From positions 1 through 64,000 of the forward strand of contig JAUXMZ010000030.1 in assembly GCA_030683105.1 (NCBI GenBank): a stretch of 64,000 nt of DNA. The letters run 5' to 3'. The notes beneath the pieces were generated by a model. The model ran no database searches. It saw only the letters and a list, made by a program, of their open reading frames with translations, and was not told the origin of the DNA. This stretch comes from Burkholderiales bacterium (lineage in GTDB: Bacteria; Pseudomonadota; Gammaproteobacteria; Burkholderiales; SG8-41). The position numbers and the translations under genes are program-made. Below, in pieces: positions 1-64,000 of the stretch. How positions within the stretch are numbered: position 1 is the stretch's first letter; every line of letters starts with the position of its first letter.

Positions 1-162
1 GAACGGATTGATCGCATGGCGATGCGGCACGAGGACGACGATGCCGCGCAGATCTGGCAACCGCGCGCGTTGCTCGTCGACTATGGCCGCAGCAACGTCC
101 CGCAGCAGATGTGCGGGAGAACATGATCGATAAACCGGTGCGGCAGCCGAATTTTCAGGCAT
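1..162 (-). CDS. PD-(D/E)XK nuclease family protein (AddB-like), N-terminal fragment
   Basis: The gene runs off the left edge; only its first 54 codons are present, reading leftwards from an ATG at 162. The visible protein includes RSCSPAHLLRDVAAAIVDEQ and then LPDLRGIVVLVPHRHAINPF. This resembles the start of the long inactivated-helicase/PD-(D/E)XK nuclease proteins (AddB/COG2887 type) used in double-strand break repair, which in many betaproteobacteria lie next to trxA and rho. No strong Shine-Dalgarno precedes the ATG. It is downstream of and co-directional with fdxA, 209 bp away. The identification rests on a short fragment and on context. Confidence 0.6.
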   Translation of the reverse strand, partial: MPENSAAAPVYRSCSPAHLLRDVAAAIVDEQRARLPDLRGIVVLVPHRHAINPF

Positions 163-222
163 CGGGGATGACGCCAATTGTTATGTGCCTGCGAAAAAGT
201 CCGGCACAAGATACCGGGGCTA

Positions 223-288
223 CTACTCGAGCAGATGCTGCTTTTTCATCACTTTCGCCCACTCGGAGGCGTGCGCGTGCGGAGCGTT
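223..288 (-). pseudogene. Diverged copy of the 3' end of fdxA
   Basis: On the minus strand this reads NAPHAHASEWAKVMKKQHLL and then a final E and a stop. The last residues of the intact FdxA just upstream are [20 protein letters not shown] and a final K. About 14 of 22 positions match and several codons differ synonymously, so it looks like an old or imported ferredoxin tail rather than a fresh duplication. No ferredoxin cysteines or start precede it. It directly follows the hairpin repeat at 289-325. Confidence 0.65.
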
Positions 289-325
289 GAGCAGGGGCCC
301 CGCCGTTTCAGGCGGGGATGCGACC
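289..325 (-). repeat. Hairpin repeat copy downstream of fdxA
   Basis: On the minus strand it reads GGTCGCATCCCC, then a GCC/GGC-extended stem around a TGAAAC loop, then GGGGCCCCTGCTC. The same core occurs four times downstream of rho (2669-3138), with a different but still paired stem sequence. It lies 46 nt after the fdxA stop and could act as a terminator. Its origin is unknown. Confidence 0.7.
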
Positions 326-371
326 GCGCAGCACGCGCCGGACGCGGTTCCGCTCACGGATTTCCTCTCCG

Positions 372-695
372 CTACTTCTCCAGCAATTGCTTCTTCTCTT
401 TGACTTTCGCCCACTCATCCGCGTCCGCCGGCGCATCGATCTTTTCGATGATCGGCTTCCACTGCTTGGCGAGTTCGGCATTCAGTTCGGTGAAATGACG
501 CTGGTCGTCGGGCACATCGTCCTCGGCGAAAATCGCCTCGACCGGGCACTCGGCCACGCACAGCGTGCAATCGATGCACTCGTCGGGATCGATGACGAGC
601 ATGTTCGGTCCTTCGCGGAAACAATCCACCGGGCAGACATCAACGCAATCGGTATATTTGCATTTGATGCAGGACTCGGTCACGACGTAAGTCAT
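372..695 (-). CDS. fdxA: 7Fe-8S ferredoxin FdxA
   Basis: Small soluble electron carrier with one 3Fe-4S and one 4Fe-4S cluster, 107 aa, the usual length of the FdxA/Azotobacter FdI type. The N-terminal half has C9, C12, C17, C21 and C25 and then C40, C43, C46 and C50 followed by Pro. By analogy with FdI, C9, C17 and C50 hold the 3Fe-4S cluster and C21, C40, C43 and C46 the 4Fe-4S cluster. The acidic C-terminal tail ends EKKQLLEK. It is divergent from trxA and upstream of the nuclease gene. The physiological partner cannot be told from the sequence. Confidence 0.96.
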
Positions 696-892
696 AGTAT
701 TCCTTCAGTAATTCGTCAGACAGGCTATCGCACAACAAGGCCGCATTTTAGCAGAAACGGCCCTCCGGGTTCGCGCATCGCGGTTATCCGGGTGCTTCCC
801 AACACCGGAAAATTTGGTTAGCATTAGTTCCACATGCTTCTGTAACCACCCTCCCCGTAGCGTTTCCCTTCAATTTATTCAAGGCATTATCC

Positions 893-1219
893 ATGAGCGA
901 GCACATCCACTACGTCACCGACGACACCTTTGAATCCGAAGTCCTGCAGTCCCCCACGCCGGTCCTGGTCGACTACTGGGCGGAATGGTGCGGCCCCTGC
1001 AAAATGATCGCCCCCATCCTTGAAGAGGTGGCGAAGGAATATACCGGGCGGATCAAGGTAGCCAAGCTCAACATTGATGAGAACCAGGCCACTCCGCCCA
1101 AATACGGAATACGCGGCATCCCGACACTGATGTTGTTCAAGAATGGCGGCATCGAGGCCACCAAGGTAGGCGCCCTTTCAAAATCCCAGCTAACCGCCTT
1201 TATTGACAGCCATATTTAA
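893..1219 (+). CDS. trxA: Thioredoxin TrxA
   Basis: Cytoplasmic protein disulfide reductase of 108 aa, the standard length for TrxA. The active site WCGPC places the redox cysteines at 33 and 36, followed by KMIAPILEE. The cis-proline loop [11 protein letters not shown] lies near residues 74-84. There is no signal peptide. It is followed after 131 bp by rho on the same strand, the classic trxA-rho arrangement. It would normally be recharged by thioredoxin reductase, not in this window, and is a plausible reductant for the redox proteins at 24-38 kb. Confidence 0.97.
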
Positions 1220-1350
1220 ACCCTATACCCTTTCCTCCTGCGCCTGATTCAAGGCCGTCCCCACAAGTATAAATCGAGCAGTACAGGCGCGGGATCGGCC
1301 TTTTCCCGCTTCCTTTTCCCTGGTTGTTCTCCTTCTAGCGCTATCCCTAT

Positions 1351-2586
<1,236 letters not shown>

Positions 2587-2610
<24 letters not shown>

Positions 2611-3140
2611 GCGCGACTGGAATCATCTGCGCTTCAGTAGTCCTGACACGAAATCCCGCCCACCTGCAGGGTCGCATCCCCACTAAAGTGGGGCCCCTGC
2701 TCCGCCCTCCGGTGTGCGACTCCTTCGACTCTATGCGCAGGGGCTGATGTTGCCTAGAGCGTATCTGTTCTAATCAGCGCTCTGGAACGAAAAAGTCCCT
2801 GCCCACCTACAGGGTCGCATCCCCAATGGGGCCCCTGCTCTGCCCTCCGGTGTGCTACTCCTTCGACAGCATGAGGCGTGGCTGATCGCACGTGGAATCA
2901 TCTGCGCTTAAGTAGTCCTAACACGAAATCCTGCCCGTCTACGGGGTCGCATCCCGCAAGCGGGCGCGTCGCAGGGCGGAAGAGGGACCCTCTGGGATCT
3001 GACCCCGGAGACGCGCGTAGGATCGGCATCAACACGACGCGCCTACGATCAGTTCCACGGTCGCATCCCGCAAGCGGGTCCCTACTCCACGTTGCGCCGA
3101 TCCCTGCTCCGCCCTCCGAAGCGTTACCTCTTCGACTCGA
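2587..3140 (+). repeat. Tandem hairpin-repeat array after rho
   Basis: Four related units of roughly 130-140 bp (the last longer) follow and overlap the rho stop. Cores start at about 2669, 2812, 2944 and 3059, each with GGTCGCATCCC and a stem-loop. The stems differ but stay paired: CCCCAC/GTGGGG, CCCCA/TGGGG, CCCGC/GCGGG and CCCGC/GCGGG. Three units close with a CTGCTCYGCCCTCCG segment and then TTCGAC (2725, 2862 and about 3133). The TTCGACAGCATGAGGCGTGGCT at the rho end (2587) recurs at 2862, followed by about 70 further similar bases. The rest of 3141-3416 shows no feature beyond a presumed promoter for the next gene. Confidence 0.8.
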
Positions 3141-3416
3141 TTTGCCGGCGTTGATTTGACCATCGGGTAACTGCCGGTTTCCCGAATGATGCGAGACGCA
3201 ACCTTCCGCAATAAAATCACTGGTCATAGCCCCTCGGCGCGCGGTTAAATATTCCATAATATACAGATAGTTATGCAGCCCCTGCGCGGAAAGGCAGCAC
3301 TGGGATAGAAATGGAATAATTCGATTCGCTGTCTTGTTGGCGTAACATTGATGCCCTGACGCAACGGTATCGTCCGCATCATCTCTAACCAGCGCTATCA
3401 TGCCAACGGAGGTGTT

Positions 3417-3848
3417 ATGTGCAAACTGATATGGCAATCGACACTCATCGCACTATTGCTTGCAGGCTGCGCGCCGCTGCCGCCCCATCCCCAGGACGCG
3501 CAGGCCAAGCGGCTGGAACCGGTACCCGGCAAGTCGGTCATATATCTGTTGCGCGATCGTCCGGACTTCAGCGCCGTCGCGGCGCCCGTTATGCTCGATG
3601 ACAACTTTATGGGTACCACCTACGAGGGTACTTATTTTCGCTGGGAGGTGGCGCCTGGTAACCATCGCATCGCCGGATTCGCCTCGGATTCGGCCGTCAT
3701 CGACCTGACCACTCAACCAGGGCAGGTCTATTTCGTGCAACAGCGCATGTCGCCGTGGTCGATCTCGCCGCGTTCGAATTTCTACAATGTGCGTGAACAG
3801 GATGCCCGCGAGGTATTGACGCGCAGCCAGATCATTCCCAGCCCATGA
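3417..3848 (+). CDS. DUF2846-type lipoprotein (first of a tandem pair)
   Basis: Predicted lipoprotein of 143 aa. The signal peptide ends in a lipobox LLAGC, with the lipid-modified Cys at about 18. The mature part has the DUF2846 pattern: a short strand SVIYLLRDRP, then PVMLDDNFMGTTYEGTYFRWEVAPGNHRI, given here in pieces as PVMLDDN, GTYFRWEV and PGNHRI, then the PGQVYFVQQ strand. The function of this family is unknown. Its stop overlaps the start of the next, paralogous gene by 4 nt (ATGA), so the pair is translated together. A strong AGGAGG-like SD (GGAGG) precedes the ATG. Confidence 0.8.
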   Translation: MCKLIWQSTLIALLLAGCAPLPPHPQDAQAKRLEPVPGKSVIYLLRDRPDFSAVAAPVMLDDNFMGTTYEGTYFRWEVAPGNHRIAGFASDSAVIDLTTQPGQVYFVQQRMSPWSISPRSNFYNVREQDAREVLTRSQIIPSP

Positions 3849-4300
3849 TGCGCTCAGCCTGCCTGGCACTTCTTTTGTCGGCGGTCCTGGCCGGCTGCGC
3901 CTCCACCCCCCAGGCCACAAACGCGCGCGATGCCGAGACCAAGCAGTTTCAGTCGTATCCGGCCACATCGGGCATCTACATCTACCGCGTCGACCGCAAT
4001 CTGGACAGTGATCTGCCTGTGCTTTATCTGGACGGGCGGTTGATCGGCGCCAGCCTCCCGCGCAGTTACTTCCGTGTCGATGTCAATCCGGGATGGCATA
4101 GTCTGAACGGGGTTGCCGCCGATCTGGGCAATTTCACGCTGGAAACGCGACCCGACCAGGTGTACTACATAGAATTGACCGCCCTCGGCAGCCAGTCCCA
4201 TTACCGGCTGGTTCCCGCCGCAGCCGCTCAGCGCGCCCTGCTCGCCTGCTGCAGCCTGATGGAGAGCTGGGCGCCCGGCCAGCGCCCGCTGCTGCGTTAA
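3845..4300 (+). CDS. DUF2846-type lipoprotein (second of a tandem pair)
   Basis: Lipoprotein of 151 aa with lipobox VLAGC (Cys at about 18). It is a paralogue of the preceding gene: SGIYIYRVDRN matches SVIYLLRDRP, PVLYLDGRLIG matches PVMLDDNFMG, and RPDQVYYIEL matches QPGQVYFVQQ. It probably sits in the same membrane as its partner and may form a complex with it, but that is inference. Two adjacent ATGs (3845, 3848) are possible starts. The C-terminus has an unusual CCSLMES stretch. Confidence 0.8.
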   Translation: MMRSACLALLLSAVLAGCASTPQATNARDAETKQFQSYPATSGIYIYRVDRNLDSDLPVLYLDGRLIGASLPRSYFRVDVNPGWHSLNGVAADLGNFTLETRPDQVYYIELTALGSQSHYRLVPAAAAQRALLACCSLMESWAPGQRPLLR

Positions 4301-4441
4301 ATACCGCCTGGCGCGCACAGCAGTGCGGCGACCGCTGATCGTGGAAAACCGCCGCGAAAGTAGCATGCGCTTGCGCGATCGCGCCAATTCGGCGATAATT
4401 CGCCCCTTTCCGGCTTCCCGCCGGTGCGTCTGGATACGGTC

Positions 4442-4675
4442 ATGAAAGATAAAATTCACCCTGAATACAATGAGATAAACATCGCGTGCAGCTGCGGTAA
4501 TGCATGGGCCACGCGCTCGACGATGAGCAAGGATCTGAGCGTCGAAGTCTGCTCAGCCTGCCATCCGTTCTACACCGGCAAGCAGAAGATCGTCGATACT
4601 GCCGGCCGCGTCGAGAAATTCAAGCAGAAATACGGCAGCAAGACTCCCGCCACATCCAAGGCTGCGACCGCTTAA
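4442..4675 (+). CDS. rpmE: 50S ribosomal protein L31
   Basis: Zinc-binding (C+) form of large-subunit protein L31, 77 aa from the ATG at 4442. The start [12 protein letters not shown] is the family's conserved N-terminus, so the in-frame ATG 18 nt upstream is not used. The zinc ligands are the CSCG and CSACHPF pairs, followed by the conserved [18 protein letters not shown]. The tail is Ala/Lys/Thr-rich. It is monocistronic with a strong intrinsic terminator 18 nt after the stop. Confidence 0.96.
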
Positions 4676-4693
4676 GCCGTCTCACCGTCATGC

Positions 4694-4720
4694 AAAAGGG
4701 CAGCCTGGGCTGCCCTTTTT
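4694..4720 (+). terminator. Intrinsic terminator of rpmE
   Basis: Perfect 12-bp inverted repeat AAAAGGGCAGCC / GGCTGCCCTTTT with a 2-nt spacer, followed by a T run. It could also stop transcription arriving from the opposite strand. Confidence 0.92.
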
Positions 4721-4785
4721 GTTTTCCGTAAGCCCGAACTTGTCTGCGGCAGGCGCGGCACTTATCCGGGCATCCTGAGTTGCCT

Positions 4786-5355
4786 TCATATCGTCTGCGG
4801 CCCGACGAGTGCGTACACCCCCAGTGCCGCGAACATGAGCGCCGCCGCGATGTGCACCACGCGCAACGGGATGCGGTGCGCCATGGCATTGCCCAGCAGC
4901 ACCACCGGCACGTTGGCGATCATCATGCCGAACGTGGTGCCGAGCACGACCGCGGCGAGCGACTGATACTGCGCGGCGAGCACCACGGACGCGATCTGCG
5001 TCTTGTCGCCGATTTCCGCGATGAAGAAAGCAACCAGGGTCAGTATAAACACGCCATAACGCCCTATCGGCTTGACGTCCACCTCGATTTTGTCAGGCTT
5101 GAGCATCCACGCCGCGATGGCGAACATTGACAGTGCCAGCACCCAGCGCAGCGTCTGCGCACTGAACTGCGCCCCCACCCACTCGCCCGCCATCCCGGCG
5201 AGCGCGTGATTGGCCAGCGTGGCAAACAGAATGCCGCAGATGATGGGGAGCGGTTTCCGATACCGCGCGGCCAGCACCAGCGAAAGCAATTGAGTCTTGT
5301 CGCCGATCTCGGCTATTGCAACGACCAGCGTCGAAACCAGGAATGGAGTGCTCAT
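4786..5355 (-). CDS. TMEM165/GDT1 (UPF0016) family Mn2+/Ca2+ exporter
   Basis: Inner-membrane cation exporter of 189 aa from the ATG at 5355. It has the two-repeat architecture of UPF0016: motif AEIGDKTQLLSL in the first half (about 15-26) and AEIGDKTQIASV in the second half. The acidic E-x-G-D-K-T motifs line the ion path, and about six hydrophobic segments follow the 3+3 pattern. The start is set by an AAGGA Shine-Dalgarno 7 nt upstream. The leader is a yybP-ykoY manganese riboswitch (5425-5538), which supports Mn2+ as the substrate. Confidence 0.93.
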   Translation of the reverse strand: MSTPFLVSTLVVAIAEIGDKTQLLSLVLAARYRKPLPIICGILFATLANHALAGMAGEWVGAQFSAQTLRWVLALSMFAIAAWMLKPDKIEVDVKPIGRYGVFILTLVAFFIAEIGDKTQIASVVLAAQYQSLAAVVLGTTFGMMIANVPVVLLGNAMAHRIPLRVVHIAAALMFAALGVYALVGPQTI

Positions 5356-5424
5356 GACAGTCCTTGGGGGTCGGGCGGCAGTTAAAAACCCATGACACCA
5401 ATGCTGCCACCCAACCCATGAGTG

Positions 5425-5538
5425 CGGCATCGATGCCAAAGGTCTCGCCAGGCCAACAGGCTAAACGCGCCAAGGCCGAAGCCTAGTGTGTTGACGCGTT
5501 TTCCTCCGGGGACGGAGGACGGCTACTCCCCAATGACA
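5425..5538 (-). promoter_or_regulatory. yybP-ykoY manganese riboswitch
   Basis: The minus strand upstream of the exporter carries the family's conserved blocks: TTGGGGAGTAGCCG near 5520-5533, an ACGCGTCAACACACTA segment near 5484-5499, and GGCGAGACCTTTGGCATCG near 5430-5450. Between it and the start codon a 14-nt helix is possible between 5404-5417 and 5368-5381 (GGGTTGGGTGGCAG with CTGCCGCCCGACCC, two G-U pairs). The helix ends right at the CCCCAAGGA ribosome-binding site, so control of translation is likely. Confidence 0.88.
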
Positions 5539-5588
5539 GCGCGATTTTAGCACGCCGCCGGCGTGCTAAAAATTTAAAAATCATCTAT

Positions 5589-5734
5589 AGCCACAGAGGA
5601 CACAGAGGACACAGAGGACACAGAGGAAAGACCGAAACAAGGCCCGGATTACTGTAAGGGCTGGAAACAAAAATCGAAAGAAAAAATAGAGAACTATTTA
5701 TGTCCCTTTTGTTTTCTCTGTGATCTCTGTGGCT
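5589..5734. repeat. CACAGAG-type inverted repeat
   Basis: Left arm AGCCACAGAGGACACAGAGG, repeated as GACACAGAG units, and right arm TTCTCTGTGATCTCTGTGGC, separated by about 85 bp of AT-richer sequence. It lies upstream of the Mn-exporter leader and just beyond the gamma-glutamyltransferase stop. It is related to copies at 11064, 17938, 43646, 58700 and 59810. Confidence 0.85.
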
Positions 5735-5749
5735 GATGCCTTTTCTGCT

Positions 5750-7351
5750 CTAGTAAGCAGCAACCGCGCCGTCGCTGCGCGGGTCCGCACCGCCTTCGAG
5801 CACCCCGTTCGGATGGCGGATGATCGCGCCGGCGTGGCCGACGATTTCATCGTAGGGTTTGAGGATCTCGACTTCGTGGCCCCACTGGGTCAGCGTCTGC
5901 GCCACGCGGGTGTCGAAGCGTGATTCGAGCTTGAGCGTATCGCTGGTCTGCCCCCAGGTTCGCCCCAGCAGCCAGCGCGGACTGTTCACCGCGGTCTGGG
6001 GATCCATGCCGTAGAGGATGGTCCGCGTAAACAGCGCACACTGGGTCTGCGGCTGGCCGTCACCGCCCATCGTGCCGTAGACCAGGGTGCGGCCGTCTTT
6101 GAGCTGCGCCAGCGCCGGATTCAGCGTATGAAACGGTTTGCGGCCCGGCTCCAGCACATTGAGCGCCTGCGGGTCGAGTGAAAAACTGCAACCGCGGTTC
6201 TGCCAGTTGACGCCGGAGTCCTTGAGCACAATCCCCGCACCGAACTCGTGATAGATGCTCTGAATGAACGACACTGCGCGCCCTTTGCCGTCGATGACGC
6301 CCAGCCACACGGTGTCGGCCGGCACCTGTCCCGCGCCCCACGGTGCCGCCCTGCGCCGGTCGATATTCGCAGCCAGCTTGCGGATATGATCGCGCCCGAG
6401 CAAGTCGCGCGGGTTAACCGTCATGCGACCGGGATCGGTGATATATCGGTCGCGCACGCGAAACGCCTGCTTGGTCGCCTCCACGCACAGGTGCACATAA
6501 TCGGCAGTGGCTGGACCGATTTTCTGAAGTTCGAGTTCGTCGAGGATGCCGAGGATCAGCAACGACACCAGGCCCTGCGTCGGCGGCGTCATATTAAACA
6601 GCGTGCCGGCGCTGTGCTCCAGCTCGAGCGGATCGCGCAACTGGGCGCGGTGCGCAGCCAGATCACCTGCCAGTAGCGGACTGCCGGCGTGCGCCAGGTC
6701 TTTTGCCATGGACTGCGCAAGTTCTCCGCGATAGAAATCTTCGGTGCCGTATCTGGCGATACGCCGCAAGGTCGCGCCCAGGCGTTTTTGCACGAACAGG
6801 CTGCCCGCGGCGGGCGCCGCCCCTCCCGGCAGGAAAGCATCAGCGAATCCCGGATGCGGCGTAAGCTCGGCTTGTTTGTTGACGGTGGTGCTGGCCTGGC
6901 TCGCCGTCACCACGATGCCGCGTTCGGCATAATGAATCGCATCGTCGAGCAAGCGCGCCAGCGGCATGCGGCCGCGCAGCGTTCGGCGCGACAGTTCGTA
7001 GGCCGCGCCCCAGCCGGAAATCGTGCCTGCGACAGTGTTGGCGGCCACGCCGCCGCGGAACGGAATGCCCGCCGTGATGCCGCGCTCAGCGTACCACTGG
7101 CGCGTGGCGTCCTTGCCCGCTGCGCCGCAGGCGTCGATCGCTCCGGGCGCCTTGCCGGGCACGTGCACCAGCCAGAAGCTGTCGCCGCCGATCGAATTCA
7201 TGTGTGGATAGACCACCGCAATGGTGGCAGCGGCGGCGATCATTGCCTCCAGCGCATTGCCGCCCTCGCGCAAGACGGCGAGCGCGGACTGCGCGGCGGC
7301 CGCATGCGGTGCGACCGCCATGCCGCGCGTGCCGCGTATCGTATTCATCAT
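5750..7351 (-). CDS. Gamma-glutamyltransferase family protein
   Basis: Ntn-hydrolase of the gamma-glutamyltransferase/cephalosporin acylase family, 533 aa. It has an N-terminal large-subunit region (EGGNALEAMIAAAATIAVVYPHMNSIGGD), split here as EGGNALEAMIAAAA and PHMNSIGGD. The autocleavage/nucleophile threonine is probably T347 in ADTVWLGVID, where classical enzymes have TTH. Downstream come the SIYHEFGAG and TMGGDGQPQ blocks of the small subunit. There is no signal peptide, so it should be cytoplasmic, unlike periplasmic Ggt. It is the last gene of the TRAP transporter operon (34 nt gap), suggesting that it acts on the imported compound. Confidence 0.88.
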   Translation of the reverse strand: MMNTIRGTRGMAVAPHAAAAQSALAVLREGGNALEAMIAAAATIAVVYPHMNSIGGDSFWLVHVPGKAPGAIDACGAAGKDATRQWYAERGITAGIPFRGGVAANTVAGTISGWGAAYELSRRTLRGRMPLARLLDDAIHYAERGIVVTASQASTTVNKQAELTPHPGFADAFLPGGAAPAAGSLFVQKRLGATLRRIARYGTEDFYRGELAQSMAKDLAHAGSPLLAGDLAAHRAQLRDPLELEHSAGTLFNMTPPTQGLVSLLILGILDELELQKIGPATADYVHLCVEATKQAFRVRDRYITDPGRMTVNPRDLLGRDHIRKLAANIDRRRAAPWGAGQVPADTVWLGVIDGKGRAVSFIQSIYHEFGAGIVLKDSGVNWQNRGCSFSLDPQALNVLEPGRKPFHTLNPALAQLKDGRTLVYGTMGGDGQPQTQCALFTRTILYGMDPQTAVNSPRWLLGRTWGQTSDTLKLESRFDTRVAQTLTQWGHEVEILKPYDEIVGHAGAIIRHPNGVLEGGADPRSDGAVAAY

Positions 7352-7385
7352 GCCGCGATTCTACACTGGCGTCACGGACGCCGGC

Positions 7386-8711
7386 CTACCAGCCTATGGT
7401 CTTGGGCAGCCACAGCGCGAGCTGCGGAAACAGAAACACCAGCAGCACGGCCAGCATCTGCATTATCACGAACGGGATGACGCCGACGTACATCTGGCGC
7501 GTCGATACGTCCGGCGGCGCCACGCCGCGCAGGAAAAACAACGCCCAGCCGAACGGCGGCGTCAGGAACGACGTCTGCAAGGTCACGCAGATCAGCATGC
7601 CCAGCCACACCAGGTCGACGCCCTGCTGCGCGAATATCGGCAGAAACAGCGGCACCGCGATATAGCTGATCTCGATCCATTCGATGAAGAAGCCGAGGAC
7701 GAAGATCAGCAGGATCAGGAACCAGATGTCGGCATTGAGGCCGCCCGGCAGAAACTCGAACATATCAGTAATCAGGTCTTCGCCGTGCAGCCCGCGGAAC
7801 GACAGCGCAAACACCTGCGCGCAGATCAGTATGAACATCATCATCGCGGTGATCTTGGTCGTGGTCTGGCAGGTTTCGCGCAGCACCCCGAACGAGAAGC
7901 GCCGGGCAAATGCGGTCACCAGGATCGCGCCCAGCGCGCCCATCGACGCGGCCTCAGTCGGCGCAGCGACGCCGCCGATGATGGAACCGAGCACGGCCAT
8001 CACCAGCAGCACCGGCGGCACGACCACCTTGGCGAAGCGCGTCCACAGCTGGCGCCGCGACACCGCATCGCGCTCTTCGACGGGAATCGGCGGCACCAGA
8101 TCGGGCTTCACCATGCCGATCACCACGATGTACACGCAGTAGATCGCCGCCAGCAGCATGCCGGGCACCACGGCCGCGGCGAACAGCGTGCCCACCGACA
8201 ACTGCAGGATGTCGGAGAGCAGGATCAGGATCAGGCTCGGCGGAATGATCTGGCCCAGCGTGCCGGACGCGCAGATCGCGCCGCAGGCAATGCCCGGGTC
8301 ATAGCCGCGCTTGAGCAATGTCGGCAGCGTCAGCAGGCCTAGTGTGATGACCGTGGCGCCGACAATGCCGGTGGTCGCGCCCATCAGCACGCCGACCGCA
8401 ATGATGCCGATGGCCATGCCGCCGCGCAGGCCGCCGGCGAGATGGCCAACAACGTCGAGCAGATCGTCAGCGAGCCGGGACTTCTCCAGCATCACGCCCA
8501 TGAACACGAACAGCGGGATCGCCAGCCATTGATAGTTGGCGACCACGCCGTAGATGCGCGCCGGCAGGAGGTTGAACAGATCTGGGCCGAAACCGAAGAA
8601 TCCGAACACGAAACCGGTGGTGGCCAGGGTCAGTGCGACCGGAACGCCAGCCACCAGCAGCGCGAAAAATCCCAACAACATCAGGATGACCAAAAATTCG
8701 GTACCACTCAT
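7386..8711 (-). CDS. dctM: TRAP transporter large permease (DctM type)
   Basis: Inner-membrane, sodium-driven transport subunit of a TRAP uptake system, 441 aa with about 12 hydrophobic segments. Typical features include the opening FLVILMLLGFFALLVAGVPV, the AIPLFVFMGVMLEKSRLADD block and GATTGIVGATVITLGLL. It overlaps the dctQ stop by 4 nt (ATGA-type coupling). Together with DctQ and the DctP-like binding protein it forms a complete transporter. The substrate is discussed under the binding protein. Confidence 0.94.
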   Translation of the reverse strand: MSGTEFLVILMLLGFFALLVAGVPVALTLATTGFVFGFFGFGPDLFNLLPARIYGVVANYQWLAIPLFVFMGVMLEKSRLADDLLDVVGHLAGGLRGGMAIGIIAVGVLMGATTGIVGATVITLGLLTLPTLLKRGYDPGIACGAICASGTLGQIIPPSLILILLSDILQLSVGTLFAAAVVPGMLLAAIYCVYIVVIGMVKPDLVPPIPVEERDAVSRRQLWTRFAKVVVPPVLLVMAVLGSIIGGVAAPTEAASMGALGAILVTAFARRFSFGVLRETCQTTTKITAMMMFILICAQVFALSFRGLHGEDLITDMFEFLPGGLNADIWFLILLIFVLGFFIEWIEISYIAVPLFLPIFAQQGVDLVWLGMLICVTLQTSFLTPPFGWALFFLRGVAPPDVSTRQMYVGVIPFVIMQMLAVLLVFLFPQLALWLPKTIGW

Positions 8712-9223
8712 TTGCGCAATGCTTTCAGTTTTTCAAGCGTGCCCAGCGCCAGCGCCAGGGACTGCAGGATGAGGAAAATAAATCCTATTGGAATCAATGC
8801 TTTGAGCAACCACCGGTACGGCAGCCCGCCGGGGTCGGAGGACTGTTCGTCGATGACATACGACTGCTGCACGTACTTCAGCGACAGCCAGATGATGATC
8901 ACTGAAATGGCCACCGACAGCGCGGCGGAAAGCAGATCAACATAGAGCTTCTTGCGCGGAGAAAAATGGACGTAGAGCACGTCCACTCGCACGTGCTCGC
9001 CGTGCAGCAGCGCGTAACTCATGCCAAACAGGATCAGCGGCGCCAGCAAATGCCACTCCAGTTCCTGCGCCCACACGGTTCCCGCGCTGAACAGATAGCG
9101 CAGCAGCACGTTGGTCGCCATCACCACGACGATCACCAGCGCGAGCCACGACGTGGCCCGGCCGGTAAGGTCGATGAAGCGCTCGATCCCGGCGCGCGCG
9201 CCGGATTTAGCGCGCCTAGCCAC
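8708..9223 (-). CDS. dctQ: TRAP transporter small permease (DctQ type)
   Basis: Four-segment membrane subunit of the TRAP transporter, 171 aa. Segments start near residues 22, 55, 95 and 140. The conserved family stretch WAQELEWHLLAPLILFGMSY, followed by LLHGEHVRVDV, is present. It overlaps the binding-protein gene by 8 nt and DctM by 4 nt, so the three are translated as a coupled set. Confidence 0.92.
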   Translation of the reverse strand: MARRAKSGARAGIERFIDLTGRATSWLALVIVVVMATNVLLRYLFSAGTVWAQELEWHLLAPLILFGMSYALLHGEHVRVDVLYVHFSPRKKLYVDLLSAALSVAISVIIIWLSLKYVQQSYVIDEQSSDPGGLPYRWLLKALIPIGFIFLILQSLALALGTLEKLKALRK

Positions 9224-10313
9224 GGATCTTGTTGTGATAGACGGTTTCGCTGTAGCCCGCCCACGCGTCGTACTTGGCTTTGTAGGCCATGTACGAATCG
9301 TGCACCTTCTTCACCAGCGGATCCTTGGCGACGGCCTCATTGAGCACTTTCTTCGTCGTTTCGCGCAGCGCCTTTACCACCGCATCCGGCAGCGGCTTGG
9401 CGATGACCTTCTGGTTCTTGACCAGGTCTTCCATCGCCTCCGCGTTGGTGCGCTGGCACCAGGCTTCGCTGATGACGTTGCACGCCGCCGCAGCGTTTTC
9501 CACGACAGCCTGCAGATCCTTCGGCAGTTTTTCCCACGCCGCCTTGTTGATCAGCAGCTCCGACACCGTCGCGGTCTCGTGCCAGCCGGTCGTATAGTAG
9601 TATTTTGCCGCCTTGTGCAGGCCCAGGCGCCGGTCCTGGTACGGGCCGACGAACTCGGCGGCATCGATTACACCACGCTCGAGCGCCGGGAAAATCTCGC
9701 CGCCCGGCAGCAGTTTGACGTCGACGCCCAGTTCCGCGTAGACCTTGCCGGCAAGTCCGGGGATGCGCATTTTCAGGCCCCTGAAATCGGCGACCGTCTT
9801 GATTTCCTTCTTGAACCAGCCGGTCATCTGCACGCCGGTGTTGCCACAGGGCATCGCCACCATGCCGAACGGTGCGTATACCTCGTTCCACAGCCCGATG
9901 CCGCCGCCATCGTAGAGCCAGCCGTTCATGCCCTGGAAGTTCAGGCCGAACGGCACCGCGGTGAAGTACTGCGCGGCAAACGTCTTGCCGGTCCAGAAAT
10001 AACTGTTGGCATGGTTCATCTCGACCGTGCCTGCGCGCACCGCGTCAAAGCCTTCGAGCGCGGGGATCAGTTCGCCCGCGCCGAACACCTGGATTTTAAG
10101 GCGGCCGCCGGACATCGCATCGATGCGCTTGGCGAGATCGACGGCGCTGCCTGGCCCGTCCATGTAAAACGGCGCGCCTTTGGGATAGGCGCTGGTCATT
10201 TTCCAGGCAAACGTCTGCTGCTGCGCGCGCGCGATCATCGGGAAGCCGGCGATAGCGGCGCCGGTGGCTGCGATTGCCCCGCCCTTGAGAAATTTCCTGC
10301 GGTCGTCGTGCAT
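9216..10313 (-). CDS. dctP: TRAP transporter periplasmic substrate-binding protein (DctP family, TakP-like)
   Basis: Periplasmic receptor of 365 aa, with a twin-arginine leader DDRRKFLKGGAIAATGAA. Hallmarks are the arginine loop GLKMRIPGLAGKVYAELG and the region FVGPYQDRRLGLHKAAKYYY followed by TTGWHE. This resembles the TakP-type receptors that bind alpha-keto or other carboxylates through Arg and a cation. The exact ligand is unknown. It is the first gene of the operon dctP-dctQ-dctM-GGT. The 200-bp region upstream (10314-10514) should hold the promoter; no regulator gene is adjacent. Confidence 0.92.
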   Translation of the reverse strand: MHDDRRKFLKGGAIAATGAAIAGFPMIARAQQQTFAWKMTSAYPKGAPFYMDGPGSAVDLAKRIDAMSGGRLKIQVFGAGELIPALEGFDAVRAGTVEMNHANSYFWTGKTFAAQYFTAVPFGLNFQGMNGWLYDGGGIGLWNEVYAPFGMVAMPCGNTGVQMTGWFKKEIKTVADFRGLKMRIPGLAGKVYAELGVDVKLLPGGEIFPALERGVIDAAEFVGPYQDRRLGLHKAAKYYYTTGWHETATVSELLINKAAWEKLPKDLQAVVENAAAACNVISEAWCQRTNAEAMEDLVKNQKVIAKPLPDAVVKALRETTKKVLNEAVAKDPLVKKVHDSYMAYKAKYDAWAGYSETVYHNKIRG

Positions 10314-10514
10314 TTCAGTGCTCCCTTAACGGTTGGTTAAAAAAAGAGGAACGCCTGCTATCCCATTCCCTCAAACCCCGGAGGGAACCAATAACCTGGC
10401 GCAAAATTTTTTGGCGACGACGTTGGATGCGCCGCAACCGGGGCGCGGGATGAGCGGCGGCAGTGTCCACTCGATCCCGCGCAATTAAACCGGCGATGCC
10501 TGCGGCGTCCGGAT

Positions 10515-11015
10515 TTAATAGGTCTTGTACTGCAGATACTTGCCGCTCATCACGATCTTGACGCGGTCGCCCTTGGGATCGGGCTCGCGCTTCAGATCCA
10601 TCTTGAAATCGATCGCGCTCATGATGCCGTCGCCGAACTCTTCGTGTATCAGCTCCTTGAACGTGGTGCCATAGACGCTGACCAGCTCGTAGAAACGGTA
10701 GATCAGCGGATCGGTCGGCACCGCGGTGGGAAGCGAGCCTTTGTACGGCGCCTGCTGCAGCAGCAGCACGGCGTCAGCCGGCAGGCCCAGCAGCCGGCCG
10801 GCGGCAAGCGCTTGCTCTTTGGTCATCTGCATCTGGCCCAGCAGCGCGGCGGTGGTCCACTCCTTGCTCTGGCCCACGGCCTTCGCGAGTCTGGCCCAGG
10901 TCAGTTCCTTCTTAAGCCTCGCCATTACCACCATTTCGGTGACGTCGCTGCGGGTCATCGGTTTCACCATGCCGGCCGCAGCCAGCAGCGCTTCGGGTGC
11001 ATCGGATTTCTTCAT
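10515..11015 (-). CDS. cynS: Cyanate hydratase (cyanase)
   Basis: Converts cyanate and bicarbonate to ammonia and CO2, allowing cyanate to serve as a nitrogen source and be detoxified. 166 aa, about ten more than E. coli CynS. Catalytic residues R107 and E110 (in YRFYE) and S133 (in IMSAIDF) keep the exact spacing of E. coli R96, E99 and S122. An N-terminal helix-turn-helix-like domain precedes the catalytic fold. An AAAGGAGAG SD lies before the ATG. It is the last gene of the operon with an NrtABD-type transporter. No carbonic anhydrase gene (cynT) is next to it. Confidence 0.97.
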   Translation of the reverse strand: MKKSDAPEALLAAAGMVKPMTRSDVTEMVVMARLKKELTWARLAKAVGQSKEWTTAALLGQMQMTKEQALAAGRLLGLPADAVLLLQQAPYKGSLPTAVPTDPLIYRFYELVSVYGTTFKELIHEEFGDGIMSAIDFKMDLKREPDPKGDRVKIVMSGKYLQYKTY

Positions 11016-11063
11016 GTCACTCTCCTTTGTCGAAAACCAATCTCAAAAACCAAAAAAACAATC

Positions 11064-11154
11064 AGCCACAGAGAGCACAGAGTTCACAGAGAAAAATAAA
11101 ACCTAAATAATTATCGATTTTTACCCTCTGTGGTCTCTGTGCTCTCTGTGGCTA
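11064..11154. repeat. CACAGAG-type inverted repeat between cynD and cynS
   Basis: Arms AGCCACAGAGAGCACAGAGT and CTCTGTGGTCTCTGTGCTCT then CTGTGGCT flank about 30 nt of AT-rich sequence. If transcribed it folds into a long stem, so it could attenuate cynS expression relative to the transporter genes. Confidence 0.85.
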
Positions 11155-11168
11155 AAGTCTTTAATACT

Positions 11169-12077
11169 TCAGGCAGCTTTTTCATCGGGCCACACGGGGG
11201 CATCGGGGACCGCCAGCGCCGCCTCATCGAGGCCGGGCATGACGACCGGCGGATTGCGCGGATCGTAGGCGCTGCCAGCGCTCTTCTGGTCGAACGCGCG
11301 CGAGCGATCAACCAGGAAATCGATCAGGTGGTTGCGGATGCGGTAATAGTGCGGATGCTTGTGCAGATCGTGGCGGGTGCGCCCGCGCGGCATGGTGTTG
11401 ACGACGATCTCCGCGATCTTGGCATGCGGCCCGTTGGTCATGAGGATGATCTTGTCGGCGAGCAGGATCGCTTCGTCGACATCATGCGTGATCATGAACA
11501 CGGTCTGTTTGGTTTCAGCGCAGATCCGCAGCACTTCCTCCTGCAGCACGCCGCGTGTCAGCGCGTCGAGCGCTGAAAACGGTTCGTCCATCAGCAGCAT
11601 CCTGGGCTCGATCGCGAGCGCACGCGCGATTCCGACGCGCTGCTTCATCCCGCCGGAAAGTTCCGATGGCCGCTTTTTTTCAGCGCCGGTCAGATTGACG
11701 AGATCGATGTATTTCTGACAGTGCTCGCGCACCTTCGCCTTGCTCCACCCGGGCCAGCGCGATGCGACGGCAAACGCGATGTTGCCCATGACGGTGAGCC
11801 ACGGCATCAGTGCATGGCTCTGGAAAATCACCGCGCGGTCAAGGCTGGGTCCGCTGATTTCACGCCCGCCGACGAATACATATCCGTCTGACACCGACTC
11901 GAGGCCGGCCAGAACGTTGAGCACCGTGGTTTTACCGCACCCGGAATGCCCGATCAGGCATACGAATTCCCCGCGCTCTACCGTCAGATGCAGATCGTCG
12001 AATACCGTGGTCACGGTGCCATCGCGCGCGGCGTAGCGCTTGGAGATGGCTTCAATGCGGATCAATGACTCACTCAT
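11169..12077 (-). CDS. cynD: ABC transporter ATPase, nitrate/cyanate type
   Basis: ATPase subunit (NrtD/CynD/SsuB family), 302 aa. Walker [11 protein letters not shown] is at about 43-52, the signature is [15 protein letters not shown], Walker B is [12 protein letters not shown], and the switch histidine is in [15 protein letters not shown]-terminal extension of about 40 residues follows the ATPase core. It energises uptake through the permease encoded upstream. Linkage to cynS suggests cyanate as substrate; nitrate or nitrite cannot be excluded from sequence. The gene symbol is assigned by context. Confidence 0.9.
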
Positions 12078-12104
12078 TTGTTTCTCCCAAAACCGTAAAA
12101 TGAA

Positions 12105-12189
12105 ACCGCCGATGCACGCCGATTAACGCAGATAGGAAACTGTAAGATCTGTTTAGGGAAAATCGGCGTGCATCGGCGTTCATCGGCGG
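12105..12189. repeat. ATCGGCG-type inverted repeat inside the cyn operon
   Basis: Left arm ACCGCCGATGCACGCCGATT and right arm AATCGGCGTGCATCGGCGTT followed by CATCGGCGG. It occupies the 136-bp gap between the permease and ATPase genes. It is a different sequence from the CACAGAG family but has the same design (short-period arms, AT-rich centre). Confidence 0.75.
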
Positions 12190-12213
12190 CTCCGGTTGTT
12201 TTCATGTCTTGTT

Positions 12214-13059
12214 CTATTCGGGGAAAGTCACCAGCCGCGTCAAATACGCCAGGGACAAGTCGAGCAGCATGCCGACCAGGCCGATGGCGAGGATCGCGGT
12301 GAGGATGTTGGTGATCGAAAGGTTGTTCCACTCGTTCCACACGAAATAGCCGATGCCCGTGCCGCCCACCAGCATTTCTGCTGCGACGATCACCAGCCAG
12401 GCGATGCCGATGGAGATACGCATGCCGGTCATGATGGTCGGTGCCGCCGCCGGAAGGATCACCCTGAATGCCCTGCGCATCGGCCCTACTTCGAGAGTGC
12501 GCGCCACGTTAAGCCACTCGCGACGCACCGCAGCCACGCCAAAAGCGGTGTTGATCAGCATCGGCCACAACGAACAGATGAAGATCACGAACACGGCCGA
12601 GGTCATGCTGTCCTTCAGCGTAAACAGCGCCAGCGGCATCCAGGCCAACGGGGAAATCGGCTTCAGCACCTGGATGAAGGGATCCAATGCTTTATAAGTC
12701 GTGGGCGACATGCCGATCAGGAAACCCAGCGGGATCGCCACGATCGCGGCGAGCATGAACCCTGCCAGAACGCGTGCCAGGGAATAGGCGAGCTGTATGC
12801 CCACGCCCTTGTCATTGGGCCCGCGATCGTAGAACGGCTCATGCAGATGCTGCCAGATTTTTGCGCCGACATCGGCCGGAGTCGGGAACGTGGATTTTTG
12901 CCCCGTCGACGCGGCTTTTCCGACCAGCTTTGCATACTCGGCATCCACCGTCTGCTGCGCCGCGATCGGCAATGTCGCCGCGTGCCAGGCGCCGATGAAC
13001 AGCAGAAATATCAGCACCGAAAGCACGGGTGCGCGCCAGCTTTCGAAAAGGGCGCGCAT
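12214..13059 (-). CDS. cynB: ABC transporter permease, nitrate/cyanate type
   Basis: Inner-membrane channel subunit (NrtB/CynB/SsuC family), 281 aa with about six hydrophobic segments. A large periplasmic loop (about 35-90) lies after the first segment, as in NrtB. The cytoplasmic coupling region contains EWLNVARTLEVGPMRRAFRV and then ILPAAAPTIMTGMRISIGIA, the EAA-type motif that docks the ATPase. It lies 3 nt after the binding-protein gene. Confidence 0.9.
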   Translation of the reverse strand: MRALFESWRAPVLSVLIFLLFIGAWHAATLPIAAQQTVDAEYAKLVGKAASTGQKSTFPTPADVGAKIWQHLHEPFYDRGPNDKGVGIQLAYSLARVLAGFMLAAIVAIPLGFLIGMSPTTYKALDPFIQVLKPISPLAWMPLALFTLKDSMTSAVFVIFICSLWPMLINTAFGVAAVRREWLNVARTLEVGPMRRAFRVILPAAAPTIMTGMRISIGIAWLVIVAAEMLVGGTGIGYFVWNEWNNLSITNILTAILAIGLVGMLLDLSLAYLTRLVTFPE

Positions 13060-13062
13060 GGG

Positions 13063-14421
13063 TTATGCCGTCCTCTTTATAGCGAAACTCGCGATGTACG
13101 CTTCGGGCTTGGCCGGATCGAACTCTTTCTTCATGACGATGATCTTCTTCGAGGTCGTGGCCGGCGGCGTCATGCCGACCTGCTTCATCAGCCGCGCGGC
13201 ATCGGTGGCCAGAAACACTTCGCTCGCGATCTTGTTGTAATCGATGTTGCCCTTGATCTGCCCCCAGCGTTTCATCTGGGTCAGGATCCACACCGCGAAC
13301 GAGTGCCACGGGAACGGATCGAAGTCGATGCGATCGGGTACTTTCATCACGTTGCCCAGGCCATCGGCGTAAGTGCCGGTCAGCACCTGCTCGACCACGG
13401 TCACCGGCTGGTTCAGGTAATTGGCCGGTGCGATCGCCTCGGCGATCTGCTTGCGGTTCTCGGCTTTGCGCGCAAAAGCGGCCGCGTCGATGATCGCCTT
13501 GAGCAGCGCCTGGTAAGTATTGGGCATCTGGGTGACGAACTCCTTGCTCGCGGCAAACGCGCAGCACGGATGCCCGTCCCAGATTTCCTTGGACAGAATA
13601 TGGATGAAGCCGACGCCGTCGTAGACCGCGCGCTGGTTGACCGGGTCCGGCGCGAGGAAGCCGTCGATGTTGTCGGCGCGCAGATTGGCCACCATCTCGG
13701 GTGGCGGCACCACGCGGATCTGGATATCCTGGTCGGGGTCCAGCCCGTGCTCCGCCACGTAATAACGCAGCAGGTAGTTGTGCATCGAGTAGTCGAAGGG
13801 CACCGCGAACTTGAAACCCTTCCACTGCTTCGGATCGCGCTTGTCTTTGTGGCGCATCGCAAGCGTGATGGCCTGGCCGTTGATGTTTTCCACCGCCGGC
13901 ATGGTGTAGGGGACCGGCTGCGCGCCAGCGCCAAGCGTGATCGCAAGCGGCATCGGCGAGAGCATGTGCGCGGCGTCGTACTCCTTGTTCAGCGCCTTGT
14001 CGCGCACCACTGCCCAGCCCGCGGTCTTGACGACCTCGACATCGAGGCCGTGTTTGGAATAAAACCCCATCGGCTGCGCCATGATGATGGGAGTGGCGCA
14101 GGTGATCGGGATGAAGCCCACCTTGAGCTTGGTTTTTTCGGGCTTGCCCGCGGACTGGGCAAACGCTTCCTTGGCGGCGCCCAGCGGAAACAGCGTCGAG
14201 ATCGCCGCCAGCGCGGCGCTGGTCCCCACGGCCCTGAGGAAATCGCGCCGCGTCTCGTCGTGCGGGAACAGCGCGCGCATCACCGCCGACTCCACCGCGC
14301 GGCTGCCCAGCGCTTCGCTGTCCAGCGCCGCGTTGTGTTCGGACTGTGAGGCATGGCGGCCGCAGTTGCAGCCGGTGCCGAGCTTCACCTGCGGGTCGAA
14401 TGGATTATCGAATGCCGGCAT
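13063..14421 (-). CDS. cynA: ABC transporter substrate-binding protein, NrtA/CynA type
   Basis: Receptor protein of 452 aa with a twin-arginine leader at about 57-90 (ETRRDFLRAVGTSAALAA) placed after an unusual N-terminal extension carrying GTGCNCGRHASQSEH. The mature part has NrtA-type blocks such as KVGFIPITCATPIIMAQPMG and DGFLAPDPVNQRAVY. It is the first gene of the operon A-B-D-S, with an AGGAG site before the ATG and a candidate sigma-54 promoter 38-52 nt upstream. Cyanate is the likely ligand given cynS; family members also bind nitrate or bicarbonate. Confidence 0.88.
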   Translation of the reverse strand: MPAFDNPFDPQVKLGTGCNCGRHASQSEHNAALDSEALGSRAVESAVMRALFPHDETRRDFLRAVGTSAALAAISTLFPLGAAKEAFAQSAGKPEKTKLKVGFIPITCATPIIMAQPMGFYSKHGLDVEVVKTAGWAVVRDKALNKEYDAAHMLSPMPLAITLGAGAQPVPYTMPAVENINGQAITLAMRHKDKRDPKQWKGFKFAVPFDYSMHNYLLRYYVAEHGLDPDQDIQIRVVPPPEMVANLRADNIDGFLAPDPVNQRAVYDGVGFIHILSKEIWDGHPCCAFAASKEFVTQMPNTYQALLKAIIDAAAFARKAENRKQIAEAIAPANYLNQPVTVVEQVLTGTYADGLGNVMKVPDRIDFDPFPWHSFAVWILTQMKRWGQIKGNIDYNKIASEVFLATDAARLMKQVGMTPPATTSKKIIVMKKEFDPAKPEAYIASFAIKRTA

Positions 14422-14458
14422 GATTTAATCTCCTGAGTAAGGTATGCCGGCAGGTATC

Positions 14459-14473
14459 GCACGATGCGTGCCA
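14459..14473 (-). promoter_or_regulatory. Candidate sigma-54 (-24/-12) promoter of the cyn operon
   Basis: TGGCACGCATCGTGC on the minus strand has the GG and GC dinucleotides separated by exactly 10 nt and a full TGGCACG -24 element. The -12 element is imperfect (GTGC instead of TTGC). It would start transcription about 25 nt before the cynA ATG. This fits nitrogen control through NtrC, but no clear NtrC site was found. Confidence 0.5.
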
Positions 14474-14671
14474 GCCCGCGTCCGGCACCGCGGATACTGC
14501 GAATTACTCAGGCAACAAGCTGTTTTTTCTGAATAAATATTTTTACCTGATGATCAGCAGCGGCGCAGATTCCGGTGCACCCAATCCTGTGCCGCACGTT
14601 AATAGTGCGAGGCGCACCGAATTCGGGCGCGAAGATTGGCCGTCATAACAAACGAACGCTACAATCAACTC

Positions 14672-16123
14672 ATGCGCCCTTCCGCACTGACCAGAGCTGC
14701 TGCCCTCGCCCTTACCCTGGCGCTCGCCAACTGCGCGACCAACCCGGTCACGGGCAATCCGAATTTCGTGACGGTGTCGGAATCCCAGGAAATCCAGATC
14801 GGACGCGCCGAGGATCCCAAAGTCCGCCAGGAATACGGCGTCTATGACAACGCGGCATTGCAGCAGTACGTGAATGAGGTCGGGCAGAAACTGGCCCGGA
14901 CCAGCCACCGCCCGGGCCTCGAGTACCATTTCACGGTGGTCGATTCGCCCGAGGTCAACGCTTTCGCGCTGCCCGGCGGCTACATCTACATCACGCGCGG
15001 CATCCTGTCCTTTTTGAATTCCGAAGCCGAGCTGGCCGCGGTGCTGGGCCACGAACTGGGCCATGTCACCGCGCGCCACTCGGTGCAGCAGATCAGCGCC
15101 GCGACCGCGGCCCAGGTCGGCGCGTCCATCCTGCAGATTTTCGTGCCGCAGGCGGGGGGTGCGCTGGGCGACACTGCAATCAATGTCCTGGGCGGCGCGC
15201 TCTTGTCCGGCTACGGGCGCGAGCACGAACTCGAAGCCGACCGCCTCGGCGCCGAATACCTGGCGCGCACCGGCTACGACCCGCAGGCGATGGTGAAAGT
15301 GGTCGGCGTGCTCAAGAACCAGGAGCTGTTCGACGCCGCGGTGGCGAAATCCGAAGGCCGCGAACCGCGCGCCTACCACGGCGTGTTTGCCTCGCATCCG
15401 GACAATGACACGCGCCTGCAACAGATCGTGGGCGAAGCGGCGCGCTTCAAGCAGGCCGAGACCCGCACTGCCCGCGAAGAATTCCTGCGCAGGATCGACC
15501 GCATGGTCTTTGCCGACAGTCCGGACCAGGGGGTGATCCGCAACAACACTCTCTATCACACCGAACTGGGGCTGGCGATGCGCTTTCCCCAGGGCTGGCG
15601 CGTGAAAAACCAGCCGCAGAACGTCACTGCTGCGAGCCCCCGCAACGATGCGCTGATCGATCTCAGAATGGCGGGGCCGGCCCAGGGCAGCCCGGCGGAG
15701 GTATTGCGCAAGCTCGCCCGCCTCGGTTCGGGCAGCGAAGTGATGCCAACCACCATCAACGGCCTGCCGGCAGCCACGGCCAATGCCAATCTACAGGGCA
15801 AGCCGACACGCATCGCCGTCGTTTTTCTGGGGAAGAATGCCTACGCCATAGGCGCGCAGGCACAGAACAGCCAGGCCATGAGCCGCTATCTGCCCGAGAT
15901 CGACGCTGCGCAAAAAAGCTTCCACGCCATCACTGATCAGGAGCGTGGACTGGCGCGGCCGCTGACGCTGCGTATCGTCACCGCCCGCGCCGGGGTCACT
16001 TTTTCCGAACTGGCGCGCACCTCGCCTCTGGGCAAGAACGCCGAAGGCCATCTTCGCGTCATCAATGGCATGTACCCGTCCGGCGAACCGGTCGCGGGAC
16101 AACCGCTGAAAGTCGTGGAGTAA
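14672..16123 (+). CDS. M48 family metalloprotease, lipoprotein (BepA/LoiP-like)
   Basis: Predicted periplasmic, lipid-anchored zinc protease of 483 aa. The ATG at 14672 is chosen because it gives a signal peptide ending in lipobox LANC just before ATNPVTG. HELGH at 127-131 plus EHELEADRLGAEYLAR supply the three zinc ligands and catalytic Glu. A C-terminal domain of about 200 residues contains LRIVTARAGVTFSELARTSP and a PLKVVE end. Relatives check outer-membrane protein assembly. It is divergent from the cyn operon. Confidence 0.9.
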   Translation: MRPSALTRAAALALTLALANCATNPVTGNPNFVTVSESQEIQIGRAEDPKVRQEYGVYDNAALQQYVNEVGQKLARTSHRPGLEYHFTVVDSPEVNAFALPGGYIYITRGILSFLNSEAELAAVLGHELGHVTARHSVQQISAATAAQVGASILQIFVPQAGGALGDTAINVLGGALLSGYGREHELEADRLGAEYLARTGYDPQAMVKVVGVLKNQELFDAAVAKSEGREPRAYHGVFASHPDNDTRLQQIVGEAARFKQAETRTAREEFLRRIDRMVFADSPDQGVIRNNTLYHTELGLAMRFPQGWRVKNQPQNVTAASPRNDALIDLRMAGPAQGSPAEVLRKLARLGSGSEVMPTTINGLPAATANANLQGKPTRIAVVFLGKNAYAIGAQAQNSQAMSRYLPEIDAAQKSFHAITDQERGLARPLTLRIVTARAGVTFSELARTSPLGKNAEGHLRVINGMYPSGEPVAGQPLKVVE

Positions 16124-16276
16124 CCAGGGCCGGTTGACCATTACCACGTGGGCAGCCTCCCTGCTGCGGCGGGCAATCGGCCTACTGGACAGGCTATGCG
16201 ATAATCCGGCTCACCGCATGCCCAACATAATCAAACCATCACGCAGTGCCGCGAGTTTTGCTCGCAAACTCACGCC

Positions 16277-17914
16277 ATGATCTCGCAACGTATCGCCTTC
16301 GTCGTGCTGTTGTGTCTCGCCTGGATCCTGCCCGGGCTGATCGGCCACGACCCATGGAAACCGGACGAGGCTTACAGCTTTGGCCTGGTCTACGAAATCC
16401 TGCAGGGCGGCTCGTGGGTGGTGCCCACGCTCGCCGGCGAGCCGTTCATGGAAAAGCCGCCCCTGTTCTATCTGTCCGCGGCGGCTGCCGCATGGCTGTT
16501 TTCCCCGCCGCTGGCGCCGCACGATGCGGCGCGACTCGCCACCGGTTTTTACATGGTGCTCACCTTCCTGTTTACCGGGTTGGCCGGCCGCGAACTTTAC
16601 GGCAAGAACCACGGCGCAGTCTCGGCATTGCTGCTGCTCGGCACCCTCGGCCTGGTGGTACGTACCCATCAACTGATCACCGACGTCGCGCTGCTCGCCG
16701 GGTTTGCGGCTGCATTTTACGGTCTTGCGCTGGGACTGCGACGGCCGGCACTGGGCGGATTCTGGCTTGGGACAGGCGTGGGCGTGGGTTTCATGGCCAA
16801 GGGCCTGATCGCCCCGGGCATACTCGGTATCGTGGCAATCGCCGCGCCGCTGCTGTTCCAGGCTTGGCGCACACGCCGCTACCTGCTGTCTGTTGCGGTT
16901 GCGGCTGTAGCCGTCCTGCCGTGGTTGCTGATCTGGCCCCTCGCCCTCTACCAGACTTCGCCGGACCTCTTCAATGAATGGCTGCTGATCAACAACTTCG
17001 GGCGTTTTCTGGGCCACAACCAGCTCGGGCCGGTGGCGGAATTCGCGCAGTATCTGGAGATTCTTCCATGGTACGCGTTTCCGGTACTGCCGATCGCGCT
17101 GTGGACACTGTGGGATGCGCGCGACACCGGTTACGCCAAGCCGGAGATACAACTGCCCCTGCTCGGCTTTCTGGTCATCCTCTTGGTATTGAGCGCATCT
17201 GCCCATGCGCGCGAACTCTACGCGCTGCCGATGCTGGTGCCGCTGGCGTTGCTCGCCACGCCCGCACTCAGCACGCTGCGCCGCGGCGCTGCCAACGCCT
17301 GGCTCTGGTTCAGCGCGATGGGGTTCACGTTCTTTATTTTTGTCGCTTGGTTTTACTGGGTGGCGCTGGAACTCGGAATCCCGGAACGACTGCATCATCA
17401 CCTGCACACCATACAGCCGGGATATGCGCCGGGATTCAAACTGCTGCCGTTCGCGTTGGGCGTGGCCTACACGCTGGCATGGATCGCGATCGTGGTCGGG
17501 CCCAAGCGCAATCCGCAGCGGCCGGTTTTTATCTGGGCGGGGGGCATGACGGCGGTTTGGGGGCTGACCGCGATCCTGTTCATCGGCTGGCTCGACACCG
17601 GCAAAAGCTACCGCTCGATGATAGGCAGCATGCAGCAGGCGATGCCGGCGCAGTATCAATGCGTAGCCAGCCGCAACCTGGGCGAACCGCAGCGCGCCAT
17701 GCTGCATTACTTCGCCGGCATGATCACCTACCGCGAGGAAGAGCCCAAACGGGCCCGCGACTGCGATGTGCTGCTGGTGCATGGCGTGCCGCAGGAAGAA
17801 AACGTGCCGCTGGGCCCGTGGCAGAAAATATGGGAAGGCAGCCGCCCCGGCGATGACAGGGGTGAACGCTTCCGGCTGTATCAGCGCACCGCAGAAAAAC
17901 CCAAAAGACCTTGA
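16277..17914 (+). CDS. Glycosyltransferase family 39/83 (ArnT-like) membrane protein
   Basis: Polytopic inner-membrane glycosyltransferase of 545 aa using polyprenyl-phosphate sugars. The N-terminus has the family's first periplasmic loop with DPWKPDEAYSFGLVYEIL (acidic DE at about 29-30), then GEPFMEKPPLFY. About 11 hydrophobic segments are followed by a soluble C-terminal domain of about 100 residues. ArnT relatives add aminoarabinose to lipid A; other relatives glycosylate other lipids or proteins, and the acceptor here is unknown. It is not in an arn cluster. Confidence 0.88.
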   Translation: MISQRIAFVVLLCLAWILPGLIGHDPWKPDEAYSFGLVYEILQGGSWVVPTLAGEPFMEKPPLFYLSAAAAAWLFSPPLAPHDAARLATGFYMVLTFLFTGLAGRELYGKNHGAVSALLLLGTLGLVVRTHQLITDVALLAGFAAAFYGLALGLRRPALGGFWLGTGVGVGFMAKGLIAPGILGIVAIAAPLLFQAWRTRRYLLSVAVAAVAVLPWLLIWPLALYQTSPDLFNEWLLINNFGRFLGHNQLGPVAEFAQYLEILPWYAFPVLPIALWTLWDARDTGYAKPEIQLPLLGFLVILLVLSASAHARELYALPMLVPLALLATPALSTLRRGAANAWLWFSAMGFTFFIFVAWFYWVALELGIPERLHHHLHTIQPGYAPGFKLLPFALGVAYTLAWIAIVVGPKRNPQRPVFIWAGGMTAVWGLTAILFIGWLDTGKSYRSMIGSMQQAMPAQYQCVASRNLGEPQRAMLHYFAGMITYREEEPKRARDCDVLLVHGVPQEENVPLGPWQKIWEGSRPGDDRGERFRLYQRTAEKPKRP

Positions 17915-17937
17915 ACCGCCAAGGCCGCCAAGAAAAA

Positions 17938-18127
17938 CAAATCAAAGCATAGACACGAAGGACACAGAGGACACGAAGGAAAATCAATAACTTTTGAAAA
18001 GACCTGATTCGGTCTGCATGACTCAAAGATCCCGGCCCTTTGTATGCTTTACTTTGTGTCCTTCGTGTTAATGCTCTAAGGGTCTACTTCGCGAACCTTT
18101 GCGGACCTTCGCGTCCTTTGCGTTCAT
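17938..18127. repeat. CACGAAGG/CACAGAG inverted repeat between GT39 and slyD
   Basis: Left arm GACACGAAGGACACAGAGGA then CACGAAGG (about 17950-17980). Right arm CTTTGTGTCCTTCGTGTTAA (about 18052-18072), followed by CCTTTGCGGACCTTCGCGTC near 18096. The region lies between convergent genes and may act as a two-way terminator. Confidence 0.8.
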
Positions 18128-18138
18128 GCTTTTCTTGA

Positions 18139-18633
18139 TTAGTGCAGCCGCGGGCTGCCCGCCCCTTCATCGGCGGGAATGCCGTTGGCGATTTCATCGA
18201 GCGTCGCGGGACGCACCGCGACTATGGTCACAAAGAACTTGACGGTCTGCCCAGCCAGCGGGTGATTGGCATCGACCGTGAGCCTGCCGTTTTCAATACG
18301 CGTGACGCGAAACTGCATCTGTTCGCCGCGGTCGTTCTCAAACAGCACCTCTGATCCGATCTGGCGGTGCTCCGGCGGCACGTTTTCAAGATCATCGGTG
18401 AAAGTCAGGTCGGGATTGGGGTCGCCGAAGCCGTCCTGCGGCGGCAGCAGCACTTCCACCTTGTCGCCCGCCCGTTTGCCCTCCAGGGACTTCTCGATTT
18501 TTTCGAACAAGGGGCCGTTGACGCCGTGCACATAGGCGATGGGCAGATCGTACTGCTCGAACAACTGCCCGCCCTGATCCCAGATGGTGTAGGTGATGTA
18601 AACGACTTTATTGGGGGAAACGGTATCTTCCAT
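18139..18633 (-). CDS. FKBP-type peptidyl-prolyl isomerase (SlyD/FkpB-like)
   Basis: Cytoplasmic proline isomerase/chaperone of 164 aa. It has the SlyD layout: an FKBP half split by an insert-in-flap chaperone domain (about 70-130). Motifs include GPLFEKIEKSLEGKRAGDKV, PPQDGFGDPNPDL, and the return segment VDANHPLAGQTVKFFVTIVA. It lacks the metal-binding His/Cys-rich tail of E. coli SlyD, ending instead in EGAGSPRLH, so FkpB-like is an equally fair name. It is divergent from hslO. Confidence 0.92.
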   Translation of the reverse strand: MEDTVSPNKVVYITYTIWDQGGQLFEQYDLPIAYVHGVNGPLFEKIEKSLEGKRAGDKVEVLLPPQDGFGDPNPDLTFTDDLENVPPEHRQIGSEVLFENDRGEQMQFRVTRIENGRLTVDANHPLAGQTVKFFVTIVAVRPATLDEIANGIPADEGAGSPRLH

Positions 18634-18715
18634 GATGGCGCGATGGCGAACGGGTCCGGAAATTTATAACGAAGCGGCGCATGGCGCCATAATTAATGCC
18701 GATTATAATCGGGTC

Positions 18716-19585
18716 ATGAGCGATACGCTGCAACGTTTTTTGTTCGAGCACGCGCCGATACGCGGCGAGATCGTGCAGATCGAGGCCGCCTGGCGTTCGG
18801 TACTGGAGCATCATGACTATCCGCCCGCGCTGCGCGTGATACTTGGCGAAATGATGGCCGCCGCGGCGCTGCTCGCAGCAACCCTGAAATTCGACGGCGC
18901 ACTGATCATGCAGATCCAGGGCAGCGGCCCGGTGCGCCTGCTGGTGGTCGAATGCACCAGCAGCCATCACATGCGCGCAACGGCCAAATGGAGCGGCGAG
19001 CTTCCCGGCGGCGGCTTGCGTGATCTGGTCGGCGACGGCAGGTTCGTGATCAGTCTGGTACCGGAAGACGGCAGGCAAAGCTACCAGGGCGTGGTCGATC
19101 TTGAAGGCACCAGCGTGGCGCAAATCCTCGAGCATTACATGCAGCATTCCGAGCAACTCGAGACGCGGCTGTGGCTGGCCTGTGACGACACCCGCGCTGC
19201 GGGACTGTTGCTGCAAAAGCTGCCGCAGCCCGAGAATGCGGATCCCGATGCCTGGCCGCGTGCGCTGCATCTTGCCGCCACTCTGAAACCAGGCGAGTTA
19301 CTCGGGCTTCCGGCGCAGCAGATGCTACACCGGCTTTATCACCAAGAAGACCTCCGGTTATTCGAGCCGCGCCCGGTGAGCTTCCGCTGCAGTTGCTCGC
19401 GCGACCGCGTCGCCGGGATGTTGCGCATGATAGGCTACGATGAAGTCAAAACCATCCTGCACGAACGCGGCGCCATCGACGTGAACTGCGAGTTCTGCAA
19501 CCGTAAATATCAGTTCGACAGCGTCGATGCCGAGCAGGTATTCGCCGCTGAATATGCGACGCGTCCGGGCCCGACACGGCACTAG
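18716..19585 (+). CDS. hslO: Redox-regulated chaperone Hsp33
   Basis: Cytoplasmic holdase switched on by oxidation, 289 aa from the ATG at 18716. The start MSDTLQRFLFEHAPIRGEIV is the conserved N-terminus, so in-frame upstream codons are excluded. The zinc/redox switch has C225 and C227 (CSC) and C258 and C261 (CEFC). When these four cysteines oxidise, zinc is lost and the chaperone binds unfolding proteins. It fits with the other redox-stress genes of the window. Confidence 0.96.
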   Translation: MSDTLQRFLFEHAPIRGEIVQIEAAWRSVLEHHDYPPALRVILGEMMAAAALLAATLKFDGALIMQIQGSGPVRLLVVECTSSHHMRATAKWSGELPGGGLRDLVGDGRFVISLVPEDGRQSYQGVVDLEGTSVAQILEHYMQHSEQLETRLWLACDDTRAAGLLLQKLPQPENADPDAWPRALHLAATLKPGELLGLPAQQMLHRLYHQEDLRLFEPRPVSFRCSCSRDRVAGMLRMIGYDEVKTILHERGAIDVNCEFCNRKYQFDSVDAEQVFAAEYATRPGPTRH

Positions 19586-19596
19586 CGAAACCGGTA

Positions 19597-19671
19597 AAGA
19601 GTGAAGAGTCAAGAGTAAGGGCAAAGCAACGATTAACTTATCGCTTATCACTCATTACTCCTTACCGCGCT
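19597..19671. repeat. Heptamer-type tract downstream of hslO
   Basis: Low-complexity AAGAGTGAAGAGTCAAGAGT followed by a partly inverted TTATCACTCATTACTCCTTA. It belongs to the same loose family of 7-nt-period tracts seen at 26737, 39381, 44000, 44662, 55233 and 63497. The rest of the gap up to 19808 holds only the leader of the thiolase gene. Confidence 0.6.
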
Positions 19672-19808
19672 GCTCTCAGCAGCGCATGCTGTGCCGCACC
19701 AATCCGGCTCGACACCACCGGCCTTGAGGCGTAAACTGTTTTTGTTGATCCGCAGCCCTCCCAGAATACAATCAATTCTTTTAAATTCATAGCGTTAAGG
19801 AGAGAAGC

Positions 19809-20999
19809 ATGAGCAATGGACGCGAAGTGGTGATAGTGAGCGGCGTGCGTACCGCGATCGGTGATTATGGCGGCGCATTGAAGGATATGGCGCCGACGGA
19901 ACTGGCCGCGCAAGTGATCCGGGAAGCGGTCAAGCGTGCCAACATCGATCCCAAGCAGGTCGGTCAGATGGTCTTCGGTAATGTCATACATACCGAAGCC
20001 AAGGACATGTATTTTTCGCGCGTCGCCTGCATCAAAGGCGGACTGCCGCAGGAAACCACTGCGCTGACCGTCAACCGCCTGTGCGGCAGCGGACTGCAGG
20101 CCATCGTCACCGCGGCGCAGGCTATCCTGTTGGGCGATGCCGACGTCACCCTCGGCGGCGGCGCAGAATCGATGAGCCGCGGCGGCTACCTGATGCCGGC
20201 GCTACGCTGGGGCCAGCGCATGGGCGACGGTAACGTCATCGACATGATGGTCGGCGCATTGACCGATCCCTTCGACACCGTACACATGGGCATTACTGCA
20301 GAAAACATCGCTGCACAATGGAAAATCACGCGCGAGCAGCAGGATGCGTTCTCTGTTGAAAGCCATCGCCGCGCCATTAACGCCATCGAGAAGGGTTATT
20401 TCAAGGACCAGATCCTGCCCATCGAACTGAAGACACGCAAAGGCACGACCGTATTTGACAGGGACGAGCATGCGCGCGCCGACGTCACCATTGAAGGCCT
20501 CGCCAAGCTGCGCGCGGCGTTCAAGAAGGAAGGCGGCTCGGTCACGGCCGGCAATGCCTCCGGCATCAACGATGGCGCCGCCGCAGTGGTGCTGATGGAA
20601 AAGGAGGCCGCCAAGAAAGCCGGCCTGAAGCCGATGGCGCGCCTGGTATCGTACGGACTGGCCGGCGTCGACCCGAAAATCATGGGCATCGGCCCCGTGC
20701 CGGCAGTGCAGAACGCCTTGAAGCGCGCCGGGCTCAAGGTCGAGGACATGGACGTCATCGAATCCAACGAGGCGTTCGCGGTGCAGGCGCTGGCAGTGTC
20801 CTGCGATCTCAAGTTCGACCCCGAGAAAACCAACCCCAACGGCGGCGGAGTGGCCCTGGGCCACCCGATCGGGGCCACCGGCGCCATTCTCACCGTCAAA
20901 GCAGTGTATGAACTGCATCGCACCGGCGGCAAATATGCGCTGGTGACCATGTGCATAGGCGGCGGCCAGGGCATAGCCGCGGTGTTTGAAAGAATGTAG
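19809..20999 (+). CDS. bktB: Acetyl-CoA C-acetyltransferase/beta-ketothiolase (BktB-type)
   Basis: Thiolase of 396 aa that condenses acetyl-CoA with another acyl-CoA, or cleaves the product. The acylated cysteine is C92 in NRLCGSG, with H352 in GHPIGATGA and C382 in MCIGGGQG. Sequence blocks such as VVIVSGVRTAIG and RLVSYGLAGVDPKIMGIGPV closely resemble Cupriavidus BktB, which feeds polyhydroxyalkanoate synthesis. PhaM at 62678 supports PHA metabolism in this organism. An AGGAGAGAAGC site precedes the ATG. A Bug protein gene follows 40 nt downstream, possibly cotranscribed. Confidence 0.9.
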   Translation: MSNGREVVIVSGVRTAIGDYGGALKDMAPTELAAQVIREAVKRANIDPKQVGQMVFGNVIHTEAKDMYFSRVACIKGGLPQETTALTVNRLCGSGLQAIVTAAQAILLGDADVTLGGGAESMSRGGYLMPALRWGQRMGDGNVIDMMVGALTDPFDTVHMGITAENIAAQWKITREQQDAFSVESHRRAINAIEKGYFKDQILPIELKTRKGTTVFDRDEHARADVTIEGLAKLRAAFKKEGGSVTAGNASGINDGAAAVVLMEKEAAKKAGLKPMARLVSYGLAGVDPKIMGIGPVPAVQNALKRAGLKVEDMDVIESNEAFAVQALAVSCDLKFDPEKTNPNGGGVALGHPIGATGAILTVKAVYELHRTGGKYALVTMCIGGGQGIAAVFERM

Positions 21000-21039
21000 T
21001 TGCAAGCCCAATCCAAATAACCAGAAGAGGAGAATCTAA

Positions 21040-22011
21040 ATGCGTTCCATTCCATTCCTGGCGGCGCTCGCCATCCCTGCAATGCTGGCCATGCCTGCAG
21101 CCCAGGCAGCACAAAGCACTTATCCGGATAAACCGATCCGTCTCATCATCGGCAGCGCACCCGGCTCGGGCCCCGATATCATTTCGCGACTGGTCGCCGA
21201 CCGCCTGTATCAGACGTGGAACCAGCGCATCGTCGTTGATTCCCGGCCCGGCGCGGCGGGCGCCATCAGCGCGGAACTGGCGCTGCAGGCCAACCCCGAT
21301 GGCTACACCTGGATGATGCTGACCTCGCAATTGCTGGTCGCCTCCGAGGTGTTGCCCAACCTCAAATTCAAGCTGGGCAAGGATTTCCAGTCGATCAGCC
21401 TGATCGGGACCGTGCCGTTCGTGCTCCTGGTGAACCCGGCGCTACCGGCCAAGTCGCTGAAGGAACTGATCGACCTCGCGAAAAAATCGCCGGGCAAGCT
21501 GCGCTATGGCTCGGCCGGCACCGGCGCATCCGAGCATCTGTCGGGCGTGCTGTTCACCCGCATGACGGGTACCGACATGCTGCACGTGCCCTACAAGGGT
21601 GTGGCCCAGTCCATCGCTGATGCAATTGCCAACGAGGTTCAGCTTACCTATGCCGTGCTCCCCGCCGCGCAGCCTCACATTCAGGGCGGGAGGCTGCGGG
21701 CGCTGGGCGTGACCACCCCGAAGCGTGCTCCGCTGATACCAGATGTGCCGGCGATCGCGGAAGCCGTGCCCGGCTATGCCATGTACGGCTGGTACAGCAT
21801 AGTCGCGCCCACCGGCACGCCGAGTGCGGTATTGAGTAAGGTCAGCGCCGAAGTGGTCAAGGCCGTCAAGGAGCCTGCGTTCGGCGAACGGCTCAAGGTC
21901 CTGGGTATCGATATCGTCGGCAGCACGCGCGCAGAACTCGATGCCTGGCGGCGCGACGAGACCAAGCGCATCAGCGATCTGGTCAAAGCCTCGGGCGCGA
22001 AAGCCATGTAA
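21040..22011 (+). CDS. Bug/TctC family periplasmic binding protein (1)
   Basis: Tripartite tricarboxylate transporter-type receptor of 323 aa, one of four intact in the window. The signal peptide ends AAQAAQS. The mature start YPDKPIRLIIGSAPGSGPDI, then the RIVVDSRPGAAGAI block and DMLHVPYKGVAQSIADAIAN, are the family's ligand-binding loops. No tctA/tctB membrane genes are adjacent, so it must use a distant transporter or act as a sensor partner. It lies behind bktB and ends at a strong terminator. The ligand is unknown. Confidence 0.93.
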   Translation: MRSIPFLAALAIPAMLAMPAAQAAQSTYPDKPIRLIIGSAPGSGPDIISRLVADRLYQTWNQRIVVDSRPGAAGAISAELALQANPDGYTWMMLTSQLLVASEVLPNLKFKLGKDFQSISLIGTVPFVLLVNPALPAKSLKELIDLAKKSPGKLRYGSAGTGASEHLSGVLFTRMTGTDMLHVPYKGVAQSIADAIANEVQLTYAVLPAAQPHIQGGRLRALGVTTPKRAPLIPDVPAIAEAVPGYAMYGWYSIVAPTGTPSAVLSKVSAEVVKAVKEPAFGERLKVLGIDIVGSTRAELDAWRRDETKRISDLVKASGAKAM

Positions 22012-22037
22012 CAACGCCAGAAGGCAAGACTGCCATT

Positions 22038-22065
22038 AAAACGCCGCGCGATGCGCGGCGTTTTT
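22038..22065 (+). terminator. Intrinsic terminator after the bktB-Bug pair
   Basis: Stem AAAACGCCGCGC / GCGCGGCGTTTT around GAT, followed by TTTTTG. It sits between convergent genes, 20 nt before the AraC-type gene's stop, and can serve both strands. A near-identical hairpin is at 25000. Confidence 0.92.
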
Positions 22066-22084
22066 GTTTGCGCCCGAAAATATT

Positions 22085-22915
22085 TTAACGGTGATGTTCA
22101 CCCGCAGCGGTAAACGCGCGCGGGGCAATGCCGAGCGCACGCCTGAACATGGTCGAAAACGCGCTGGGGCTTTCATAACCCAGATCAACCGCCACGGTGG
22201 TGACCGGCACGCCCTCGGCCAGACGCCGGATCGATTCGAGCAGCCGCGCCTGCTGTTTCCAGCGTGCAAAGGTGATGCCGGTTTCCTGCAGAAACCGCCG
22301 GTACAGCGTGCGCGTGCTGGTGTTCATGTCGCCCGCATCGAGCGCGCAGGCGCGCCGCGTCGACAGATCGGCGAGAATGTGCTCGCACAACTGCGCGAGA
22401 TCCGGACTTTCCGGCAGCGGCAGGTCGAGCGCGCACGGCGGCAGGCGCCGGATTTCCGCCATCAGCAGGCGCATCAGCAGGTTATCGTCGCCGCGCTCGT
22501 CGTACGCCGCGGGCAGCGCCACGGCGCGCACCACCAGTTCGCGCAGCAATGGCGTGACATCGAGCACAACGCACGATGCGGGCATGCCCGCGCCGGCGGC
22601 GTCATTCACGTAAAGACTGTGCATTTCCACCACACCGTACATCTGGATCTCGTGCACGGTTCGCGCCGGCACCCACAGCGCGCGGCTCGGCGGCACGATC
22701 CAGGCGTGGCGCGCGGTGCGCACGCGCATCGTGCCGGCGACCGCATACACGAACTGCGCGCGCGCATGCCAGTGCGGCTTGATGTGATGGCCGTTCGGGT
22801 AGGACGTGCGCCGCGTGACGATGGCGCGCGACAAGTCCCCCTGCACCGGGCTCTCCGGGACCGCCTGCGGTGCCGCGCGCTTGCCGGGGGCTCTAGTCCT
22901 GGAATGACTGTCCAT
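22085..22915 (-). CDS. AraC family transcriptional regulator with cupin-like sensor domain
   Basis: DNA-binding regulator of 276 aa. The N-terminal cupin-like domain has NGHHIKPHWHARAQFVYAVAG (His-rich, split as NGHHIKPHWHA and QFVYAVAG). The C-terminal AraC-type double helix-turn-helix has MNTSTRTLYRRFLQETGITF and LGYESPSAFSTMFRRALGIA. It is divergent from the MFS transporter gene 63 bp away and probably controls it, as is common for this pairing. The effector is unknown. Confidence 0.93.
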   Translation of the reverse strand: MDSHSRTRAPGKRAAPQAVPESPVQGDLSRAIVTRRTSYPNGHHIKPHWHARAQFVYAVAGTMRVRTARHAWIVPPSRALWVPARTVHEIQMYGVVEMHSLYVNDAAGAGMPASCVVLDVTPLLRELVVRAVALPAAYDERGDDNLLMRLLMAEIRRLPPCALDLPLPESPDLAQLCEHILADLSTRRACALDAGDMNTSTRTLYRRFLQETGITFARWKQQARLLESIRRLAEGVPVTTVAVDLGYESPSAFSTMFRRALGIAPRAFTAAGEHHR

Positions 22916-22978
22916 TTCGCGAAGATTTTCTGTAAAACATCGAAAGACAGACGATTATAACTCAAGCACAATCCCGGC

Positions 22979-24196
22979 ATGACCACACTCGCTCAAACCC
23001 TGCCGCACCCCGAAGGGCTGTCCCGCGTCGTGAACCTGCTGCTGAACGTCGGCCACGCCATCGACCACATGTTCCTGCTGATTTTCGCAACGGCCGTCGC
23101 CGCAATCGCTTCCGACTTCGGCCATGCCGACTGGACCGAACTGATGCCGTACGCCGCCGGCGCCTTCGCGCTGTTCGGCCTGGGCGCGCTGCCCGCCGGG
23201 CGCCTCGGCGACCTGTGGGGCCGCCGCATCATGATGATCATCTTTTTCATCGGCATGGGATGCGCTGCGCTGCTGGTGTCGCTGACGCAAAATGCCTGGC
23301 AACTCGCCGCCGCGCTGACGCTGCTCGGCACCTTTGCCGCGATCTACCACCCGGTAGGCATCCCGATGCTGGTGCAAAATGTGCCCAACCCGGGCGCGGT
23401 GATCGGTTTGAACGGGCTCGCCGGCAACCTCGGCATCGCGGTCGCCGCGCTGGTCACCGGTTTTTTAGTGAAGTGGATAGACTGGCGCGCCGCGTTCGTG
23501 GTCCCCGGCCTTTTCTCCATCGCCTGCGGCATCATTTTCGCGATCACCTGCCCGAAGGAAGCCGAGTCGCCGTCCAGGCGCAAGGGCGGCAAGGCCAAAG
23601 TGACGCTGACGCCGGCGATGCTGGTGCGTGTGTTCGCGGTCATGACCGCGGCCGCGGCCGTGAGCACAGTGCTGTTCAACTTCACGACCAATGGCAATTC
23701 GCAGCTGCTGTCCGAAGGCTTCATGGGAGTGATCGAAGACCCGGCGGTGCTCGGCGCCCTGCTCGCGGTGATCTACACTATCGCCTCGTTCGCGCAGATC
23801 GTCGTCGGCCGGCTGATCGACCGCGTGGCGTTCAAGCCGCTGCAATTATGGATCTCGGTGGCCCAGATCCCGCTGCTGATCTTCGCCGCGCACACGCACG
23901 ACTGGTGGCTGTTCGCCGCGCTGCTGGCGGTGATGGTGTTCATCTTCGGCTCGATCCCGTTCACTGACGCGATGATCGTGCGCTATGTCGATGACCGCCT
24001 GCGCTCGCGCGTGGCCGGCATGCGTCTCACGGTTGCGTTCGGCTTCAGTTCGGCCGCCGTATGGGTGCTCGGACCCATGGTGAAAGAGATCGGGTTTTCC
24101 AACGCGCTGTGGATCATGGCCGGCATCGCCGCGATCAAGACGGCGATCGTGCTGCTGCTGCCGGATGAGCCGCCGGCAGAAGTGATGCAAACGTAA
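22979..24196 (+). CDS. MFS transporter
   Basis: Twelve-segment major facilitator of 405 aa. The loop 2-3 motif is GRLGDLWGRRIMM (about 78-90), and the second-half counterpart is VVGRLIDRVAFK. The opening NLLLNVGHAIDHMFLLIFAT recalls the fosmidomycin-resistance/YnfM-like exporters. The direction and substrate of transport are not evident. It is divergent from and probably regulated by the AraC-type gene. No SD stronger than an AT-rich leader is seen. Confidence 0.9.
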   Translation: MTTLAQTLPHPEGLSRVVNLLLNVGHAIDHMFLLIFATAVAAIASDFGHADWTELMPYAAGAFALFGLGALPAGRLGDLWGRRIMMIIFFIGMGCAALLVSLTQNAWQLAAALTLLGTFAAIYHPVGIPMLVQNVPNPGAVIGLNGLAGNLGIAVAALVTGFLVKWIDWRAAFVVPGLFSIACGIIFAITCPKEAESPSRRKGGKAKVTLTPAMLVRVFAVMTAAAAVSTVLFNFTTNGNSQLLSEGFMGVIEDPAVLGALLAVIYTIASFAQIVVGRLIDRVAFKPLQLWISVAQIPLLIFAAHTHDWWLFAALLAVMVFIFGSIPFTDAMIVRYVDDRLRSRVAGMRLTVAFGFSSAAVWVLGPMVKEIGFSNALWIMAGIAAIKTAIVLLLPDEPPAEVMQT

Positions 24197-24330
24197 GCCA
24201 GGTCCTGTCCTTTTTTCCCGTCCGCTCCGTTGTCTGCTTTGCCGCAACTGCACGCGCGGTTGGTGATGTAATATGCAGTGATCCCCTTTTTTGCAACGGA
24301 CGGCGCTGTGCCGTCACACATGGAGGAAGC

Positions 24331-24897
24331 ATGATGGAAAAACCACTGGGCAACGACGACCTGTCTGAAAAACCCGGCGAGCGGGTGATCGACAAACCCG
24401 AACTTCCCGCAGCCGGCATCACCAACGAGAACGAAGCTTACACCGAGGTCATCTCCGGCCAGATGCAACTCAAGCGCGGCACCGTGGGCCAGTTCGAAGT
24501 GTTCTGCGACGAGCCCGTGCGCATCGGCGGCACCGACAAATATCCGTCGCCAATGGGCTATCTAGCGCTTGCGATCGGCTACTGACTGCTCACCCAGGTT
24601 GCGCGGTACGCGCACATGATGAAGTTGAAGGTGAACGGGGCGAATTGCCGCGTCGTGTTACGCAAGCATCTCGGAGGCTCGGTGTTGAAAGGCACGGTGT
24701 TCAACCGCTGGGAAAGCGTCAGCACGTATCTCAAAGTCGAGAGTGATGCGCCGGCAGACAAGCTCGCGCACCTGATCAAAAACGCCAAGGCCGGGTGTTT
24801 CGCCGAAGGCCTGATCACGCAGCAGGTGCCGCTGCACAGCCACATCGAAGTCAACGGCAAAATGTTTGAGCTTGAAGACAGCGCCGGGAAAACGTAA
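24331..24897 (+). CDS. OsmC family protein, probable selenoprotein (UGA-encoded Sec85)
   Basis: OsmC/Ohr-fold peroxidase-like protein of 188 residues if the UGA at 24583-24585 is read as selenocysteine. The two halves are in one frame: the first ends PSPMGYLALAIGY, then UGA, then LLTQVARYAHMMKLKVNGA. OsmC relatives have a cysteine at this spot (GAC/GYC at the start of the central helix). The second redox cysteine is C156 in KAGCFAEGL. A stem-loop follows at 24600-24614. A GGAGGAAG site lies 4 nt before the ATG at 24331 and 7 nt before a second ATG at 24334, which may be the true start. Likely role: thiol/selenol reduction of organic hydroperoxides. Confidence 0.82.
24600..24614 (+). promoter_or_regulatory. 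Candidate bacterial SECIS element (OsmC-like gene)
   Basis: Stem TGCGC / GCGCA (24600-24604 with 24610-24614), extendable past a bulged T to G24598-C24615, with apical loop GGTAC. The loop begins 20 nt after the UGA and has G in its first positions followed by U, as bacterial SelB-binding hairpins require. Confidence 0.7.
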
Positions 24898-24999
24898 CCG
24901 GTTGCGCCGCAGGAATTACATAATAACGTTACTTAACATATAGTTATGAACAATCTGCGGCGCGGATAGCAAATAAGGACTCCGGCAATCGCTGTAATT

Positions 25000-25027
25000 A
25001 AAACGCCGCGCACTTGCGCGGCGTTTT
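25000..25027. terminator. Bidirectional terminator between OsmC-like and Bug genes
   Basis: Stem AAAACGCCGCGCA / TGCGCGGCGTTTT around CT, with T runs on both sides, between convergent genes. It is nearly the same sequence as the terminator at 22038. Confidence 0.9.
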
Positions 25028-25110
25028 TTGTTTCCGGAAACCGGGTGACGTTGCGGCGGGGCTGATGAGTTCCGCTTAGCTACCGGCGCGAGCCCATGCC
25101 TGTCGGTTGC

Positions 25111-26079
25111 TTAGCGCGGCGTCAGCCCGACATCTCGCACGAGCTTGCCGTATTTGACGTCTTCATTTTTCATGAACTTGTCAAACCATTCGGGCGACTG
25201 GTTGGCGACAATCAGGCCCAAATCGACCAGCTTGCTGTTGATTTCCGGCTGCTGCATCGCGCGGTTTATTTCCTCGTTCAGGCGCTTGATGATCGGGCGC
25301 GGCACGTTAGCCGGCGCCACAAAACCGAACCACCCTCGCATATCGTAGCCGCGCACCACGTCGGCAAAAATCGGCAGCTCGGGCTTGTTGGGCACGCGCA
25401 CGTCATTGGTGACGCCGATCAACCGCAGCTTGCCCGAGAGCACGTGCGTTGAGAGCGAGGTATAAGAACCGATGCCCATCTGCAACTGACCACCCAGGAC
25501 GTCCACCGTGATCTGCGATGCGCCCTTGTAAGGCACATGCAGGAAGGTAAACCCCGCCAGGCGCGCGAGATACTCGAACGCGAGATGCGGATAACCGCCC
25601 TCGCCGTTGGTGCCGAGCGTGAGCTTCCCGGAGTTGGCCTTGGCCCAGGCGATCATTTCTGCCGGTGTCTTGAATGGCACGCTGGTATTGGCGACCACGG
25701 CCAGATAGTTGGTCGCGGCAAGCGAAATGCCCGAGAAATCCTTGAGCGGATCGTACGGCAGCCTGGCGTAGGTATGCGGGGCCACCGACAGGTTGCCGCC
25801 CTGGCCCATGCCGATAGTGTAGCCGTCCGGCGTGGCCTGCTTGAGCAGGGTCAACCCGAGCTGGCCGCTCGCGCCCGGGCGGTTGTCGACGACAAACTGC
25901 TGGCCCATGCGCTCGGAGATGGCGGGCACAACCAGCCGCGTGATGATGTCAGCCGCTTCGCCGGGCGGGAACGGCACGATGATGCGCACCGCCTTGGTGG
26001 GATAGGGTTGCGCAGCAAATGCCCAGGTGGGACCAAACATGGCTGTGAACAAGGCCAGAAACAGCGTCAGGATTCTCAT
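25111..26079 (-). CDS. Bug/TctC family periplasmic binding protein (2)
   Basis: 322 aa with a clear signal peptide (TAMFGPTWAFAAQ). Family blocks are YPTKAVRIIVPFPPGEAADI, QFVVDNRPGASGQLGL and FTFLHVPYKGASQITVDVLG. No membrane components are nearby. It lies downstream of the two carboxymuconolactone decarboxylase-like genes on the same strand (88 bp gap) and could be in their transcript, suggesting import of an organic acid handled by them. The ligand is unknown. Confidence 0.93.
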   Translation of the reverse strand: MRILTLFLALFTAMFGPTWAFAAQPYPTKAVRIIVPFPPGEAADIITRLVVPAISERMGQQFVVDNRPGASGQLGLTLLKQATPDGYTIGMGQGGNLSVAPHTYARLPYDPLKDFSGISLAATNYLAVVANTSVPFKTPAEMIAWAKANSGKLTLGTNGEGGYPHLAFEYLARLAGFTFLHVPYKGASQITVDVLGGQLQMGIGSYTSLSTHVLSGKLRLIGVTNDVRVPNKPELPIFADVVRGYDMRGWFGFVAPANVPRPIIKRLNEEINRAMQQPEINSKLVDLGLIVANQSPEWFDKFMKNEDVKYGKLVRDVGLTPR

Positions 26080-26167
26080 TTATTCATCCTCGATCAGGTC
26101 ATGGTCAAATTGTTGACGATTCAAACACAAAATAAGGTCCCGATCAAATGAGCGGTACAACTTTAGA

Positions 26168-26701
26168 CTATGAGCGCGGCTTTGCACCCAGTGTGCGCGC
26201 GAACACCTGCATCCCGTAGTGAAAGGCGATGAAAGCGCCCAACTCCATGATCTGTGCCTCGGTATAGTGCCGCTTGCCTTCGTCGTAGAAAGCAGCGTCC
26301 ACATTCTCGGGATTGAGGTACATCTCATGCGCGTAACGCAGCGCCCATTTCTCGGCTGCGGTGAAACGCGGATCAGTTTCGAATTTCCCTGATCCGGCGG
26401 CAATCGTTTCCTCGTCAAGTCCCGCCTGCAGGGCTTGCGTCGAGCGCAGGCCGCCGAAGTACGGATCGCCCGCGGTGCGGGCAAGCTGCACCCGGATGAT
26501 TTCCTTTAGCCGGTGGTCCACGCTGCCTTCGGTGTGCGAGAAGAGCAGCGCGCGCAGCAACGCCCTGGCGTATCCAGGCGCGCGCGCCAGGATCCGCGGG
26601 AACAGCGAATCGGGAACGCCCAGCGCTTCGCAGCGCCGGATCAGTTCCAGCAGTTCCGCATCGCGGATCTCCTCGATTTTAAGCGGCTCAATGTTTGCCA
26701 T
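26168..26701 (-). CDS. Carboxymuconolactone decarboxylase (CMD/AhpD-fold) family protein lacking the CxxC
   Basis: AhpD-fold helical protein of 177 aa. It aligns along its length with the Sec-containing neighbour: HRLKEIIRVQLARTAGDPYF against HKLKEIIRVQLSRMASCVYU. Where AhpD-like enzymes have CxxC, this one has D-P-Y-F, so it cannot use the usual dithiol chemistry. It keeps the downstream FTAAEKWALRYAHEMYLNPE block. It may be a non-redox CMD-type enzyme or a structural partner of the neighbour, from which it is separated by 84 bp. Confidence 0.85.
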   Translation of the reverse strand: MANIEPLKIEEIRDAELLELIRRCEALGVPDSLFPRILARAPGYARALLRALLFSHTEGSVDHRLKEIIRVQLARTAGDPYFGGLRSTQALQAGLDEETIAAGSGKFETDPRFTAAEKWALRYAHEMYLNPENVDAAFYDEGKRHYTEAQIMELGAFIAFHYGMQVFARTLGAKPRS

Positions 26702-26736
26702 GAAATAGCGTTGCCTGCACCACGGATAGGTTGTTA

Positions 26737-26812
26737 CTAATCACTAATCACTAATCACTCATGACTCATCACTCATCACTCATCACTAATCACCAATCAC
26801 TCGCGGCGCAGC
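26737..26812. repeat. Heptamer tract, CACTAAT/CACTCAT type
   Basis: About ten near-repeats of a 7-nt unit (TCACTAA, TCACTCA, TGACTCA). It overlaps the 3' end of the selenoprotein gene: that protein's last residues RVIGD and its stop are written in this tract, showing that the repeat has grown into or replaced the original gene end. Confidence 0.8.
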
Positions 26813-27412
26813 AAGCGAACCAGGATCAGCGCCGTAAATGCGCGCCGCTTCATCCTGACTGACCAGGCGGCCGTCGGGCGAGAACATCGGGTAGAACTTC
26901 AGCGTGCCGAAGAACGTGTGATAGCCGATGTTGAAACCGATGAAGGCACCGAGTTCGACGATCTCTTCTTCGCAATAGTGACGGCGCAGCTCGTCGTAAA
27001 ACGCAGCGTCGATCTTGTCCGGATTGAGCGCCATCAGCTCGCTGTAGCGCAGCGCGAGCTTCTCGGCCTCGGTAAAGCGCGAACTCGCCGCGGCATTCGC
27101 GATGCCCTCGTCTATGTCGCCTTCCGTCAACCCCTGCCGCTTCGCCGAAGCGGACCGGACGTTGCCTCAGTAAACGCAGGAGGCCATGCGGGAGAGCTGC
27201 ACCCGGATGATCTCCTTGAGTTTGTGGCTGACGCGGCCGGTATTGAATATCGTGTCCCAGGCGACGAACATCGCCTCGCACAGATCGATATTGTGACCCA
27301 TCATCGCATGGAAACCCGGATCGGGCGCGCGATACTGCAGACATTTGTCGATATAGGGCCGGAGCTTCGTCTTGCGAAGTTCGTCGATATCGAGCATGGT
27401 GATGTTCGGCAT
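26786..27412 (-). CDS. Carboxymuconolactone decarboxylase/AhpD-like selenoprotein (CxxU, Sec82)
   Basis: 208 residues if UGA at 27169-27167 is read as selenocysteine. The halves are in one frame and join as IRVQLSRMASCVY-U-GNVRSASAKRQ, giving a CxxU motif (C79, U82) exactly where AhpD/CMD proteins have CxxC. The following LTEGDIDEGI, RFTEAEKLALRYSELMALNP and EEIVELGAFIGFNIGYHTFF blocks match the paralogue at 26168. A 7-bp hairpin follows the UGA. The gene starts 3 nt after the stop of the Bug remnant at 27416 and has a GGCGGAG site. Likely role: peroxide or disulfide reduction; the substrate is unknown. Confidence 0.85.
27137..27153 (-). promoter_or_regulatory. Candidate bacterial SECIS element (CMD-like gene)
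   Basis: Perfect 7-bp stem CCGCTTC / GAAGCGG with apical loop GGC on the minus strand. The stem begins 14 nt and the loop 21 nt after the UGA. It is the strongest of the three SECIS-like hairpins. Confidence 0.75.
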
Positions 27413-27415
27413 GGT

Positions 27416-27625
27416 TTACTCCGCCTTCATTTTCCTTTCCTTGATCACGCGCGCCCATTTCTTCAGTTCCGAATCCAGGTGCGCCGTGACATCAACGCTG
27501 CCGCCCGGCGGGAACGGCACGATCAGCCGGATGGAGCGGTCGGGATATTTAGCGGTTTGCGAGTAAGCCGGTTGCAACACGGCCGCGCCCAGCAGCATGA
27601 ATGTCGCGCACTGTTTGACGATCAT
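27416..27625 (-). pseudogene. Bug/TctC gene gutted by an in-frame internal deletion
   Basis: An open frame of 69 codons that fuses a normal Bug N-terminus (signal peptide, then YPDRSIRLIVPFPPGGSVDV) to a normal Bug C-terminus (SELKKWARVIKERKMKAE). About 250 central codons are missing; the junction is near 27472-27483. A good GGAGG site and intact signal peptide remain, so it is probably still translated as a short secreted peptide and couples translation into the CMD selenoprotein gene 3 nt downstream. It cannot bind ligand as Bug proteins do. Confidence 0.8.
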
Positions 27626-27800
27626 GAGATGCCTCCTGCAATGTCTGGGAATGACGATGATCCGTCGTTTCTTTTTTAGCCAGCCGAACGCGCAATGCGG
27701 ACGCGTCGCCTCCTGCCGCTATGATAACAGGAAGGGAAAACGGGTTTGCGGCCCGGGATGCCGGGCCGGCAGCCAGCGCTGATGGCGCGCGGCGCGGCGC

Positions 27801-27878
27801 TTAACCCAGCGTGTAGGCTTCGTGTATCGCGCTTTGCAAGCCGCCGATCAGGAATCTGCGTCGATTGATGTTGTTCAA
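27801..27878 (-). pseudogene. Possible remnant with a twin-arginine leader
   Basis: From a TTG at 27878 preceded by GGGAG, the minus strand reads LNNINRRRFLIGGLQSAIHE and then AYTLG and a stop. The NRRRFLIGG part looks like a Tat signal sequence, and the rest of the protein is missing. It lies upstream of the gutted Bug gene and may be another deletion remnant. This rests on 25 codons only. The rest of 27626-28173 shows no other supportable gene. Confidence 0.35.
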
Positions 27879-28173
27879 GCCGATCTCCCTGTTGCAGCGC
27901 CAACCGTTAATGGCCGTGAGCGCCTGGTCCCCGGTATTCCAGGGCAATGAATGTAAATTTATGTCAGCTCGAAGCCCGGATCTGGAATTCAGGCTATTCA
28001 GCCCGGCTTGATCCGACCCGTCCGGCGATCAGGCCTCCGGTGGCGGTCATGGCAGGCGATTTTTCGCTTGCGATTTTTCCGGACTTCGGCGCACAAAATT
28101 CGAGGCCGGCGTGGCAGCCGATGTTTTATACTCTATGTGCCGCGGCTTGAATTCCGATTCCCCTCCCCGAACC

Positions 28174-29616
28174 ATGCTCAATGACAAACGCAAACTGATC
28201 ATCACGCTGGCCCTGCTGCTGGGCTCGGGTTTCGCCATGACGTCGCTGGTCAATTATTACGTGTCCAAAGCGGCGATCCGCGAGTCGATCGTCGCGAACG
28301 AGCTGCCGCTTACTTCGGACAACATCTATTCCGAAATCCAGAAAGACCTGGTCCGCCCGATCATCATCTCGTCGATGATGGCGAGCGACACCTTCCTGCG
28401 GGACTGGGTGCTGGCCGGCGAGCAGGACGTGGACAGAATGACCCGCTTCCTGCACGAGGTCAAAGCGCGTTACGGCGCGTTCACCAGCTTTTTTGTTTCC
28501 GAAAAAACCCGCATTTACTACCAGACCGAAGGCGTGCTCAAGCGCATCCGGGATTCCGATGCGCGCGACGCCTGGTATTTCAGGGTGCGCACCATGAAAT
28601 CGCCTTATGAAATCAATGTGGACCCCGACCTCGCCAACAAGGACGCGCTGACGATTTTCATCAATTACCGCGTGTTCGATTACGACGGCCGCTACATCGG
28701 CGCGGCTGGAGTCGGGCTGACTGTGGACGCGGTGCGCAACCTGATCAGGGCTTATCAGGACCGCTACCAGCGCAACATTTATTTCGTCGACAAGCAGGGC
28801 GGGATCCCGGTATTCGGCAGCGATTCATCGATTACCGCAACCAATATTCATGCCATGGAAGGCCTGGGCGCCATCGCCCCGCGCATCCTGCATGAGGGCG
28901 CCGGCAATTTCCAGTACAACAGCGGCGGACTCGACTACCTGCTCAACGTGCGCTTCATCCCCGAGCTCGACTGGCACCTGTTCGTGGAGCGGATCGAAAA
29001 CGAGGCACTCGCAAGCATACGCAACACGCTTTATCTCAATCTCGCGATCTGCATCCTGATCACCGCCATCGTATTGCTGGCGACCAGCTTCACGATCAAC
29101 CACTATCAGAGCAAGTTGGAGAAAATGGCGACGACCGACAAGCTGACCGGCCTCGTGAACCGCCAGGCTTTCGATCTGCTCGTGCAGCAGGTGCTGCGCG
29201 AGCAATCACGCGCCGGGACCTCTTTGCTCGCGATCATGATCGACATCGATTATTTCAAGAAAATCAACGACGATCTGGGCCATCTCGCCGGCGACAACAT
29301 CCTGCAGCAGGTAGCCAGGGTCATCGAAAATACGGTGCGCAAGTCGGACATCGTCTGCCGCTGGGGCGGCGAGGAATTCCTGGTCGTGCTCAAGGACACC
29401 GCCGCAACGCAGGGCCGGCTGCTGGCCGAGAAAATCCGCAGCGCAGTCGAGGCGGGCGCATTCCGTTACAAGGACGAGAAGGTAGTCGTATCCGTCAGCC
29501 TGGGCATCGCGGCGTACCGGGAAGGCGAAGCTCCGGACCAGCTGATCTACCGCGCCGACCAGGCGCTCTACGCAGCCAAGGCCGGGGGCAGAAATCGCGT
29601 GCACTCGGCCGGCTGA
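28174..29616 (+). CDS. Membrane diguanylate cyclase with periplasmic sensor (Cache-like) domain
   Basis: Makes cyclic di-GMP. 480 aa from the ATG at 28174 (MLNDKRKLIITLALLLGSGF). Transmembrane helices at about 8-28 and 285-308 flank a periplasmic domain of about 255 residues with the Cache-like stretch DARDAWYFRVR and YIGAAGVGLTVDAV. The GGDEF domain starts TDKLTGLVNRQAFD. The active site is GGEEF (398-402), preceded five residues earlier by an inhibitory RxxD site (RKSD). It is predicted active and feedback-inhibited. The extracellular signal is unknown. Confidence 0.93.
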   Translation: MLNDKRKLIITLALLLGSGFAMTSLVNYYVSKAAIRESIVANELPLTSDNIYSEIQKDLVRPIIISSMMASDTFLRDWVLAGEQDVDRMTRFLHEVKARYGAFTSFFVSEKTRIYYQTEGVLKRIRDSDARDAWYFRVRTMKSPYEINVDPDLANKDALTIFINYRVFDYDGRYIGAAGVGLTVDAVRNLIRAYQDRYQRNIYFVDKQGGIPVFGSDSSITATNIHAMEGLGAIAPRILHEGAGNFQYNSGGLDYLLNVRFIPELDWHLFVERIENEALASIRNTLYLNLAICILITAIVLLATSFTINHYQSKLEKMATTDKLTGLVNRQAFDLLVQQVLREQSRAGTSLLAIMIDIDYFKKINDDLGHLAGDNILQQVARVIENTVRKSDIVCRWGGEEFLVVLKDTAATQGRLLAEKIRSAVEAGAFRYKDEKVVVSVSLGIAAYREGEAPDQLIYRADQALYAAKAGGRNRVHSAG

Positions 29617-29882
29617 TCCCGGTTTTGATCGAGCAGACGCTGCGCCATCAGCATTGTGTCAGGCATCCGCACTGGCGCAAGCCGCTGCCAGACTGCCGTA
29701 TCATCCGGCCGGTCTCGACATCCCGGGAGTTGCGTATGAAATTACCGCGCGCGCTTGCCGCCAGCGCCGCTGATCGGCTCGTCCGGTCTATCCATGAAAG
29801 GCGACAGTAAAGATATGTCAAGGCCGGTTATGTTAAGCGCCAGCTGCTATCCTCAAGACATATCAAGGCATGGTGTAAGCAT

Positions 29883-30926
29883 ATGATGTTCCGGAAATCG
29901 ATTGACGCCAGCCGCGCGCTATTCTGGCGCGGCGCACTGGCGACAGCATTAATGATATTGACAGCGGGCTGCGCACAACTGGGCGGGATTTTCGCGCCCA
30001 CTGCGCCCTTCGTGTCCGGAGAGTGGGCGGAATTGCTGAAAGAGGTGCGCGTCTACGAACGCCGCATCGGCTTTGCCGATACTGACAATTTCGCCGACCT
30101 TACCCAGGATTACGAGGCCTTCGTGTTCTGCGGCGTGGCCTCGCGTCTCGTGCTGCCGTATTCCTACCAGGACCCGGCCATCACCTGGCGCGAATCGCAG
30201 ACCGAGGAGGAATGCCGCGAGCACGGCAGGAATGCCGACGTCTACTACGGTGCGGTGGAGGCCTGGGGCGAGGTCGGCACGCCGGTCACCCCCGCCATGA
30301 TAACCAGCAAGCTCGACCGTTTCCTCTACCTCGTCATACACGAGGACTGCCATGACCAGTTCAAACTGCCTTATGGCATCGAGGAAGCACTGTGCGACCT
30401 GATTACCTTCAAAGGCATGGCCGAATTCACCCGGGCCAGGTTCGGCGCATTCTCGATCGAGCACAGATCGATACTGCGTTATGCCGATGCGCAATCCAGG
30501 ATCGCCCGCGCCACCGTCGCCACCTACACCCGGCTCGAAACGCTCTACGGGCGCCATGCACGCAGGGAACTCACCGCCGAAGCGCTGTTGCAGGAACGCG
30601 CCGCGATTTACAAGGCGGCAGAAAAGCCGCTTGCCTGGACCCAAGGGGAACTGACCAACGTGGCTCTTGCCAACCACATGACCTACAGCCGCCATTACCC
30701 GTTTCTGGAAAGCGTATTCGATGTGCTGGGACGTGACCTGCCGCATACCATCGCGTTCTTCCGCCACGTCGACAAAACCAAACCGGAACCCGAGACCGTG
30801 ATGAAGCAGAACCGCCTCAAAAAAGGCAGCGTCGAATTTGTGCGCGCCTACGAAGTTGCCGTGATGGAGACCATACGCAAGGCGCTGATCGGGCACATTG
30901 ATGCTGGCACGGCGGCTGTCAAGTGA
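29883..30926 (+). CDS. Putative HExxH-containing lipoprotein
   Basis: 347 aa with a signal peptide and lipobox (LTAGC, Cys about 29). A possible zinc-protease motif HEDCH (153-157) is followed by FKLPYGIEEALCDLI, where an acidic residue could be the third ligand. The layout resembles putative aminopeptidases of bacterial lipoproteins, but I do not recognise a definite family. The protein is helical and rich in charged residues after the motif. Two ATGs (29883, 29886) are possible starts. The 266 bp before it hold no clear feature beyond two copies of an ATATGTCAAGG-like sequence near 29812 and 29866. Confidence 0.65.
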   Translation: MMFRKSIDASRALFWRGALATALMILTAGCAQLGGIFAPTAPFVSGEWAELLKEVRVYERRIGFADTDNFADLTQDYEAFVFCGVASRLVLPYSYQDPAITWRESQTEEECREHGRNADVYYGAVEAWGEVGTPVTPAMITSKLDRFLYLVIHEDCHDQFKLPYGIEEALCDLITFKGMAEFTRARFGAFSIEHRSILRYADAQSRIARATVATYTRLETLYGRHARRELTAEALLQERAAIYKAAEKPLAWTQGELTNVALANHMTYSRHYPFLESVFDVLGRDLPHTIAFFRHVDKTKPEPETVMKQNRLKKGSVEFVRAYEVAVMETIRKALIGHIDAGTAAVK

Positions 30927-31056
30927 GGTAGTGGTGAACCGCAGGCGCGCGACGCACTCGATCAGGTCTAGTGCAAGAATGTCCAGGCCGTATCTTAATA
31001 ACCCTCCCCGGCTGGGTATACTATAGCCCTTGCCCGACCCATACCGGAGCCCGACG

Positions 31057-31962
31057 ATGAGTGCAGTCCCGCAGTCACATACCCAGTATGTCTATGATTT
31101 TGCCACGCTCGACCGCGTGCCCGACGGGCCGACCAGCGTCAAAGTAGCGGCCAGGCGTTTACTTTCGGGCCCAAGTCTGACGACCGGCAAGTCCTCGACC
31201 GTGGGGGCGGTGCTCTCCGGCGCTCACATCATCTGCACGCTGGGCACCCAGTTAAAAGGCTCGGGGGCCAAACCCCACACGCATCCCAACGAGCAGTTCA
31301 ATTTCATCCTGCAGGGCACGATGACAGGCGACATCGAAGGCGACCGCGTATTCGCGCCCATATCAAATATTCTGCACACGCCCGGCATGGCGGTACATAC
31401 CGGGCTCGCGTGCCCCGAGGAGGATCTGGTATTTCTGGCAATCAAAGACTCGCGTCACGGCATCGTCGGTCCGCCGGTCGACGGCAAATACGACGGGCCG
31501 AATTTCCTTCCTGGTTTCGGCACTCGCGCGCAAGAACCCAAGCAGAGCACCGCTGCGATGATGGCCGAGGCGAAGCGTCATCCCGGACCCGGCAAGCGTT
31601 ATGTTTACGACATGGCAGACGACACCGATACGTACTCCGGCTCCGCGAGTGCGGCGGTCACGCCCGGCGCAAAGCTCGCATTACCGAGCGGCATCAGCGG
31701 CAAGCTGCTCAGTGGCGAGTTGCTGCACGTCAGCGTGCTGCGATTCGCACCCGGCGCGACGATCCCGGAACATGTCCACGGCAACGAGCAGTTCACTTTC
31801 GTGGTCGAGGGCGGGCTGGACGCGAGCCTTGCAGGTCAAACGCTGCATGTCAGCGAGCGCTGCCTGCTGCATGTGCCCCCGGGCATGCCCCATACGCTCA
31901 CGGCCCCGCGCGGTGCGCTGGTGATCATCGCGCAGGACAACCGCCACACCTTTTCGGCGTAG
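31057..31962 (+). CDS. Tandem-cupin (bicupin) protein
   Basis: 301 aa from the ATG at 31057, chosen for its GGAG site (7 nt spacing) and because upstream residues do not look coding. Two cupin beta-barrels follow each other. The first has GAKPHTHPNEQFNFILQGTM and the second GATIPEHVHGNEQFTFVVEG, each with the HxH...EQF metal-binding pattern. It has no signal peptide. Bicupins include oxygenases and decarboxylases; the reaction here is unknown. A TATACT -10-like box lies at about 31016. Confidence 0.85.
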   Translation: MSAVPQSHTQYVYDFATLDRVPDGPTSVKVAARRLLSGPSLTTGKSSTVGAVLSGAHIICTLGTQLKGSGAKPHTHPNEQFNFILQGTMTGDIEGDRVFAPISNILHTPGMAVHTGLACPEEDLVFLAIKDSRHGIVGPPVDGKYDGPNFLPGFGTRAQEPKQSTAAMMAEAKRHPGPGKRYVYDMADDTDTYSGSASAAVTPGAKLALPSGISGKLLSGELLHVSVLRFAPGATIPEHVHGNEQFTFVVEGGLDASLAGQTLHVSERCLLHVPPGMPHTLTAPRGALVIIAQDNRHTFSA

Positions 31963-31970
31963 GCCACCGT

Positions 31971-32933
31971 CTACTTCGGCTTGAGGCCGAGGTCATTTAC
32001 CAGCCTGGCGTAGCGCTGGTATTCGTTGCGCAGGAACTGTGCGAACCCGGCGCGCGAGCGTGGCGCAGGTTCGGCACCGATACGGATCAACTGCTGGCGC
32101 AAATCGGTACTCTCCAACGACCGGTTCACCGCGGCGTGCAATTGATCGAGGATCGCGCGCGGCGTACCCGCCGGCGCCACCAGCCCCACCCACGCCGCCT
32201 GTGAAAATGCGGGCAGGCCCGACTCGGCTACGGTCGGCACCTCGGGCATGGCGAGGCTGCGCTCAGGGCCGCTGACTGCGATGGCTTTCAATTTCCCAGC
32301 GCGGATATGCGGCACCGATGCCGGCAGCGGTCCGAAATTGAACTGTGTCTCACCCGCCAGCAGCGCAATGATCAGCGGGCCGCCGCCCTTGTAAGGAACG
32401 ATGGTGATGTCGATGCCGGCGAGTTTGGCGAACATCAGCCCGGTGAAATGGCTGGTGGAACCGGGGCCGGCGCTCCCGTAATTGATCGTGCCCGGTTTGG
32501 CCTTGGCGAGTGCAATGAGTTCCTTCACGGTGCTCGGCTGGAAGCTTGGATGCGCCGACATCATGCTGTACTGCACCACGAACAGCGCGATCGGCGCGAA
32601 ATCGCGCTCCGGGTGGTAACGGATCGACTTTTGCAGCAGCGGAATCATGGTGTGCGTGGCGTAAGTCGCGGCCAGCAGCGTGTAACCATCCGGCGCGCCC
32701 TCTGCCGCGATTTCCGCGCCGATCGCGCCGCCAGCACCACCGCGATTATCGACCACGATCTGCAGACCCATGATTTCGCTGACTTTCTGCATCACCATTC
32801 GCCCGACGACATCGTTCGCGCCACCGGGGGAGCTTGGCATCACCATCCGAATCGGCCGTGCCGGATACTTCTCCGCAGCCTGTGCGCTCAAAGTCACCAC
32901 AACGGCAGCAAGTGCAATCCATGACGCTTTCAT
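31971..32933 (-). CDS. Bug/TctC family periplasmic binding protein (3)
   Basis: 320 aa, signal peptide LAAVVVTLSAQAAEK. Family blocks are YPARPIRMVMPSSPGGANDV, QIVVDNRGGAGGAIGAEIAA and GIDITIVPYKGGGPLIIALL. It is convergent with the bicupin gene, stops 8 nt apart. It has no transporter partners nearby. The ligand is unknown. Confidence 0.93.
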   Translation of the reverse strand: MKASWIALAAVVVTLSAQAAEKYPARPIRMVMPSSPGGANDVVGRMVMQKVSEIMGLQIVVDNRGGAGGAIGAEIAAEGAPDGYTLLAATYATHTMIPLLQKSIRYHPERDFAPIALFVVQYSMMSAHPSFQPSTVKELIALAKAKPGTINYGSAGPGSTSHFTGLMFAKLAGIDITIVPYKGGGPLIIALLAGETQFNFGPLPASVPHIRAGKLKAIAVSGPERSLAMPEVPTVAESGLPAFSQAAWVGLVAPAGTPRAILDQLHAAVNRSLESTDLRQQLIRIGAEPAPRSRAGFAQFLRNEYQRYARLVNDLGLKPK

Positions 32934-33210
32934 CGGCTCCTCCTTTGTTATCCCGGCTTTCTCCCTGAACGGGTAGGAACATGCGCAGACATGTCCCCCG
33001 CAGATCAGGTTGGAAGGATGAAGGATTAAGTGATGCTCGGCAAGCCCGGGACCTGTTCACCAATAGCGCGTGAGGCGTTTACCCAGATGTAACGGCGGCA
33101 ACACTCTGTTACGAAATGCCCGGGATTGAGCGCAACGTATCGCAGTCCAACACGTTATAGATGATGAACGGCGCGCGCCAGTGTGCCTGTCACAATAACG
33201 AGGAGACACC

Positions 33211-34695
33211 ATGAAAAATCGAAAATTGATTGATGCGCTAGGCACGACACTGCTAGTGCTGCCGGTTGTCATATCGCTCGTGCACGCACCGGTCGCCCCG
33301 GCACAGACTTACGCGCCGCCGCCTCATGAAAATGCGCAGGCCCACGCGGTATTCTCGCAGCAAGACCTCGACCAGATGCTGGCACCGATCGCACTTTATC
33401 CGGACCCGCTGCTGTCGCAAATCCTGATGGCGGCCACCTACCCGCTCGAAGTGGTGCAGGCTGCGCGCTGGTCGCGGGCCAACCCCGGCTTGCAGGGCGA
33501 CCAGGCCGTGCGTTCCGTCGAACAGAAACCCTGGGACCCCAGCGTCAAGTCGCTGGTCGCGTTCCCGCAAATATTGACCATGATGGACGAGAGGCTCGAA
33601 TGGACCGAACGCCTCGGGGATGCGTTTCTCGCCCAGGAATCGCAGGTCATGGATAGCGTGCAGCATTTGCGGCAAACGGCTTACGCGGCAGGCACGTTAC
33701 GATCGGATGACCAGATTCGCGTTGTATCGCAAGGGCCAGCCATCGTGGTCGTGCCGGTTAATCCGCAAGTCATTTACGTCCCTTACTATGATCCGAAGGT
33801 TGTCTATGGCAACTGGTGGTGGCCGGAGCCGCCCGTCTATTGGGCGCCGTGGCGCAGCTATCATCCGCCGCGTCCGGGCTTTACCCTTGCGTGGGGTAGC
33901 GGCATACCGGTCGCAAGCGGCTTCTTTTTCGGTGCGTTCGACTGGCCGCGCCGTCAGACGCGCATCGTCAGCGTCAACACCTATTATTACACCCGGACCG
34001 TCGTGATAAACCGGCCGGCGGACGTCCACAGCAATGCTGTCGTGCGCCACGCGAATACGGCACCGGGCATCTGGCAGCACAATCCGGAGCACCGCCGCGG
34101 CGCGCCGTACCGGCATGCTGACGTGCACACTCGTTTTATACCCGAAAACGCGCAGATGAAGCAGCGGGCAGTGCAGCCTGCCATCCCACCGCAGGCACGC
34201 ACCATTGAACACGGCAGGAATACGCCACGCGATTCACAGACTTATGTTGCAGGGCAGGCTACGATAGCCGCGCCGCGCGCCGGAATTCAGCAGGAAACGC
34301 GGTCCGAAATCCGCAGCGATGATCGCCGGCGCCAGGAAGTTACACCGCGGAATGAAAACCGAAATGAAGGCGCCCGCCGGCGCGAAGCACCGCCAGCGGT
34401 CCGCAGCGAGCGTCCGAAGACGCAACCGCGTGTAGAGCAACATGCTTCGCGGCCCGCTCCGGTTCCGCAGTTCCGCAAGGAAAGCGCCGTGCGCACGGCA
34501 CCGGCGGCACCCGAGCCTCAACCGCGCAACGAAGCCTCTCGCGTGCGTACGCCGGAGCCGGCGACCACGGCGCATCCCGCAGCCAACGCACGACAAAACC
34601 GTCCAGCCAGCGGGCCCGGGCCGCGCCACGGCGATGGCAGCGAGCCGCGTAGCCGCGGCAGGGTTAATGGAAAGGTGGATCTGGTGGCTAGGTAA
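33211..34695 (+). CDS. DUF3300 domain protein, secreted
   Basis: 494 aa. A signal peptide (about 1-32, ending VAPAQT) precedes the DUF3300 domain (about 45-260), with QQDLDQMLAPIALYPDPLLS and ILMAATYPLEVVQAARW at its start and a Tyr/Trp/Pro-rich end (IYVPYYDPKVVYGNWWWPEP). The C-terminal 230 residues are low-complexity, rich in Arg, Pro, Ala and Gln. The domain's function is unknown. The 3' end overlaps the convergent cyclase gene by 8 nt. An AACGAGGAGACACC leader gives a strong SD. Confidence 0.85.
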   Translation: MKNRKLIDALGTTLLVLPVVISLVHAPVAPAQTYAPPPHENAQAHAVFSQQDLDQMLAPIALYPDPLLSQILMAATYPLEVVQAARWSRANPGLQGDQAVRSVEQKPWDPSVKSLVAFPQILTMMDERLEWTERLGDAFLAQESQVMDSVQHLRQTAYAAGTLRSDDQIRVVSQGPAIVVVPVNPQVIYVPYYDPKVVYGNWWWPEPPVYWAPWRSYHPPRPGFTLAWGSGIPVASGFFFGAFDWPRRQTRIVSVNTYYYTRTVVINRPADVHSNAVVRHANTAPGIWQHNPEHRRGAPYRHADVHTRFIPENAQMKQRAVQPAIPPQARTIEHGRNTPRDSQTYVAGQATIAAPRAGIQQETRSEIRSDDRRRQEVTPRNENRNEGARRREAPPAVRSERPKTQPRVEQHASRPAPVPQFRKESAVRTAPAAPEPQPRNEASRVRTPEPATTAHPAANARQNRPASGPGPRHGDGSEPRSRGRVNGKVDLVAR

Positions 34696-35290
34696 AATCG
34701 AGGCGCGAGTCGCGCAGCACGCCGAACAACCGGATTGGCGCCCTGCGCGGAATTTCCAGCGCCGGCAACTCCTCGGCCTCAAGCGCAAATCCGGTTTCCG
34801 CAAGCGCGTCCATGAACATTTTGGACATCACCATCTCGCCGGCCCGCGCACGGTGTAACAAACGGTCGGCGACACTCACGCTATCGCCAATAATGAGCGG
34901 CTGGCCGGATATCGGGCCGTCCGCGATGCCGATGACCGCTTCGCCGGCATGCAATCCTATCGCTACCGCCGCGCGTATGCCGTACTCATTTGCCCACGAT
35001 TCTTCGAAAACCGTGAAGTCGCGCTGGATTTCCTGTGCCGCCTGCATGGCATGCTGCGCATGGCTTTCCCCCGAAAAAGAAGCCATCAGGGTATCGTTCA
35101 ACACGTTGCGCACGGTGCCGCCGTGTCGTTCGACCGCTTCCCGGACCAGGGCGAAAAACTCGGAAACCCGTGCCAACACTATTGACGGCTGGAGCATTTC
35201 GGACGTGCGCGTGAACCCGCTCGTCTCGGCGAACAGAATCACCACCGGTACACGCTCCAGCTCAGTCGTGTTTAATTCCGACTCTGCCAT
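34688..35290 (-). CDS. Stand-alone class III adenylate/guanylate cyclase-like domain
   Basis: 200 aa, essentially one cyclase homology domain. The first metal-binding block reads FAETSGFT where active enzymes have FxDxxGFT, so the first catalytic Asp is Glu. The second is in NVLNDTLMASF, with Asp kept. Later blocks IGLHAGEAVIGIADGP and IIGDSVSVADRLLHRA match the substrate and transition-state regions. It may be a weak, specialised or non-catalytic cyclase. There is no membrane or sensor domain. Confidence 0.8.
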   Translation of the reverse strand: MAESELNTTELERVPVVILFAETSGFTRTSEMLQPSIVLARVSEFFALVREAVERHGGTVRNVLNDTLMASFSGESHAQHAMQAAQEIQRDFTVFEESWANEYGIRAAVAIGLHAGEAVIGIADGPISGQPLIIGDSVSVADRLLHRARAGEMVMSKMFMDALAETGFALEAEELPALEIPRRAPIRLFGVLRDSRLDFT

Positions 35291-35367
35291 TCCCTTGTTC
35301 CTGTCGTAAGACCATCAATCATGAATTGCGCCAGACGCTTTATTCTATACTTTCCTTTATACGCGAA

Positions 35368-36363
35368 TCACTGTCTGATACCCAGCCCCGTTGCCAGTTT
35401 GTAGTACAGCTCGTACTGCTCCCGCACGTACTGATCGGACTCAGCCGGTGAGCGTATCGCGGCAATGCCGCCGATGCGCGCGTTGCCGGCCTGCCAGTCC
35501 GGGTCCTTGGCCAGTTGCGCGAACACGCCTGCCCACTTGTTGACGATGGTTTTGGGCATGCCGCCCGGCCCCATCAGCGCCGTCCAGCCCACGATTTTCT
35601 CCATGTCGGGATAGCCGGCCTCGCGCGCGCTTTGCACGCCGGGCAGATCGTCGATCCGGGTCGGGGTCACGAACAGCGCGCGCAGCCGGTTCGCCTTGAC
35701 CTGCGGGATCACGGTGGGTGCGTTGTTGCAGGCGAAATCCACCTGACCGCCGAGTACCGCGACCGTGACTTCGCCGCCGCCCTTGTAGTGGATGCCGACC
35801 GCGTGGTCCTTGGTCAGCCCTGCCACGGTCATGAAGTACTGCGCCGCCATATTTTGGCTGGTGGCGACGCCGGCGGTGGAAAAGTTGAGCTTGCCCGGCT
35901 GCTTTCGCAACGCGCCGACAAGGTCCTGCGCCGCGCGGTACGGCGACTCGGTGCGCACGAAGCAGATATAGGGATTGAGTTCGATCAGCGAGAGCATGGT
36001 GAACTCATCCCATTTGTAGCCGAGCTTGGAATCGACCGCCGGCAGGATCGCGTGCGTGGCGATGCGCGCGACCAGCAGCGTGTAGCCGTCGGGCACGGCG
36101 TTCTTCACCGCCATGGCGCCGATCGCGCCGGAGGCGCCAACCCGGTTCACCGACACGATGGGCACGTTGTTGAGATATTTCGAGCCCACCTGCGCGACGT
36201 TGCGACCGGAGAGGTCCGAGTCGCCGCCGGCGGCAAACGGGATCACGAACATGATGGGTTTGGTTGGATACTGCGCGGCGGGCTGTGCTGCGTAAGCGCC
36301 GGAAATCGAAGCCAAGACAGCGACGGCAAACAGCGCGAGTACTTTTGTTTTTGCATACATCAT
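35368..36363 (-). CDS. Bug/TctC family periplasmic binding protein (4)
   Basis: 331 aa from the ATG at 36363, preferred over in-frame ATGs at 36381/36378 because a GGGGGA site lies 7 nt before it. The signal peptide ends ISGAYAAQ. Family blocks are YPTKPIMFVIPFAAGGDSDL, VPIVSVNRVGASGAIGAMAV and AVGIHYKGGGEVTVAVLGGQ. It lies alone between the cyclase and GST genes. A perfect 25-nt palindrome (36383-36407) sits just before its ribosome-binding site. Confidence 0.92.
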   Translation of the reverse strand: MMYAKTKVLALFAVAVLASISGAYAAQPAAQYPTKPIMFVIPFAAGGDSDLSGRNVAQVGSKYLNNVPIVSVNRVGASGAIGAMAVKNAVPDGYTLLVARIATHAILPAVDSKLGYKWDEFTMLSLIELNPYICFVRTESPYRAAQDLVGALRKQPGKLNFSTAGVATSQNMAAQYFMTVAGLTKDHAVGIHYKGGGEVTVAVLGGQVDFACNNAPTVIPQVKANRLRALFVTPTRIDDLPGVQSAREAGYPDMEKIVGWTALMGPGGMPKTIVNKWAGVFAQLAKDPDWQAGNARIGGIAAIRSPAESDQYVREQYELYYKLATGLGIRQ

Positions 36364-36382
36364 TTTATTTTCCCCCATCAAT

Positions 36383-36407
36383 CAACGGGGTCAGACTGAC
36401 CCCGTTG
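36383..36407. repeat. Perfect palindrome in the leader of the fourth Bug gene
   Basis: CAACGGGGTCAG, a single central A, then CTGACCCCGTTG: 12 paired bases in each arm. It lies 19 nt upstream of the start codon, in the transcribed leader if the promoter is further up. It could be an operator, a REP-like unit or an RNA hairpin. The rest of the gap to 36718 holds no supportable gene. Confidence 0.8.
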
Positions 36408-36718
36408 AAAGGATTTTGCGGACGCCCGTTCGGGCACAGCCATTATTACGGCGACCTGATCTCCCCCTGATTGGATGACACTTGAATAAGCGTCACTCTT
36501 AGCGATTCTGCACTGCTGTGTTTTGATGTCAAGCAGCTTTGGAGCCGGATGAATGCACGCCACGGTGTGCCACCCCGCTTGCGCGATCATTGTTATGCGC
36601 GGCTCGGTCCCGCCAAAGATTTAGCAAAAATATGTATATATACAGCAACTTGCGGCACACCTGCCAACGCGACTCACCTCGCGTAAACTCCCGTATTTCC
36701 CTGACTTAGGAGAGCTCC

Positions 36719-37333
36719 ATGCTGCGCATCTACGGTTCCGCCAATTCCCGCGCCCTGCGCGTCATCTGGATGGCGGGAGAACTCGGCATACCCTACGAGC
36801 ACAAAGACTGGCTGCCGCGCTCGCCGGAAACCCTCACGCCGGAATTCCACGCGCTCAATCCCAACTATCGCGTGCCGGTGATCGACGACGACGGGTTTAT
36901 CCTTTCGGAGTCGATGGCGATCAATTTCTATCTCGCGAAAAAACACAAGAGCCCGCTCTTGCCTGCCGATCTCAAGCACGAAGCGCTCGCGCTGCAGTGG
37001 AGCTTGTGGGAGACCGACCGTCTCGACCGCCAGATCGTCAACTACGTCCGCCATGTCAAGGCACTGCCCGAAGCCGAGCGCAAGCCGGCTGTAGCTGAGG
37101 CGGCGTGGAAAGAAATCGTGCCGGCGTTCGACGCGCTGGAGGCCGCGCTCAAGAAATCCGAGTGGCTCGCCGGGCCTGCGTTCTCAGTCGGCGACCTGAA
37201 CGTCGCCTCCGCGCTGTATCGTGCGCTGGTTATCGATCTTGGCAAATGGCCGCACATGCAGGCCTGGTTCAACCGCTGCTGGGCGCGCCCGGCCGCGGTC
37301 AAGGCGCGTGCGATGCGGGAGACGCCGGCCTGA
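36719..37333 (+). CDS. Glutathione S-transferase family protein
   Basis: 204 aa with a thioredoxin-fold N-terminal domain (MLRIYGSANSRALRVIWMAG; catalytic Ser/Asn region at 7-10), the glutathione-binding NYRVPVIDDDGFILSESMAI loop (cis-Pro at about 54, ES at about 66-67) and an all-helical C-terminal domain. It is cytoplasmic and would conjugate or isomerise electrophiles, or reduce peroxides with glutathione. A TTAGGAGAGC SD precedes the start. It lies 261 bp upstream of the selenoprotein peroxiredoxin-like gene on the same strand; that gap shows nothing else. Confidence 0.9.
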   Translation: MLRIYGSANSRALRVIWMAGELGIPYEHKDWLPRSPETLTPEFHALNPNYRVPVIDDDGFILSESMAINFYLAKKHKSPLLPADLKHEALALQWSLWETDRLDRQIVNYVRHVKALPEAERKPAVAEAAWKEIVPAFDALEAALKKSEWLAGPAFSVGDLNVASALYRALVIDLGKWPHMQAWFNRCWARPAAVKARAMRETPA

Positions 37334-37594
37334 ACGGTTGTTGAATGGCGGCGCGCCCTCCGTCTCCAGACCGGCAAGCAGCGGCCAGGAATAAGCCGGG
37401 CGATGCCATGCGAGGGTTCCTGCGCGACGCTCGCGAGCGTGCGCACCACCATCGAATCAAATCCATGACGCCGGCAGGGTATTGCGCTGTTTCAGCTTTG
37501 CCGGAAACAGGTGTATTTTATTGCGCAGGTCACGCACAATACCTGCCACGCTCCGGATCGCGTCCGCAGCCTGTCCATACAGGGGGAGAACTCG

Positions 37595-38071
37595 ATGTCG
37601 AAAAAACTGGGGATCGGCGACACGTTCCCGAACCTGACGCTCAATCTCGTCAAAGGCGGCACGATCAATTTGCCGGGCGGCATGGGTTCGAAGTACGGGG
37701 TGATCCTGTTTTATCGCGGGCACTGGTGACCGTACTGCCGCCGGCAGTTGGTCGGCTTCGAAAAGCTCAAGTCTGAACTGGACGCCGTTGGCGCCAGTGT
37801 CATTGCAGCCAGCGTCGATCCCATCGACAAGGCGGGCGAGGTGGCGGCGGAAGTGTCGTTTCCCGTGGCATACGGCGTCGCGCGCGAGACCGCAGACATG
37901 CTCGGCTCCTGGTGGGAGGAGCGGCGCAGCATCATACAACCCTCCGAGTTCGTCACCGATGCCGGCGGGAAAATCATTGCATCGAGCTATAGCGACGGCC
38001 CGATTGGACGCGTCGACGCTGCCGACGTAATCAAGGTCATCAACTTCCGTGAGGCACAATTGCGAAAATAG
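37595..38071 (+). CDS. Peroxiredoxin-like (AhpC/TSA-type) selenoprotein, UxxC (Sec45)
   Basis: 158 residues if the UGA at 37727-37729 is read as selenocysteine. The frame is continuous: VILFYRGHW, UGA, then PYCRRQLVGFEKLKSELDAV. Relatives have the redox motif HWCPYCRRQL, so Sec45 replaces the first cysteine and C48 remains (UxxC). Thioredoxin-fold features follow: VIAASVDPIDKAGEVAAEVS and FPVAYGVARETADMLGSWWE. A GGGGGAG site precedes the ATG. A stem-loop at 37740-37756 fits a SECIS. Likely a cytoplasmic peroxidase or thiol-disulfide oxidoreductase. Confidence 0.87.
37740..37756 (+). promoter_or_regulatory. Candidate bacterial SECIS element (peroxiredoxin-like gene)
   Basis: Stem GCCGGC / GGTCGGC region: six pairs (37740-37745 with 37751-37756, one G-U) closing an AGTTG loop. 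The loop starts 17 nt after the UGA and contains the G-U typical of bacterial SECIS loops. Confidence 0.7.
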
Positions 38072-38099
38072 CGGGCCCTAATTCGTAAAGGAGCGAACG

Positions 38100-39311
38100 A
38101 TGACGCGCAGCGCAGCAAGACCGGCAGTCCGCACGCAGCCCCAGGCCACGGCCCCGCGGGCATCCCGTTCACAGCCGGCACGCCGAGTGTTGCTGATGGT
38201 CGCCACGCGCAAAGGCGCGTGGCTCTATCAGAGCGATGCGTCAAGAAAAACCTGGCGCGCCGACGGGCCGCATTTTCTCGGCCACGTCGTCAGCCACCTG
38301 ATGCTCGACCCGCGCGATCGAAGGACGCTGCTGGCGGCGGCGAAGACCGGCCACCTCGGCCCGACCGTGTTCCGTTCCACCGATCTCGGTCGCACCTGGA
38401 AGGAAGCCGCGCGGCCGCCCGCGTTCGCGAAGGCGCCGGCCGGTGAGCAGGGCCGCGCGGTCGATCACACGTTCTGGCTCGCGCCGTCTCCCGCCTCCGA
38501 GCCCGGCGTCTGGTACGCGGGGACCTCGCCGCAGGGACTGTTCCGCTCCGAAGACGGCGGCGCCACGTGGGCACCGTTCTCCACTATCAACGACGATCCG
38601 CAGTACCGCGAATGGATGGGCACGGCGCAGGACGGCACGCCGGATGGACCGAAGCTGCATTCGATCATTGTCGATCCGCGCGATCCCAATCATCTGTATT
38701 TCGGGATGTCGGGCGGCGGCGTGCATGAGACGGTCGATGGCGGCAAGACATGGCGCGTGATGATCAAGGGGATGGATGTCGTGGAGGGATTCGGTTTCGA
38801 TCCCGCGAAACCCACGTTCCACGATCCGCATTGCCTGCGCATGTGCCCGAGCAACCCGGATCGCATCTACCAGCAGAACCACTGCGGCATCTACCGGCTC
38901 GACCGCCCTTCGGACACCTGGGTGCGCATCGGCAAAAGCATGCCCAAGAAAGTCGGCGACATCGGTTTCCCGCTGGTGGTGCATCCGCGCGACGACAACA
39001 CCGCGTGGGTGTTTCCGATGGACGGCACCGCCGTGTGGCCGCGCACGAGCCCCGAAGGCAGGCCCGCGGTCTACGTGACGCGCAACGCCGGCAAGACCTG
39101 GCAGCGGCTCGCCGCCGGCCTGCCCGAGGCCCAGGCGTGGTGGACCGTGAAGCGCCAGGCGATGACGGCAGACGAAGCGGATCCGGTGGGCCTGTACTTC
39201 GGCACGACCAGCGGCGAGCTGTGGATGAGCCGCGACGAAGGCCGCCGGTGGACCTGCATCGCGCAGCACCTGCCGGAGATCTACGCCGTGGAAGCGGCCC
39301 AACTGGGCTAA
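38100..39311 (+). CDS. Sialidase-like/BNR-repeat beta-propeller protein
   Basis: 403 aa with no signal peptide. Several Asp-box (S-x-D-x-G-x-x-W) style repeats are visible: YQSDASRKTW, RSTDLGRTWKE, RSEDGGATW, ETVDGGKTWR, VTRNAGKTWQ and MSRDEGRRW. These mark a six- or seven-bladed propeller of the exo-sialidase/photosystem-stability-factor type. Such proteins are often annotated as glycosyl hydrolases without evidence; catalytic residues are not evident. It is 28 nt after the peroxiredoxin-like gene, so cotranscription is likely. Confidence 0.82.
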   Translation: MTRSAARPAVRTQPQATAPRASRSQPARRVLLMVATRKGAWLYQSDASRKTWRADGPHFLGHVVSHLMLDPRDRRTLLAAAKTGHLGPTVFRSTDLGRTWKEAARPPAFAKAPAGEQGRAVDHTFWLAPSPASEPGVWYAGTSPQGLFRSEDGGATWAPFSTINDDPQYREWMGTAQDGTPDGPKLHSIIVDPRDPNHLYFGMSGGGVHETVDGGKTWRVMIKGMDVVEGFGFDPAKPTFHDPHCLRMCPSNPDRIYQQNHCGIYRLDRPSDTWVRIGKSMPKKVGDIGFPLVVHPRDDNTAWVFPMDGTAVWPRTSPEGRPAVYVTRNAGKTWQRLAAGLPEAQAWWTVKRQAMTADEADPVGLYFGTTSGELWMSRDEGRRWTCIAQHLPEIYAVEAAQLG

Positions 39312-39380
39312 ACGCGGCCAACAGCGAATGGAAGAAGTGGACATGCACGTGCAATGGGTAAGCCGTCCCGGCACTCGCGA

Positions 39381-39408
39381 TTCACGAATCACGAATCACG
39401 AATCACGG
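39381..39408. repeat. TTCACGAA/TCACGAA short tandem tract
   Basis: Four copies of a 7-nt CACGAAT unit right before the ThiS/MoaD-like gene. Confidence 0.75.
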
Positions 39409-39413
39409 CCTTT

Positions 39414-39671
39414 ATGAAGGTGCTCATCCCCAGCGCACTGCACTCATACAGCGGGGGCAGCGTAGCCGAGGCGAACGGTGCTACGCTCGCCGCCGTCCTC
39501 GCCGACCTCGACCGGCTATACCCCGGGATACGTTTTCGCATGATCGACGAGCAGAACCGAGTACGGCGCCACATCCGCATCTTCATCAATGGCGAACAGG
39601 TGCACGACTTGACGCAGCCGCTTATTGCGTCCGACGAGGTGGTCATCGTGCAAGCGCTCAGCGGCGGCTGA
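39414..39671 (+). CDS. MoaD/ThiS family ubiquitin-like sulfur carrier
   Basis: 85 aa from the ATG at 39414. Beta-grasp sulfur-carrier protein ending in the required C-terminal Gly-Gly (QALSGG), which is thiocarboxylated to deliver sulfur. Inner blocks VLADLDRLYPGIRFRMID and RIFINGEQVHDLTQPL match MoaD-like proteins. It follows the beta-propeller gene by 102 bp; this pairing recurs in other proteobacteria to my knowledge, but its meaning is unknown. No moaE or thiG is nearby, so it may serve another pathway. Confidence 0.85.
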   Translation: MKVLIPSALHSYSGGSVAEANGATLAAVLADLDRLYPGIRFRMIDEQNRVRRHIRIFINGEQVHDLTQPLIASDEVVIVQALSGG

Positions 39672-39728
39672 AGAACCGGGCTGCGCGCTGCACTGATAGC
39701 CTTAAATAATGTAAGTGCCTGTTTGTAT

Positions 39729-40451
39729 TTAACTATTACCGATGCGCGCTTGCGCCAGCCGCCCCAGGCCTAAGTGCGTAAACGCCAACCCCGAGAGTAC
39801 CGGCACCAGCAGGTTCACAAGCGGCACGTAAAGCAGCAGCGATAAAAGTATCCCCAGCAGAAACAGATCGCCGCGCGAAGCGCGGGTTACGCGCGCGAAT
39901 TCCTCGGCACTCGCATGCTCGGCGAGCGCATCGTAACGGAACATGCGCTGACTGAGATACGCCGACGTGAGCACCGGCGCCAGCACCGCGCCGATACCCG
40001 TCAGCCACAGCGGCAGCGTGGCGATCCACAACACCGCAAATATTGAAATTCCGATCACGGCGTTAAGCACGCTGCCGATCAGCGTGCCGCCGGCTTCGCG
40101 CCTGAGGCCGGCGTGGTAACGCTCGCCGACGAATTTGACGATGAACGGCATCGCGATAATTTCGGTGATGATGAGCGCGGTGATATAAACCCCCGGGAGC
40201 AGGCCGATGGCCACCAGCAGCCACGCCGACGAGTTGATGACCCAGTCCGCGCCCCACTGCGTGAGCCACCCTGCAACCGCCGTGCCGGCGATCATGCCGG
40301 TAATGCCGCCGGTCCACGCGTCCCAGAACAGCCACGCCAGCACAGCCCACAGCATGATGCTGCCCAGCATCGGCAGCAACACGATGGCGAGGATGCGCGG
40401 CTCGAACAGGTTGCGCGCCGCGCGCGTGAGCGCCGTGATGATGTCCTGCAT
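39729..40451 (-). CDS. EI24 domain-containing membrane protein (CysZ-like)
   Basis: 240 aa from the ATG at 40451, which overlaps the lrgB stop by 1 nt (TGATG) and has a GGAGG site. Four to five hydrophobic segments and the EI24/CysZ-type opening MQDIITALTRAARNLFEPRI followed by LAIVLLPMLG. CysZ proteins import sulfate; this shorter relative need not. It is the last gene of the lrgA-lrgB-EI24 operon. Confidence 0.85.
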   Translation of the reverse strand: MQDIITALTRAARNLFEPRILAIVLLPMLGSIMLWAVLAWLFWDAWTGGITGMIAGTAVAGWLTQWGADWVINSSAWLLVAIGLLPGVYITALIITEIIAMPFIVKFVGERYHAGLRREAGGTLIGSVLNAVIGISIFAVLWIATLPLWLTGIGAVLAPVLTSAYLSQRMFRYDALAEHASAEEFARVTRASRGDLFLLGILLSLLLYVPLVNLLVPVLSGLAFTHLGLGRLAQARIGNS

Positions 40452-41179
40452 CAGAACCACCTCCACAGCGCCAGCATCAGCGGCATCAGGATCGCCGTCA
40501 ACAGGCCGTTCAGGCCCATGCCGAGCCCGGCAAACGCGCCCGCCTCTTCGCTGACCTGAAACGCGCGCGCCGTGCCGATGCCGTGTGACGCAACACCCAC
40601 CGCGAATCCGCGCACGCCGAGATCCTTGACGCGCAGTGCATCGAGCACGTACTTCGCCATCATTGCGCCGCTCACCCCGGTCATGATGACCAGCACCGCG
40701 GTCAGCGACGGGATGCCGCCGATTTTCTCGGCGATGCCCATCGCGATCGGCGCCGTCACCGATTTCGGCGCGAGCGACAGCAGCGTGGTCTCGCCCGCGC
40801 CCAGCAGCCAGGCTATGCCGACCGCCGAGACGATCGCCGTGAGCGATCCCGCCAGCAGCGCCACGCCCAATGGCAGCAACAGCGCGCGCAGTTTGTCGAA
40901 CTGCGCATACAGCGGCACCGCCAGCGCCACCGTCGCTGGGCCCAGCAGGAAATGCACGAACTGCGCGCCGTCGAAATACGTTTGGTACTGGGTGTCGGTG
41001 AATTTGAGCGCGGCCACCAGCATGATGACCGCCAGCAGCACCGGATTGAGCAGAGGATTGAAGCTGGCCCGCTGATACAGCCAGTAGGCGCCCTGGTAAG
41101 CGAGCAGGGTGATGGTCAGGCCGAGCAACGGGCTCGCCGCCAGATAAACCCAGATGTCGGCGATGCGCCCGGGGATCAT
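40451..41179 (-). CDS. lrgB: LrgB/CidB family membrane protein
   Basis: 242 aa from the ATG at 41179, which overlaps the lrgA stop by 4 nt (ATGA). Inner-membrane protein of the CidB/LrgB family with the core LLSLAPKSVTAPIAMGIAEK and VGVASHGIGTARAFQVSEEA, both typical. With LrgA it forms a holin-like or export pair implicated in murein hydrolase control and overflow-metabolite transport. An in-frame upstream extension lies inside lrgA and is not used. Confidence 0.93.
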   Translation of the reverse strand: MIPGRIADIWVYLAASPLLGLTITLLAYQGAYWLYQRASFNPLLNPVLLAVIMLVAALKFTDTQYQTYFDGAQFVHFLLGPATVALAVPLYAQFDKLRALLLPLGVALLAGSLTAIVSAVGIAWLLGAGETTLLSLAPKSVTAPIAMGIAEKIGGIPSLTAVLVIMTGVSGAMMAKYVLDALRVKDLGVRGFAVGVASHGIGTARAFQVSEEAGAFAGLGMGLNGLLTAILMPLMLALWRWF

Positions 41180-41535
41180 TTCCCGTCTCCCCGCGGACTG
41201 CCGCCGCGCATCAGCGCCTGCATGGTGAGCGCGCTCACCGCTATGGCAAGCGCAGTGCTCACAAACACTGCCACCAGTATCGGCAGCCACTCGCCCGAGA
41301 CCCGCGCAAAGTGCACCATCACGCCGACGCCGGCGGGCACGAACAGCAGCGATAGATGCTGCAGGATGCCGTTGGCGGTGTCATGCAACGCTGCGGGAAT
41401 GCCGCCTTTCACCCACAACGACAGGAACAGCAGCATCATGCCGATCACAGGGCCCGGTATGGGCAAAGCCAGCATCTGCACCAGCACTTCCCCGATCAGT
41501 TGATAGATGAGCAGTGTCGTCAGTGCGCCTAGCAT
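41176..41535 (-). CDS. lrgA: CidA/LrgA family holin-like protein
   Basis: 119 aa with four hydrophobic segments. Family motif LALPIPGPVIGMMLLFLSLW, then LLFVPAGVGVMVHF. It is the first gene of the lrgA-lrgB-EI24 operon, with a GGGAGGCGATC ribosome site. The MITE-like element at 41560-41825 ends 24 nt before its start codon, so the operon's promoter must lie in or beyond that element. Confidence 0.92.
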   Translation of the reverse strand: MLGALTTLLIYQLIGEVLVQMLALPIPGPVIGMMLLFLSLWVKGGIPAALHDTANGILQHLSLLFVPAGVGVMVHFARVSGEWLPILVAVFVSTALAIAVSALTMQALMRGGSPRGDGK

Positions 41536-41559
41536 GATCGCCTCCCGTGCGGATGGAAA

Positions 41560-41825
41560 GAGTCCCTAACATAATGAAACACGTGTGCGTTGCGAGTCAA
41601 AATTGGTGATGACGCGAAGGACGGTGCAGAGCATATCGCGAATATGGTCAAGCCGGCCGACAATGTCAGCGCCGATTTTGATCGCAACCCTTCGGGCTGG
41701 CACGAGTTTTGGCCCATGACTTTGTCGCTCCCCTTGACCATATTCGCGAGATGGACTGCGGGAAGCTACGCGACCTGAGCCAAAATCGTGACAGCGCATC
41801 GCGCGTTTCATTATGTTAGGGACTC
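41560..41825. mobile_element. MITE-like 266-bp palindromic element
   Basis: Terminal inverted repeats of 24 bp (GAGTCCCTAACATAATGAAA followed by CACG on the left; 23 of 24 positions match the right end at 41802-41825). A second, perfect 17-bp inverted pair lies inside (TCGCGAATATGGTCAAG at 41636-41652 and its complement at 41733-41749). The sequence between the two pairs is also partly complementary. No transposase frame fits. A target-site duplication is not evident. The parent element is not recognised. Confidence 0.8.
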
Positions 41826-41916
41826 TAAGCTAATTCTAAACGTGCATGTTCAGGAAGAGGTAAAATGATTGCGTCGAGAACTATAGTGATGCCGGACTAT
41901 CCTGCGTACTGAATTG

Positions 41917-43557
41917 ATGATGACCTCCGCTCCCACCCGGTTACCTGCATGGCAGGCATTGAGCGACCACCAGCGGGTCGCCGCCGGATTCAATCTGCGC
42001 GAGCTGTTCGAGAAAGACCCCGGGCGTTTCGACAAGTTCTCGCTGCGCTGCGGCGATCTGCTGCTCGATTATTCCAAGCACCTGGTCACCGCCGACACGC
42101 TGCGCCTGCTGGCCGACCTTGCCCGCCAGCGCAAACTGCAGGACTGGATAGCACGCCTGTTCGGCGGCGATAAAATAAACGCCACTGAAAACCGCGCCGT
42201 GCTGCATACCGCGCTGCGCGCAGACCGCGAAGTCTTGCTGGACGGCCACAACATTACCGCTGATGTCGAACAGACGCTGGCTGCCATGGGCCGTTTCTGC
42301 GAAGGCGCGCGCAGCGGCAAGCTCACGGGTTTTAGCCGACACGCGTTTACCGACATCGTCAGCATCGGCATCGGCGGCTCCAGTCTCGGCCCGGCGCTGG
42401 CAGTCGAGGCGCTGGCGCCGTACGCGGCATCCCAGTTCCGGGTTCATTTCGTCTCCAATGTCGACGGCGCGCATCTTGCAACGACGCTCGCTCCGCTCAA
42501 TCCGGAAACGACCTTGTTCATCGTCGCGTCCAAGACCTTCACCACGCTCGAGACCCTGGCCAACGCCCATGCCGCCCGCGACTGGCTGTTCGCCAAAGCG
42601 GGCGACGTCAAGGCCACGGCCCGTCATTTCGTGGCGGTCACGGCAAACGCCGCCGCAGCGCGCGATTTTGGCATCGGCCCGGAATCCATATTTGGTTTCT
42701 GGGACTGGGTCGGCGGGCGCTTTTCTCTGTGGTCGGCGATCGGACTGCCGGTAGCACTCGCAATCGGCATGGACCGCTTCCGCGAACTGCTCGCCGGCGC
42801 GCGCGACATGGACGAGCATTTCAGCACCGCGCCGCTCGAGCGCAACATGCCGGTCATTCTCGGGCTGCTCGGCATCTGGTATGTGAATTTTTTCGGCGTG
42901 ACTTCCCACGCCGTGCTGCCCTACGACCAGTCGCTGCGCCTGCTGCCCGCTTATCTGCAGCAGCTCGAGATGGAAAGCAACGGCAAGCGCGTCGCCCGCG
43001 ACGGCTCGGCACTCGACTACGCCACGGCGCCTGTGATCTGGGGCGCGGCCGGCACCGATGCCCAGCACTCGTTCTTTCAGCTGCTGCATCAGGGAACGCA
43101 GCTGATCACAGCCGACTTCATCGGCTGCTGCAATAGTCACTACACGTTGAACGAGCATCACATCATGCTGCTGGCGAACTATTTCGCCCAGACCGAAGCG
43201 CTGATGCGCGGCCTGACCGCCGGCGAAGCGGAAGCAATGATGCGCGCGCAGGGACTGGCGGATGATCGCATCGGTCCACTGCTGCCGCACCGCATTTTCC
43301 CCGGCAACCGGCCCAGCACCTCGATCATGGTGAGAAAACTGGAGCCGCGCACGCTGGGCGCGCTGATCGCGCTCTACGAACACAAAGTCTTCGTGCAGAG
43401 CGTGATCTGGGACGTGAACGCTTTCGATCAGTGGGGCGTGGAACTCGGCAAGCAACTCGCCAACCGCATCCTGCCCGAACTGACCACCAGCGCCCCGGTC
43501 TCATCCCACGATGCCTCCACCAACGGGCTGATCAATCACTTCAAGGAGAACCGCTAA
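41917..43557 (+). CDS. pgi: Glucose-6-phosphate isomerase
   Basis: Interconverts glucose-6-phosphate and fructose-6-phosphate in the cytoplasm. 546 aa, standard length. Signatures: [20 protein letters not shown], the [15 protein letters not shown] phosphate loop, the [13 protein letters not shown] segment, and the C-terminal signature [15 protein letters not shown]. Catalytic Glu and Lys/His regions are present ([11 protein letters not shown]; the GVELGKQ lysine). Adjacent ATGs at 41917 and 41920 are possible starts; no strong SD is seen. It is monocistronic, 92 bp beyond the MITE-like element. Confidence 0.97.
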
Positions 43558-43645
43558 ATAACAAATTCGATGAAACCGCCGTTACCTGCCCTGAGATTCG
43601 AAGGTGACTCAAACGAACGCAGACAAGACCAAACCCAAAGGCTTT

Positions 43646-43743
43646 AGCCACAGAGAGCACAGAGGACACAGAGAACTGGCAGAGCAATGAATTTTTTGCC
43701 ATGTTTTTTATTTTCCTCTGTGAACTCTGTGCCCTCTGTGGCT
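43646..43743. repeat. CACAGAG-type inverted repeat after pgi
   Basis: Arms AGCCACAGAGAGCACAGAGG (ACACAGAG continuing) and TTCCTCTGTGAACTCTGTGC then CCTCTGTGGC with a 35-nt AT-rich spacer. It could terminate pgi transcription. Confidence 0.85.
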
Positions 43744-43792
43744 TGCTTTTAGGGTTTTTCCGGCTTTGAGATAATATCCAATGGAGAAAACC

Positions 43793-43999
43793 ATGAACGA
43801 CGAAGCACTGAATATGAGCATCCGCAAATTCCTGAAGACCGTCGGCGTCAATTCCCAGCTCGCCATCGAAAAGGCGGTGCGCAAAGCGATCGAGGACGGC
43901 AAGTTGAAGGGCAATGAAACCCTCTCTGCAGCGATGACGCTCAAAGTCGGCAAGCTCGATCTCGACGTCAAGTTCGACAGCGAACTCAAGCTCGACTGA
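43793..43999 (+). CDS. DUF6494 family small protein
   Basis: 68 aa from the ATG at 43793, favoured by a GGAGAAAACC site; an in-frame ATG at 43781 would add four residues. Sequence MNDEALNMSIRKFLKTVGVN resembles the small conserved DUF6494 proteins. It is helical in the first half and ends with alternating KVGKLDLDVKFDSELKLD strands. No signal peptide. The function is unknown. Confidence 0.8.
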   Translation: MNDEALNMSIRKFLKTVGVNSQLAIEKAVRKAIEDGKLKGNETLSAAMTLKVGKLDLDVKFDSELKLD

Positions 44000-44033
44000 C
44001 CGGTGATTGGTGATTGGTGATTGGTGATTGGTA
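44000..44033. repeat. GGTGATT heptamer tract
   Basis: Four GGTGATT units directly after the DUF6494 stop codon, with a loosely inverted CACTCATCCCCATCAC partner near 44060-44075. Confidence 0.8.
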
Positions 44034-44098
44034 AAATGCGAGTCACATTCAACTCGTCACTCATCCCCATCACAGCCGCAGGCTGCGGCGCGGCTGGA

Positions 44099-44590
44099 TC
44101 AGCGGCGCTGCGCCGGCGCCGGCCTCAGGATCAGCTTGTCGTCGCGCTGTATCATTTCCAGCCGCTTCAGGAAGTTCATGCCGAGCAGCACGGTGTCGGG
44201 ATCAAGACCGTCCGAGACCAGCGCCGACACCTCCCGCATCTCGATGCTTGCCAGGCGCACGCTGGTGAGCCGGGTCTGGTAACCCGGCGCCGGCCCCGCA
44301 GCCGTCTGCAAAGTCACTGCCGCTCCGAGCTTCAGCCCCAGACGGCGCGCCAGTTGCGTTGACAGCGCCACCTGAGTTGCGCCGGTATCGAGCAGAAACA
44401 CCACGCGCTCGCCATTGATCTCGCCGTCCGCGACGTAATGCCCGGCGCGATTGCGCTGCAGCACGACTTCGCCCTGTGGCTGTTGCTGCAGCAGGCGCTG
44501 GGTATTGGGATTTTCCTGGCGCGCCAGCAATACGAAGAACACCCAGTAGATCACGCCCATGAGCGCGAGCCACACCACGACCTGCGTCAT
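44099..44590 (-). CDS. Retropepsin-like aspartic protease (membrane-anchored, clan AA)
   Basis: 163 aa from the ATG at 44590. One N-terminal membrane helix (VVVWLALMGVIYWVFFVLLA) precedes a periplasmic protease domain with the catalytic VFLLDTGATQVALS (D at about 86). The later LLGMNFLKRLEMIQRDDKLI block is typical of the bacterial single-domain family, which works as a dimer. Substrates are unknown. It is downstream of and co-directional with orn in reverse order (orn is upstream, 98 bp). Confidence 0.9.
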   Translation of the reverse strand: MTQVVVWLALMGVIYWVFFVLLARQENPNTQRLLQQQPQGEVVLQRNRAGHYVADGEINGERVVFLLDTGATQVALSTQLARRLGLKLGAAVTLQTAAGPAPGYQTRLTSVRLASIEMREVSALVSDGLDPDTVLLGMNFLKRLEMIQRDDKLILRPAPAQRR

Positions 44591-44688
44591 CACGCTGCCG
44601 CGCTGCGGGTTCAGGGCGACAGGATGAATGCGGCAGACGGTCAACCCGCGACCACCTGTTGCACCCTTCACTCTTTACCCTTCACTCT

Positions 44689-45234
44689 TCACAGTTTTAA
44701 AAAGTGCTCGCGATAGTACTTGAGCTCTTCGATCGATTCGTAGATGTCGGCCAGCGCCTCGTGTTTGCCATGCTTGACGAACCCGGCCATGATTGCCGGC
44801 TTCCAGCGTTTGGCCAGTTCCTTGAGCGTGCTGACATCGAGGTTGCGGTAATGAAAACAGGCTTCCAGTACCGGCATATAGCGCACCAGGAAGCGCCGGT
44901 CCTGATGCACCGAGTTGCCGCACATCGGCGATATTTTGGCCGGCACATGCTGGTCGATAAAAGCCGCAAGCTGCGCCTCCACTTCGGCCTCGGACAGGGT
45001 AGACGCCTTGACGCGATCGATCAGGCCGGACTTGGCATGCGTTGCCTTGTTCCAGCTGTCCATTGCATCGAGCACCGCATCGCTCTGGTGCACCACCATC
45101 ACCGGCCCTTCTGCCACGGCATTCAGCTGTGCATCGGTCACCACGATGGCCACCTCGATTATCCTGTCGGTGTCGGGGTTGAGGCCGCTCATCTCCATGT
45201 CGATCCAGATGAGGTTGTTGGGGTCTTGTGCCAT
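44689..45234 (-). CDS. orn: Oligoribonuclease
   Basis: Degrades 2-5 nt RNA pieces, including pGpG from cyclic di-GMP turnover. 181 aa from the ATG at 45234. DEDDh exonuclease motifs: [20 protein letters not shown] (D, E), then [17 protein letters not shown] (D) and the C-terminal [14 protein letters not shown] region (D). It is divergent from the M48 gene, as in many betaproteobacteria. It would complete the signalling cycle of the diguanylate cyclase at 28174. Confidence 0.97.
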
Positions 45235-45313
45235 AATCGTCAATCAGGGAATTTAGAGGCGCTTATTGTGTCACAGATTGCCTTCCATCGATAAATTAGA
45301 GTCTCCAAGAGCA

Positions 45314-46564
45314 ATGAACACCTTCAGCATCGTCTTTCTGTCCGCGCTTGCACTGGCCACGGTGATGCGCCTGTGGCTGGGCTCGCGCCACATCGGCCAT
45401 ATCAAGGCGCACCGCGCCGCCGTGCCGCCCGAATTTGCGGACCAGATCAGCCTCGATGCGCACCAGCGCGCCGCCGACTATACCTGCGTCAAAACCCGCA
45501 TGGCTCTGGCGACTGTCGTATTGGAGGCGCTGTTATTGCTGTGGCTCACCTTCGGCGGCGGGCTGCAGGCGATGCACGAACTGTCCGCAGCCTGGCTGCC
45601 GGAAGGCATAGCCCGCGGACTCTCGCTGATCGCGCTGCTCATGCTGGTGATGACCGCCTTCGAAATGCCGTTTAGTGTTTACCGCACTTTTCGCATCGAA
45701 GAGCGGTTCGGCTTCAACAAGATGACGCCGCGCATGTTCGTAGTCGACGCGCTCAAGTCCCTGGCCATTGCAACGCTGATCGGCCTGCCGCTTGCGGCCT
45801 GCGTGTTGTGGCTGATGGCCACGATGGGCGCCTGGTGGTGGCTTTATGCGTGGGCGGTATGGGTCGTCTTCAATCTTCTCATGCTCGCCGTATATCCGAC
45901 CTGGATAGCCCCGCTGTTCAACAAATTCACGCCGCTGCAGGACGATGCGCTGAAGGAGCGCGTCGAGCGCCTGCTTACCCGCTGCGGCTTCAAGGTCAAG
46001 GGCCTGATGGTGATGGACGGCTCGAAACGCAGCAGCCACGGCAACGCCTATTTCACCGGATTCGGAAAATCCAAACGCATCGTGTTTTTCGACACCCTGC
46101 TGTCGCGGCTGAGTCCTACCGAAGTCGAGGCCGTGCTGGCCCATGAACTCGGGCACTTCAAGCTGCGCCACGTCGTGAAACGCATGGTCTGGATTTTCAC
46201 CGTCAGCCTCGGCTTTTTATGGCTGCTCGGCTACCTGATGGAAAAGGACTGGTTTTACCAGGGACTCAACGTCGCCACCCCCTCGACGGCCATGGCCCTG
46301 ATCCTGTTTTTCATGGTGCTGCCGAATTTTACTTTTCTGCTCCAGCCCCTGCTCAGCCTGTATTCGCGCAAGCATGAATTCGAGGCCGACCAGTATGCCG
46401 CGCAACATGCCGATGCCCGCGACCTGGTCTCGGCGCTGGTCAAACTGTACAAGGATAATGCGTCGACGCTGACGCCTGATCCGGTGCATTCCGCATTCTA
46501 CGATTCGCACCCGCCGGCGCCGATACGCATCGCGCGCCTGCGGGCCGCGGCTGCAACGGCGTAA
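45314..46564 (+). CDS. M48 family Ste24-type membrane metallopeptidase
   Basis: 416 aa from the ATG at 45314. CAAX-protease-like zinc endopeptidase with about six membrane segments. The zinc site is HELGHFKLRHV (277-281 HELGH), with the third ligand in KHEFEADQYAA. The soluble stretch GLMVMDGSKRSSHGNAYFTG and FGKSKRIVFFDTLL is diagnostic of the Ste24 group. The upstream in-frame codons lie in the orn promoter region. First gene of the block M48-cytochrome-phhB-rsgA (12-nt gap to the cytochrome). Confidence 0.92.
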   Translation: MNTFSIVFLSALALATVMRLWLGSRHIGHIKAHRAAVPPEFADQISLDAHQRAADYTCVKTRMALATVVLEALLLLWLTFGGGLQAMHELSAAWLPEGIARGLSLIALLMLVMTAFEMPFSVYRTFRIEERFGFNKMTPRMFVVDALKSLAIATLIGLPLAACVLWLMATMGAWWWLYAWAVWVVFNLLMLAVYPTWIAPLFNKFTPLQDDALKERVERLLTRCGFKVKGLMVMDGSKRSSHGNAYFTGFGKSKRIVFFDTLLSRLSPTEVEAVLAHELGHFKLRHVVKRMVWIFTVSLGFLWLLGYLMEKDWFYQGLNVATPSTAMALILFFMVLPNFTFLLQPLLSLYSRKHEFEADQYAAQHADARDLVSALVKLYKDNASTLTPDPVHSAFYDSHPPAPIRIARLRAAAATA

Positions 46565-46576
46565 CACGGAGATATC

Positions 46577-46900
46577 ATGCGCACGATTAAATTATTCGTC
46601 ATCGCCCTTGCGACACTGTGCGTTTCCGCTGCCGTGCTCGCCAATCCTTTCCCCAAGGCCAATCCGCAGACCGGCAAGCGCATTTTTGACGAGACCAAAT
46701 GCGGCGCCTGCCACAATTCCCTGATGGGCGGCGACGGCAACAAAATATTCACGCGTCCGGAGCACAAGGTGAAGGATGCGCAAGCCTTGCTCAAGATGGT
46801 GCGCTTTTGCGTCAACCAGACCGGCGCCCAGGTGTTTCCCGAAGACATGGAACACCTCGCCGCCTACCTCAATCAGCAGTTTTACAAGTTCCCGCGCTGA
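46577..46900 (+). CDS. Small secreted c-type cytochrome
   Basis: 107 aa. The signal peptide (about 1-22, ending AAVLA) is followed by NPFPKANPQTGKRIFDETKC and heme motif CGACH (C-x-x-C-H). A distal Met is probably in RPEHKVKDAQALLKMVRFCV or EDMEHLAAYL. A monoheme periplasmic electron carrier of the class I type. It sits between the Ste24 protease and phhB, a conserved position whose functional meaning is unclear. Confidence 0.88.
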   Translation: MRTIKLFVIALATLCVSAAVLANPFPKANPQTGKRIFDETKCGACHNSLMGGDGNKIFTRPEHKVKDAQALLKMVRFCVNQTGAQVFPEDMEHLAAYLNQQFYKFPR

Positions 46901-46909
46901 CAGGCTCTT

Positions 46910-47239
46910 ATGACCGACCTCTCGGGAAAAAGATGCAAGCCGTGCGAAGGCGGTGTCGCGCCGCTCAAACCCCAGGAAATCGACACTTTGCTCAAGCAGA
47001 TTCCCGGTTGGGACTACGCGGGCGGCGTGATCACCAGAACCTATGCGTTCAAGGATTATTACCAGGCCGTCGCTTTCGTCAATGCCACGGCGTGGATTTC
47101 ACACCGCGAAGACCACCACCCGGACATCACCCTCGGCTACCAGCAGTGCCGGGTCGAATATACGACGCACGCGATCGGCGGACTGTCACAGAATGACTTT
47201 ATTTGCGCCGCGAAAATCGACGCGCTGTTCGATCTTTGA
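46910..47239 (+). CDS. phhB: 4a-hydroxytetrahydrobiopterin dehydratase
   Basis: Pterin-4a-carbinolamine dehydratase of 109 aa, which recycles the cofactor of aromatic amino acid hydroxylases. The active-site signature HREDHHPDITLGYQQCRVEY, with the paired His, is intact, followed by TTHAIGGLSQNDFICAAKID. It lies 9 nt after the cytochrome gene and overlaps the predicted start of rsgA. Confidence 0.95.
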   Translation: MTDLSGKRCKPCEGGVAPLKPQEIDTLLKQIPGWDYAGGVITRTYAFKDYYQAVAFVNATAWISHREDHHPDITLGYQQCRVEYTTHAIGGLSQNDFICAAKIDALFDL

Positions 47240-48150
47240 AAGCAGGCGCAAAAAAACAGTCTGACGCGCCCGCTGTCACCGGCCGGATCATCGCCAGTTT
47301 CGGGCGCCGCTATCTGGTCGAACTTCCCGACGCCACTATTCTCGATTGCGTCACCCGCGGCAAGCGCAGCGACCTGGCATGCGGCGATTGCGTCACGGTC
47401 AGTTCGAGTTCTCCCGGCGCCGGCGTCATCGAAACCACCGTGCCGCGCACCACGCTGCTCTATCGCTCCGATGCTTATCGCCAGAAGCTGATTGCGGCCA
47501 ATGTCACCCAGGTCATCGTGGTCGCTGCCACGGCGCCGGAGATCCATGAAGACCTGGTCAACCGCTGCCTGGCCGCCGCCGAGCATGGCGGCATGAGCAC
47601 GCTGATCGTGCTCAACAAATGCGACCTGCCTCAAAGCGCCGCGGCGCTAGCGGGCACGGCACTCTACACGCAACTGGGCTATCGTCTGCTGACCCTCTCC
47701 GCGAAAGAGGACATTACGCCGCTTATCCCCCATCTCGAGCGCCACGTCAGCGTGCTGGTCGGGCAGTCGGGTGTGGGCAAGTCAACCATCGTCAATCGCC
47801 TGCTGCCGGAGGCCGCGGCGCGCGTGGCGGAACTGTCGGCAGCGCTCGGCTCGGGGCGCCACACGACGACCCATGCGCAGCTGTATCACCTTGACGCCGA
47901 CAGTCACATCATCGATTCGCCCGGCATGCAGGAATTCGGGCTGCACCACCTGACCGCCGATGAACTCGCACACAGCTTCGTCGAGTTCAGGCCATTGCTG
48001 GGCGAGTGCCGCTTCCGCAACTGCCGCCACCTGCAGGAACCCGGTTGCGCGATCACCGCGGCATGCGACGCGGGTCGCATCAACAGCCGCCGCCTCGCCT
48101 CCTACCGCAAGCTCGCGGTAGAGATCACGCACCACCCGGGATGGAAATAA
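47236..48150 (+). CDS. rsgA: Ribosome small subunit-dependent GTPase A
   Basis: Circularly permuted GTPase that helps mature the 30S subunit, 304 aa from a TTG at 47236 that overlaps the phhB stop; a TTG at 47203 is the alternative. Motif order is the permuted one: G4 LNKCD, G1 GQSGVGKST, G3 DSPGMQEFG. The N-terminal OB-fold starts VTGRIIASFGRRYLVEL. The C-terminal zinc knuckle is CRFRNCRHLQEPGCAI. No ATG start is available in a suitable place, so a TTG start by translational coupling is inferred. Confidence 0.94.
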   Translation: MKAGAKKQSDAPAVTGRIIASFGRRYLVELPDATILDCVTRGKRSDLACGDCVTVSSSSPGAGVIETTVPRTTLLYRSDAYRQKLIAANVTQVIVVAATAPEIHEDLVNRCLAAAEHGGMSTLIVLNKCDLPQSAAALAGTALYTQLGYRLLTLSAKEDITPLIPHLERHVSVLVGQSGVGKSTIVNRLLPEAAARVAELSAALGSGRHTTTHAQLYHLDADSHIIDSPGMQEFGLHHLTADELAHSFVEFRPLLGECRFRNCRHLQEPGCAITAACDAGRINSRRLASYRKLAVEITHHPGWK

Positions 48151-48199
48151 TATAAATAAAAACAAATACTTATAAGATAATTAGCAACGCGGACCCACG

Positions 48200-49120
48200 C
48201 TAACCCAGCGCGTGCGCCAGCGACACCACCAGCACCAGGAACATCCATAACACCAGCGTGCGCCAGATCAGTCCCACTGTGCTGTGCATGTAAACGACGT
48301 CGGCGGTCTCCCCCGCACCCATTTCGGGCCGGTAAACCACGCTGCCGTACTCATGCAGTGCATCGCCCAGGCGCACGCCGAGCGCTCCGGCGCCTGCGGC
48401 AAGAATGATGCCCTCGGTGTGCCGCGTCCAGGACTGCGCCTGCGTGCGCCAGCAATACACCGCATCCTCGAAATTCCCGACGATGGCAAAACTCAACGCC
48501 GTAAGCCGCGCCGGCAGCCAGTCGAGCCAGAAGAAAAATCCTTCCGCAAAACGGCCGAATTCGCCGAACTCGGCATCCGTGCGCGCGCTCCATTTGTCGT
48601 TGAGCAGCGCCGCCAGGCGGTACAGCACCGCGCCGGCGGGCCCCATGACGACAAACAACACGATCGTGCCGAACACGTGCCGGTGCGAACCGATCAGCCC
48701 CAGCTCGATGGCCACGCGCGCGATTTCACTGGAGTTGAATTCGTCCGCGGATGCGCCGCGCCATCTGCCGAGATTATCCCGCGCCTCCGCCACATTGTCG
48801 TCGCGCAATGCGTGCATGATCTCGGTGAAGTAGTGACTGAACTGGCGGAACCCCATCATCAGGTAGAGCACGGCGACATTCCAAACCCATGCCAGCAGCG
48901 GGCTCGCGCGATAAAGCAGGATCTGCACTACGAGCACCAGCAGGACTGCGGGCAACACGGCCAGCATCCAGGCCGCAACACCATGCCGGAACTGGCTCGC
49001 GTTGAACTGGCGCTCAAGGCCATCGGCGTACGCGGAGAACGCCCGATATATGCGATTGTCGTGGCGCAAAGGCCGAAGTTGTTCGACCAGAAACGCAACC
49101 AGCAAAGAGAAAAAAGTCAT
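48200..49120 (-). CDS. CobD/CbiB family integral membrane protein
   Basis: 306 aa with about five hydrophobic segments. The CobD/CbiB-type core includes RDNLGRWRGASADEFNSSEI and a WLPARLTALSFAIVGNFEDA block close to the CbiB consensus. CobD makes adenosylcobinamide, but betaproteobacterial relatives like this one are commonly found without a cobalamin operon, next to greB or rsgA, and may do something else (AmpE-like). No other cobalamin gene is in the window. Convergent with rsgA. Confidence 0.85.
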   Translation of the reverse strand: MTFFSLLVAFLVEQLRPLRHDNRIYRAFSAYADGLERQFNASQFRHGVAAWMLAVLPAVLLVLVVQILLYRASPLLAWVWNVAVLYLMMGFRQFSHYFTEIMHALRDDNVAEARDNLGRWRGASADEFNSSEIARVAIELGLIGSHRHVFGTIVLFVVMGPAGAVLYRLAALLNDKWSARTDAEFGEFGRFAEGFFFWLDWLPARLTALSFAIVGNFEDAVYCWRTQAQSWTRHTEGIILAAGAGALGVRLGDALHEYGSVVYRPEMGAGETADVVYMHSTVGLIWRTLVLWMFLVLVVSLAHALG

Positions 49121-49153
49121 GCTTCAGTCACCTGGACACAGGTTTGGAGACTC

Positions 49154-49657
49154 TTAGGGATAGAGAATTTTTACGATCTCGACCTCGGCATCGCCGGCAG
49201 GACGGCGCCACTTCACGATATCGCCGACCTTGGCCCCTATCATCGCCTTGGCCAGCGGCGATGCCCAGCTGATTCTGCCGGCAGTCACATCTGCTTCGTC
49301 ATCCCCCACGATGCTGAAGACCTGCCGCGTATCGTTCTCGTCAGCAATTTCGACAGTCGCGCCGAAATGCACGCCATCCCGGGGCTGTCCGGCAGGATCC
49401 ACGACTATCGCGCGCTCGAGCTGGGCATTGAAATAACGCTGGTCGCGCTCGACTTCGCGCAGCTTGCGCTTCGCCTCAGAGTCGTCCTTGGCAAGAAGCG
49501 CGAGCTGCTCATGCTGTTCCTGCAGCGCCTTGACCTGCGCCTGCAACTCCTCCAGCCCTTGCGGCGTCACGTAATTCGAATGGTCGGAAAGCGGCCGTTC
49601 CGGCAGTTCGCCGGACACAGCATCGTCATCGCTTTCCTTTACAAACGCACGGCTCAT
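49154..49657 (-). CDS. greB: Transcript cleavage/elongation factor GreB-type
   Basis: 167 aa. Starts MSRAFVKESD like GreB. The N-terminal coiled coil (about 35-90) would reach into the RNA polymerase secondary channel with acidic tip residues (DDSEAK). The C-terminal FKBP-like domain contains ISWASPLAKAMIGAKVGDIV and a KWRRPAGDAEVEIVKI end. It rescues backtracked polymerase. It is 33 nt upstream of the CobD-like gene. Confidence 0.92.
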   Translation of the reverse strand: MSRAFVKESDDDAVSGELPERPLSDHSNYVTPQGLEELQAQVKALQEQHEQLALLAKDDSEAKRKLREVERDQRYFNAQLERAIVVDPAGQPRDGVHFGATVEIADENDTRQVFSIVGDDEADVTAGRISWASPLAKAMIGAKVGDIVKWRRPAGDAEVEIVKILYP

Positions 49658-49756
49658 GTCACAGGCCCCGGGGAAATGTTGAGCTTTCTTTATACCGGCG
49701 AACCCGAATCAAGGCAACCGCCGACGCGACGCCGGCCCTTGCCGCTCACGACCGGG

Positions 49757-50923
49757 CTACTCGGCGGGCCCGCACCAGCCGAGGAACTGCATGAGATCAT
49801 CCTTCTGCCGCATCGTGTCCTCGTAACCGAGCTGAATCAGCGCGCGGCAGAACGATTTCTCGAACAACAGGTAGGAAAGCAGGTTCGAGCCGCTTCGGTT
49901 CAACGCACCGTAAAACAGCAGACGTATGGCCCTGGGCAGCTCATGCGCGTAGTCGCCCGCGATCTTCTCCAGCGCCGTGCTCGGCGACATCAGGCGGAAA
50001 TCAACCGGACGCAGCGCCACCTCGTTCTGAGCGATCACCTGCGGCGGAATAAGGGCCAGCGTCCGGTTGATGCGCCGCAGCCGCTCCAGGTCCACTTCCA
50101 GGCTGTCGAGAAAAATGCTGTTCAGGCAGTGCCCGGCAATGTGCGACAGCGACGGGTACGCGTCGGCCTTGATGCGCTCGGGAGATTGATCGAGCTGGCG
50201 TCCGACGCCGATGATCAGCAGCCGGTCCGCCCCCAAATGCAACGCCGGGCTGATCGGCGCCACCTGGCGCATGGAGCCGTCGCCGAAATGCTCGCGGTTA
50301 ATGCGCACCGCGGGGAAGATGAACGGCAGCGCGCTCGACGCCATCAGATGATCCAGCTCTATGGGCATGGCGATGCCGAGGCGCCTCGCCCGCCGCCAGG
50401 GCTTCAGTTCGGGCGCGCCCTGGAAAAACGTAACCGCCTGGCCGGATGCATAACCGGAACACGTCACGCCCACTGCGTCCAGGTCGCCGGCATCAATTGC
50501 CGCCTGGATCGCGGAAAATTCGAGCCGTCCGCGCAGCAGTTCGGCCAGCGGCGCATTGTCGAGCAATGACACCGGCGTCTGCCTGCCCAGCCCACCCCCG
50601 GCCAGCGCTGCCAGCAGCCAGTGCGCCGTATTGCGTAGTACGCCGACGGGGTCCGAACGGTAGACATAGCGAGCGCTGAAATTCTTCCATACCCGCACCA
50701 GCTCCCGCACGCCACGCCTGAAATTGGAGCCGTTCATTGCCAGCACGGCCGCGTTGATCGCCCCCGCCGAAGTGCCGCAGATGACCGGAAACGGATTGCG
50801 CTCATCCCTGGGCATCAATTCCGAGATCGCGCGCAGCACGCCGACCTGGTACGCGGCGCGCGCGCCGCCGCCGGACATGACCAGTCCTACTTTGGGTCTC
50901 GACGGTCGGTCATTATTATTCAT
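49757..50923 (-). CDS. Patatin-like phospholipase
   Basis: 388 aa, no signal peptide. Oxyanion hole LVMSGGGARAAYQVGVL (about 14-30), nucleophile elbow CGTSAGAIN (Ser about 50) and catalytic Asp in GDGSMRQ form an intact Ser-Asp dyad. A C-terminal extension of about 120 residues (FRLMSPSTALEKIAGDYAHE onward) is common in proteobacterial members. Predicted lipid acyl hydrolase of the cytoplasmic or membrane face. It lies about 100 bp upstream of greB. Confidence 0.93.
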   Translation of the reverse strand: MNNNDRPSRPKVGLVMSGGGARAAYQVGVLRAISELMPRDERNPFPVICGTSAGAINAAVLAMNGSNFRRGVRELVRVWKNFSARYVYRSDPVGVLRNTAHWLLAALAGGGLGRQTPVSLLDNAPLAELLRGRLEFSAIQAAIDAGDLDAVGVTCSGYASGQAVTFFQGAPELKPWRRARRLGIAMPIELDHLMASSALPFIFPAVRINREHFGDGSMRQVAPISPALHLGADRLLIIGVGRQLDQSPERIKADAYPSLSHIAGHCLNSIFLDSLEVDLERLRRINRTLALIPPQVIAQNEVALRPVDFRLMSPSTALEKIAGDYAHELPRAIRLLFYGALNRSGSNLLSYLLFEKSFCRALIQLGYEDTMRQKDDLMQFLGWCGPAE

Positions 50924-50970
50924 TATTCAGCCCGGCGCCTGGATCGCGGTCTATGTTGCCACATCAATGA

Positions 50971-51312
50971 TCAGCCATCTAGCGGACCCGGCAGGCGCTG
51001 CGGCAGCGTGCCGGCATGCGGCGCAAGGTAGAGCGCCTGAACGCCGGCACCGAGCAGCGTCACGCTGCCATCGAGCCGGTTATTGCCGGTGTCGCTGAAC
51101 TCGAAACGGTAGATCCGTCTCAGTACCGGCCGGCCGTCGTCGCTGCGTTGCATGCCGAGTGCTGCCAGCGCCACGGTGTCGTCGAGCAACTGCACGCCGT
51201 CCGCAGTGCAGGCCAGCCGCGCCGCGCGAATCGCTGATTCCCGAGCGCGCAGGCTGTCGGACCAGAACCAGGCCAGGCCCACGAGCAGCATAACGGCAAA
51301 AATCTCAGTCAC
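50971..51312 (-). CDS. DUF3301 family membrane-anchored protein
   Basis: 113 aa. One N-terminal transmembrane helix (FAVMLLVGLAWFWSDSL) followed by the DUF3301 domain: RESAIRAARLACTADGVQLL, then VLRRIYRFEFSDTGNNRLDG. The function is unknown. It lies 22 nt downstream of the Nudix hydrolase gene on the same strand, a pairing I consider probably operonic. Confidence 0.85.
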   Translation of the reverse strand: MTEIFAVMLLVGLAWFWSDSLRARESAIRAARLACTADGVQLLDDTVALAALGMQRSDDGRPVLRRIYRFEFSDTGNNRLDGSVTLLGAGVQALYLAPHAGTLPQRLPGPLDG

Positions 51313-51334
51313 CTTGAGCCGCCATTACGCCCCG

Positions 51335-51967
51335 TCAGCCGCGGAGCATGCGGCACAGGCTGTATAACATGCCGGCGGTCGCGCCCCAGATGTAACGTCC
51401 TTCGCAGGGTATGGCCATGTAATGCCGGTGGCGGCCCCTGAAATGATACTGCCGGCGCTGATAATTCGAGGGGTCGAGAAAATACTCGAGCGGCGCCTCG
51501 AACACCTCCTCCACCTCGAACGCATCAGGTTTCAGGGTAAACGGCGGCTCTACCCAGCCCACGACAGGAGTGATGCGGAAACCCGATGGAATCTCGTAGT
51601 CCGGCAGCCTGCCGAGCAACGACACGCGGGCGCGCTGCAGGCCGACTTCCTCCTCGGTCTCGCGCAGCGCAGTATCCTCGCGGCCGCTATCGCCGGTTTC
51701 GACGCGACCGCCGGGAAAACAGATCTGGCCCGCGTGGTCATTCAAATGCGCCGTACGCTGGGTAAACATCACCGTGACGGCGCCGTCATGGTTGACCAGC
51801 GGCACCAGCACGGCCGCTTCGGTAACGCGCGCGCCTTCCCGCAGGGCAATCACGTGCAGGTCATTCTGTTCGGGCGCGGGTGGCGGCAACCTGAGCCGTT
51901 CGGCAATGCCGTCACGGGACAGCGGGAATATTCCGCGGGTATGGGCTGTTAACGGGGGGTGGGCCAC
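51335..51967 (-). CDS. CoA pyrophosphatase (Nudix hydrolase)
   Basis: 210 aa. Nudix box GRVETGDSGREDTALRETEE continuing EVGL, intact with the metal-binding glutamates (REx2EE). The upstream LNDHAGQICFPGGRVE is the CoA-pyrophosphatase (NUDT7/NudL-type) signature. Hydrolyses CoA and its esters to phosphopantetheine and 3',5'-ADP. Cytoplasmic. First gene of the pair with DUF3301. Confidence 0.92.
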   Translation of the reverse strand: MAHPPLTAHTRGIFPLSRDGIAERLRLPPPAPEQNDLHVIALREGARVTEAAVLVPLVNHDGAVTVMFTQRTAHLNDHAGQICFPGGRVETGDSGREDTALRETEEEVGLQRARVSLLGRLPDYEIPSGFRITPVVGWVEPPFTLKPDAFEVEEVFEAPLEYFLDPSNYQRRQYHFRGRHRHYMAIPCEGRYIWGATAGMLYSLCRMLRG

Positions 51968-52100
51968 GTGAAATTTTCTTAATACTTGATATTGAAGAGG
52001 ATTTTAACCGTGATCGGGTATACTCGTCACGCTGCTTGGGATCAAGCGCGGCTTACACTAGCGTCCGGTGGCAATCCACCCTACAAACAAGGAGAAATTC

Positions 52101-52343
52101 ATGAAGATCCGTACCATGATTATTGCGGCAACTCTCGCGTTCGTTACTGGTCCCGCATTTGCCAGCAGCTGTCCGAAACACATGAAAGCCATAGACGCGG
52201 CGCTGCCAACGGCCAAACTATCCGATGCGCAGATGACGGAAGTCAAGAAGTTGCGTGCCGATGGCGAAGCGTTTCACAAAGCAGGCAAACATGCGGAATC
52301 GATGGATGCGCTGACCAAGGCTGAAAAGCTCCTCAAGATCTGA
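52101..52343 (+). CDS. Small secreted helical protein of unknown function
   Basis: 80 aa from the ATG at 52101, set by a GGAG site 6 nt before it. Signal peptide about 1-21 (ATLAFVTGPAFASS). The mature part has one Cys (SSCPKHMKAIDAAL) and amphipathic helices (QMTEVKKLRADGEAFHKAGK), ending DALTKAEKLLKI. It looks like a short TPR-like or metal-binding helical protein, but I do not recognise a named family. It ends at a strong terminator. Confidence 0.8.
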   Translation: MKIRTMIIAATLAFVTGPAFASSCPKHMKAIDAALPTAKLSDAQMTEVKKLRADGEAFHKAGKHAESMDALTKAEKLLKI

Positions 52344-52363
52344 TTAGACTGCACGCTTTCATA

Positions 52364-52396
52364 AAAAAAACCCCGCCCGTCCGGCGGGGTTTTTTT
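52364..52396 (+). terminator. Intrinsic terminator after the small secreted protein gene
   Basis: Stem AAAAAACCCCGCC / GGCGGGGTTTTTT with a CGTCC loop and T run. Convergent with the MOSC gene, so usable by both strands. Confidence 0.93.
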
Positions 52397-52442
52397 ATGG
52401 CGGCACGGCCTGCATTCTCGCTGACCGTATGCCGGCGACAAG

Positions 52443-52955
52443 TCAGGGATGCCGGGCCGCCGCGGACCAAGTCACGTTGTCCCCGAGGCGGATCACGCCA
52501 CCGGTGATGACGCGCGCGGCGATGCCGCCATGACCGCGCATTGCGTTATAGCCGCCGGCGCCGAGATTGGTTTCCATGCGCGAACAGGGCTCGCACAGAC
52601 CGGTACCTTCGAACATCACGCCGCCGATTTCGAACCGCTGATCGTGCAGCGCCAGCAGGTTGATGCCGGATACCACCAGATTGCGACGTGTCAGCCCGGG
52701 CGGGATCGCAGCACCGCCCAGCAGGCCCGCGACGGCCGTCAGATGCTCCTGCTGAATCAGTGTCACCTGGCGCTCGCTGCCGGGACGCGTCGCCCGGTGA
52801 TCGCCGACGAGGCCGTGATCGGCCAGCACTTCGGCATGATTTACCGCCGCTGGCGGTATGCGCTTCTGCGGCCGCAAACCGATCCACTCCAGCCGGCCGG
52901 CGCGGGGAAAGGTACCCATGAGGCTGCGCAGCGGACTGTCGGGGTTGAGTTTCAT
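52443..52955 (-). CDS. MOSC domain protein
   Basis: 170 aa. MOSC (molybdenum cofactor sulfurase C-terminal) fold with LVGDHRATRPGSERQVTLIQ near the start, LTRRNLVVSGINLLALHDQR, and the conserved cysteine in GTGLCEPCSRMETNLG. Such proteins bind the cofactor or deliver sulfur; this stand-alone type has no assigned pathway. It lies upstream of no obvious partner. The SDR gene precedes it on the same strand, 51 bp away. Confidence 0.88.
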   Translation of the reverse strand: MKLNPDSPLRSLMGTFPRAGRLEWIGLRPQKRIPPAAVNHAEVLADHGLVGDHRATRPGSERQVTLIQQEHLTAVAGLLGGAAIPPGLTRRNLVVSGINLLALHDQRFEIGGVMFEGTGLCEPCSRMETNLGAGGYNAMRGHGGIAARVITGGVIRLGDNVTWSAAARHP

Positions 52956-53006
52956 AATACCTGGCGCGGGATCCGCTGCGCCATCAGGGTTCGGTGGCCC
53001 ATTTCT

Positions 53007-53717
53007 TTACCAGGGTATCCGTTTCCGATCGCGGAAAAAGCCACCGCTCGGACCACTGTCAGGCAGTGTCGCCAGCCATACTGCGGTGTCAGCGCCCTGC
53101 CCCGGCGTGCGCGGCGCCTTTGGGCCGCCCATATCGGTTTTCACCCACCCCGGGCTCATCGAGTTCACCAGAATGTTGGATCCCTTGGATTCGGCGGCGA
53201 GAATTCGAGTCAGGGCATTTAACGCGGTTTTGGAAATCCGGTAAGCGGGCGTGCCCTCGCCCATCCCGGAAAGCTGGCCCAGCTCGCTAGACAGGTTGAC
53301 GATGCGGCCATAGCCTTTTTTCTTCATCAGCGGCACCAGTGCCTGGCACAGCAGGAGCGGGCCGAACAGGTTGGTCGCCAGCGTGTCGCGGTAGGTGTTT
53401 ATTCTGGAATCGACAAAACGCGAGCCGCGCGGATCGATCATAATCCCCGCGTTGTTGACCAGCACATCGAGACGGCCGTGGCTTTTCCCGATCCAGGCGG
53501 CAAGCGCGTTGATGCTGCGTGCGCTGGTGACGTCGAGCGTGCGGGTTTCGACATCCAGCCCCTCATTGCGCAGAACCCCGGCTGCCGCCCTGCCCCTGGC
53601 CGCATCGCGGCTCGCGAGCACCACGTGCAGGCCGCGCTGCGCCAGCTGGCGGCAGATCTCGAAACCGATGCCGCGATTGGCGCCGGTGACGAGGGCGATG
53701 CGCTTAGTGCTGCTCAT
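53007..53717 (-). CDS. Short-chain dehydrogenase/reductase (SDR)
   Basis: 236 aa. NAD(P)-binding TGANRGIGFEI (about 12-22), the NNAG motif in LDVLVNNAGIMID, and the catalytic Ser and YxxxK in LSSELGQLSG and PAYRISKTALNAL are all in place. The substrate-binding end SPGWVKTDMGGPKAPRTPGQ resembles carbonyl reductase-like SDRs. It precedes no obvious pathway; fumC lies 42 bp upstream on the same strand. Confidence 0.92.
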   Translation of the reverse strand: MSSTKRIALVTGANRGIGFEICRQLAQRGLHVVLASRDAARGRAAAGVLRNEGLDVETRTLDVTSARSINALAAWIGKSHGRLDVLVNNAGIMIDPRGSRFVDSRINTYRDTLATNLFGPLLLCQALVPLMKKKGYGRIVNLSSELGQLSGMGEGTPAYRISKTALNALTRILAAESKGSNILVNSMSPGWVKTDMGGPKAPRTPGQGADTAVWLATLPDSGPSGGFFRDRKRIPW

Positions 53718-53759
53718 GACATCCCTCTAATGCAAAAAATCATTAGCCACCAAGGCAAA

Positions 53760-55184
53760 TCAGTCCTTGGCTTTTTTGCCCGCAGCTTTCAGCTTGATAC
53801 CAACCATGCTCTCGGGCTTCACCCACTCGTCGAACTGCTTTGCGGTCAGGTGGCCCAGCGCAACCGCTGACGCCTTGAGCGTGAGGCCTTTCTTGTGCGC
53901 GTTTTTCGCGATCGCCGCCGCCTTTTCGTAGCCGATGTAGGGGTTGAGCGCGGTGACCAGCATCAGCGAGCCGCGCATCAGCTGCTCGATGCGCTCGGGA
54001 TTGGGCTCGATGCCGACGGCGCAATGCTCGTTGAAATTCTCGCAGGCATGAGCGAGCAGCTTCGCGCTGTGCATGAAGTTGCGGATCACCATCGGCCGGA
54101 ACACATTGAGCTCGAAATTGCCGGATGCACCGCCGAGGTTGACCGCAACGTCGTTGCCGAACACCTGGCAGCACACCATGGTCAGCGATTCCGACTGCGT
54201 TGGGTTGACCTTGCCGGGCATGATGGAACTGCCGGGCTCGTTCTCGGGTATGCTGAGCTCGCCGATGCCGCAGCGCGGACCGCTCGAAAGCCAGCGGATG
54301 TCGTTGGCGATTTTCATCAGCGAGCCAGCAAGCGTCTTCAACGCCCCGTGCGCATGCACCACGCCATCGCAGGAGGCGAGCGCCTCGAATTTGTTGGGGG
54401 CGGTGACAAACGGCAGCTTCGTCAACTGCTTCAGTTCCGCGGCAACTTTCACCGCGAACTGAGGATGCGCATTGAGCCCGGTGCCGACCGCAGTGCCGCC
54501 CAGCGCCAGCTCGCACAGGTGCGGCAATGCGGCGTCGATGTGCTTCAACCCGTGATCAAGCTGCGCGACGTAGCCCGAAAATTCCTGGCCCAGCGTGAGC
54601 GGCGTGGCATCCTGCAGATGGGTGCGGCCTATTTTCACGATGTGCATGAATTTTTTGGCTTTTTTATCCAGTGTGGCGCGCAGCGTTTTGAGCGCCGGCT
54701 TGAGCTGTTTTTCAATCACGATCACTGCCGCAACGTGCATCGCGGTCGGGAACGTATCATTCGATGACTGCCCCTTGTTGACGTCGTCGTTCGGATGCAC
54801 CAGCCGCTCCTCCCCGCGCACGCCGCCCATCAGTTCCGAACCGCGGTTGGCCAGCACCTCGTTCACATTCATGTTGGTCTGCGTTCCCGAACCGGTCTGC
54901 CACACCACCAGCGGGAAATGGTCGTCAAGCGCGCCGGAAAGCGCTTCATCGGCGGCCTTGATGATGGCCGCGCCCTTTTTTTTGTCCAGCGCGCCGAGCG
55001 CCACGTTGACCGCAGCCGAGGCTTTTTTCACCAGCACCTGTGCATGCACGACATCCAGGGGCATAGTTTCGCCCGGGAAATGGAAATGATGCAGGCTGCG
55101 CTGCGTCTGCGCGCCCCACAGTTTGTCGTTGGGCACTTCGATATCGCCCATGGTGTCGTGTTCGATGCGTACGTTCTTGGCCAT
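53760..55184 (-). CDS. fumC: Class II fumarate hydratase
   Basis: 474 aa, reversible hydration of fumarate to malate in the TCA cycle. The family signature is [15 protein letters not shown] (flexible loop with catalytic Ser). Other blocks: [19 protein letters not shown], the [20 protein letters not shown] region and [15 protein letters not shown]. Iron-free, oxygen-stable enzyme. A C-terminal KAAGKKAKD tail is lysine-rich. It is downstream of maeB in the same direction, so malate production and use are adjacent. A tract of CACCCTTCAC-like repeats (55233-55267) lies between. Confidence 0.96.
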
Positions 55185-55267
55185 GTTTGTTTCCTGTCGC
55201 GTTGTCTAAACCAGGAAGGCGGGATAGAGGAAGCCCTCACCCTTCACCCTACACCCATCACCCTTCA

Positions 55268-57562
55268 CTAAAGAAGACTCTTCTGCTCGCTCCGCTGCGC
55301 GCCGGCTTCGACCACCGTCAGCGCGGTCATGTTGACGATGCGCCGCACCGTCGCGCTCGGCGTCAGGATATGCACCGCCCTCGCGGCACCGAGCAATATG
55401 GGTCCCAGGGTGATGCCGTCGCCGGCGGAATTCTTGAGCAAATTGAACGCGATATTGGCGGCGTCCAGCGTCGGCATCACCAGCAGGTTGGCCTCCCCCT
55501 TCAGCCGCGAATCCGGGAATGCCTTCAGGCGGATCGGTTCCGAGAGCGCGGCATCGCCATGCATTTCCCCCTCGACTTCAAGGCTGGGCATGATTTTCGT
55601 GATGATGGCCAGCGCTTCGCGCATTTTGCGCGCGGTCGGCGTGTCGGCCGTGCCGAAACTCGAGTGCGACAGCAGCGCCACTTTCGGCGCCACGCCGAAG
55701 CGGCTGATTTCCTCCGCCGCCAGCATCGTCGACTCCGCAATCTGCTCCGCGCTGGGATCGAAATTGACGTAGGTATCGCAGATGAACACCGTGCGCTGGG
55801 GCAGGATCAGCATGTTCATCGCGGAATAATTCTTCACGCCCGGATGCCGGCCGATCACCAGATCGACAAACCGCAGGTGCCCCAGATACCGGCCCAGAAC
55901 GCCGCACAGCATGGCGTCGGCCGCCCCCATGCGCATCAACATCGCGCCGATCAGCGTGGCGCGCCGGCGCATGTCGAGTTTGGCAATTTCAGGCGTCACG
56001 CCGTGGCGCGAGGCAAGCCGGTGATATTCGGTCCAGTACTCGCGGTAGCGCGGATCGTTGGCGGGATTGACCAGTTCGTAGTGTTCGTCCTTCCTGATCC
56101 GCAGGCCCAGGCGCTCGATGCGCTGCTCGATGATTTCCGGCCGGCCGATCAGGATAGGCCTCGCCAGGCCTTCGTCGACCACCACCTGCACCGCGCGCAG
56201 CACGGTCTCCTGTTCGCCTTCGGCATAGACGACGCGCTTGGGCGAGAGCTTGGCGGCAGCGAACACCGGCTTCATGATAAGGCCGGAGTGATAGACAAAC
56301 TGGTTCAGACGCTCGCGGTAAGCGTCGAAATCGGTGATGGGGCGCGTCGCCACACCGCAGTCCATCGCGGCCTTGGCCACCGCCGGCGCCACCTTGGCGA
56401 TCAGGCGCGGATCGAACGGTTTGGGGATCAGGTATTCAGGACCGAAAGACAGATTCTGCTCGCCATAGGCCATGGCCACGACATCGGACTGCTCGGCCTG
56501 CGCCAGTTCGGCGATCGCATACAACGCAGCCAACTCCATTTCTGTGGTAATGGTGGTGGCGCCAACGTCGAGCGCGCCGCGGAAAATAAACGGAAAGCAC
56601 AACACGTTGTTGACCTGGTTCGGATAATCAGAGCGGCCGGTGGCGATCACCGCGTCTGGCCTGGCCGCTTTCGCGAGTGCTGGATGAATTTCGGGTTCGG
56701 GGTTGGCCAGCGCGAGTATCAGCGGCTGGGCGGCCATTTGTTTGACCATCTCGGGCTTCAACACGCCGCCCGCCGACAAGCCCAGAAACACATCAGCGCC
56801 CTTGATCACTTCCGCCAGCGTGCGCTCCCGGGTCTCGATCGCGTACTGCGCCTTGTCCGGGTCCATCTCCTCCTTGCGTCCCTTGTAGACCACGCCGTGG
56901 ATATCGGTGACGACGATGTTCTCTTTGGCAAGCCCCATTTTTACCAGCAGATCGAGACAGGCCAGCGCCGCCGCGCCCGCGCCCGATACCACCAGCTTCA
57001 CTTTGCCGATGTCCTTGCCGACGACCTTGAGCCCGCTGACAAAAGCGGCGCCGACGGTGATCGCAGTGCCATGCTGGTCATCGTGAAACACCGGGATCTT
57101 GCAGCGCGCCCTGAGTTTGCGCTCGACGATGAAGCACTCCGGCGCCTTGATGTCTTCAAGATTGATGCCGCCAAACGTGGGTTCGAGGCTGGCGATAATA
57201 TCGACGAGTTTGTCCGGATCGCGTTCGTCGATCTCGATATCGAAAACGTCGATGCCGGCGAACTTCTTGAACAGCACCGCCTTGCCTTCCATCACCGGTT
57301 TGGAGGCGAGCGGCCCGATGGCGCCCAGACCCAGCACCGCCGTGCCGTTGGTGATCACCGCCACCAGATTACCGCGCGCGGTCAGATTGCGCGCTTCGGC
57401 GGGATCGGCGACGATCGCCTCGCACACGGCGGCGACGCCGGGCGTATAGGCCAGCCCGAGGTCGCGCTGGTTGATCAGGCCCTTGGTGGGCGCAATCGAA
57501 ATTTTTCCGGGGGTCGGCGTGCGGTGATATTCAAGCGCCGCCTTGCGCAATTGCTCGTCCAT
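55268..57562 (-). CDS. maeB: NADP-dependent malic enzyme with phosphotransacetylase-like domain
   Basis: 764 aa. Oxidative decarboxylation of malate to pyruvate. N-terminal malic enzyme domain (about 1-430): [20 protein letters not shown] and [12 protein letters not shown], the metal/substrate region [20 protein letters not shown], and a Rossmann motif [15 protein letters not shown]. The C-terminal 330 residues form a phosphotransacetylase-like domain that lacks acetyltransferase activity in known MaeB and binds regulators (acetyl-CoA). Divergent from pip; the shared 122-bp gap should hold both promoters. Confidence 0.96.
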
Positions 57563-57684
57563 GAAAAAACCGTGTCAGCTGATGGATTGCCAATTATACC
57601 GCAGGGCGTCGCGGCGACCCCGCTCCGTGCCGCCCATCTGCTTGCCGATAGCAGCGTATTTTTGTCGGCTGCCGACTTTATGCT

Positions 57685-58686
57685 ATGGTCTCGCCTGCTT
57701 CCGCATACAGACCGGCCATGGGCGACCTCTCCTCGGAAATCCGCAGCGCGCTTTATCCCGAAATCGAACCCTTCGACGCCGGCATGCTCGAACTCGACGG
57801 GCTGCACCGCATGTACTGGGAGCAGTCGGGCAATCCCGCAGGCAGCCCGGTCGTGTTCCTGCACGGCGGGCCCGGCGCAGGCAGCGCGCCCGCACACCGC
57901 CGCTTCTTCGATCCGGCGCATTACAGGATCGTGATATTCGATCAGCGCGGCGCCGGACGCTCCACGCCCTTGGGCGAACTGCGCGACAACACCACGCCGC
58001 ACCTCGTCGCCGACATCGAGCGGCTGCGCGCGCATCTCAGCATCGAACACTGGCTGGTGTTCGGCGGCTCGTGGGGCAGCACGCTCGCGCTGGCTTACAG
58101 CGAAGCGCATCCGGAGCGCTGCGCGGGACTCATCCTGCGCGGCATTTTCCTGTGCCGCAAAAGCGAAATCGACTGGTTCCTCTACGGCCTGCGCAATCTG
58201 TTTCCTGAAGCGTGGCATGCGTTCGCCGGCGCCATCCCGGAAGCCGAGCACGGCGATCTGCTCGCAGCCTATTACCGGCGCCTGACCGACCCCGACCCCG
58301 CGGTACACATGCCTGCTGCGCGCGCCTGGAGCGTTTACGAAGGCTCGTGCTCGACATTGCTGCCCAGCGCCGAGACCGTGGCTTACTTCGCCGGCGACGT
58401 GGTGGCGCTGGGACTCGCCCGCATCGAAGCGCATTACTTCAGCCACAACATATTTATTCCGGATAATTCGCTGTTGAACAATATCGGCCGCATCCGCGAC
58501 ATTCCAGCCGTGATCGTGCAGGGCCGCTACGATGCGGTGTGCCCCATAGTCAGCGCCGACGACGTGCACCGCGCGTGGCCCGAAGCCGAGTACATCGTCG
58601 TGCCCGGCGCCGGGCACTCGGCGTGGGAACCGGGCATCTGCGCGGAACTGGTCCGAGCCACTGAGAAATTCAAGTCAAAGCTTTAA
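57685..58686 (+). CDS. pip: Prolyl iminopeptidase
   Basis: 333 aa alpha/beta hydrolase that removes N-terminal proline from peptides. Nucleophile elbow VFGGSWGSTLALAYSEAHPE (Ser about 129), HGGPGAGSAP oxyanion loop (about 72-81), catalytic Asp near QGRYDAVCP and His in VPGAGHSAWEP. The family core begins SALYPEIEPFDAGMLELDGL, so the ATG at 57718 is an alternative start. Cytoplasmic. Monocistronic. Confidence 0.95.
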   Translation: MVSPASAYRPAMGDLSSEIRSALYPEIEPFDAGMLELDGLHRMYWEQSGNPAGSPVVFLHGGPGAGSAPAHRRFFDPAHYRIVIFDQRGAGRSTPLGELRDNTTPHLVADIERLRAHLSIEHWLVFGGSWGSTLALAYSEAHPERCAGLILRGIFLCRKSEIDWFLYGLRNLFPEAWHAFAGAIPEAEHGDLLAAYYRRLTDPDPAVHMPAARAWSVYEGSCSTLLPSAETVAYFAGDVVALGLARIEAHYFSHNIFIPDNSLLNNIGRIRDIPAVIVQGRYDAVCPIVSADDVHRAWPEAEYIVVPGAGHSAWEPGICAELVRATEKFKSKL

Positions 58687-58699
58687 GTCAAAATCCAAT

Positions 58700-58838
58700 A
58701 GCCACAGAGATCACAGAGGGCACAGAGTAAGACCAACAACAAAACATGGGGACATCCAAGTATTTGAAGCGTGTAGTGATTTTCTCTGTGATCTCTGTGT
58801 ACCCGTCGAGCGGGTATTGAGAAGAATCCTCTGTGGCT
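58700..58838. repeat. CACAGAG-type inverted repeat interrupted by a small hairpin
   Basis: Left arm AGCCACAGAGATCACAGAGG (GCACAGAG continuing) and right arm TTTCTCTGTGATCTCTGTG, then a 29-nt insert (58800-58828), then CTCTGTGGCT. Removing the insert restores a standard right arm. Confidence 0.85.
58800..58828 (+). repeat. TACCCG mini-hairpin, copy 1
   Basis: TACCCGTCGAGCGGGTATTG then AGAAGAATC. The stem TACCCG/CGGGTA encloses TCGAG. It is inserted between CTCTGTG and CTCTGTGGCT of the surrounding repeat. Confidence 0.8.
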
Positions 58839-58891
58839 AATGCATTTTGATTGGTATTTGATCTACGGTTTCAACTTTAAAGGGTAAACAA

Positions 58892-59803
58892 ATGCGTCTC
58901 GTCACTTATTCCGAATCCAAGCGCAAGCCGGCCCAGGTCGGCGTCGTCGCCCAGGATGGCAGCATCATCGATCTCGCCCGCGCGGCAAAGAAAGCGCGCG
59001 TAAAACTGCCGTTCGCGGCGGATGACATGATCGCGCTGATCGGCTCGGGGCGCGCCGGGCTTGCTGCCGTGAAAAAAGCGATCGCCGGCCTCAAGACCGG
59101 CCACCATGCGCAGAACAAGGTCGTGCTGCATGCCCCGATTCCTCGCCCGCGCAAGAACGTGTTCTGCGTCGGCTGGAACTACCTCGACCACTTCGCGGAA
59201 GGCGCCAAAGCGCGGCCTCATGTGCAGGAAATGCCGTTGCATCCGGCTTTTTTCACCAAGGCGCCGACCACGGTGAACGGTCCTTACGACCCCGTCCCGG
59301 CGCACGCCGGCGTCACCGAAAAGCTCGACTGGGAAGTGGAACTCGCCATGATCATAGGCAAAGGCGGCATCAACATCGCCGAAGCCGACGCAATGAAGCA
59401 TATCTTCGGCTATACCGTGGTCAACGACGTGTCGGCGCGTGAAGTGCAGCGCCAGCACGGCCAGCAGTGGTTCAAGGGGAAAAGCCTGGATGGGCACTGC
59501 CCGATGGGGCCGTGGATCGCCACCGCCGACGAAGTGCGCGAGCCGCAGAACCTGCGCATCACCTGCCGCGTCAACGGCGTCACCAAGCAGGACTCGAACA
59601 CCAGCTACATGTATTTCAAGCTCCCGCGCATCATCGCCGAGCTGTCGGCCGGGCTCACGCTCGAACCGGGCGACATCATCCTCAGCGGCACGCCGGCCGG
59701 CGTCGGCCATGCGCGCACACCGCCGGAGTTCATGAAAGCCGGCGACGTGCTGGAGACCGAGGTCGTGGGGCTGGGATTGCTGCGGAACAGGATCGGGAGT
59801 TGA
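58892..59803 (+). CDS. Fumarylacetoacetate hydrolase (FAH) family protein
   Basis: 303 aa. The metal-binding triad appears as E-x-E in KLDWEVELAMIIGKG and Asp in YTVVNDVSAREVQRQHG. The catalytic core also has FCVGWNYLDHFAEGAK and the signature LEPGDIILSGTPAGVGHART. FAH-family members of this size hydrolyse or decarboxylate 2-oxo-dienoates and related acids of aromatic degradation, or act on acylpyruvates. The substrate is unknown. The first 75 residues form the usual N-terminal domain. Confidence 0.93.
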   Translation: MRLVTYSESKRKPAQVGVVAQDGSIIDLARAAKKARVKLPFAADDMIALIGSGRAGLAAVKKAIAGLKTGHHAQNKVVLHAPIPRPRKNVFCVGWNYLDHFAEGAKARPHVQEMPLHPAFFTKAPTTVNGPYDPVPAHAGVTEKLDWEVELAMIIGKGGINIAEADAMKHIFGYTVVNDVSAREVQRQHGQQWFKGKSLDGHCPMGPWIATADEVREPQNLRITCRVNGVTKQDSNTSYMYFKLPRIIAELSAGLTLEPGDIILSGTPAGVGHARTPPEFMKAGDVLETEVVGLGLLRNRIGS

Positions 59804-59809
59804 AAAGCT

Positions 59810-59852
59810 TAGACACAAAGGACACGAAGGACACGAAGGACGAGAAGGAAAA
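59810..59852 (+). repeat. CACGAAGG tandem tract (single arm)
   Basis: GACACAAAGGACACGAAGGA then CACGAAGGACGAGAAGG immediately after the FAH stop. A plausible opposite arm is TTCTCCGTGTACTCCGTG at about 60829, so the two arms bracket the broken DUF5677 gene. Confidence 0.8.
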
Positions 59853-59928
59853 ACACTAAGCCAATCAGAGACATAGCAGCATGTCACCCATGTCCCCGGA
59901 CTGATCTATTACCTATCCCCCTGACCGG

Positions 59929-60721
59929 TCAGTCCCCGCGGGCTTCATCTTGTTCGGAGAGCTGACGGGACCGACTTGAGAAAAACTCAAACTTCTCCTT
60001 GACGTCAATCGAGAAAATATTTGCGATGACGTGAGTCGCCTTCAGCATTTGGTCGATAGCCGGGGAGAGAAGCTTAAATGGTGGCTCGCGCTCAGGGCCC
60101 CAAATAACAGACTCAATCTCATCGTCTTGACCGACGACCACTTGCCTTTCGAGATCCCGCGCCACATGGTGTGTGGCCTCGGATAGTAGGCGTAGTCGGT
60201 GAGAAAAACATCGTGGAGTTTTGCAGCCTGAGCGAACTGCTCAACCGATAAGTAGGTCAGCCCTTTCGTGGCTTGGCTTAGCTCGGCGATCGTCTTGTCG
60301 AGTTCCTCGTCGGTAATCCATGCGGATACTCCCCGCCGGCTGTCAGGGCTGGTCTTCTTTAGATTCTTGTAGATGTCTCTTCGTCGGTGCTGATCGTTTT
60401 GCACGTACGTCCGAACTAGCTCCGGTTGCTGCCAGATTGCGCCAAGAACAAACAGTGCCTCAAGCATCGCGCGACGGAGAATAAGCCCTTCAGTGTGCAT
60501 CCCGCGCTCAGCCAAAAGGAGCACACCCTCAAACGCACTCAAGACTCGGCGAAAAAGAACGCACTGAGAACCTGCTGACCGTCGTTGGTGTCCGCTCCAA
60601 TTTGAGGAACGAGGTCGCTACAGAAGGCGGCGACGTCGTCCGCAAGTGTGAACCAGCCGGGTGCACGTTCGCGAATCTGGCGAATCATTTGCGCGGGATC
60701 GGGGCCTAGATACCTGTTCAT
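59929..60721 (-). pseudogene. DUF5677 family gene broken by two frameshifts
   Basis: Three frames together give one DUF5677-like protein of about 260 residues: MNRYLGPDPAQMIRQIRERA at the start (from 60721), SAFEGVLLLAERGMHTEGLI in the middle and HHVARDLERQVVVGQDDEIE near the end. The first break is near 60541 (the frame stops at AES, and the next frame resumes LSAFEG). The second is near 60185-60192 after TDYAY. The composition is lower in GC than the neighbours, suggesting transfer. The first junction has a TTGA overlap, so coupled translation is possible, but the second makes a full product unlikely. Family function unknown. Confidence 0.7.
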
Positions 60722-60846
60722 ACGCTTGCTGGACGGCTTGATATATACGGCCCAAAAGCCGCGTTTAAATATGGCATTCTGTCCCGCCCGCTGACATCCC
60801 TCAAGCGTTTCGATTCATCAATCTTCTTTTCTCCGTGTACTCCGTG

Positions 60847-60875
60847 TACCCGTCGAGCGGGTATTGAAAAGAATG
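60847..60875 (+). repeat. TACCCG mini-hairpin, copy 2
   Basis: TACCCGTCGAGCGGGTATTG then AAAAGAATG, between CTCCGTG and CTCAGTGCG of a degenerate CACAGAG-type arm. Confidence 0.8.
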
Positions 60876-60981
60876 CTCAGTGCGAAACGGGGTTTGCACG
60901 AAGAACAGTTCAGGTATTCCGCAGCCCAATCCCTCACACGTCGCATCACAACATTTTGTTTTTATTATGCTTTCCTTCGTG

Positions 60982-61009
60982 TACCCGTCTAGCGGGTATT
61001 AAAAAGAAG
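60982..61009 (+). repeat. TACCCG mini-hairpin, copy 3
   Basis: TACCCGTCTAGCGGGTATTA then AAAAGAAG, between TCCTTCGTG and CCTTGGCGGTTAA of another repeat arm. The region 60722-61057 holds only these repeat arms and no supportable gene. Confidence 0.8.
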
Positions 61010-61057
61010 CCTTGGCGGTTAATTTTTTTTGATCTTATTGCAAGCCTAAGATTCGCG

Positions 61058-61471
61058 TCAGCGCGCGCCGAGGACTTTCGCCGCTTTGGCAACGTCCTTG
61101 GGCTTGACCCAGAAAATCGCGCCGAAGCGTCCCTTGCCCGCGGCCACCGCATCCATCGCCACCATGTTGATGCCGGCCTTGGCGAGCTTGGCGCAGATTT
61201 TTGCGATCGCTCCCGCCTTGTCTTTGCCCTGCGCCAGAAACACCGTTTTCTTTTCATCCACGTTCAGGTCCAGTTTGCGCGCGGCGCGCGTGAATTTTGC
61301 GGCGTCATAGGGGATGAAATCCACCTGCGCGCCGTCCGCACTCGGGAAACCGGTGAACGCAATCAGGTCGACGCCGTGCCCGGCCAGGCTGTCGAGCAGT
61401 TGTGCGGCCTGGCCGGCGCGGTTGTGGGTTTGCATGCTGAAGTAAGCCGTCTTGCGGATGGTAGTCGCCAT
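61058..61471 (-). CDS. Tandem ACT-domain protein
   Basis: 137 aa from the ATG at 61471, set by a GGAGGAAG site; a GTG 6 nt upstream is too close to it. Two ACT-like halves: residues about 8-65 (AYFSMQTHNRAGQAAQLLDS) and about 75-130 (GAIAKICAKLAKAGINMVAM). ACT domains bind amino acids or similar ligands. With no enzyme domain it may be a free-standing regulatory subunit. The lysine/alanine-rich C-terminus ends VKPKDVAKAAKVLGAR. Confidence 0.85.
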   Translation of the reverse strand: MATTIRKTAYFSMQTHNRAGQAAQLLDSLAGHGVDLIAFTGFPSADGAQVDFIPYDAAKFTRAARKLDLNVDEKKTVFLAQGKDKAGAIAKICAKLAKAGINMVAMDAVAAGKGRFGAIFWVKPKDVAKAAKVLGAR

Positions 61472-61635
61472 GGTCACTTCCTCCGTTGAGAAAAAGGCGT
61501 TTCCATTATGCGCCGGACGGTTACGTGGCGCACGGGTGGACCGGGCATTTTATGCCAGCCTGGCAGGCTGTCAGACTTGGCCCCATTCATCGGTACACCT
61601 AGCGCTTTCGCCTTATTCTTTAGTTTTTCCATTTT

Positions 61636-61669
61636 AGGAACTTGTCGGACCAGGATCCGACAAGTTCCT
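61636..61669. repeat. Perfect 14-bp hairpin, REP-like
   Basis: AGGAACTTGTCGGA, loop CCAGGA, then TCCGACAAGTTCCT. It lies 56 nt before the TauD-family gene. There is no T run on the downstream side, so a dispersed palindrome or RNA processing element is more likely than a terminator for the plus strand. Confidence 0.8.
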
Positions 61670-61724
61670 TAGCCTTGAAGCCCGTGGCCAACCGCAGTAG
61701 CATGCGCATTCTTGGGAGACATTC

Positions 61725-62621
61725 ATGGACACGCCGCAGCGAACCCACATCACCGTCATCCCCACCGGCGCCGCGCTAGGCGCAGACGTGTCGGGCGTCG
61801 ACCTGGCCAAGCCGATTTCGGCCGAAACGTTCAAACAGATCGAGGATGCCTGGCACACCCACCTGGTGCTGCGCTTCCGCAGCCAGCATCTTGACGATCC
61901 GGCACTGCTCGCGTTCGGCCGCAGGTTCGGCGACCTCGACAGGGCGCCTATCCATGCCAGGGGCGATGTCGAGGATCCGTTTCCCGAAATCACGGTGATG
62001 TCGAACATCAAGGTCGACGGCAAGCCGATCGGCAATCTCGGCCACTACGAGGCGGTGTGGCACACCGACATGTCGTACAACGAGAATTGCCCGATCGGCA
62101 GCCTGCTCTACTCGCTAGAAGTCCCGCCCGAGGGCGGCAATACCGGCTTCTCCAACATGTACGAGGCCTACGACACGCTGCCGCCGCATCTGAAGAAGGA
62201 AATCCTGGGCCGGTTCTGCCGGCACGATTCGAGCCGTAACAGTGCGGGTGAACTGCGCAAAGGTTTCCAGGAAATCACCGACCCGCGCGACGCCCCGGGC
62301 GCGCTCCATCCGCTGGTGCGCACGCATCCCAAAACTCACCGCAACTGCCTGTTCCTCGGCCGCCGCCATAACGCCTACGTCATGGGGCTGCCGCTGGATG
62401 AAAGCGAAGACCTGCTCAAACAACTGTGGGCGCACGCCACCCAGCCGCAGTTCGAGTGGTACCAGGTGTGGAAAGTGGGCGATCTCGTGATGTGGGACAA
62501 CCGCTGCACCATGCATCGCAGGGATGCGTTTGATCCCGAGTCGCGGCGGCTGATGCATCGCACGCAGGTGCGGGGCGACAAGCCGTACTTCGACCCCAAG
62601 ACCCTCGATCTGCGCGCCTGA
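61725..62621 (+). CDS. TauD/TfdA family alpha-ketoglutarate-dependent dioxygenase
   Basis: 298 aa non-heme iron oxygenase. The iron facial triad is H and D in EAVWHTDMSYNENCP (about 111-113) and the distal His in WDNRCTMHRRDAFDP. The 2-oxoglutarate-binding Arg is in SRRLMHRTQVRG. Family relatives oxidise taurine, sulfonates, 2,4-D and other carboxylates; the substrate here is unknown. Starts MDTPQRTHITVIPTGAALGA. Monocistronic, convergent with the PhaM gene. Confidence 0.93.
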   Translation: MDTPQRTHITVIPTGAALGADVSGVDLAKPISAETFKQIEDAWHTHLVLRFRSQHLDDPALLAFGRRFGDLDRAPIHARGDVEDPFPEITVMSNIKVDGKPIGNLGHYEAVWHTDMSYNENCPIGSLLYSLEVPPEGGNTGFSNMYEAYDTLPPHLKKEILGRFCRHDSSRNSAGELRKGFQEITDPRDAPGALHPLVRTHPKTHRNCLFLGRRHNAYVMGLPLDESEDLLKQLWAHATQPQFEWYQVWKVGDLVMWDNRCTMHRRDAFDPESRRLMHRTQVRGDKPYFDPKTLDLRA

Positions 62622-62677
62622 CCGGGCGCGCAGCGGTTGCGGCGCAGGAGGGTGTTTTACTCCTCTCCCCTCTCTCC

Positions 62678-62947
62678 TCACGCCTTTTTATTGTCCCCGG
62701 GTTTCCCGGCCGCCGCCCGCAGGCTTTCCAGCGCGGCTTTCTGCATTTCCAGGGTCTTGACCGTCATCTGCACGAACCCGACGTTCATGGTGAGCCAGTT
62801 CTCTATGGTCTTCAGCTCGGAGATCTTCTTTTCGATCTCCCCGATATCGACGGTCGGCGTCACCATGCCGGGAATCGGAAACGACAGCGGATTCCACATT
62901 TTCTGCATGAACTCGAACATATCCTTGGGCAGTCCCTGTTCCGCCAT
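62678..62947 (-). CDS. phaM: PhaM family polyhydroxyalkanoate granule regulatory protein
   Basis: 89 aa. Starts MAEQGLPKDMFEFMQKMWNP, the PhaM-type N-terminus, followed by VDIGEIEKKISELKTIENWL and VQMTVKTLEMQKAALESLRA (coiled coil). The C-terminus is shorter than Cupriavidus PhaM, which has a long lysine-rich DNA-binding tail; only GKPGDNKKA is left. PhaM activates PHA synthase and links granules to the nucleoid. The missing tail suggests that the DNA-binding role is reduced here. Confidence 0.85.
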   Translation of the reverse strand: MAEQGLPKDMFEFMQKMWNPLSFPIPGMVTPTVDIGEIEKKISELKTIENWLTMNVGFVQMTVKTLEMQKAALESLRAAAGKPGDNKKA

Positions 62948-63036
62948 GTCGCCCTCCTTGGTAGGGTTTGATCCTGATGACCGTGGTGCAGGAAAGTTCT
63001 ATTATAAGCCGTCATGTTTGCCTCCCCATCCTGTCC

Positions 63037-63495
63037 ATGAAATTCCTCAAAGCGGTGCGGCTCGACGACTCCGATGCGCGCCTCTATGCCGCGGAAGGCG
63101 GCGCCGCCGAGGATGGCGAATGGGTGGTGTCCGGCGGATACGCGGTCTGCGACCCGGCTGCGGGCCACCGGCGTGCGCCCTGCCACTGCGCCACCACGTT
63201 CGTCGCGGTGAAATCGCATGGCCGCTGCACGATCGCGGAAGTGTGCGACATCGATCCCGCCGCGTATGACGGCATACGGGAATCCCTCATCCGGCACTTC
63301 GTCGAGGATCTCGGCGCCCCATCGCTGGAGGCGGCGCGCGTAGCGGCAGAGGATGAATGCGCATATACCGCCGATCTGGCTGCGGGATTTCCGGACGAAG
63401 TGTGGATCAGCGTGAACCGGGAGCCCACTGCAGACGGCATAGGGGAACGATATTCGGTATTCAAACGCCTGATGATAGGCGCCCACAAGGTGTGA
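63037..63495 (+). CDS. DUF6505-like protein
   Basis: 152 aa from the ATG at 63037 (MKFLKAVRLDDSDARLYAAE). Compact protein with EDGEWVVSGGYAVCDPAAGH, a conserved cysteine-containing strand CHCATTFVAVKSHGRCTIAE, and SLEAARVAAEDECAYTADLA. It resembles the small conserved proteins of family DUF6505. No signal peptide or catalytic motif. The function is unknown. Divergent from phaM. Confidence 0.7.
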   Translation: MKFLKAVRLDDSDARLYAAEGGAAEDGEWVVSGGYAVCDPAAGHRRAPCHCATTFVAVKSHGRCTIAEVCDIDPAAYDGIRESLIRHFVEDLGAPSLEAARVAAEDECAYTADLAAGFPDEVWISVNREPTADGIGERYSVFKRLMIGAHKV

Positions 63496-63496
63496 A

Positions 63497-63538
63497 GCGG
63501 TAAGCGGTGGTAAGCGGTGAGCGGTGAGCGGTAATCAG
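63497..63538. repeat. AAGCGGT/GAGCGGT heptamer tract
   Basis: Six near-repeats of a 7-nt unit (AAGCGGT, GAGCGGT) immediately after the stop of the DUF6505-like gene. It is the same design as the other heptamer tracts but with a different unit. Confidence 0.75.
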
Positions 63539-63590
63539 AAAACCGCAGGCAATTGGCGCTACCCGCGGTCCACTGTTTGCTGCCCTGCCC

Positions 63591-63962
63591 TTAGACTAGC
63601 TCGACCCGGATCTCCTCGCCATCCCGCACGGTCTGGAGCCGGCGCGGATCGCCCTCGATCTTGCCAAGAACATTGCATTTGCTGGCCAACCGGCATTCAT
63701 CGTTTTTTGATATCGGGGTCGGCCCATAGGGCAGCGCAAGCGCGCTGCCGTCCGCCCAGAAGCAGACCGTCCCGGGATCCACCACCTGCCTGGCGTCGGC
63801 CTCCAGCGCCACGGTGACCGGCAGACTGAAGTAAACCTCCTCGCCCCAGGTATTAGCGCTCGCTACGCAGGGCAGCGCCCCAAGCAGCTTTCTGGTCGTA
63901 GGGGTGTCGTGCAAGTTAGCGATCACTTCGCCTGCCTGCCACGAGATGCGGATTGTTGCCAC
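63591..63962 (-). CDS. Cyclophilin-like fold protein (DUF369 type)
   Basis: 123 aa beta-rich protein of the TM1367-like cyclophilin fold. Blocks: ISWQAGEVIANLHDTPTTRK, ASANTWGEEVYFSLPV, DPGTVCFWADGSALALPYGP and a C-terminal DGEEIRVELV. It lacks the catalytic residues of true prolyl isomerases. The function is unknown. No signal peptide. The last 38 bp of the window (63963-64000) show only a short CCCCTCTTTAAAGGGG palindrome. Confidence 0.85.
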   Translation of the reverse strand: MATIRISWQAGEVIANLHDTPTTRKLLGALPCVASANTWGEEVYFSLPVTVALEADARQVVDPGTVCFWADGSALALPYGPTPISKNDECRLASKCNVLGKIEGDPRRLQTVRDGEEIRVELV

Positions 63963-64000
63963 GGCTGCTGACCTGCCCCTCTTTAAAGGGGCGAGGATAC

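Follow-up and report, generated by a model that had tools for sequence, protein, structure and literature searches.

Gene content of the locus

The window analyzed here is a 64,000-nucleotide stretch of contig JAUXMZ010000030.1 from a Burkholderiales bacterium. Within 13.7 kb it carries three genes that the initial annotation had proposed to encode selenoproteins, an OsmC-like protein (OsmC-U), a carboxymuconolactone decarboxylase (CMD)/AhpD-fold protein (CMD-U) and a peroxiredoxin-like protein (Prx-U). The proposal held up on the conservation of the UGAs, the hairpins that follow them, and the selenocysteine (Sec) machinery of the genome. The features are as follows.

24331..24897, plus strand: OsmC-U, predicted OsmC-like selenoprotein, motif UxxT (ULLT); Pfam OsmC 42.5 bits (cut-off 27.5), NCBIfam NF041052 OsmC_like_Se 160.6 bits (cut-off 95)
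24583..24585, plus strand: OsmC-U Sec codon, TGA in 27/27 aligned sequences
24600..24614, plus strand: OsmC-U SECIS-like hairpin, from an alignment of 21 distinct sequences
24975..25029, plus strand: terminator-like hairpin with a T run between OsmC-U and CMD-U, read by eye and overlapped by a Leu_leader match below the gathering score
25111..39671, no strand: block with CMD-U, DxYF and Prx-U, missing from the syntenic place in the relative G047 (locus L095)
26168..26701, minus strand: CMD-DxYF (DxYF), CMD paralogue without Cys, immediately downstream of CMD-U (Cys to Asp, Sec to Phe)
26786..27412, minus strand: CMD-U, predicted CMD/AhpD-fold selenoprotein, motif CVYU; Pfam CMD (PF02627) 35.6 bits (cut-off 23)
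27138..27152, minus strand: CMD-U SECIS-like hairpin, from an alignment of 58 distinct sequences
27167..27169, minus strand: CMD-U Sec codon, TGA in 59/60 loci, the sixtieth ending before the codon
37595..38071, plus strand: Prx-U, predicted AhpC/TSA-family Prx-like selenoprotein, motif UPYC; Pfam AhpC-TSA (PF00578) 72.5 bits (cut-off 26)
37727..37729, plus strand: Prx-U Sec codon, TGA in 29/29 sequences
37740..37756, plus strand: Prx-U SECIS-like hairpin, from an alignment of 28 sequences

Pfam searches also recovered the other genes described as interspersed with the three: a GST, a two-cupin protein, a ThiS-like protein, the Cys-less CMD paralogue, and three binding proteins, which belong to TctC/PF03401. 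DxYF scored 22.4 bits against PF02627, just below the cut-off of 23, and 23 in the six-frame search. CMD-U stayed under the cut-off of every NCBIfam model that it hit, including the curated cut-offs of the seleno CMD/AhpD models (NF041047, 17.4 vs 110; NF053654, 58.8 vs 310), and Prx-U matched no NCBIfam model above its cut-off.

Conserved UGA codons, hairpins and Sec machinery

Conservation of the in-frame UGA was assessed on distinct sequences in the fetched loci (tblastn, E <= 1e-12), and in all three families the codon is conserved at the redox site. TGA occupied the aligned site in all 27 OsmC sequences (52-99% identity) and all 29 Prx sequences (33-99% identity). The CMD family, with 122 sequences, divided evenly. 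TGA was present in 61, comprising every one of the 59 CMD-U sequences at 58% identity or above and two paralogues near 35%; the 61 that lack it are all below 45% identity and consist of 52 DxYF/DxYS paralogues and nine CxxC proteins. Two Prx-family proteins of 24-26% identity (L170 and L173), below the tblastn threshold, have Cys in place of Sec (LHCPIC). In the OsmC family survey the one row without TGA is a fragment that starts past the codon, and several rows contain a second stop.

Each of the three UGAs is followed shortly by a hairpin with a G in its apical loop. An Rfam scan of the window up to E = 10 matched no SECIS model, and the hairpins were assessed by alignment. Pairing was retained in 99.7% of cells for CMD-U (58 distinct sequences, 15 double-changed cells) and in 98.2% for Prx-U (28 sequences, 24 double-changed cells), levels matched by 0/500 shuffles in either case; both hairpins thus covary. 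The OsmC-U hairpin is paired in every cell (21 distinct sequences), with 30/500 shuffles matching, and shows little covariation (one double-changed cell) because its sequence is nearly invariant. A synonymous-codon folding test gave a clear signal for OsmC-U (mean z -1.79, 26/27 below -1) and weaker ones for CMD-U (-1.18, 33/59) and Prx-U (-0.87, 11/28).

The same genome encodes selA (584.1 bits), selB (421.2 bits) and tRNA-Sec. Searching it for further Sec genes revealed a selD whose best match (409.9 bits) contains one TGA. The search for formate dehydrogenase, also raised in the initial annotation, turned up no Sec form, as none of the nine molybdopterin oxidoreductase matches has an internal stop. 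OsmC matched at four places and CMD at ten, each with TGA at one. These searches, which covered OsmC, CMD, molybdopterin enzymes and selD, put the number of known Sec genes in the genome at at least four, the three in the window plus selD. In a simulation, 0.4% of genomes given 10 Sec genes, and 3.6% of those given 20, had three of them within 13.7 kb by chance; these figures overstate the significance, because the window was chosen from a scan and the total of Sec genes is known only to be at least four.

Judged from the sequences, the UGAs of OsmC-U, CMD-U and Prx-U are not due to chance, and the three proteins are selenoproteins. All 13 relatives with CMD-U in the window's family have selB over the cut-off. 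OsmC-U relatives occur in 44 of the 74 genomes of the family, and selB is over the cut-off in 38 of those 44; the remaining six are G011, G018, G043, G049, G063 and G064, of which G049 is 99% complete. Such relatives lacking selB, together with the extra stops in some OsmC rows, count against the selenoprotein reading.

Genomic partners of CMD-U, Prx-U and OsmC-U

DxYF lies next to CMD-U on the same strand at 51 of the 52 loci with at least 700 bp of downstream sequence, the exception being L185. All 52 extracted DxYF sequences carry Asp for the Cys, and the Sec is replaced by Phe in 48 and by Ser in 4. Distances among CMD-U and DxYF sequences are correlated (r 0.842, 51 pairs, 0/999 permutations), a figure to which common ancestry alone contributes. 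A thioredoxin gene is found directly upstream of CMD-U at 28/60 loci (two checked by Pfam, PF00085 at 85-90 bits), and in the isolate Polynucleobacter rarus these two genes and DxYF directly adjoin or overlap one another. The isolate Rhodoplanes tepidamans likewise carries all three. No operon-type thioredoxin was present in the 18 stretches around CMD-U or Prx-U from the window's family. In marine Rhodospirillales the upstream genes are not thioredoxin; they are HMGL-like genes at 8 loci, counted by sequence cluster, and cupins at 6, Pfam-checked in L159 only. The window's two-cupin gene has no ortholog at the 60 CMD-U loci; other cupins recur there, and may reflect a metabolic link of CMD-U.

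The predicted models of CMD-U (pLDDT 78) and DxYF (pLDDT 91) both match AhpD-family structures. Among solved proteins, the debrominase Bmp8 comes closest to CMD-U in sequence, and AhpD-type proteins rank behind it. AhpD is defined by CxxC and a Glu/His proton relay. CMD-U departs from this arrangement, with CxxU, a retained Glu67, and Arg86 for the His; the departure has no effect on the claim that CMD-U works like AhpD. The catalytic His of AhpD that is Arg in CMD-U is H137, of which a mutant is on record. Arg is found at this position in nine distant CxxC paralogues as well, and the idea that Sec brought about the substitution was discarded.

Among 49 CMD-U loci with enough sequence downstream, 5 have Prx-U directly after the CMD pair, all five from Burkholderiales; at 8/60 loci Prx-U occurs somewhere in the fetched flank. 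In an order sample of 399 genomes, including the window's own, CMD-U is present in 6, Prx-U in 9 and both in 6 (Fisher 1.6e-11, uncorrected for phylogeny), so that all five other genomes with CMD-U also have Prx-U. The two genes are adjacent in three of these (G073, G124, G207), 6.7 kb apart in G081 and on different contigs in G244. Among the 74 genomes of the window's family, CMD-U was found in 13 relatives and a close Prx-U in 6; the four that have both always carry them on different contigs, nine have CMD-U without a close Prx-U, and two (84% and 93% complete) have Prx-U without CMD-U. A functional link between CMD-U and Prx-U is probable.

Both genes also occur beside the Sec machinery. 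selA or selB lies in the fetched flank of 12/60 CMD-U loci (Pfam-checked for selB in L140 and selA in L150) and beside 4 of the 8 other Prx-U loci of the order sample. In the window's family, neither gene was found in the 18 stretches that surround CMD-U or Prx-U, and selAB was likewise absent from 21 OsmC-U stretches, all of them from that family. The OsmC-U comparison decides nothing, because the family stretches of CMD-U and Prx-U also show 0/18.

OsmC-U behaves differently. The initial annotation had joined all three genes in a selenium-dependent peroxide-defence set: the selenoprotein assignments stood and CMD-U and Prx-U do form one unit elsewhere, but the membership of OsmC-U was not supported by comparison with relatives. 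In G047 the backbone with OsmC-U is kept and the 25.1-39.7 kb block is absent from that place, where the OsmC-U and EI24 matches stand about 0.1 kb apart (L095). Four family relatives (G005, G013, G035, G047) have all three genes, each time on different contigs; the contig ends set a minimum distance between CMD-U and Prx-U of about 17 kb in G005 and of just 4-6 kb in G013, G035 and G047, and fragmented assemblies limit what these last three show. Neither CMD-U nor Prx-U appeared in the 21 fetched OsmC-U stretches (333 kb), and OsmC-U was found neither in the fetched flanks of the 60 CMD-U loci nor in the five other order-sample genomes carrying CMD-U. A terminator-like hairpin separates it from CMD-U in the window. 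OsmC-U thus appears to be a separate selenoprotein and an independent neighbor of the other two.

A putative selenium-dependent relay and its alternatives

What is observed is the genes themselves, the Sec machinery, the hairpins behind conserved UGAs, the operon seen elsewhere and the co-occurrence. On this footing we think it somewhat more probable than not that CMD-U and Prx-U belong to a single selenium-dependent thiol/peroxide relay, with OsmC-U a separate neighbor. The full gene set, as found elsewhere, would comprise thioredoxin, CMD-U (CxxU, AhpD fold), the redox-dead DxYF and Prx-U (UxxC); selB-selA lies beside it in some genomes. Thioredoxin would reduce the selenenylsulfide of CMD-U, which may sit in a hetero-oligomer with DxYF as a structural or docking subunit; CMD-U would in turn reduce Prx-U, and the Prx-U selenol would reduce a peroxide or related electrophile. 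In this window the relay genes are dispersed, unlike the operon elsewhere, and we infer that the separated copies could still work together. If correct, the relay would provide a clean system in which two Sec sites act in series and a catalytically dead paralogue is fixed beside one of them. The comparison also tells a probable functional link (CMD-U/Prx-U) apart from an unlinked neighbor (OsmC-U).

CMD-U and DxYF might instead form a selenium-dependent metabolic enzyme, a dehalogenase, hydrolase or decarboxylase-like protein that thioredoxin only resets and for which Prx-U is optional. Bmp8 as the best sequence and fold match, the HMGL-like and cupin genes of the marine loci, and the nine family genomes with CMD-U but no close Prx-U all point this way. 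We nevertheless regard this as unlikely, at about one chance in four, given the presence of Prx-U in every other order-sample genome with CMD-U and its position directly after the CMD pair in five Burkholderiales loci. Joint transfer of Sec genes with their machinery, with no shared function, would also bring CMD-U, Prx-U and selAB together elsewhere; it would be favored by the survival of Sec genes only in Sec-decoding hosts, and the excerpts of PMC1794560 available describe Sec-decoding genes and fdhA as often forming one operon. It is improbable as the whole explanation, since DxYF (51/52) and thioredoxin (28/60) stay by CMD-U though independent of that machinery. Least probable is the original reading of the trio as one peroxide-defence island selected together. 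In a genome with few Sec genes, chance would seldom bring three into 13.7 kb, and all three proteins have small thiol-redox folds, but no other genome among the 74 of the family and the 399 of the order sample has OsmC-U near the other two (broken assemblies limiting), G047 keeps the OsmC-U backbone without the block, and the flank searches were empty in both directions (0/60 and 0/21).

The CMD-U/Prx-U relay resembles known systems in part. By genomic linkage it would parallel the AhpD-AhpC relay, in which oxidized AhpC is restored by AhpD (PMC10460364, in the part consulted), pairing an AhpD-fold CxxC-type reductase with an AhpC/TSA-family partner; it differs in having Sec in both proteins, Arg for the AhpD His, a Cys-less CMD subunit, and thioredoxin in the operon. 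The selenoprotein families themselves are known. OsmC-U is an ordinary member of the Sargasso Sea OsmC-like family (NF041052), with the same UxxT motif in the portions of PMC1088965 and PMC13188914 available. CMD-U shares PF02627 and CxxU with the AhpD-like 2/CMD-domain selenoproteins of the GOS and Sargasso data, and Prx-U shares family and motif with the Prx-like UxxC selenoproteins (PF00578), from which it is set apart by linkage to CMD-U and also, in certain genomes, to selB. One GOS read had already joined AhpD-like 2 to Prx-like 1 (PMC2398784, available text). In the literature searched, CMD-U was not described with a fixed DxYF partner, a dedicated thioredoxin or coupling to selAB, and the thioredoxin-CMD-U-DxYF-Prx-U-selAB unit was not found in a full-text search that included the accessible parts of PMC1088965, PMC2398784, PMC13188914, PMC1794560 and PMC5029168. 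The SAO and Tso operons likewise hold several Sec genes per unit, with different protein families according to the sections of PMC13188914 available.

Bacterial Sec decoding is often tied to formate dehydrogenase, and fdhA-selAB operons likewise place a selenoprotein gene near the Sec machinery (PMC1794560); in the present case a small redox unit takes that place, and no Sec formate dehydrogenase was seen in this genome. Tentatively, this unnamed alpha-/betaproteobacterial relay with an obligate redox-dead CMD subunit may be a cargo that keeps Sec decoding where there is no Sec formate dehydrogenase, which would explain why its genes lie near selB-selA in some genomes. If true, its linkage to selAB would give a second reason, besides formate dehydrogenase, for keeping Sec decoding.

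Background probably accounts for the uptake component that the initial annotation saw in the island. Across 40 fetched stretches, of which 39 come from relatives and one from the window's own genome and all were picked for their Sec genes, TctC-like genes number 1.13 per 10 kb, against 0.63 per 10 kb in the whole window and three in the 15.3 kb originally delimited, and on this density comparison the binding proteins are unlikely functional partners. The GST, BNR-repeat and ThiS genes were rejected as Prx-U partners, as they were not found beside Prx-U in the six family relatives. For the TctC genes there is one exception: in G064, Prx-U adjoins an ortholog (76%) of the TctC gene at 35368-36381.

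Three selenocysteine frames in the window

The initial annotation named three selenocysteine (Sec) genes, and all three frames are intact once TGA is read as Sec:

24331-24897, + strand: OsmC-U, OsmC fold, frame intact with TGA as Sec
26786-27412, - strand: CMD-U, AhpD/CMD fold, frame intact with TGA as Sec
37595-38071, + strand: Prx-U, AhpC/TSA fold, frame intact with TGA as Sec

The neighbouring genes also match their earlier description. Three TctC binding proteins lie inside the interval and a fourth at 21040-22011; the other neighbours are an MFS transporter, a Cys-less CMD paralogue (DxYF, 26168-26701, - strand), a GGDEF protein, a putative aminopeptidase, a two-cupin protein, DUF3300, a cyclase-domain protein, a GST, a BNR-repeat protein and a ThiS-like protein. 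A 69-codon frame without a Pfam match (27416-27625, - strand) ends 3 bases before CMD-U; by eye, it resembles a TctC-type gene that has lost its interior, with the signal region fused to the end. Also by eye, short tandem repeats (TCACTAA/TCACTCA; TTCACGAA) lie at the CMD-U stop codon (26735-26800) and before the ThiS-like gene (39375-39405). A yybP-ykoY manganese riboswitch is located at 5368-5543 on the - strand (76.2 bits; gathering score 45).

Strong sequence evidence indicates that the three genes encode selenoproteins, a reading upheld by the kept TGA, a hairpin after each UGA and the Sec machinery of the genome. Among 74 family genomes, Prx-U relatives occur in 16, of which 7, counting the own genome, have close ones and 9 have only distant ones, with one TGA in each of the 17 rows. 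Close CMD-U orthologs occur in 14, with TGA in 13/13 covering the codon, and OsmC-U relatives in 44, with at least one TGA in all rows except one post-codon fragment. At the aligned Sec site TGA is present in 27/27 OsmC and 29/29 Prx sequences. Peptide patterns that leave out the Sec site, run against 84,980 species genomes, yielded 60 CMD-U loci, with TGA in all 59 that reach the codon. The 122 CMD-family sequences comprise 61 with TGA (59 close, 2 near 35% identity), 52 of the DxYF/DxYS paralogue and 9 with CxxC. Distant CMD paralogues at about 35% identity (L040 and L045, from genomes G018 and G009) carry TGA at the same CxxU site; six more distant rows from family genomes (29-36% identity) have one TGA each somewhere along their length.

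Each hairpin has a G in the loop, and its stem starts at a distance of 13-17 bases from the U of the UGA. Double-changed cells number 15 for CMD-U and 24 for Prx-U, and 0/500 shuffles reached the observed pairing; these counts take in related sequences, and the stem was picked on the very alignment tested. The OsmC-U hairpin sequence is nearly invariant.

Another contig of the genome, C56, has a run of four consecutive genes: selA, selB, one for a flavoprotein resembling thioredoxin reductase (L094:11814-12725; 242.5 bits, below the TrxR cut-off of 343.45) and tRNA-Sec. The selD gene itself contains a TGA. SelB scored over cut-off in 78 of the 120 genomes searched, own included, and in 13/13 family relatives with CMD-U. 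No Sec formate dehydrogenase was seen, since none of the nine molybdopterin oxidoreductase matches in the genome has an internal stop.

Gene order in relatives

The suggestion that the trio travels together as one peroxide-defence island is not borne out by gene order. Relative G047 keeps much of the window's order between 16277 and 52068 on one contig (L095), with OsmC-U about 0.1 kb from an EI24 gene; this contig lacks the 25.1-39.7 kb block holding CMD-U, DxYF and Prx-U, as well as the 21040-24196 genes and some more, and CMD-U and Prx-U sit on contigs other than that of OsmC-U. In G012 (L104) about 4.8 kb of other genes occupy this place, and in G004 one contig carries CMD-U and OsmC-U 120 kb apart. 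OsmC-U therefore belongs to the backbone and is a neighbour of CMD-U and Prx-U, and the block beside it is a lineage-specific insertion or rearrangement, in either direction. Within the order sample of 399 genomes, OsmC-U occurs in 9 other genomes, none of them among the 5 others with CMD-U. The interest of the locus rests on the CMD-U/Prx-U module, not on a three-gene island.

The MFS gene adjoining OsmC-U (pair at 22979-24897) also does so in G037 and G016 (L109, L111; 72-77% identity), in reversed gene order. The G013 contigs with Prx-U and CMD-U (L079, L082) share segments of 88-98% identity, about 1.5 kb in all, perhaps repeated genes.

Genes accompanying CMD-U and Prx-U

DxYF follows CMD-U directly at its 3' side in the window, and the paralogue holds this place on the same strand in 51 of the 52 loci with room; its site reads DxxF in 48 and DxxS in 4 of 52 sequences. 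A thioredoxin lies directly upstream of CMD-U in 28/60 loci. Prx-U directly follows the CMD pair in L140, L150, L152, L155 and L179; in three of these (L140, L150, L179) selB-selA lie close behind in tail-to-tail orientation. SelA/selB lie upstream of CMD-U in seven alphaproteobacterial loci (12/60 CMD-U loci overall), and selB is beside Prx-U in 4/8 other order-sample loci. All five other order-sample genomes with CMD-U have Prx-U. Several of these loci are related, and the counts are not independent events; the linkage is present in both alpha- and betaproteobacteria, with differing gene order. A point against it comes from the window's own family, where none of 18 stretches surrounding CMD-U or Prx-U contains selA/selB or the operon-type thioredoxin. 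In the window no thioredoxin adjoins CMD-U, and the one at 893-1219 lacks the operon-type C-terminus. Family membership confounds OsmC-U as a control for selAB linkage, which very slightly lowers the confidence in a CMD-U/Prx-U relay. CMD-U and Prx-U are probably functionally related.

In marine Rhodospirillales (L157, L158, L159, L161, L163, L165) cupin genes and an HMGL-like synthase precede CMD-U. Three loci (L139, L141, L146) are titled Bordetella parapertussis or Klebsiella pneumoniae; their contigs fit the environmental CMD-U group, and the titles look mislabelled.

A possible electron path

AhpD-fold proteins with CxxC take up electrons from dithiol carriers and pass them to AhpC-type peroxidases. 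CMD-U has the AhpD fold, its best structure matches being Bmp8 and AhpD-type structures; it has Glu67 and a CxxU pair but Arg86 at the position of AhpD's His. Flanked by a thioredoxin upstream and an AhpC/TSA-family protein downstream, CMD-U would most simply pass electrons from the thioredoxin on to Prx-U. One study likewise describes AhpD acting on oxidised AhpC and restoring it (PMC10460364).

CMD-U and Prx-U score under the cut-off of every NCBIfam model matched. A 2005 table already listed selenoproteins of the OsmC-like (UxxT), CMD/AhpD-like (CxxU) and Prx-like (UxxC) kinds (PMC1088965). Prx-like 1 was paired with AhpD-like 2 on one GOS read (PMC2398784), and a review of 2026 restates that pairing (PMC13188914). 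Judged by the papers searched, three features are new: DxYF as a fixed partner, a dedicated thioredoxin and coupling to selAB. Since DxYF retains the fold (model pLDDT 91) and lacks both redox residues, it may serve as a structural or docking subunit.
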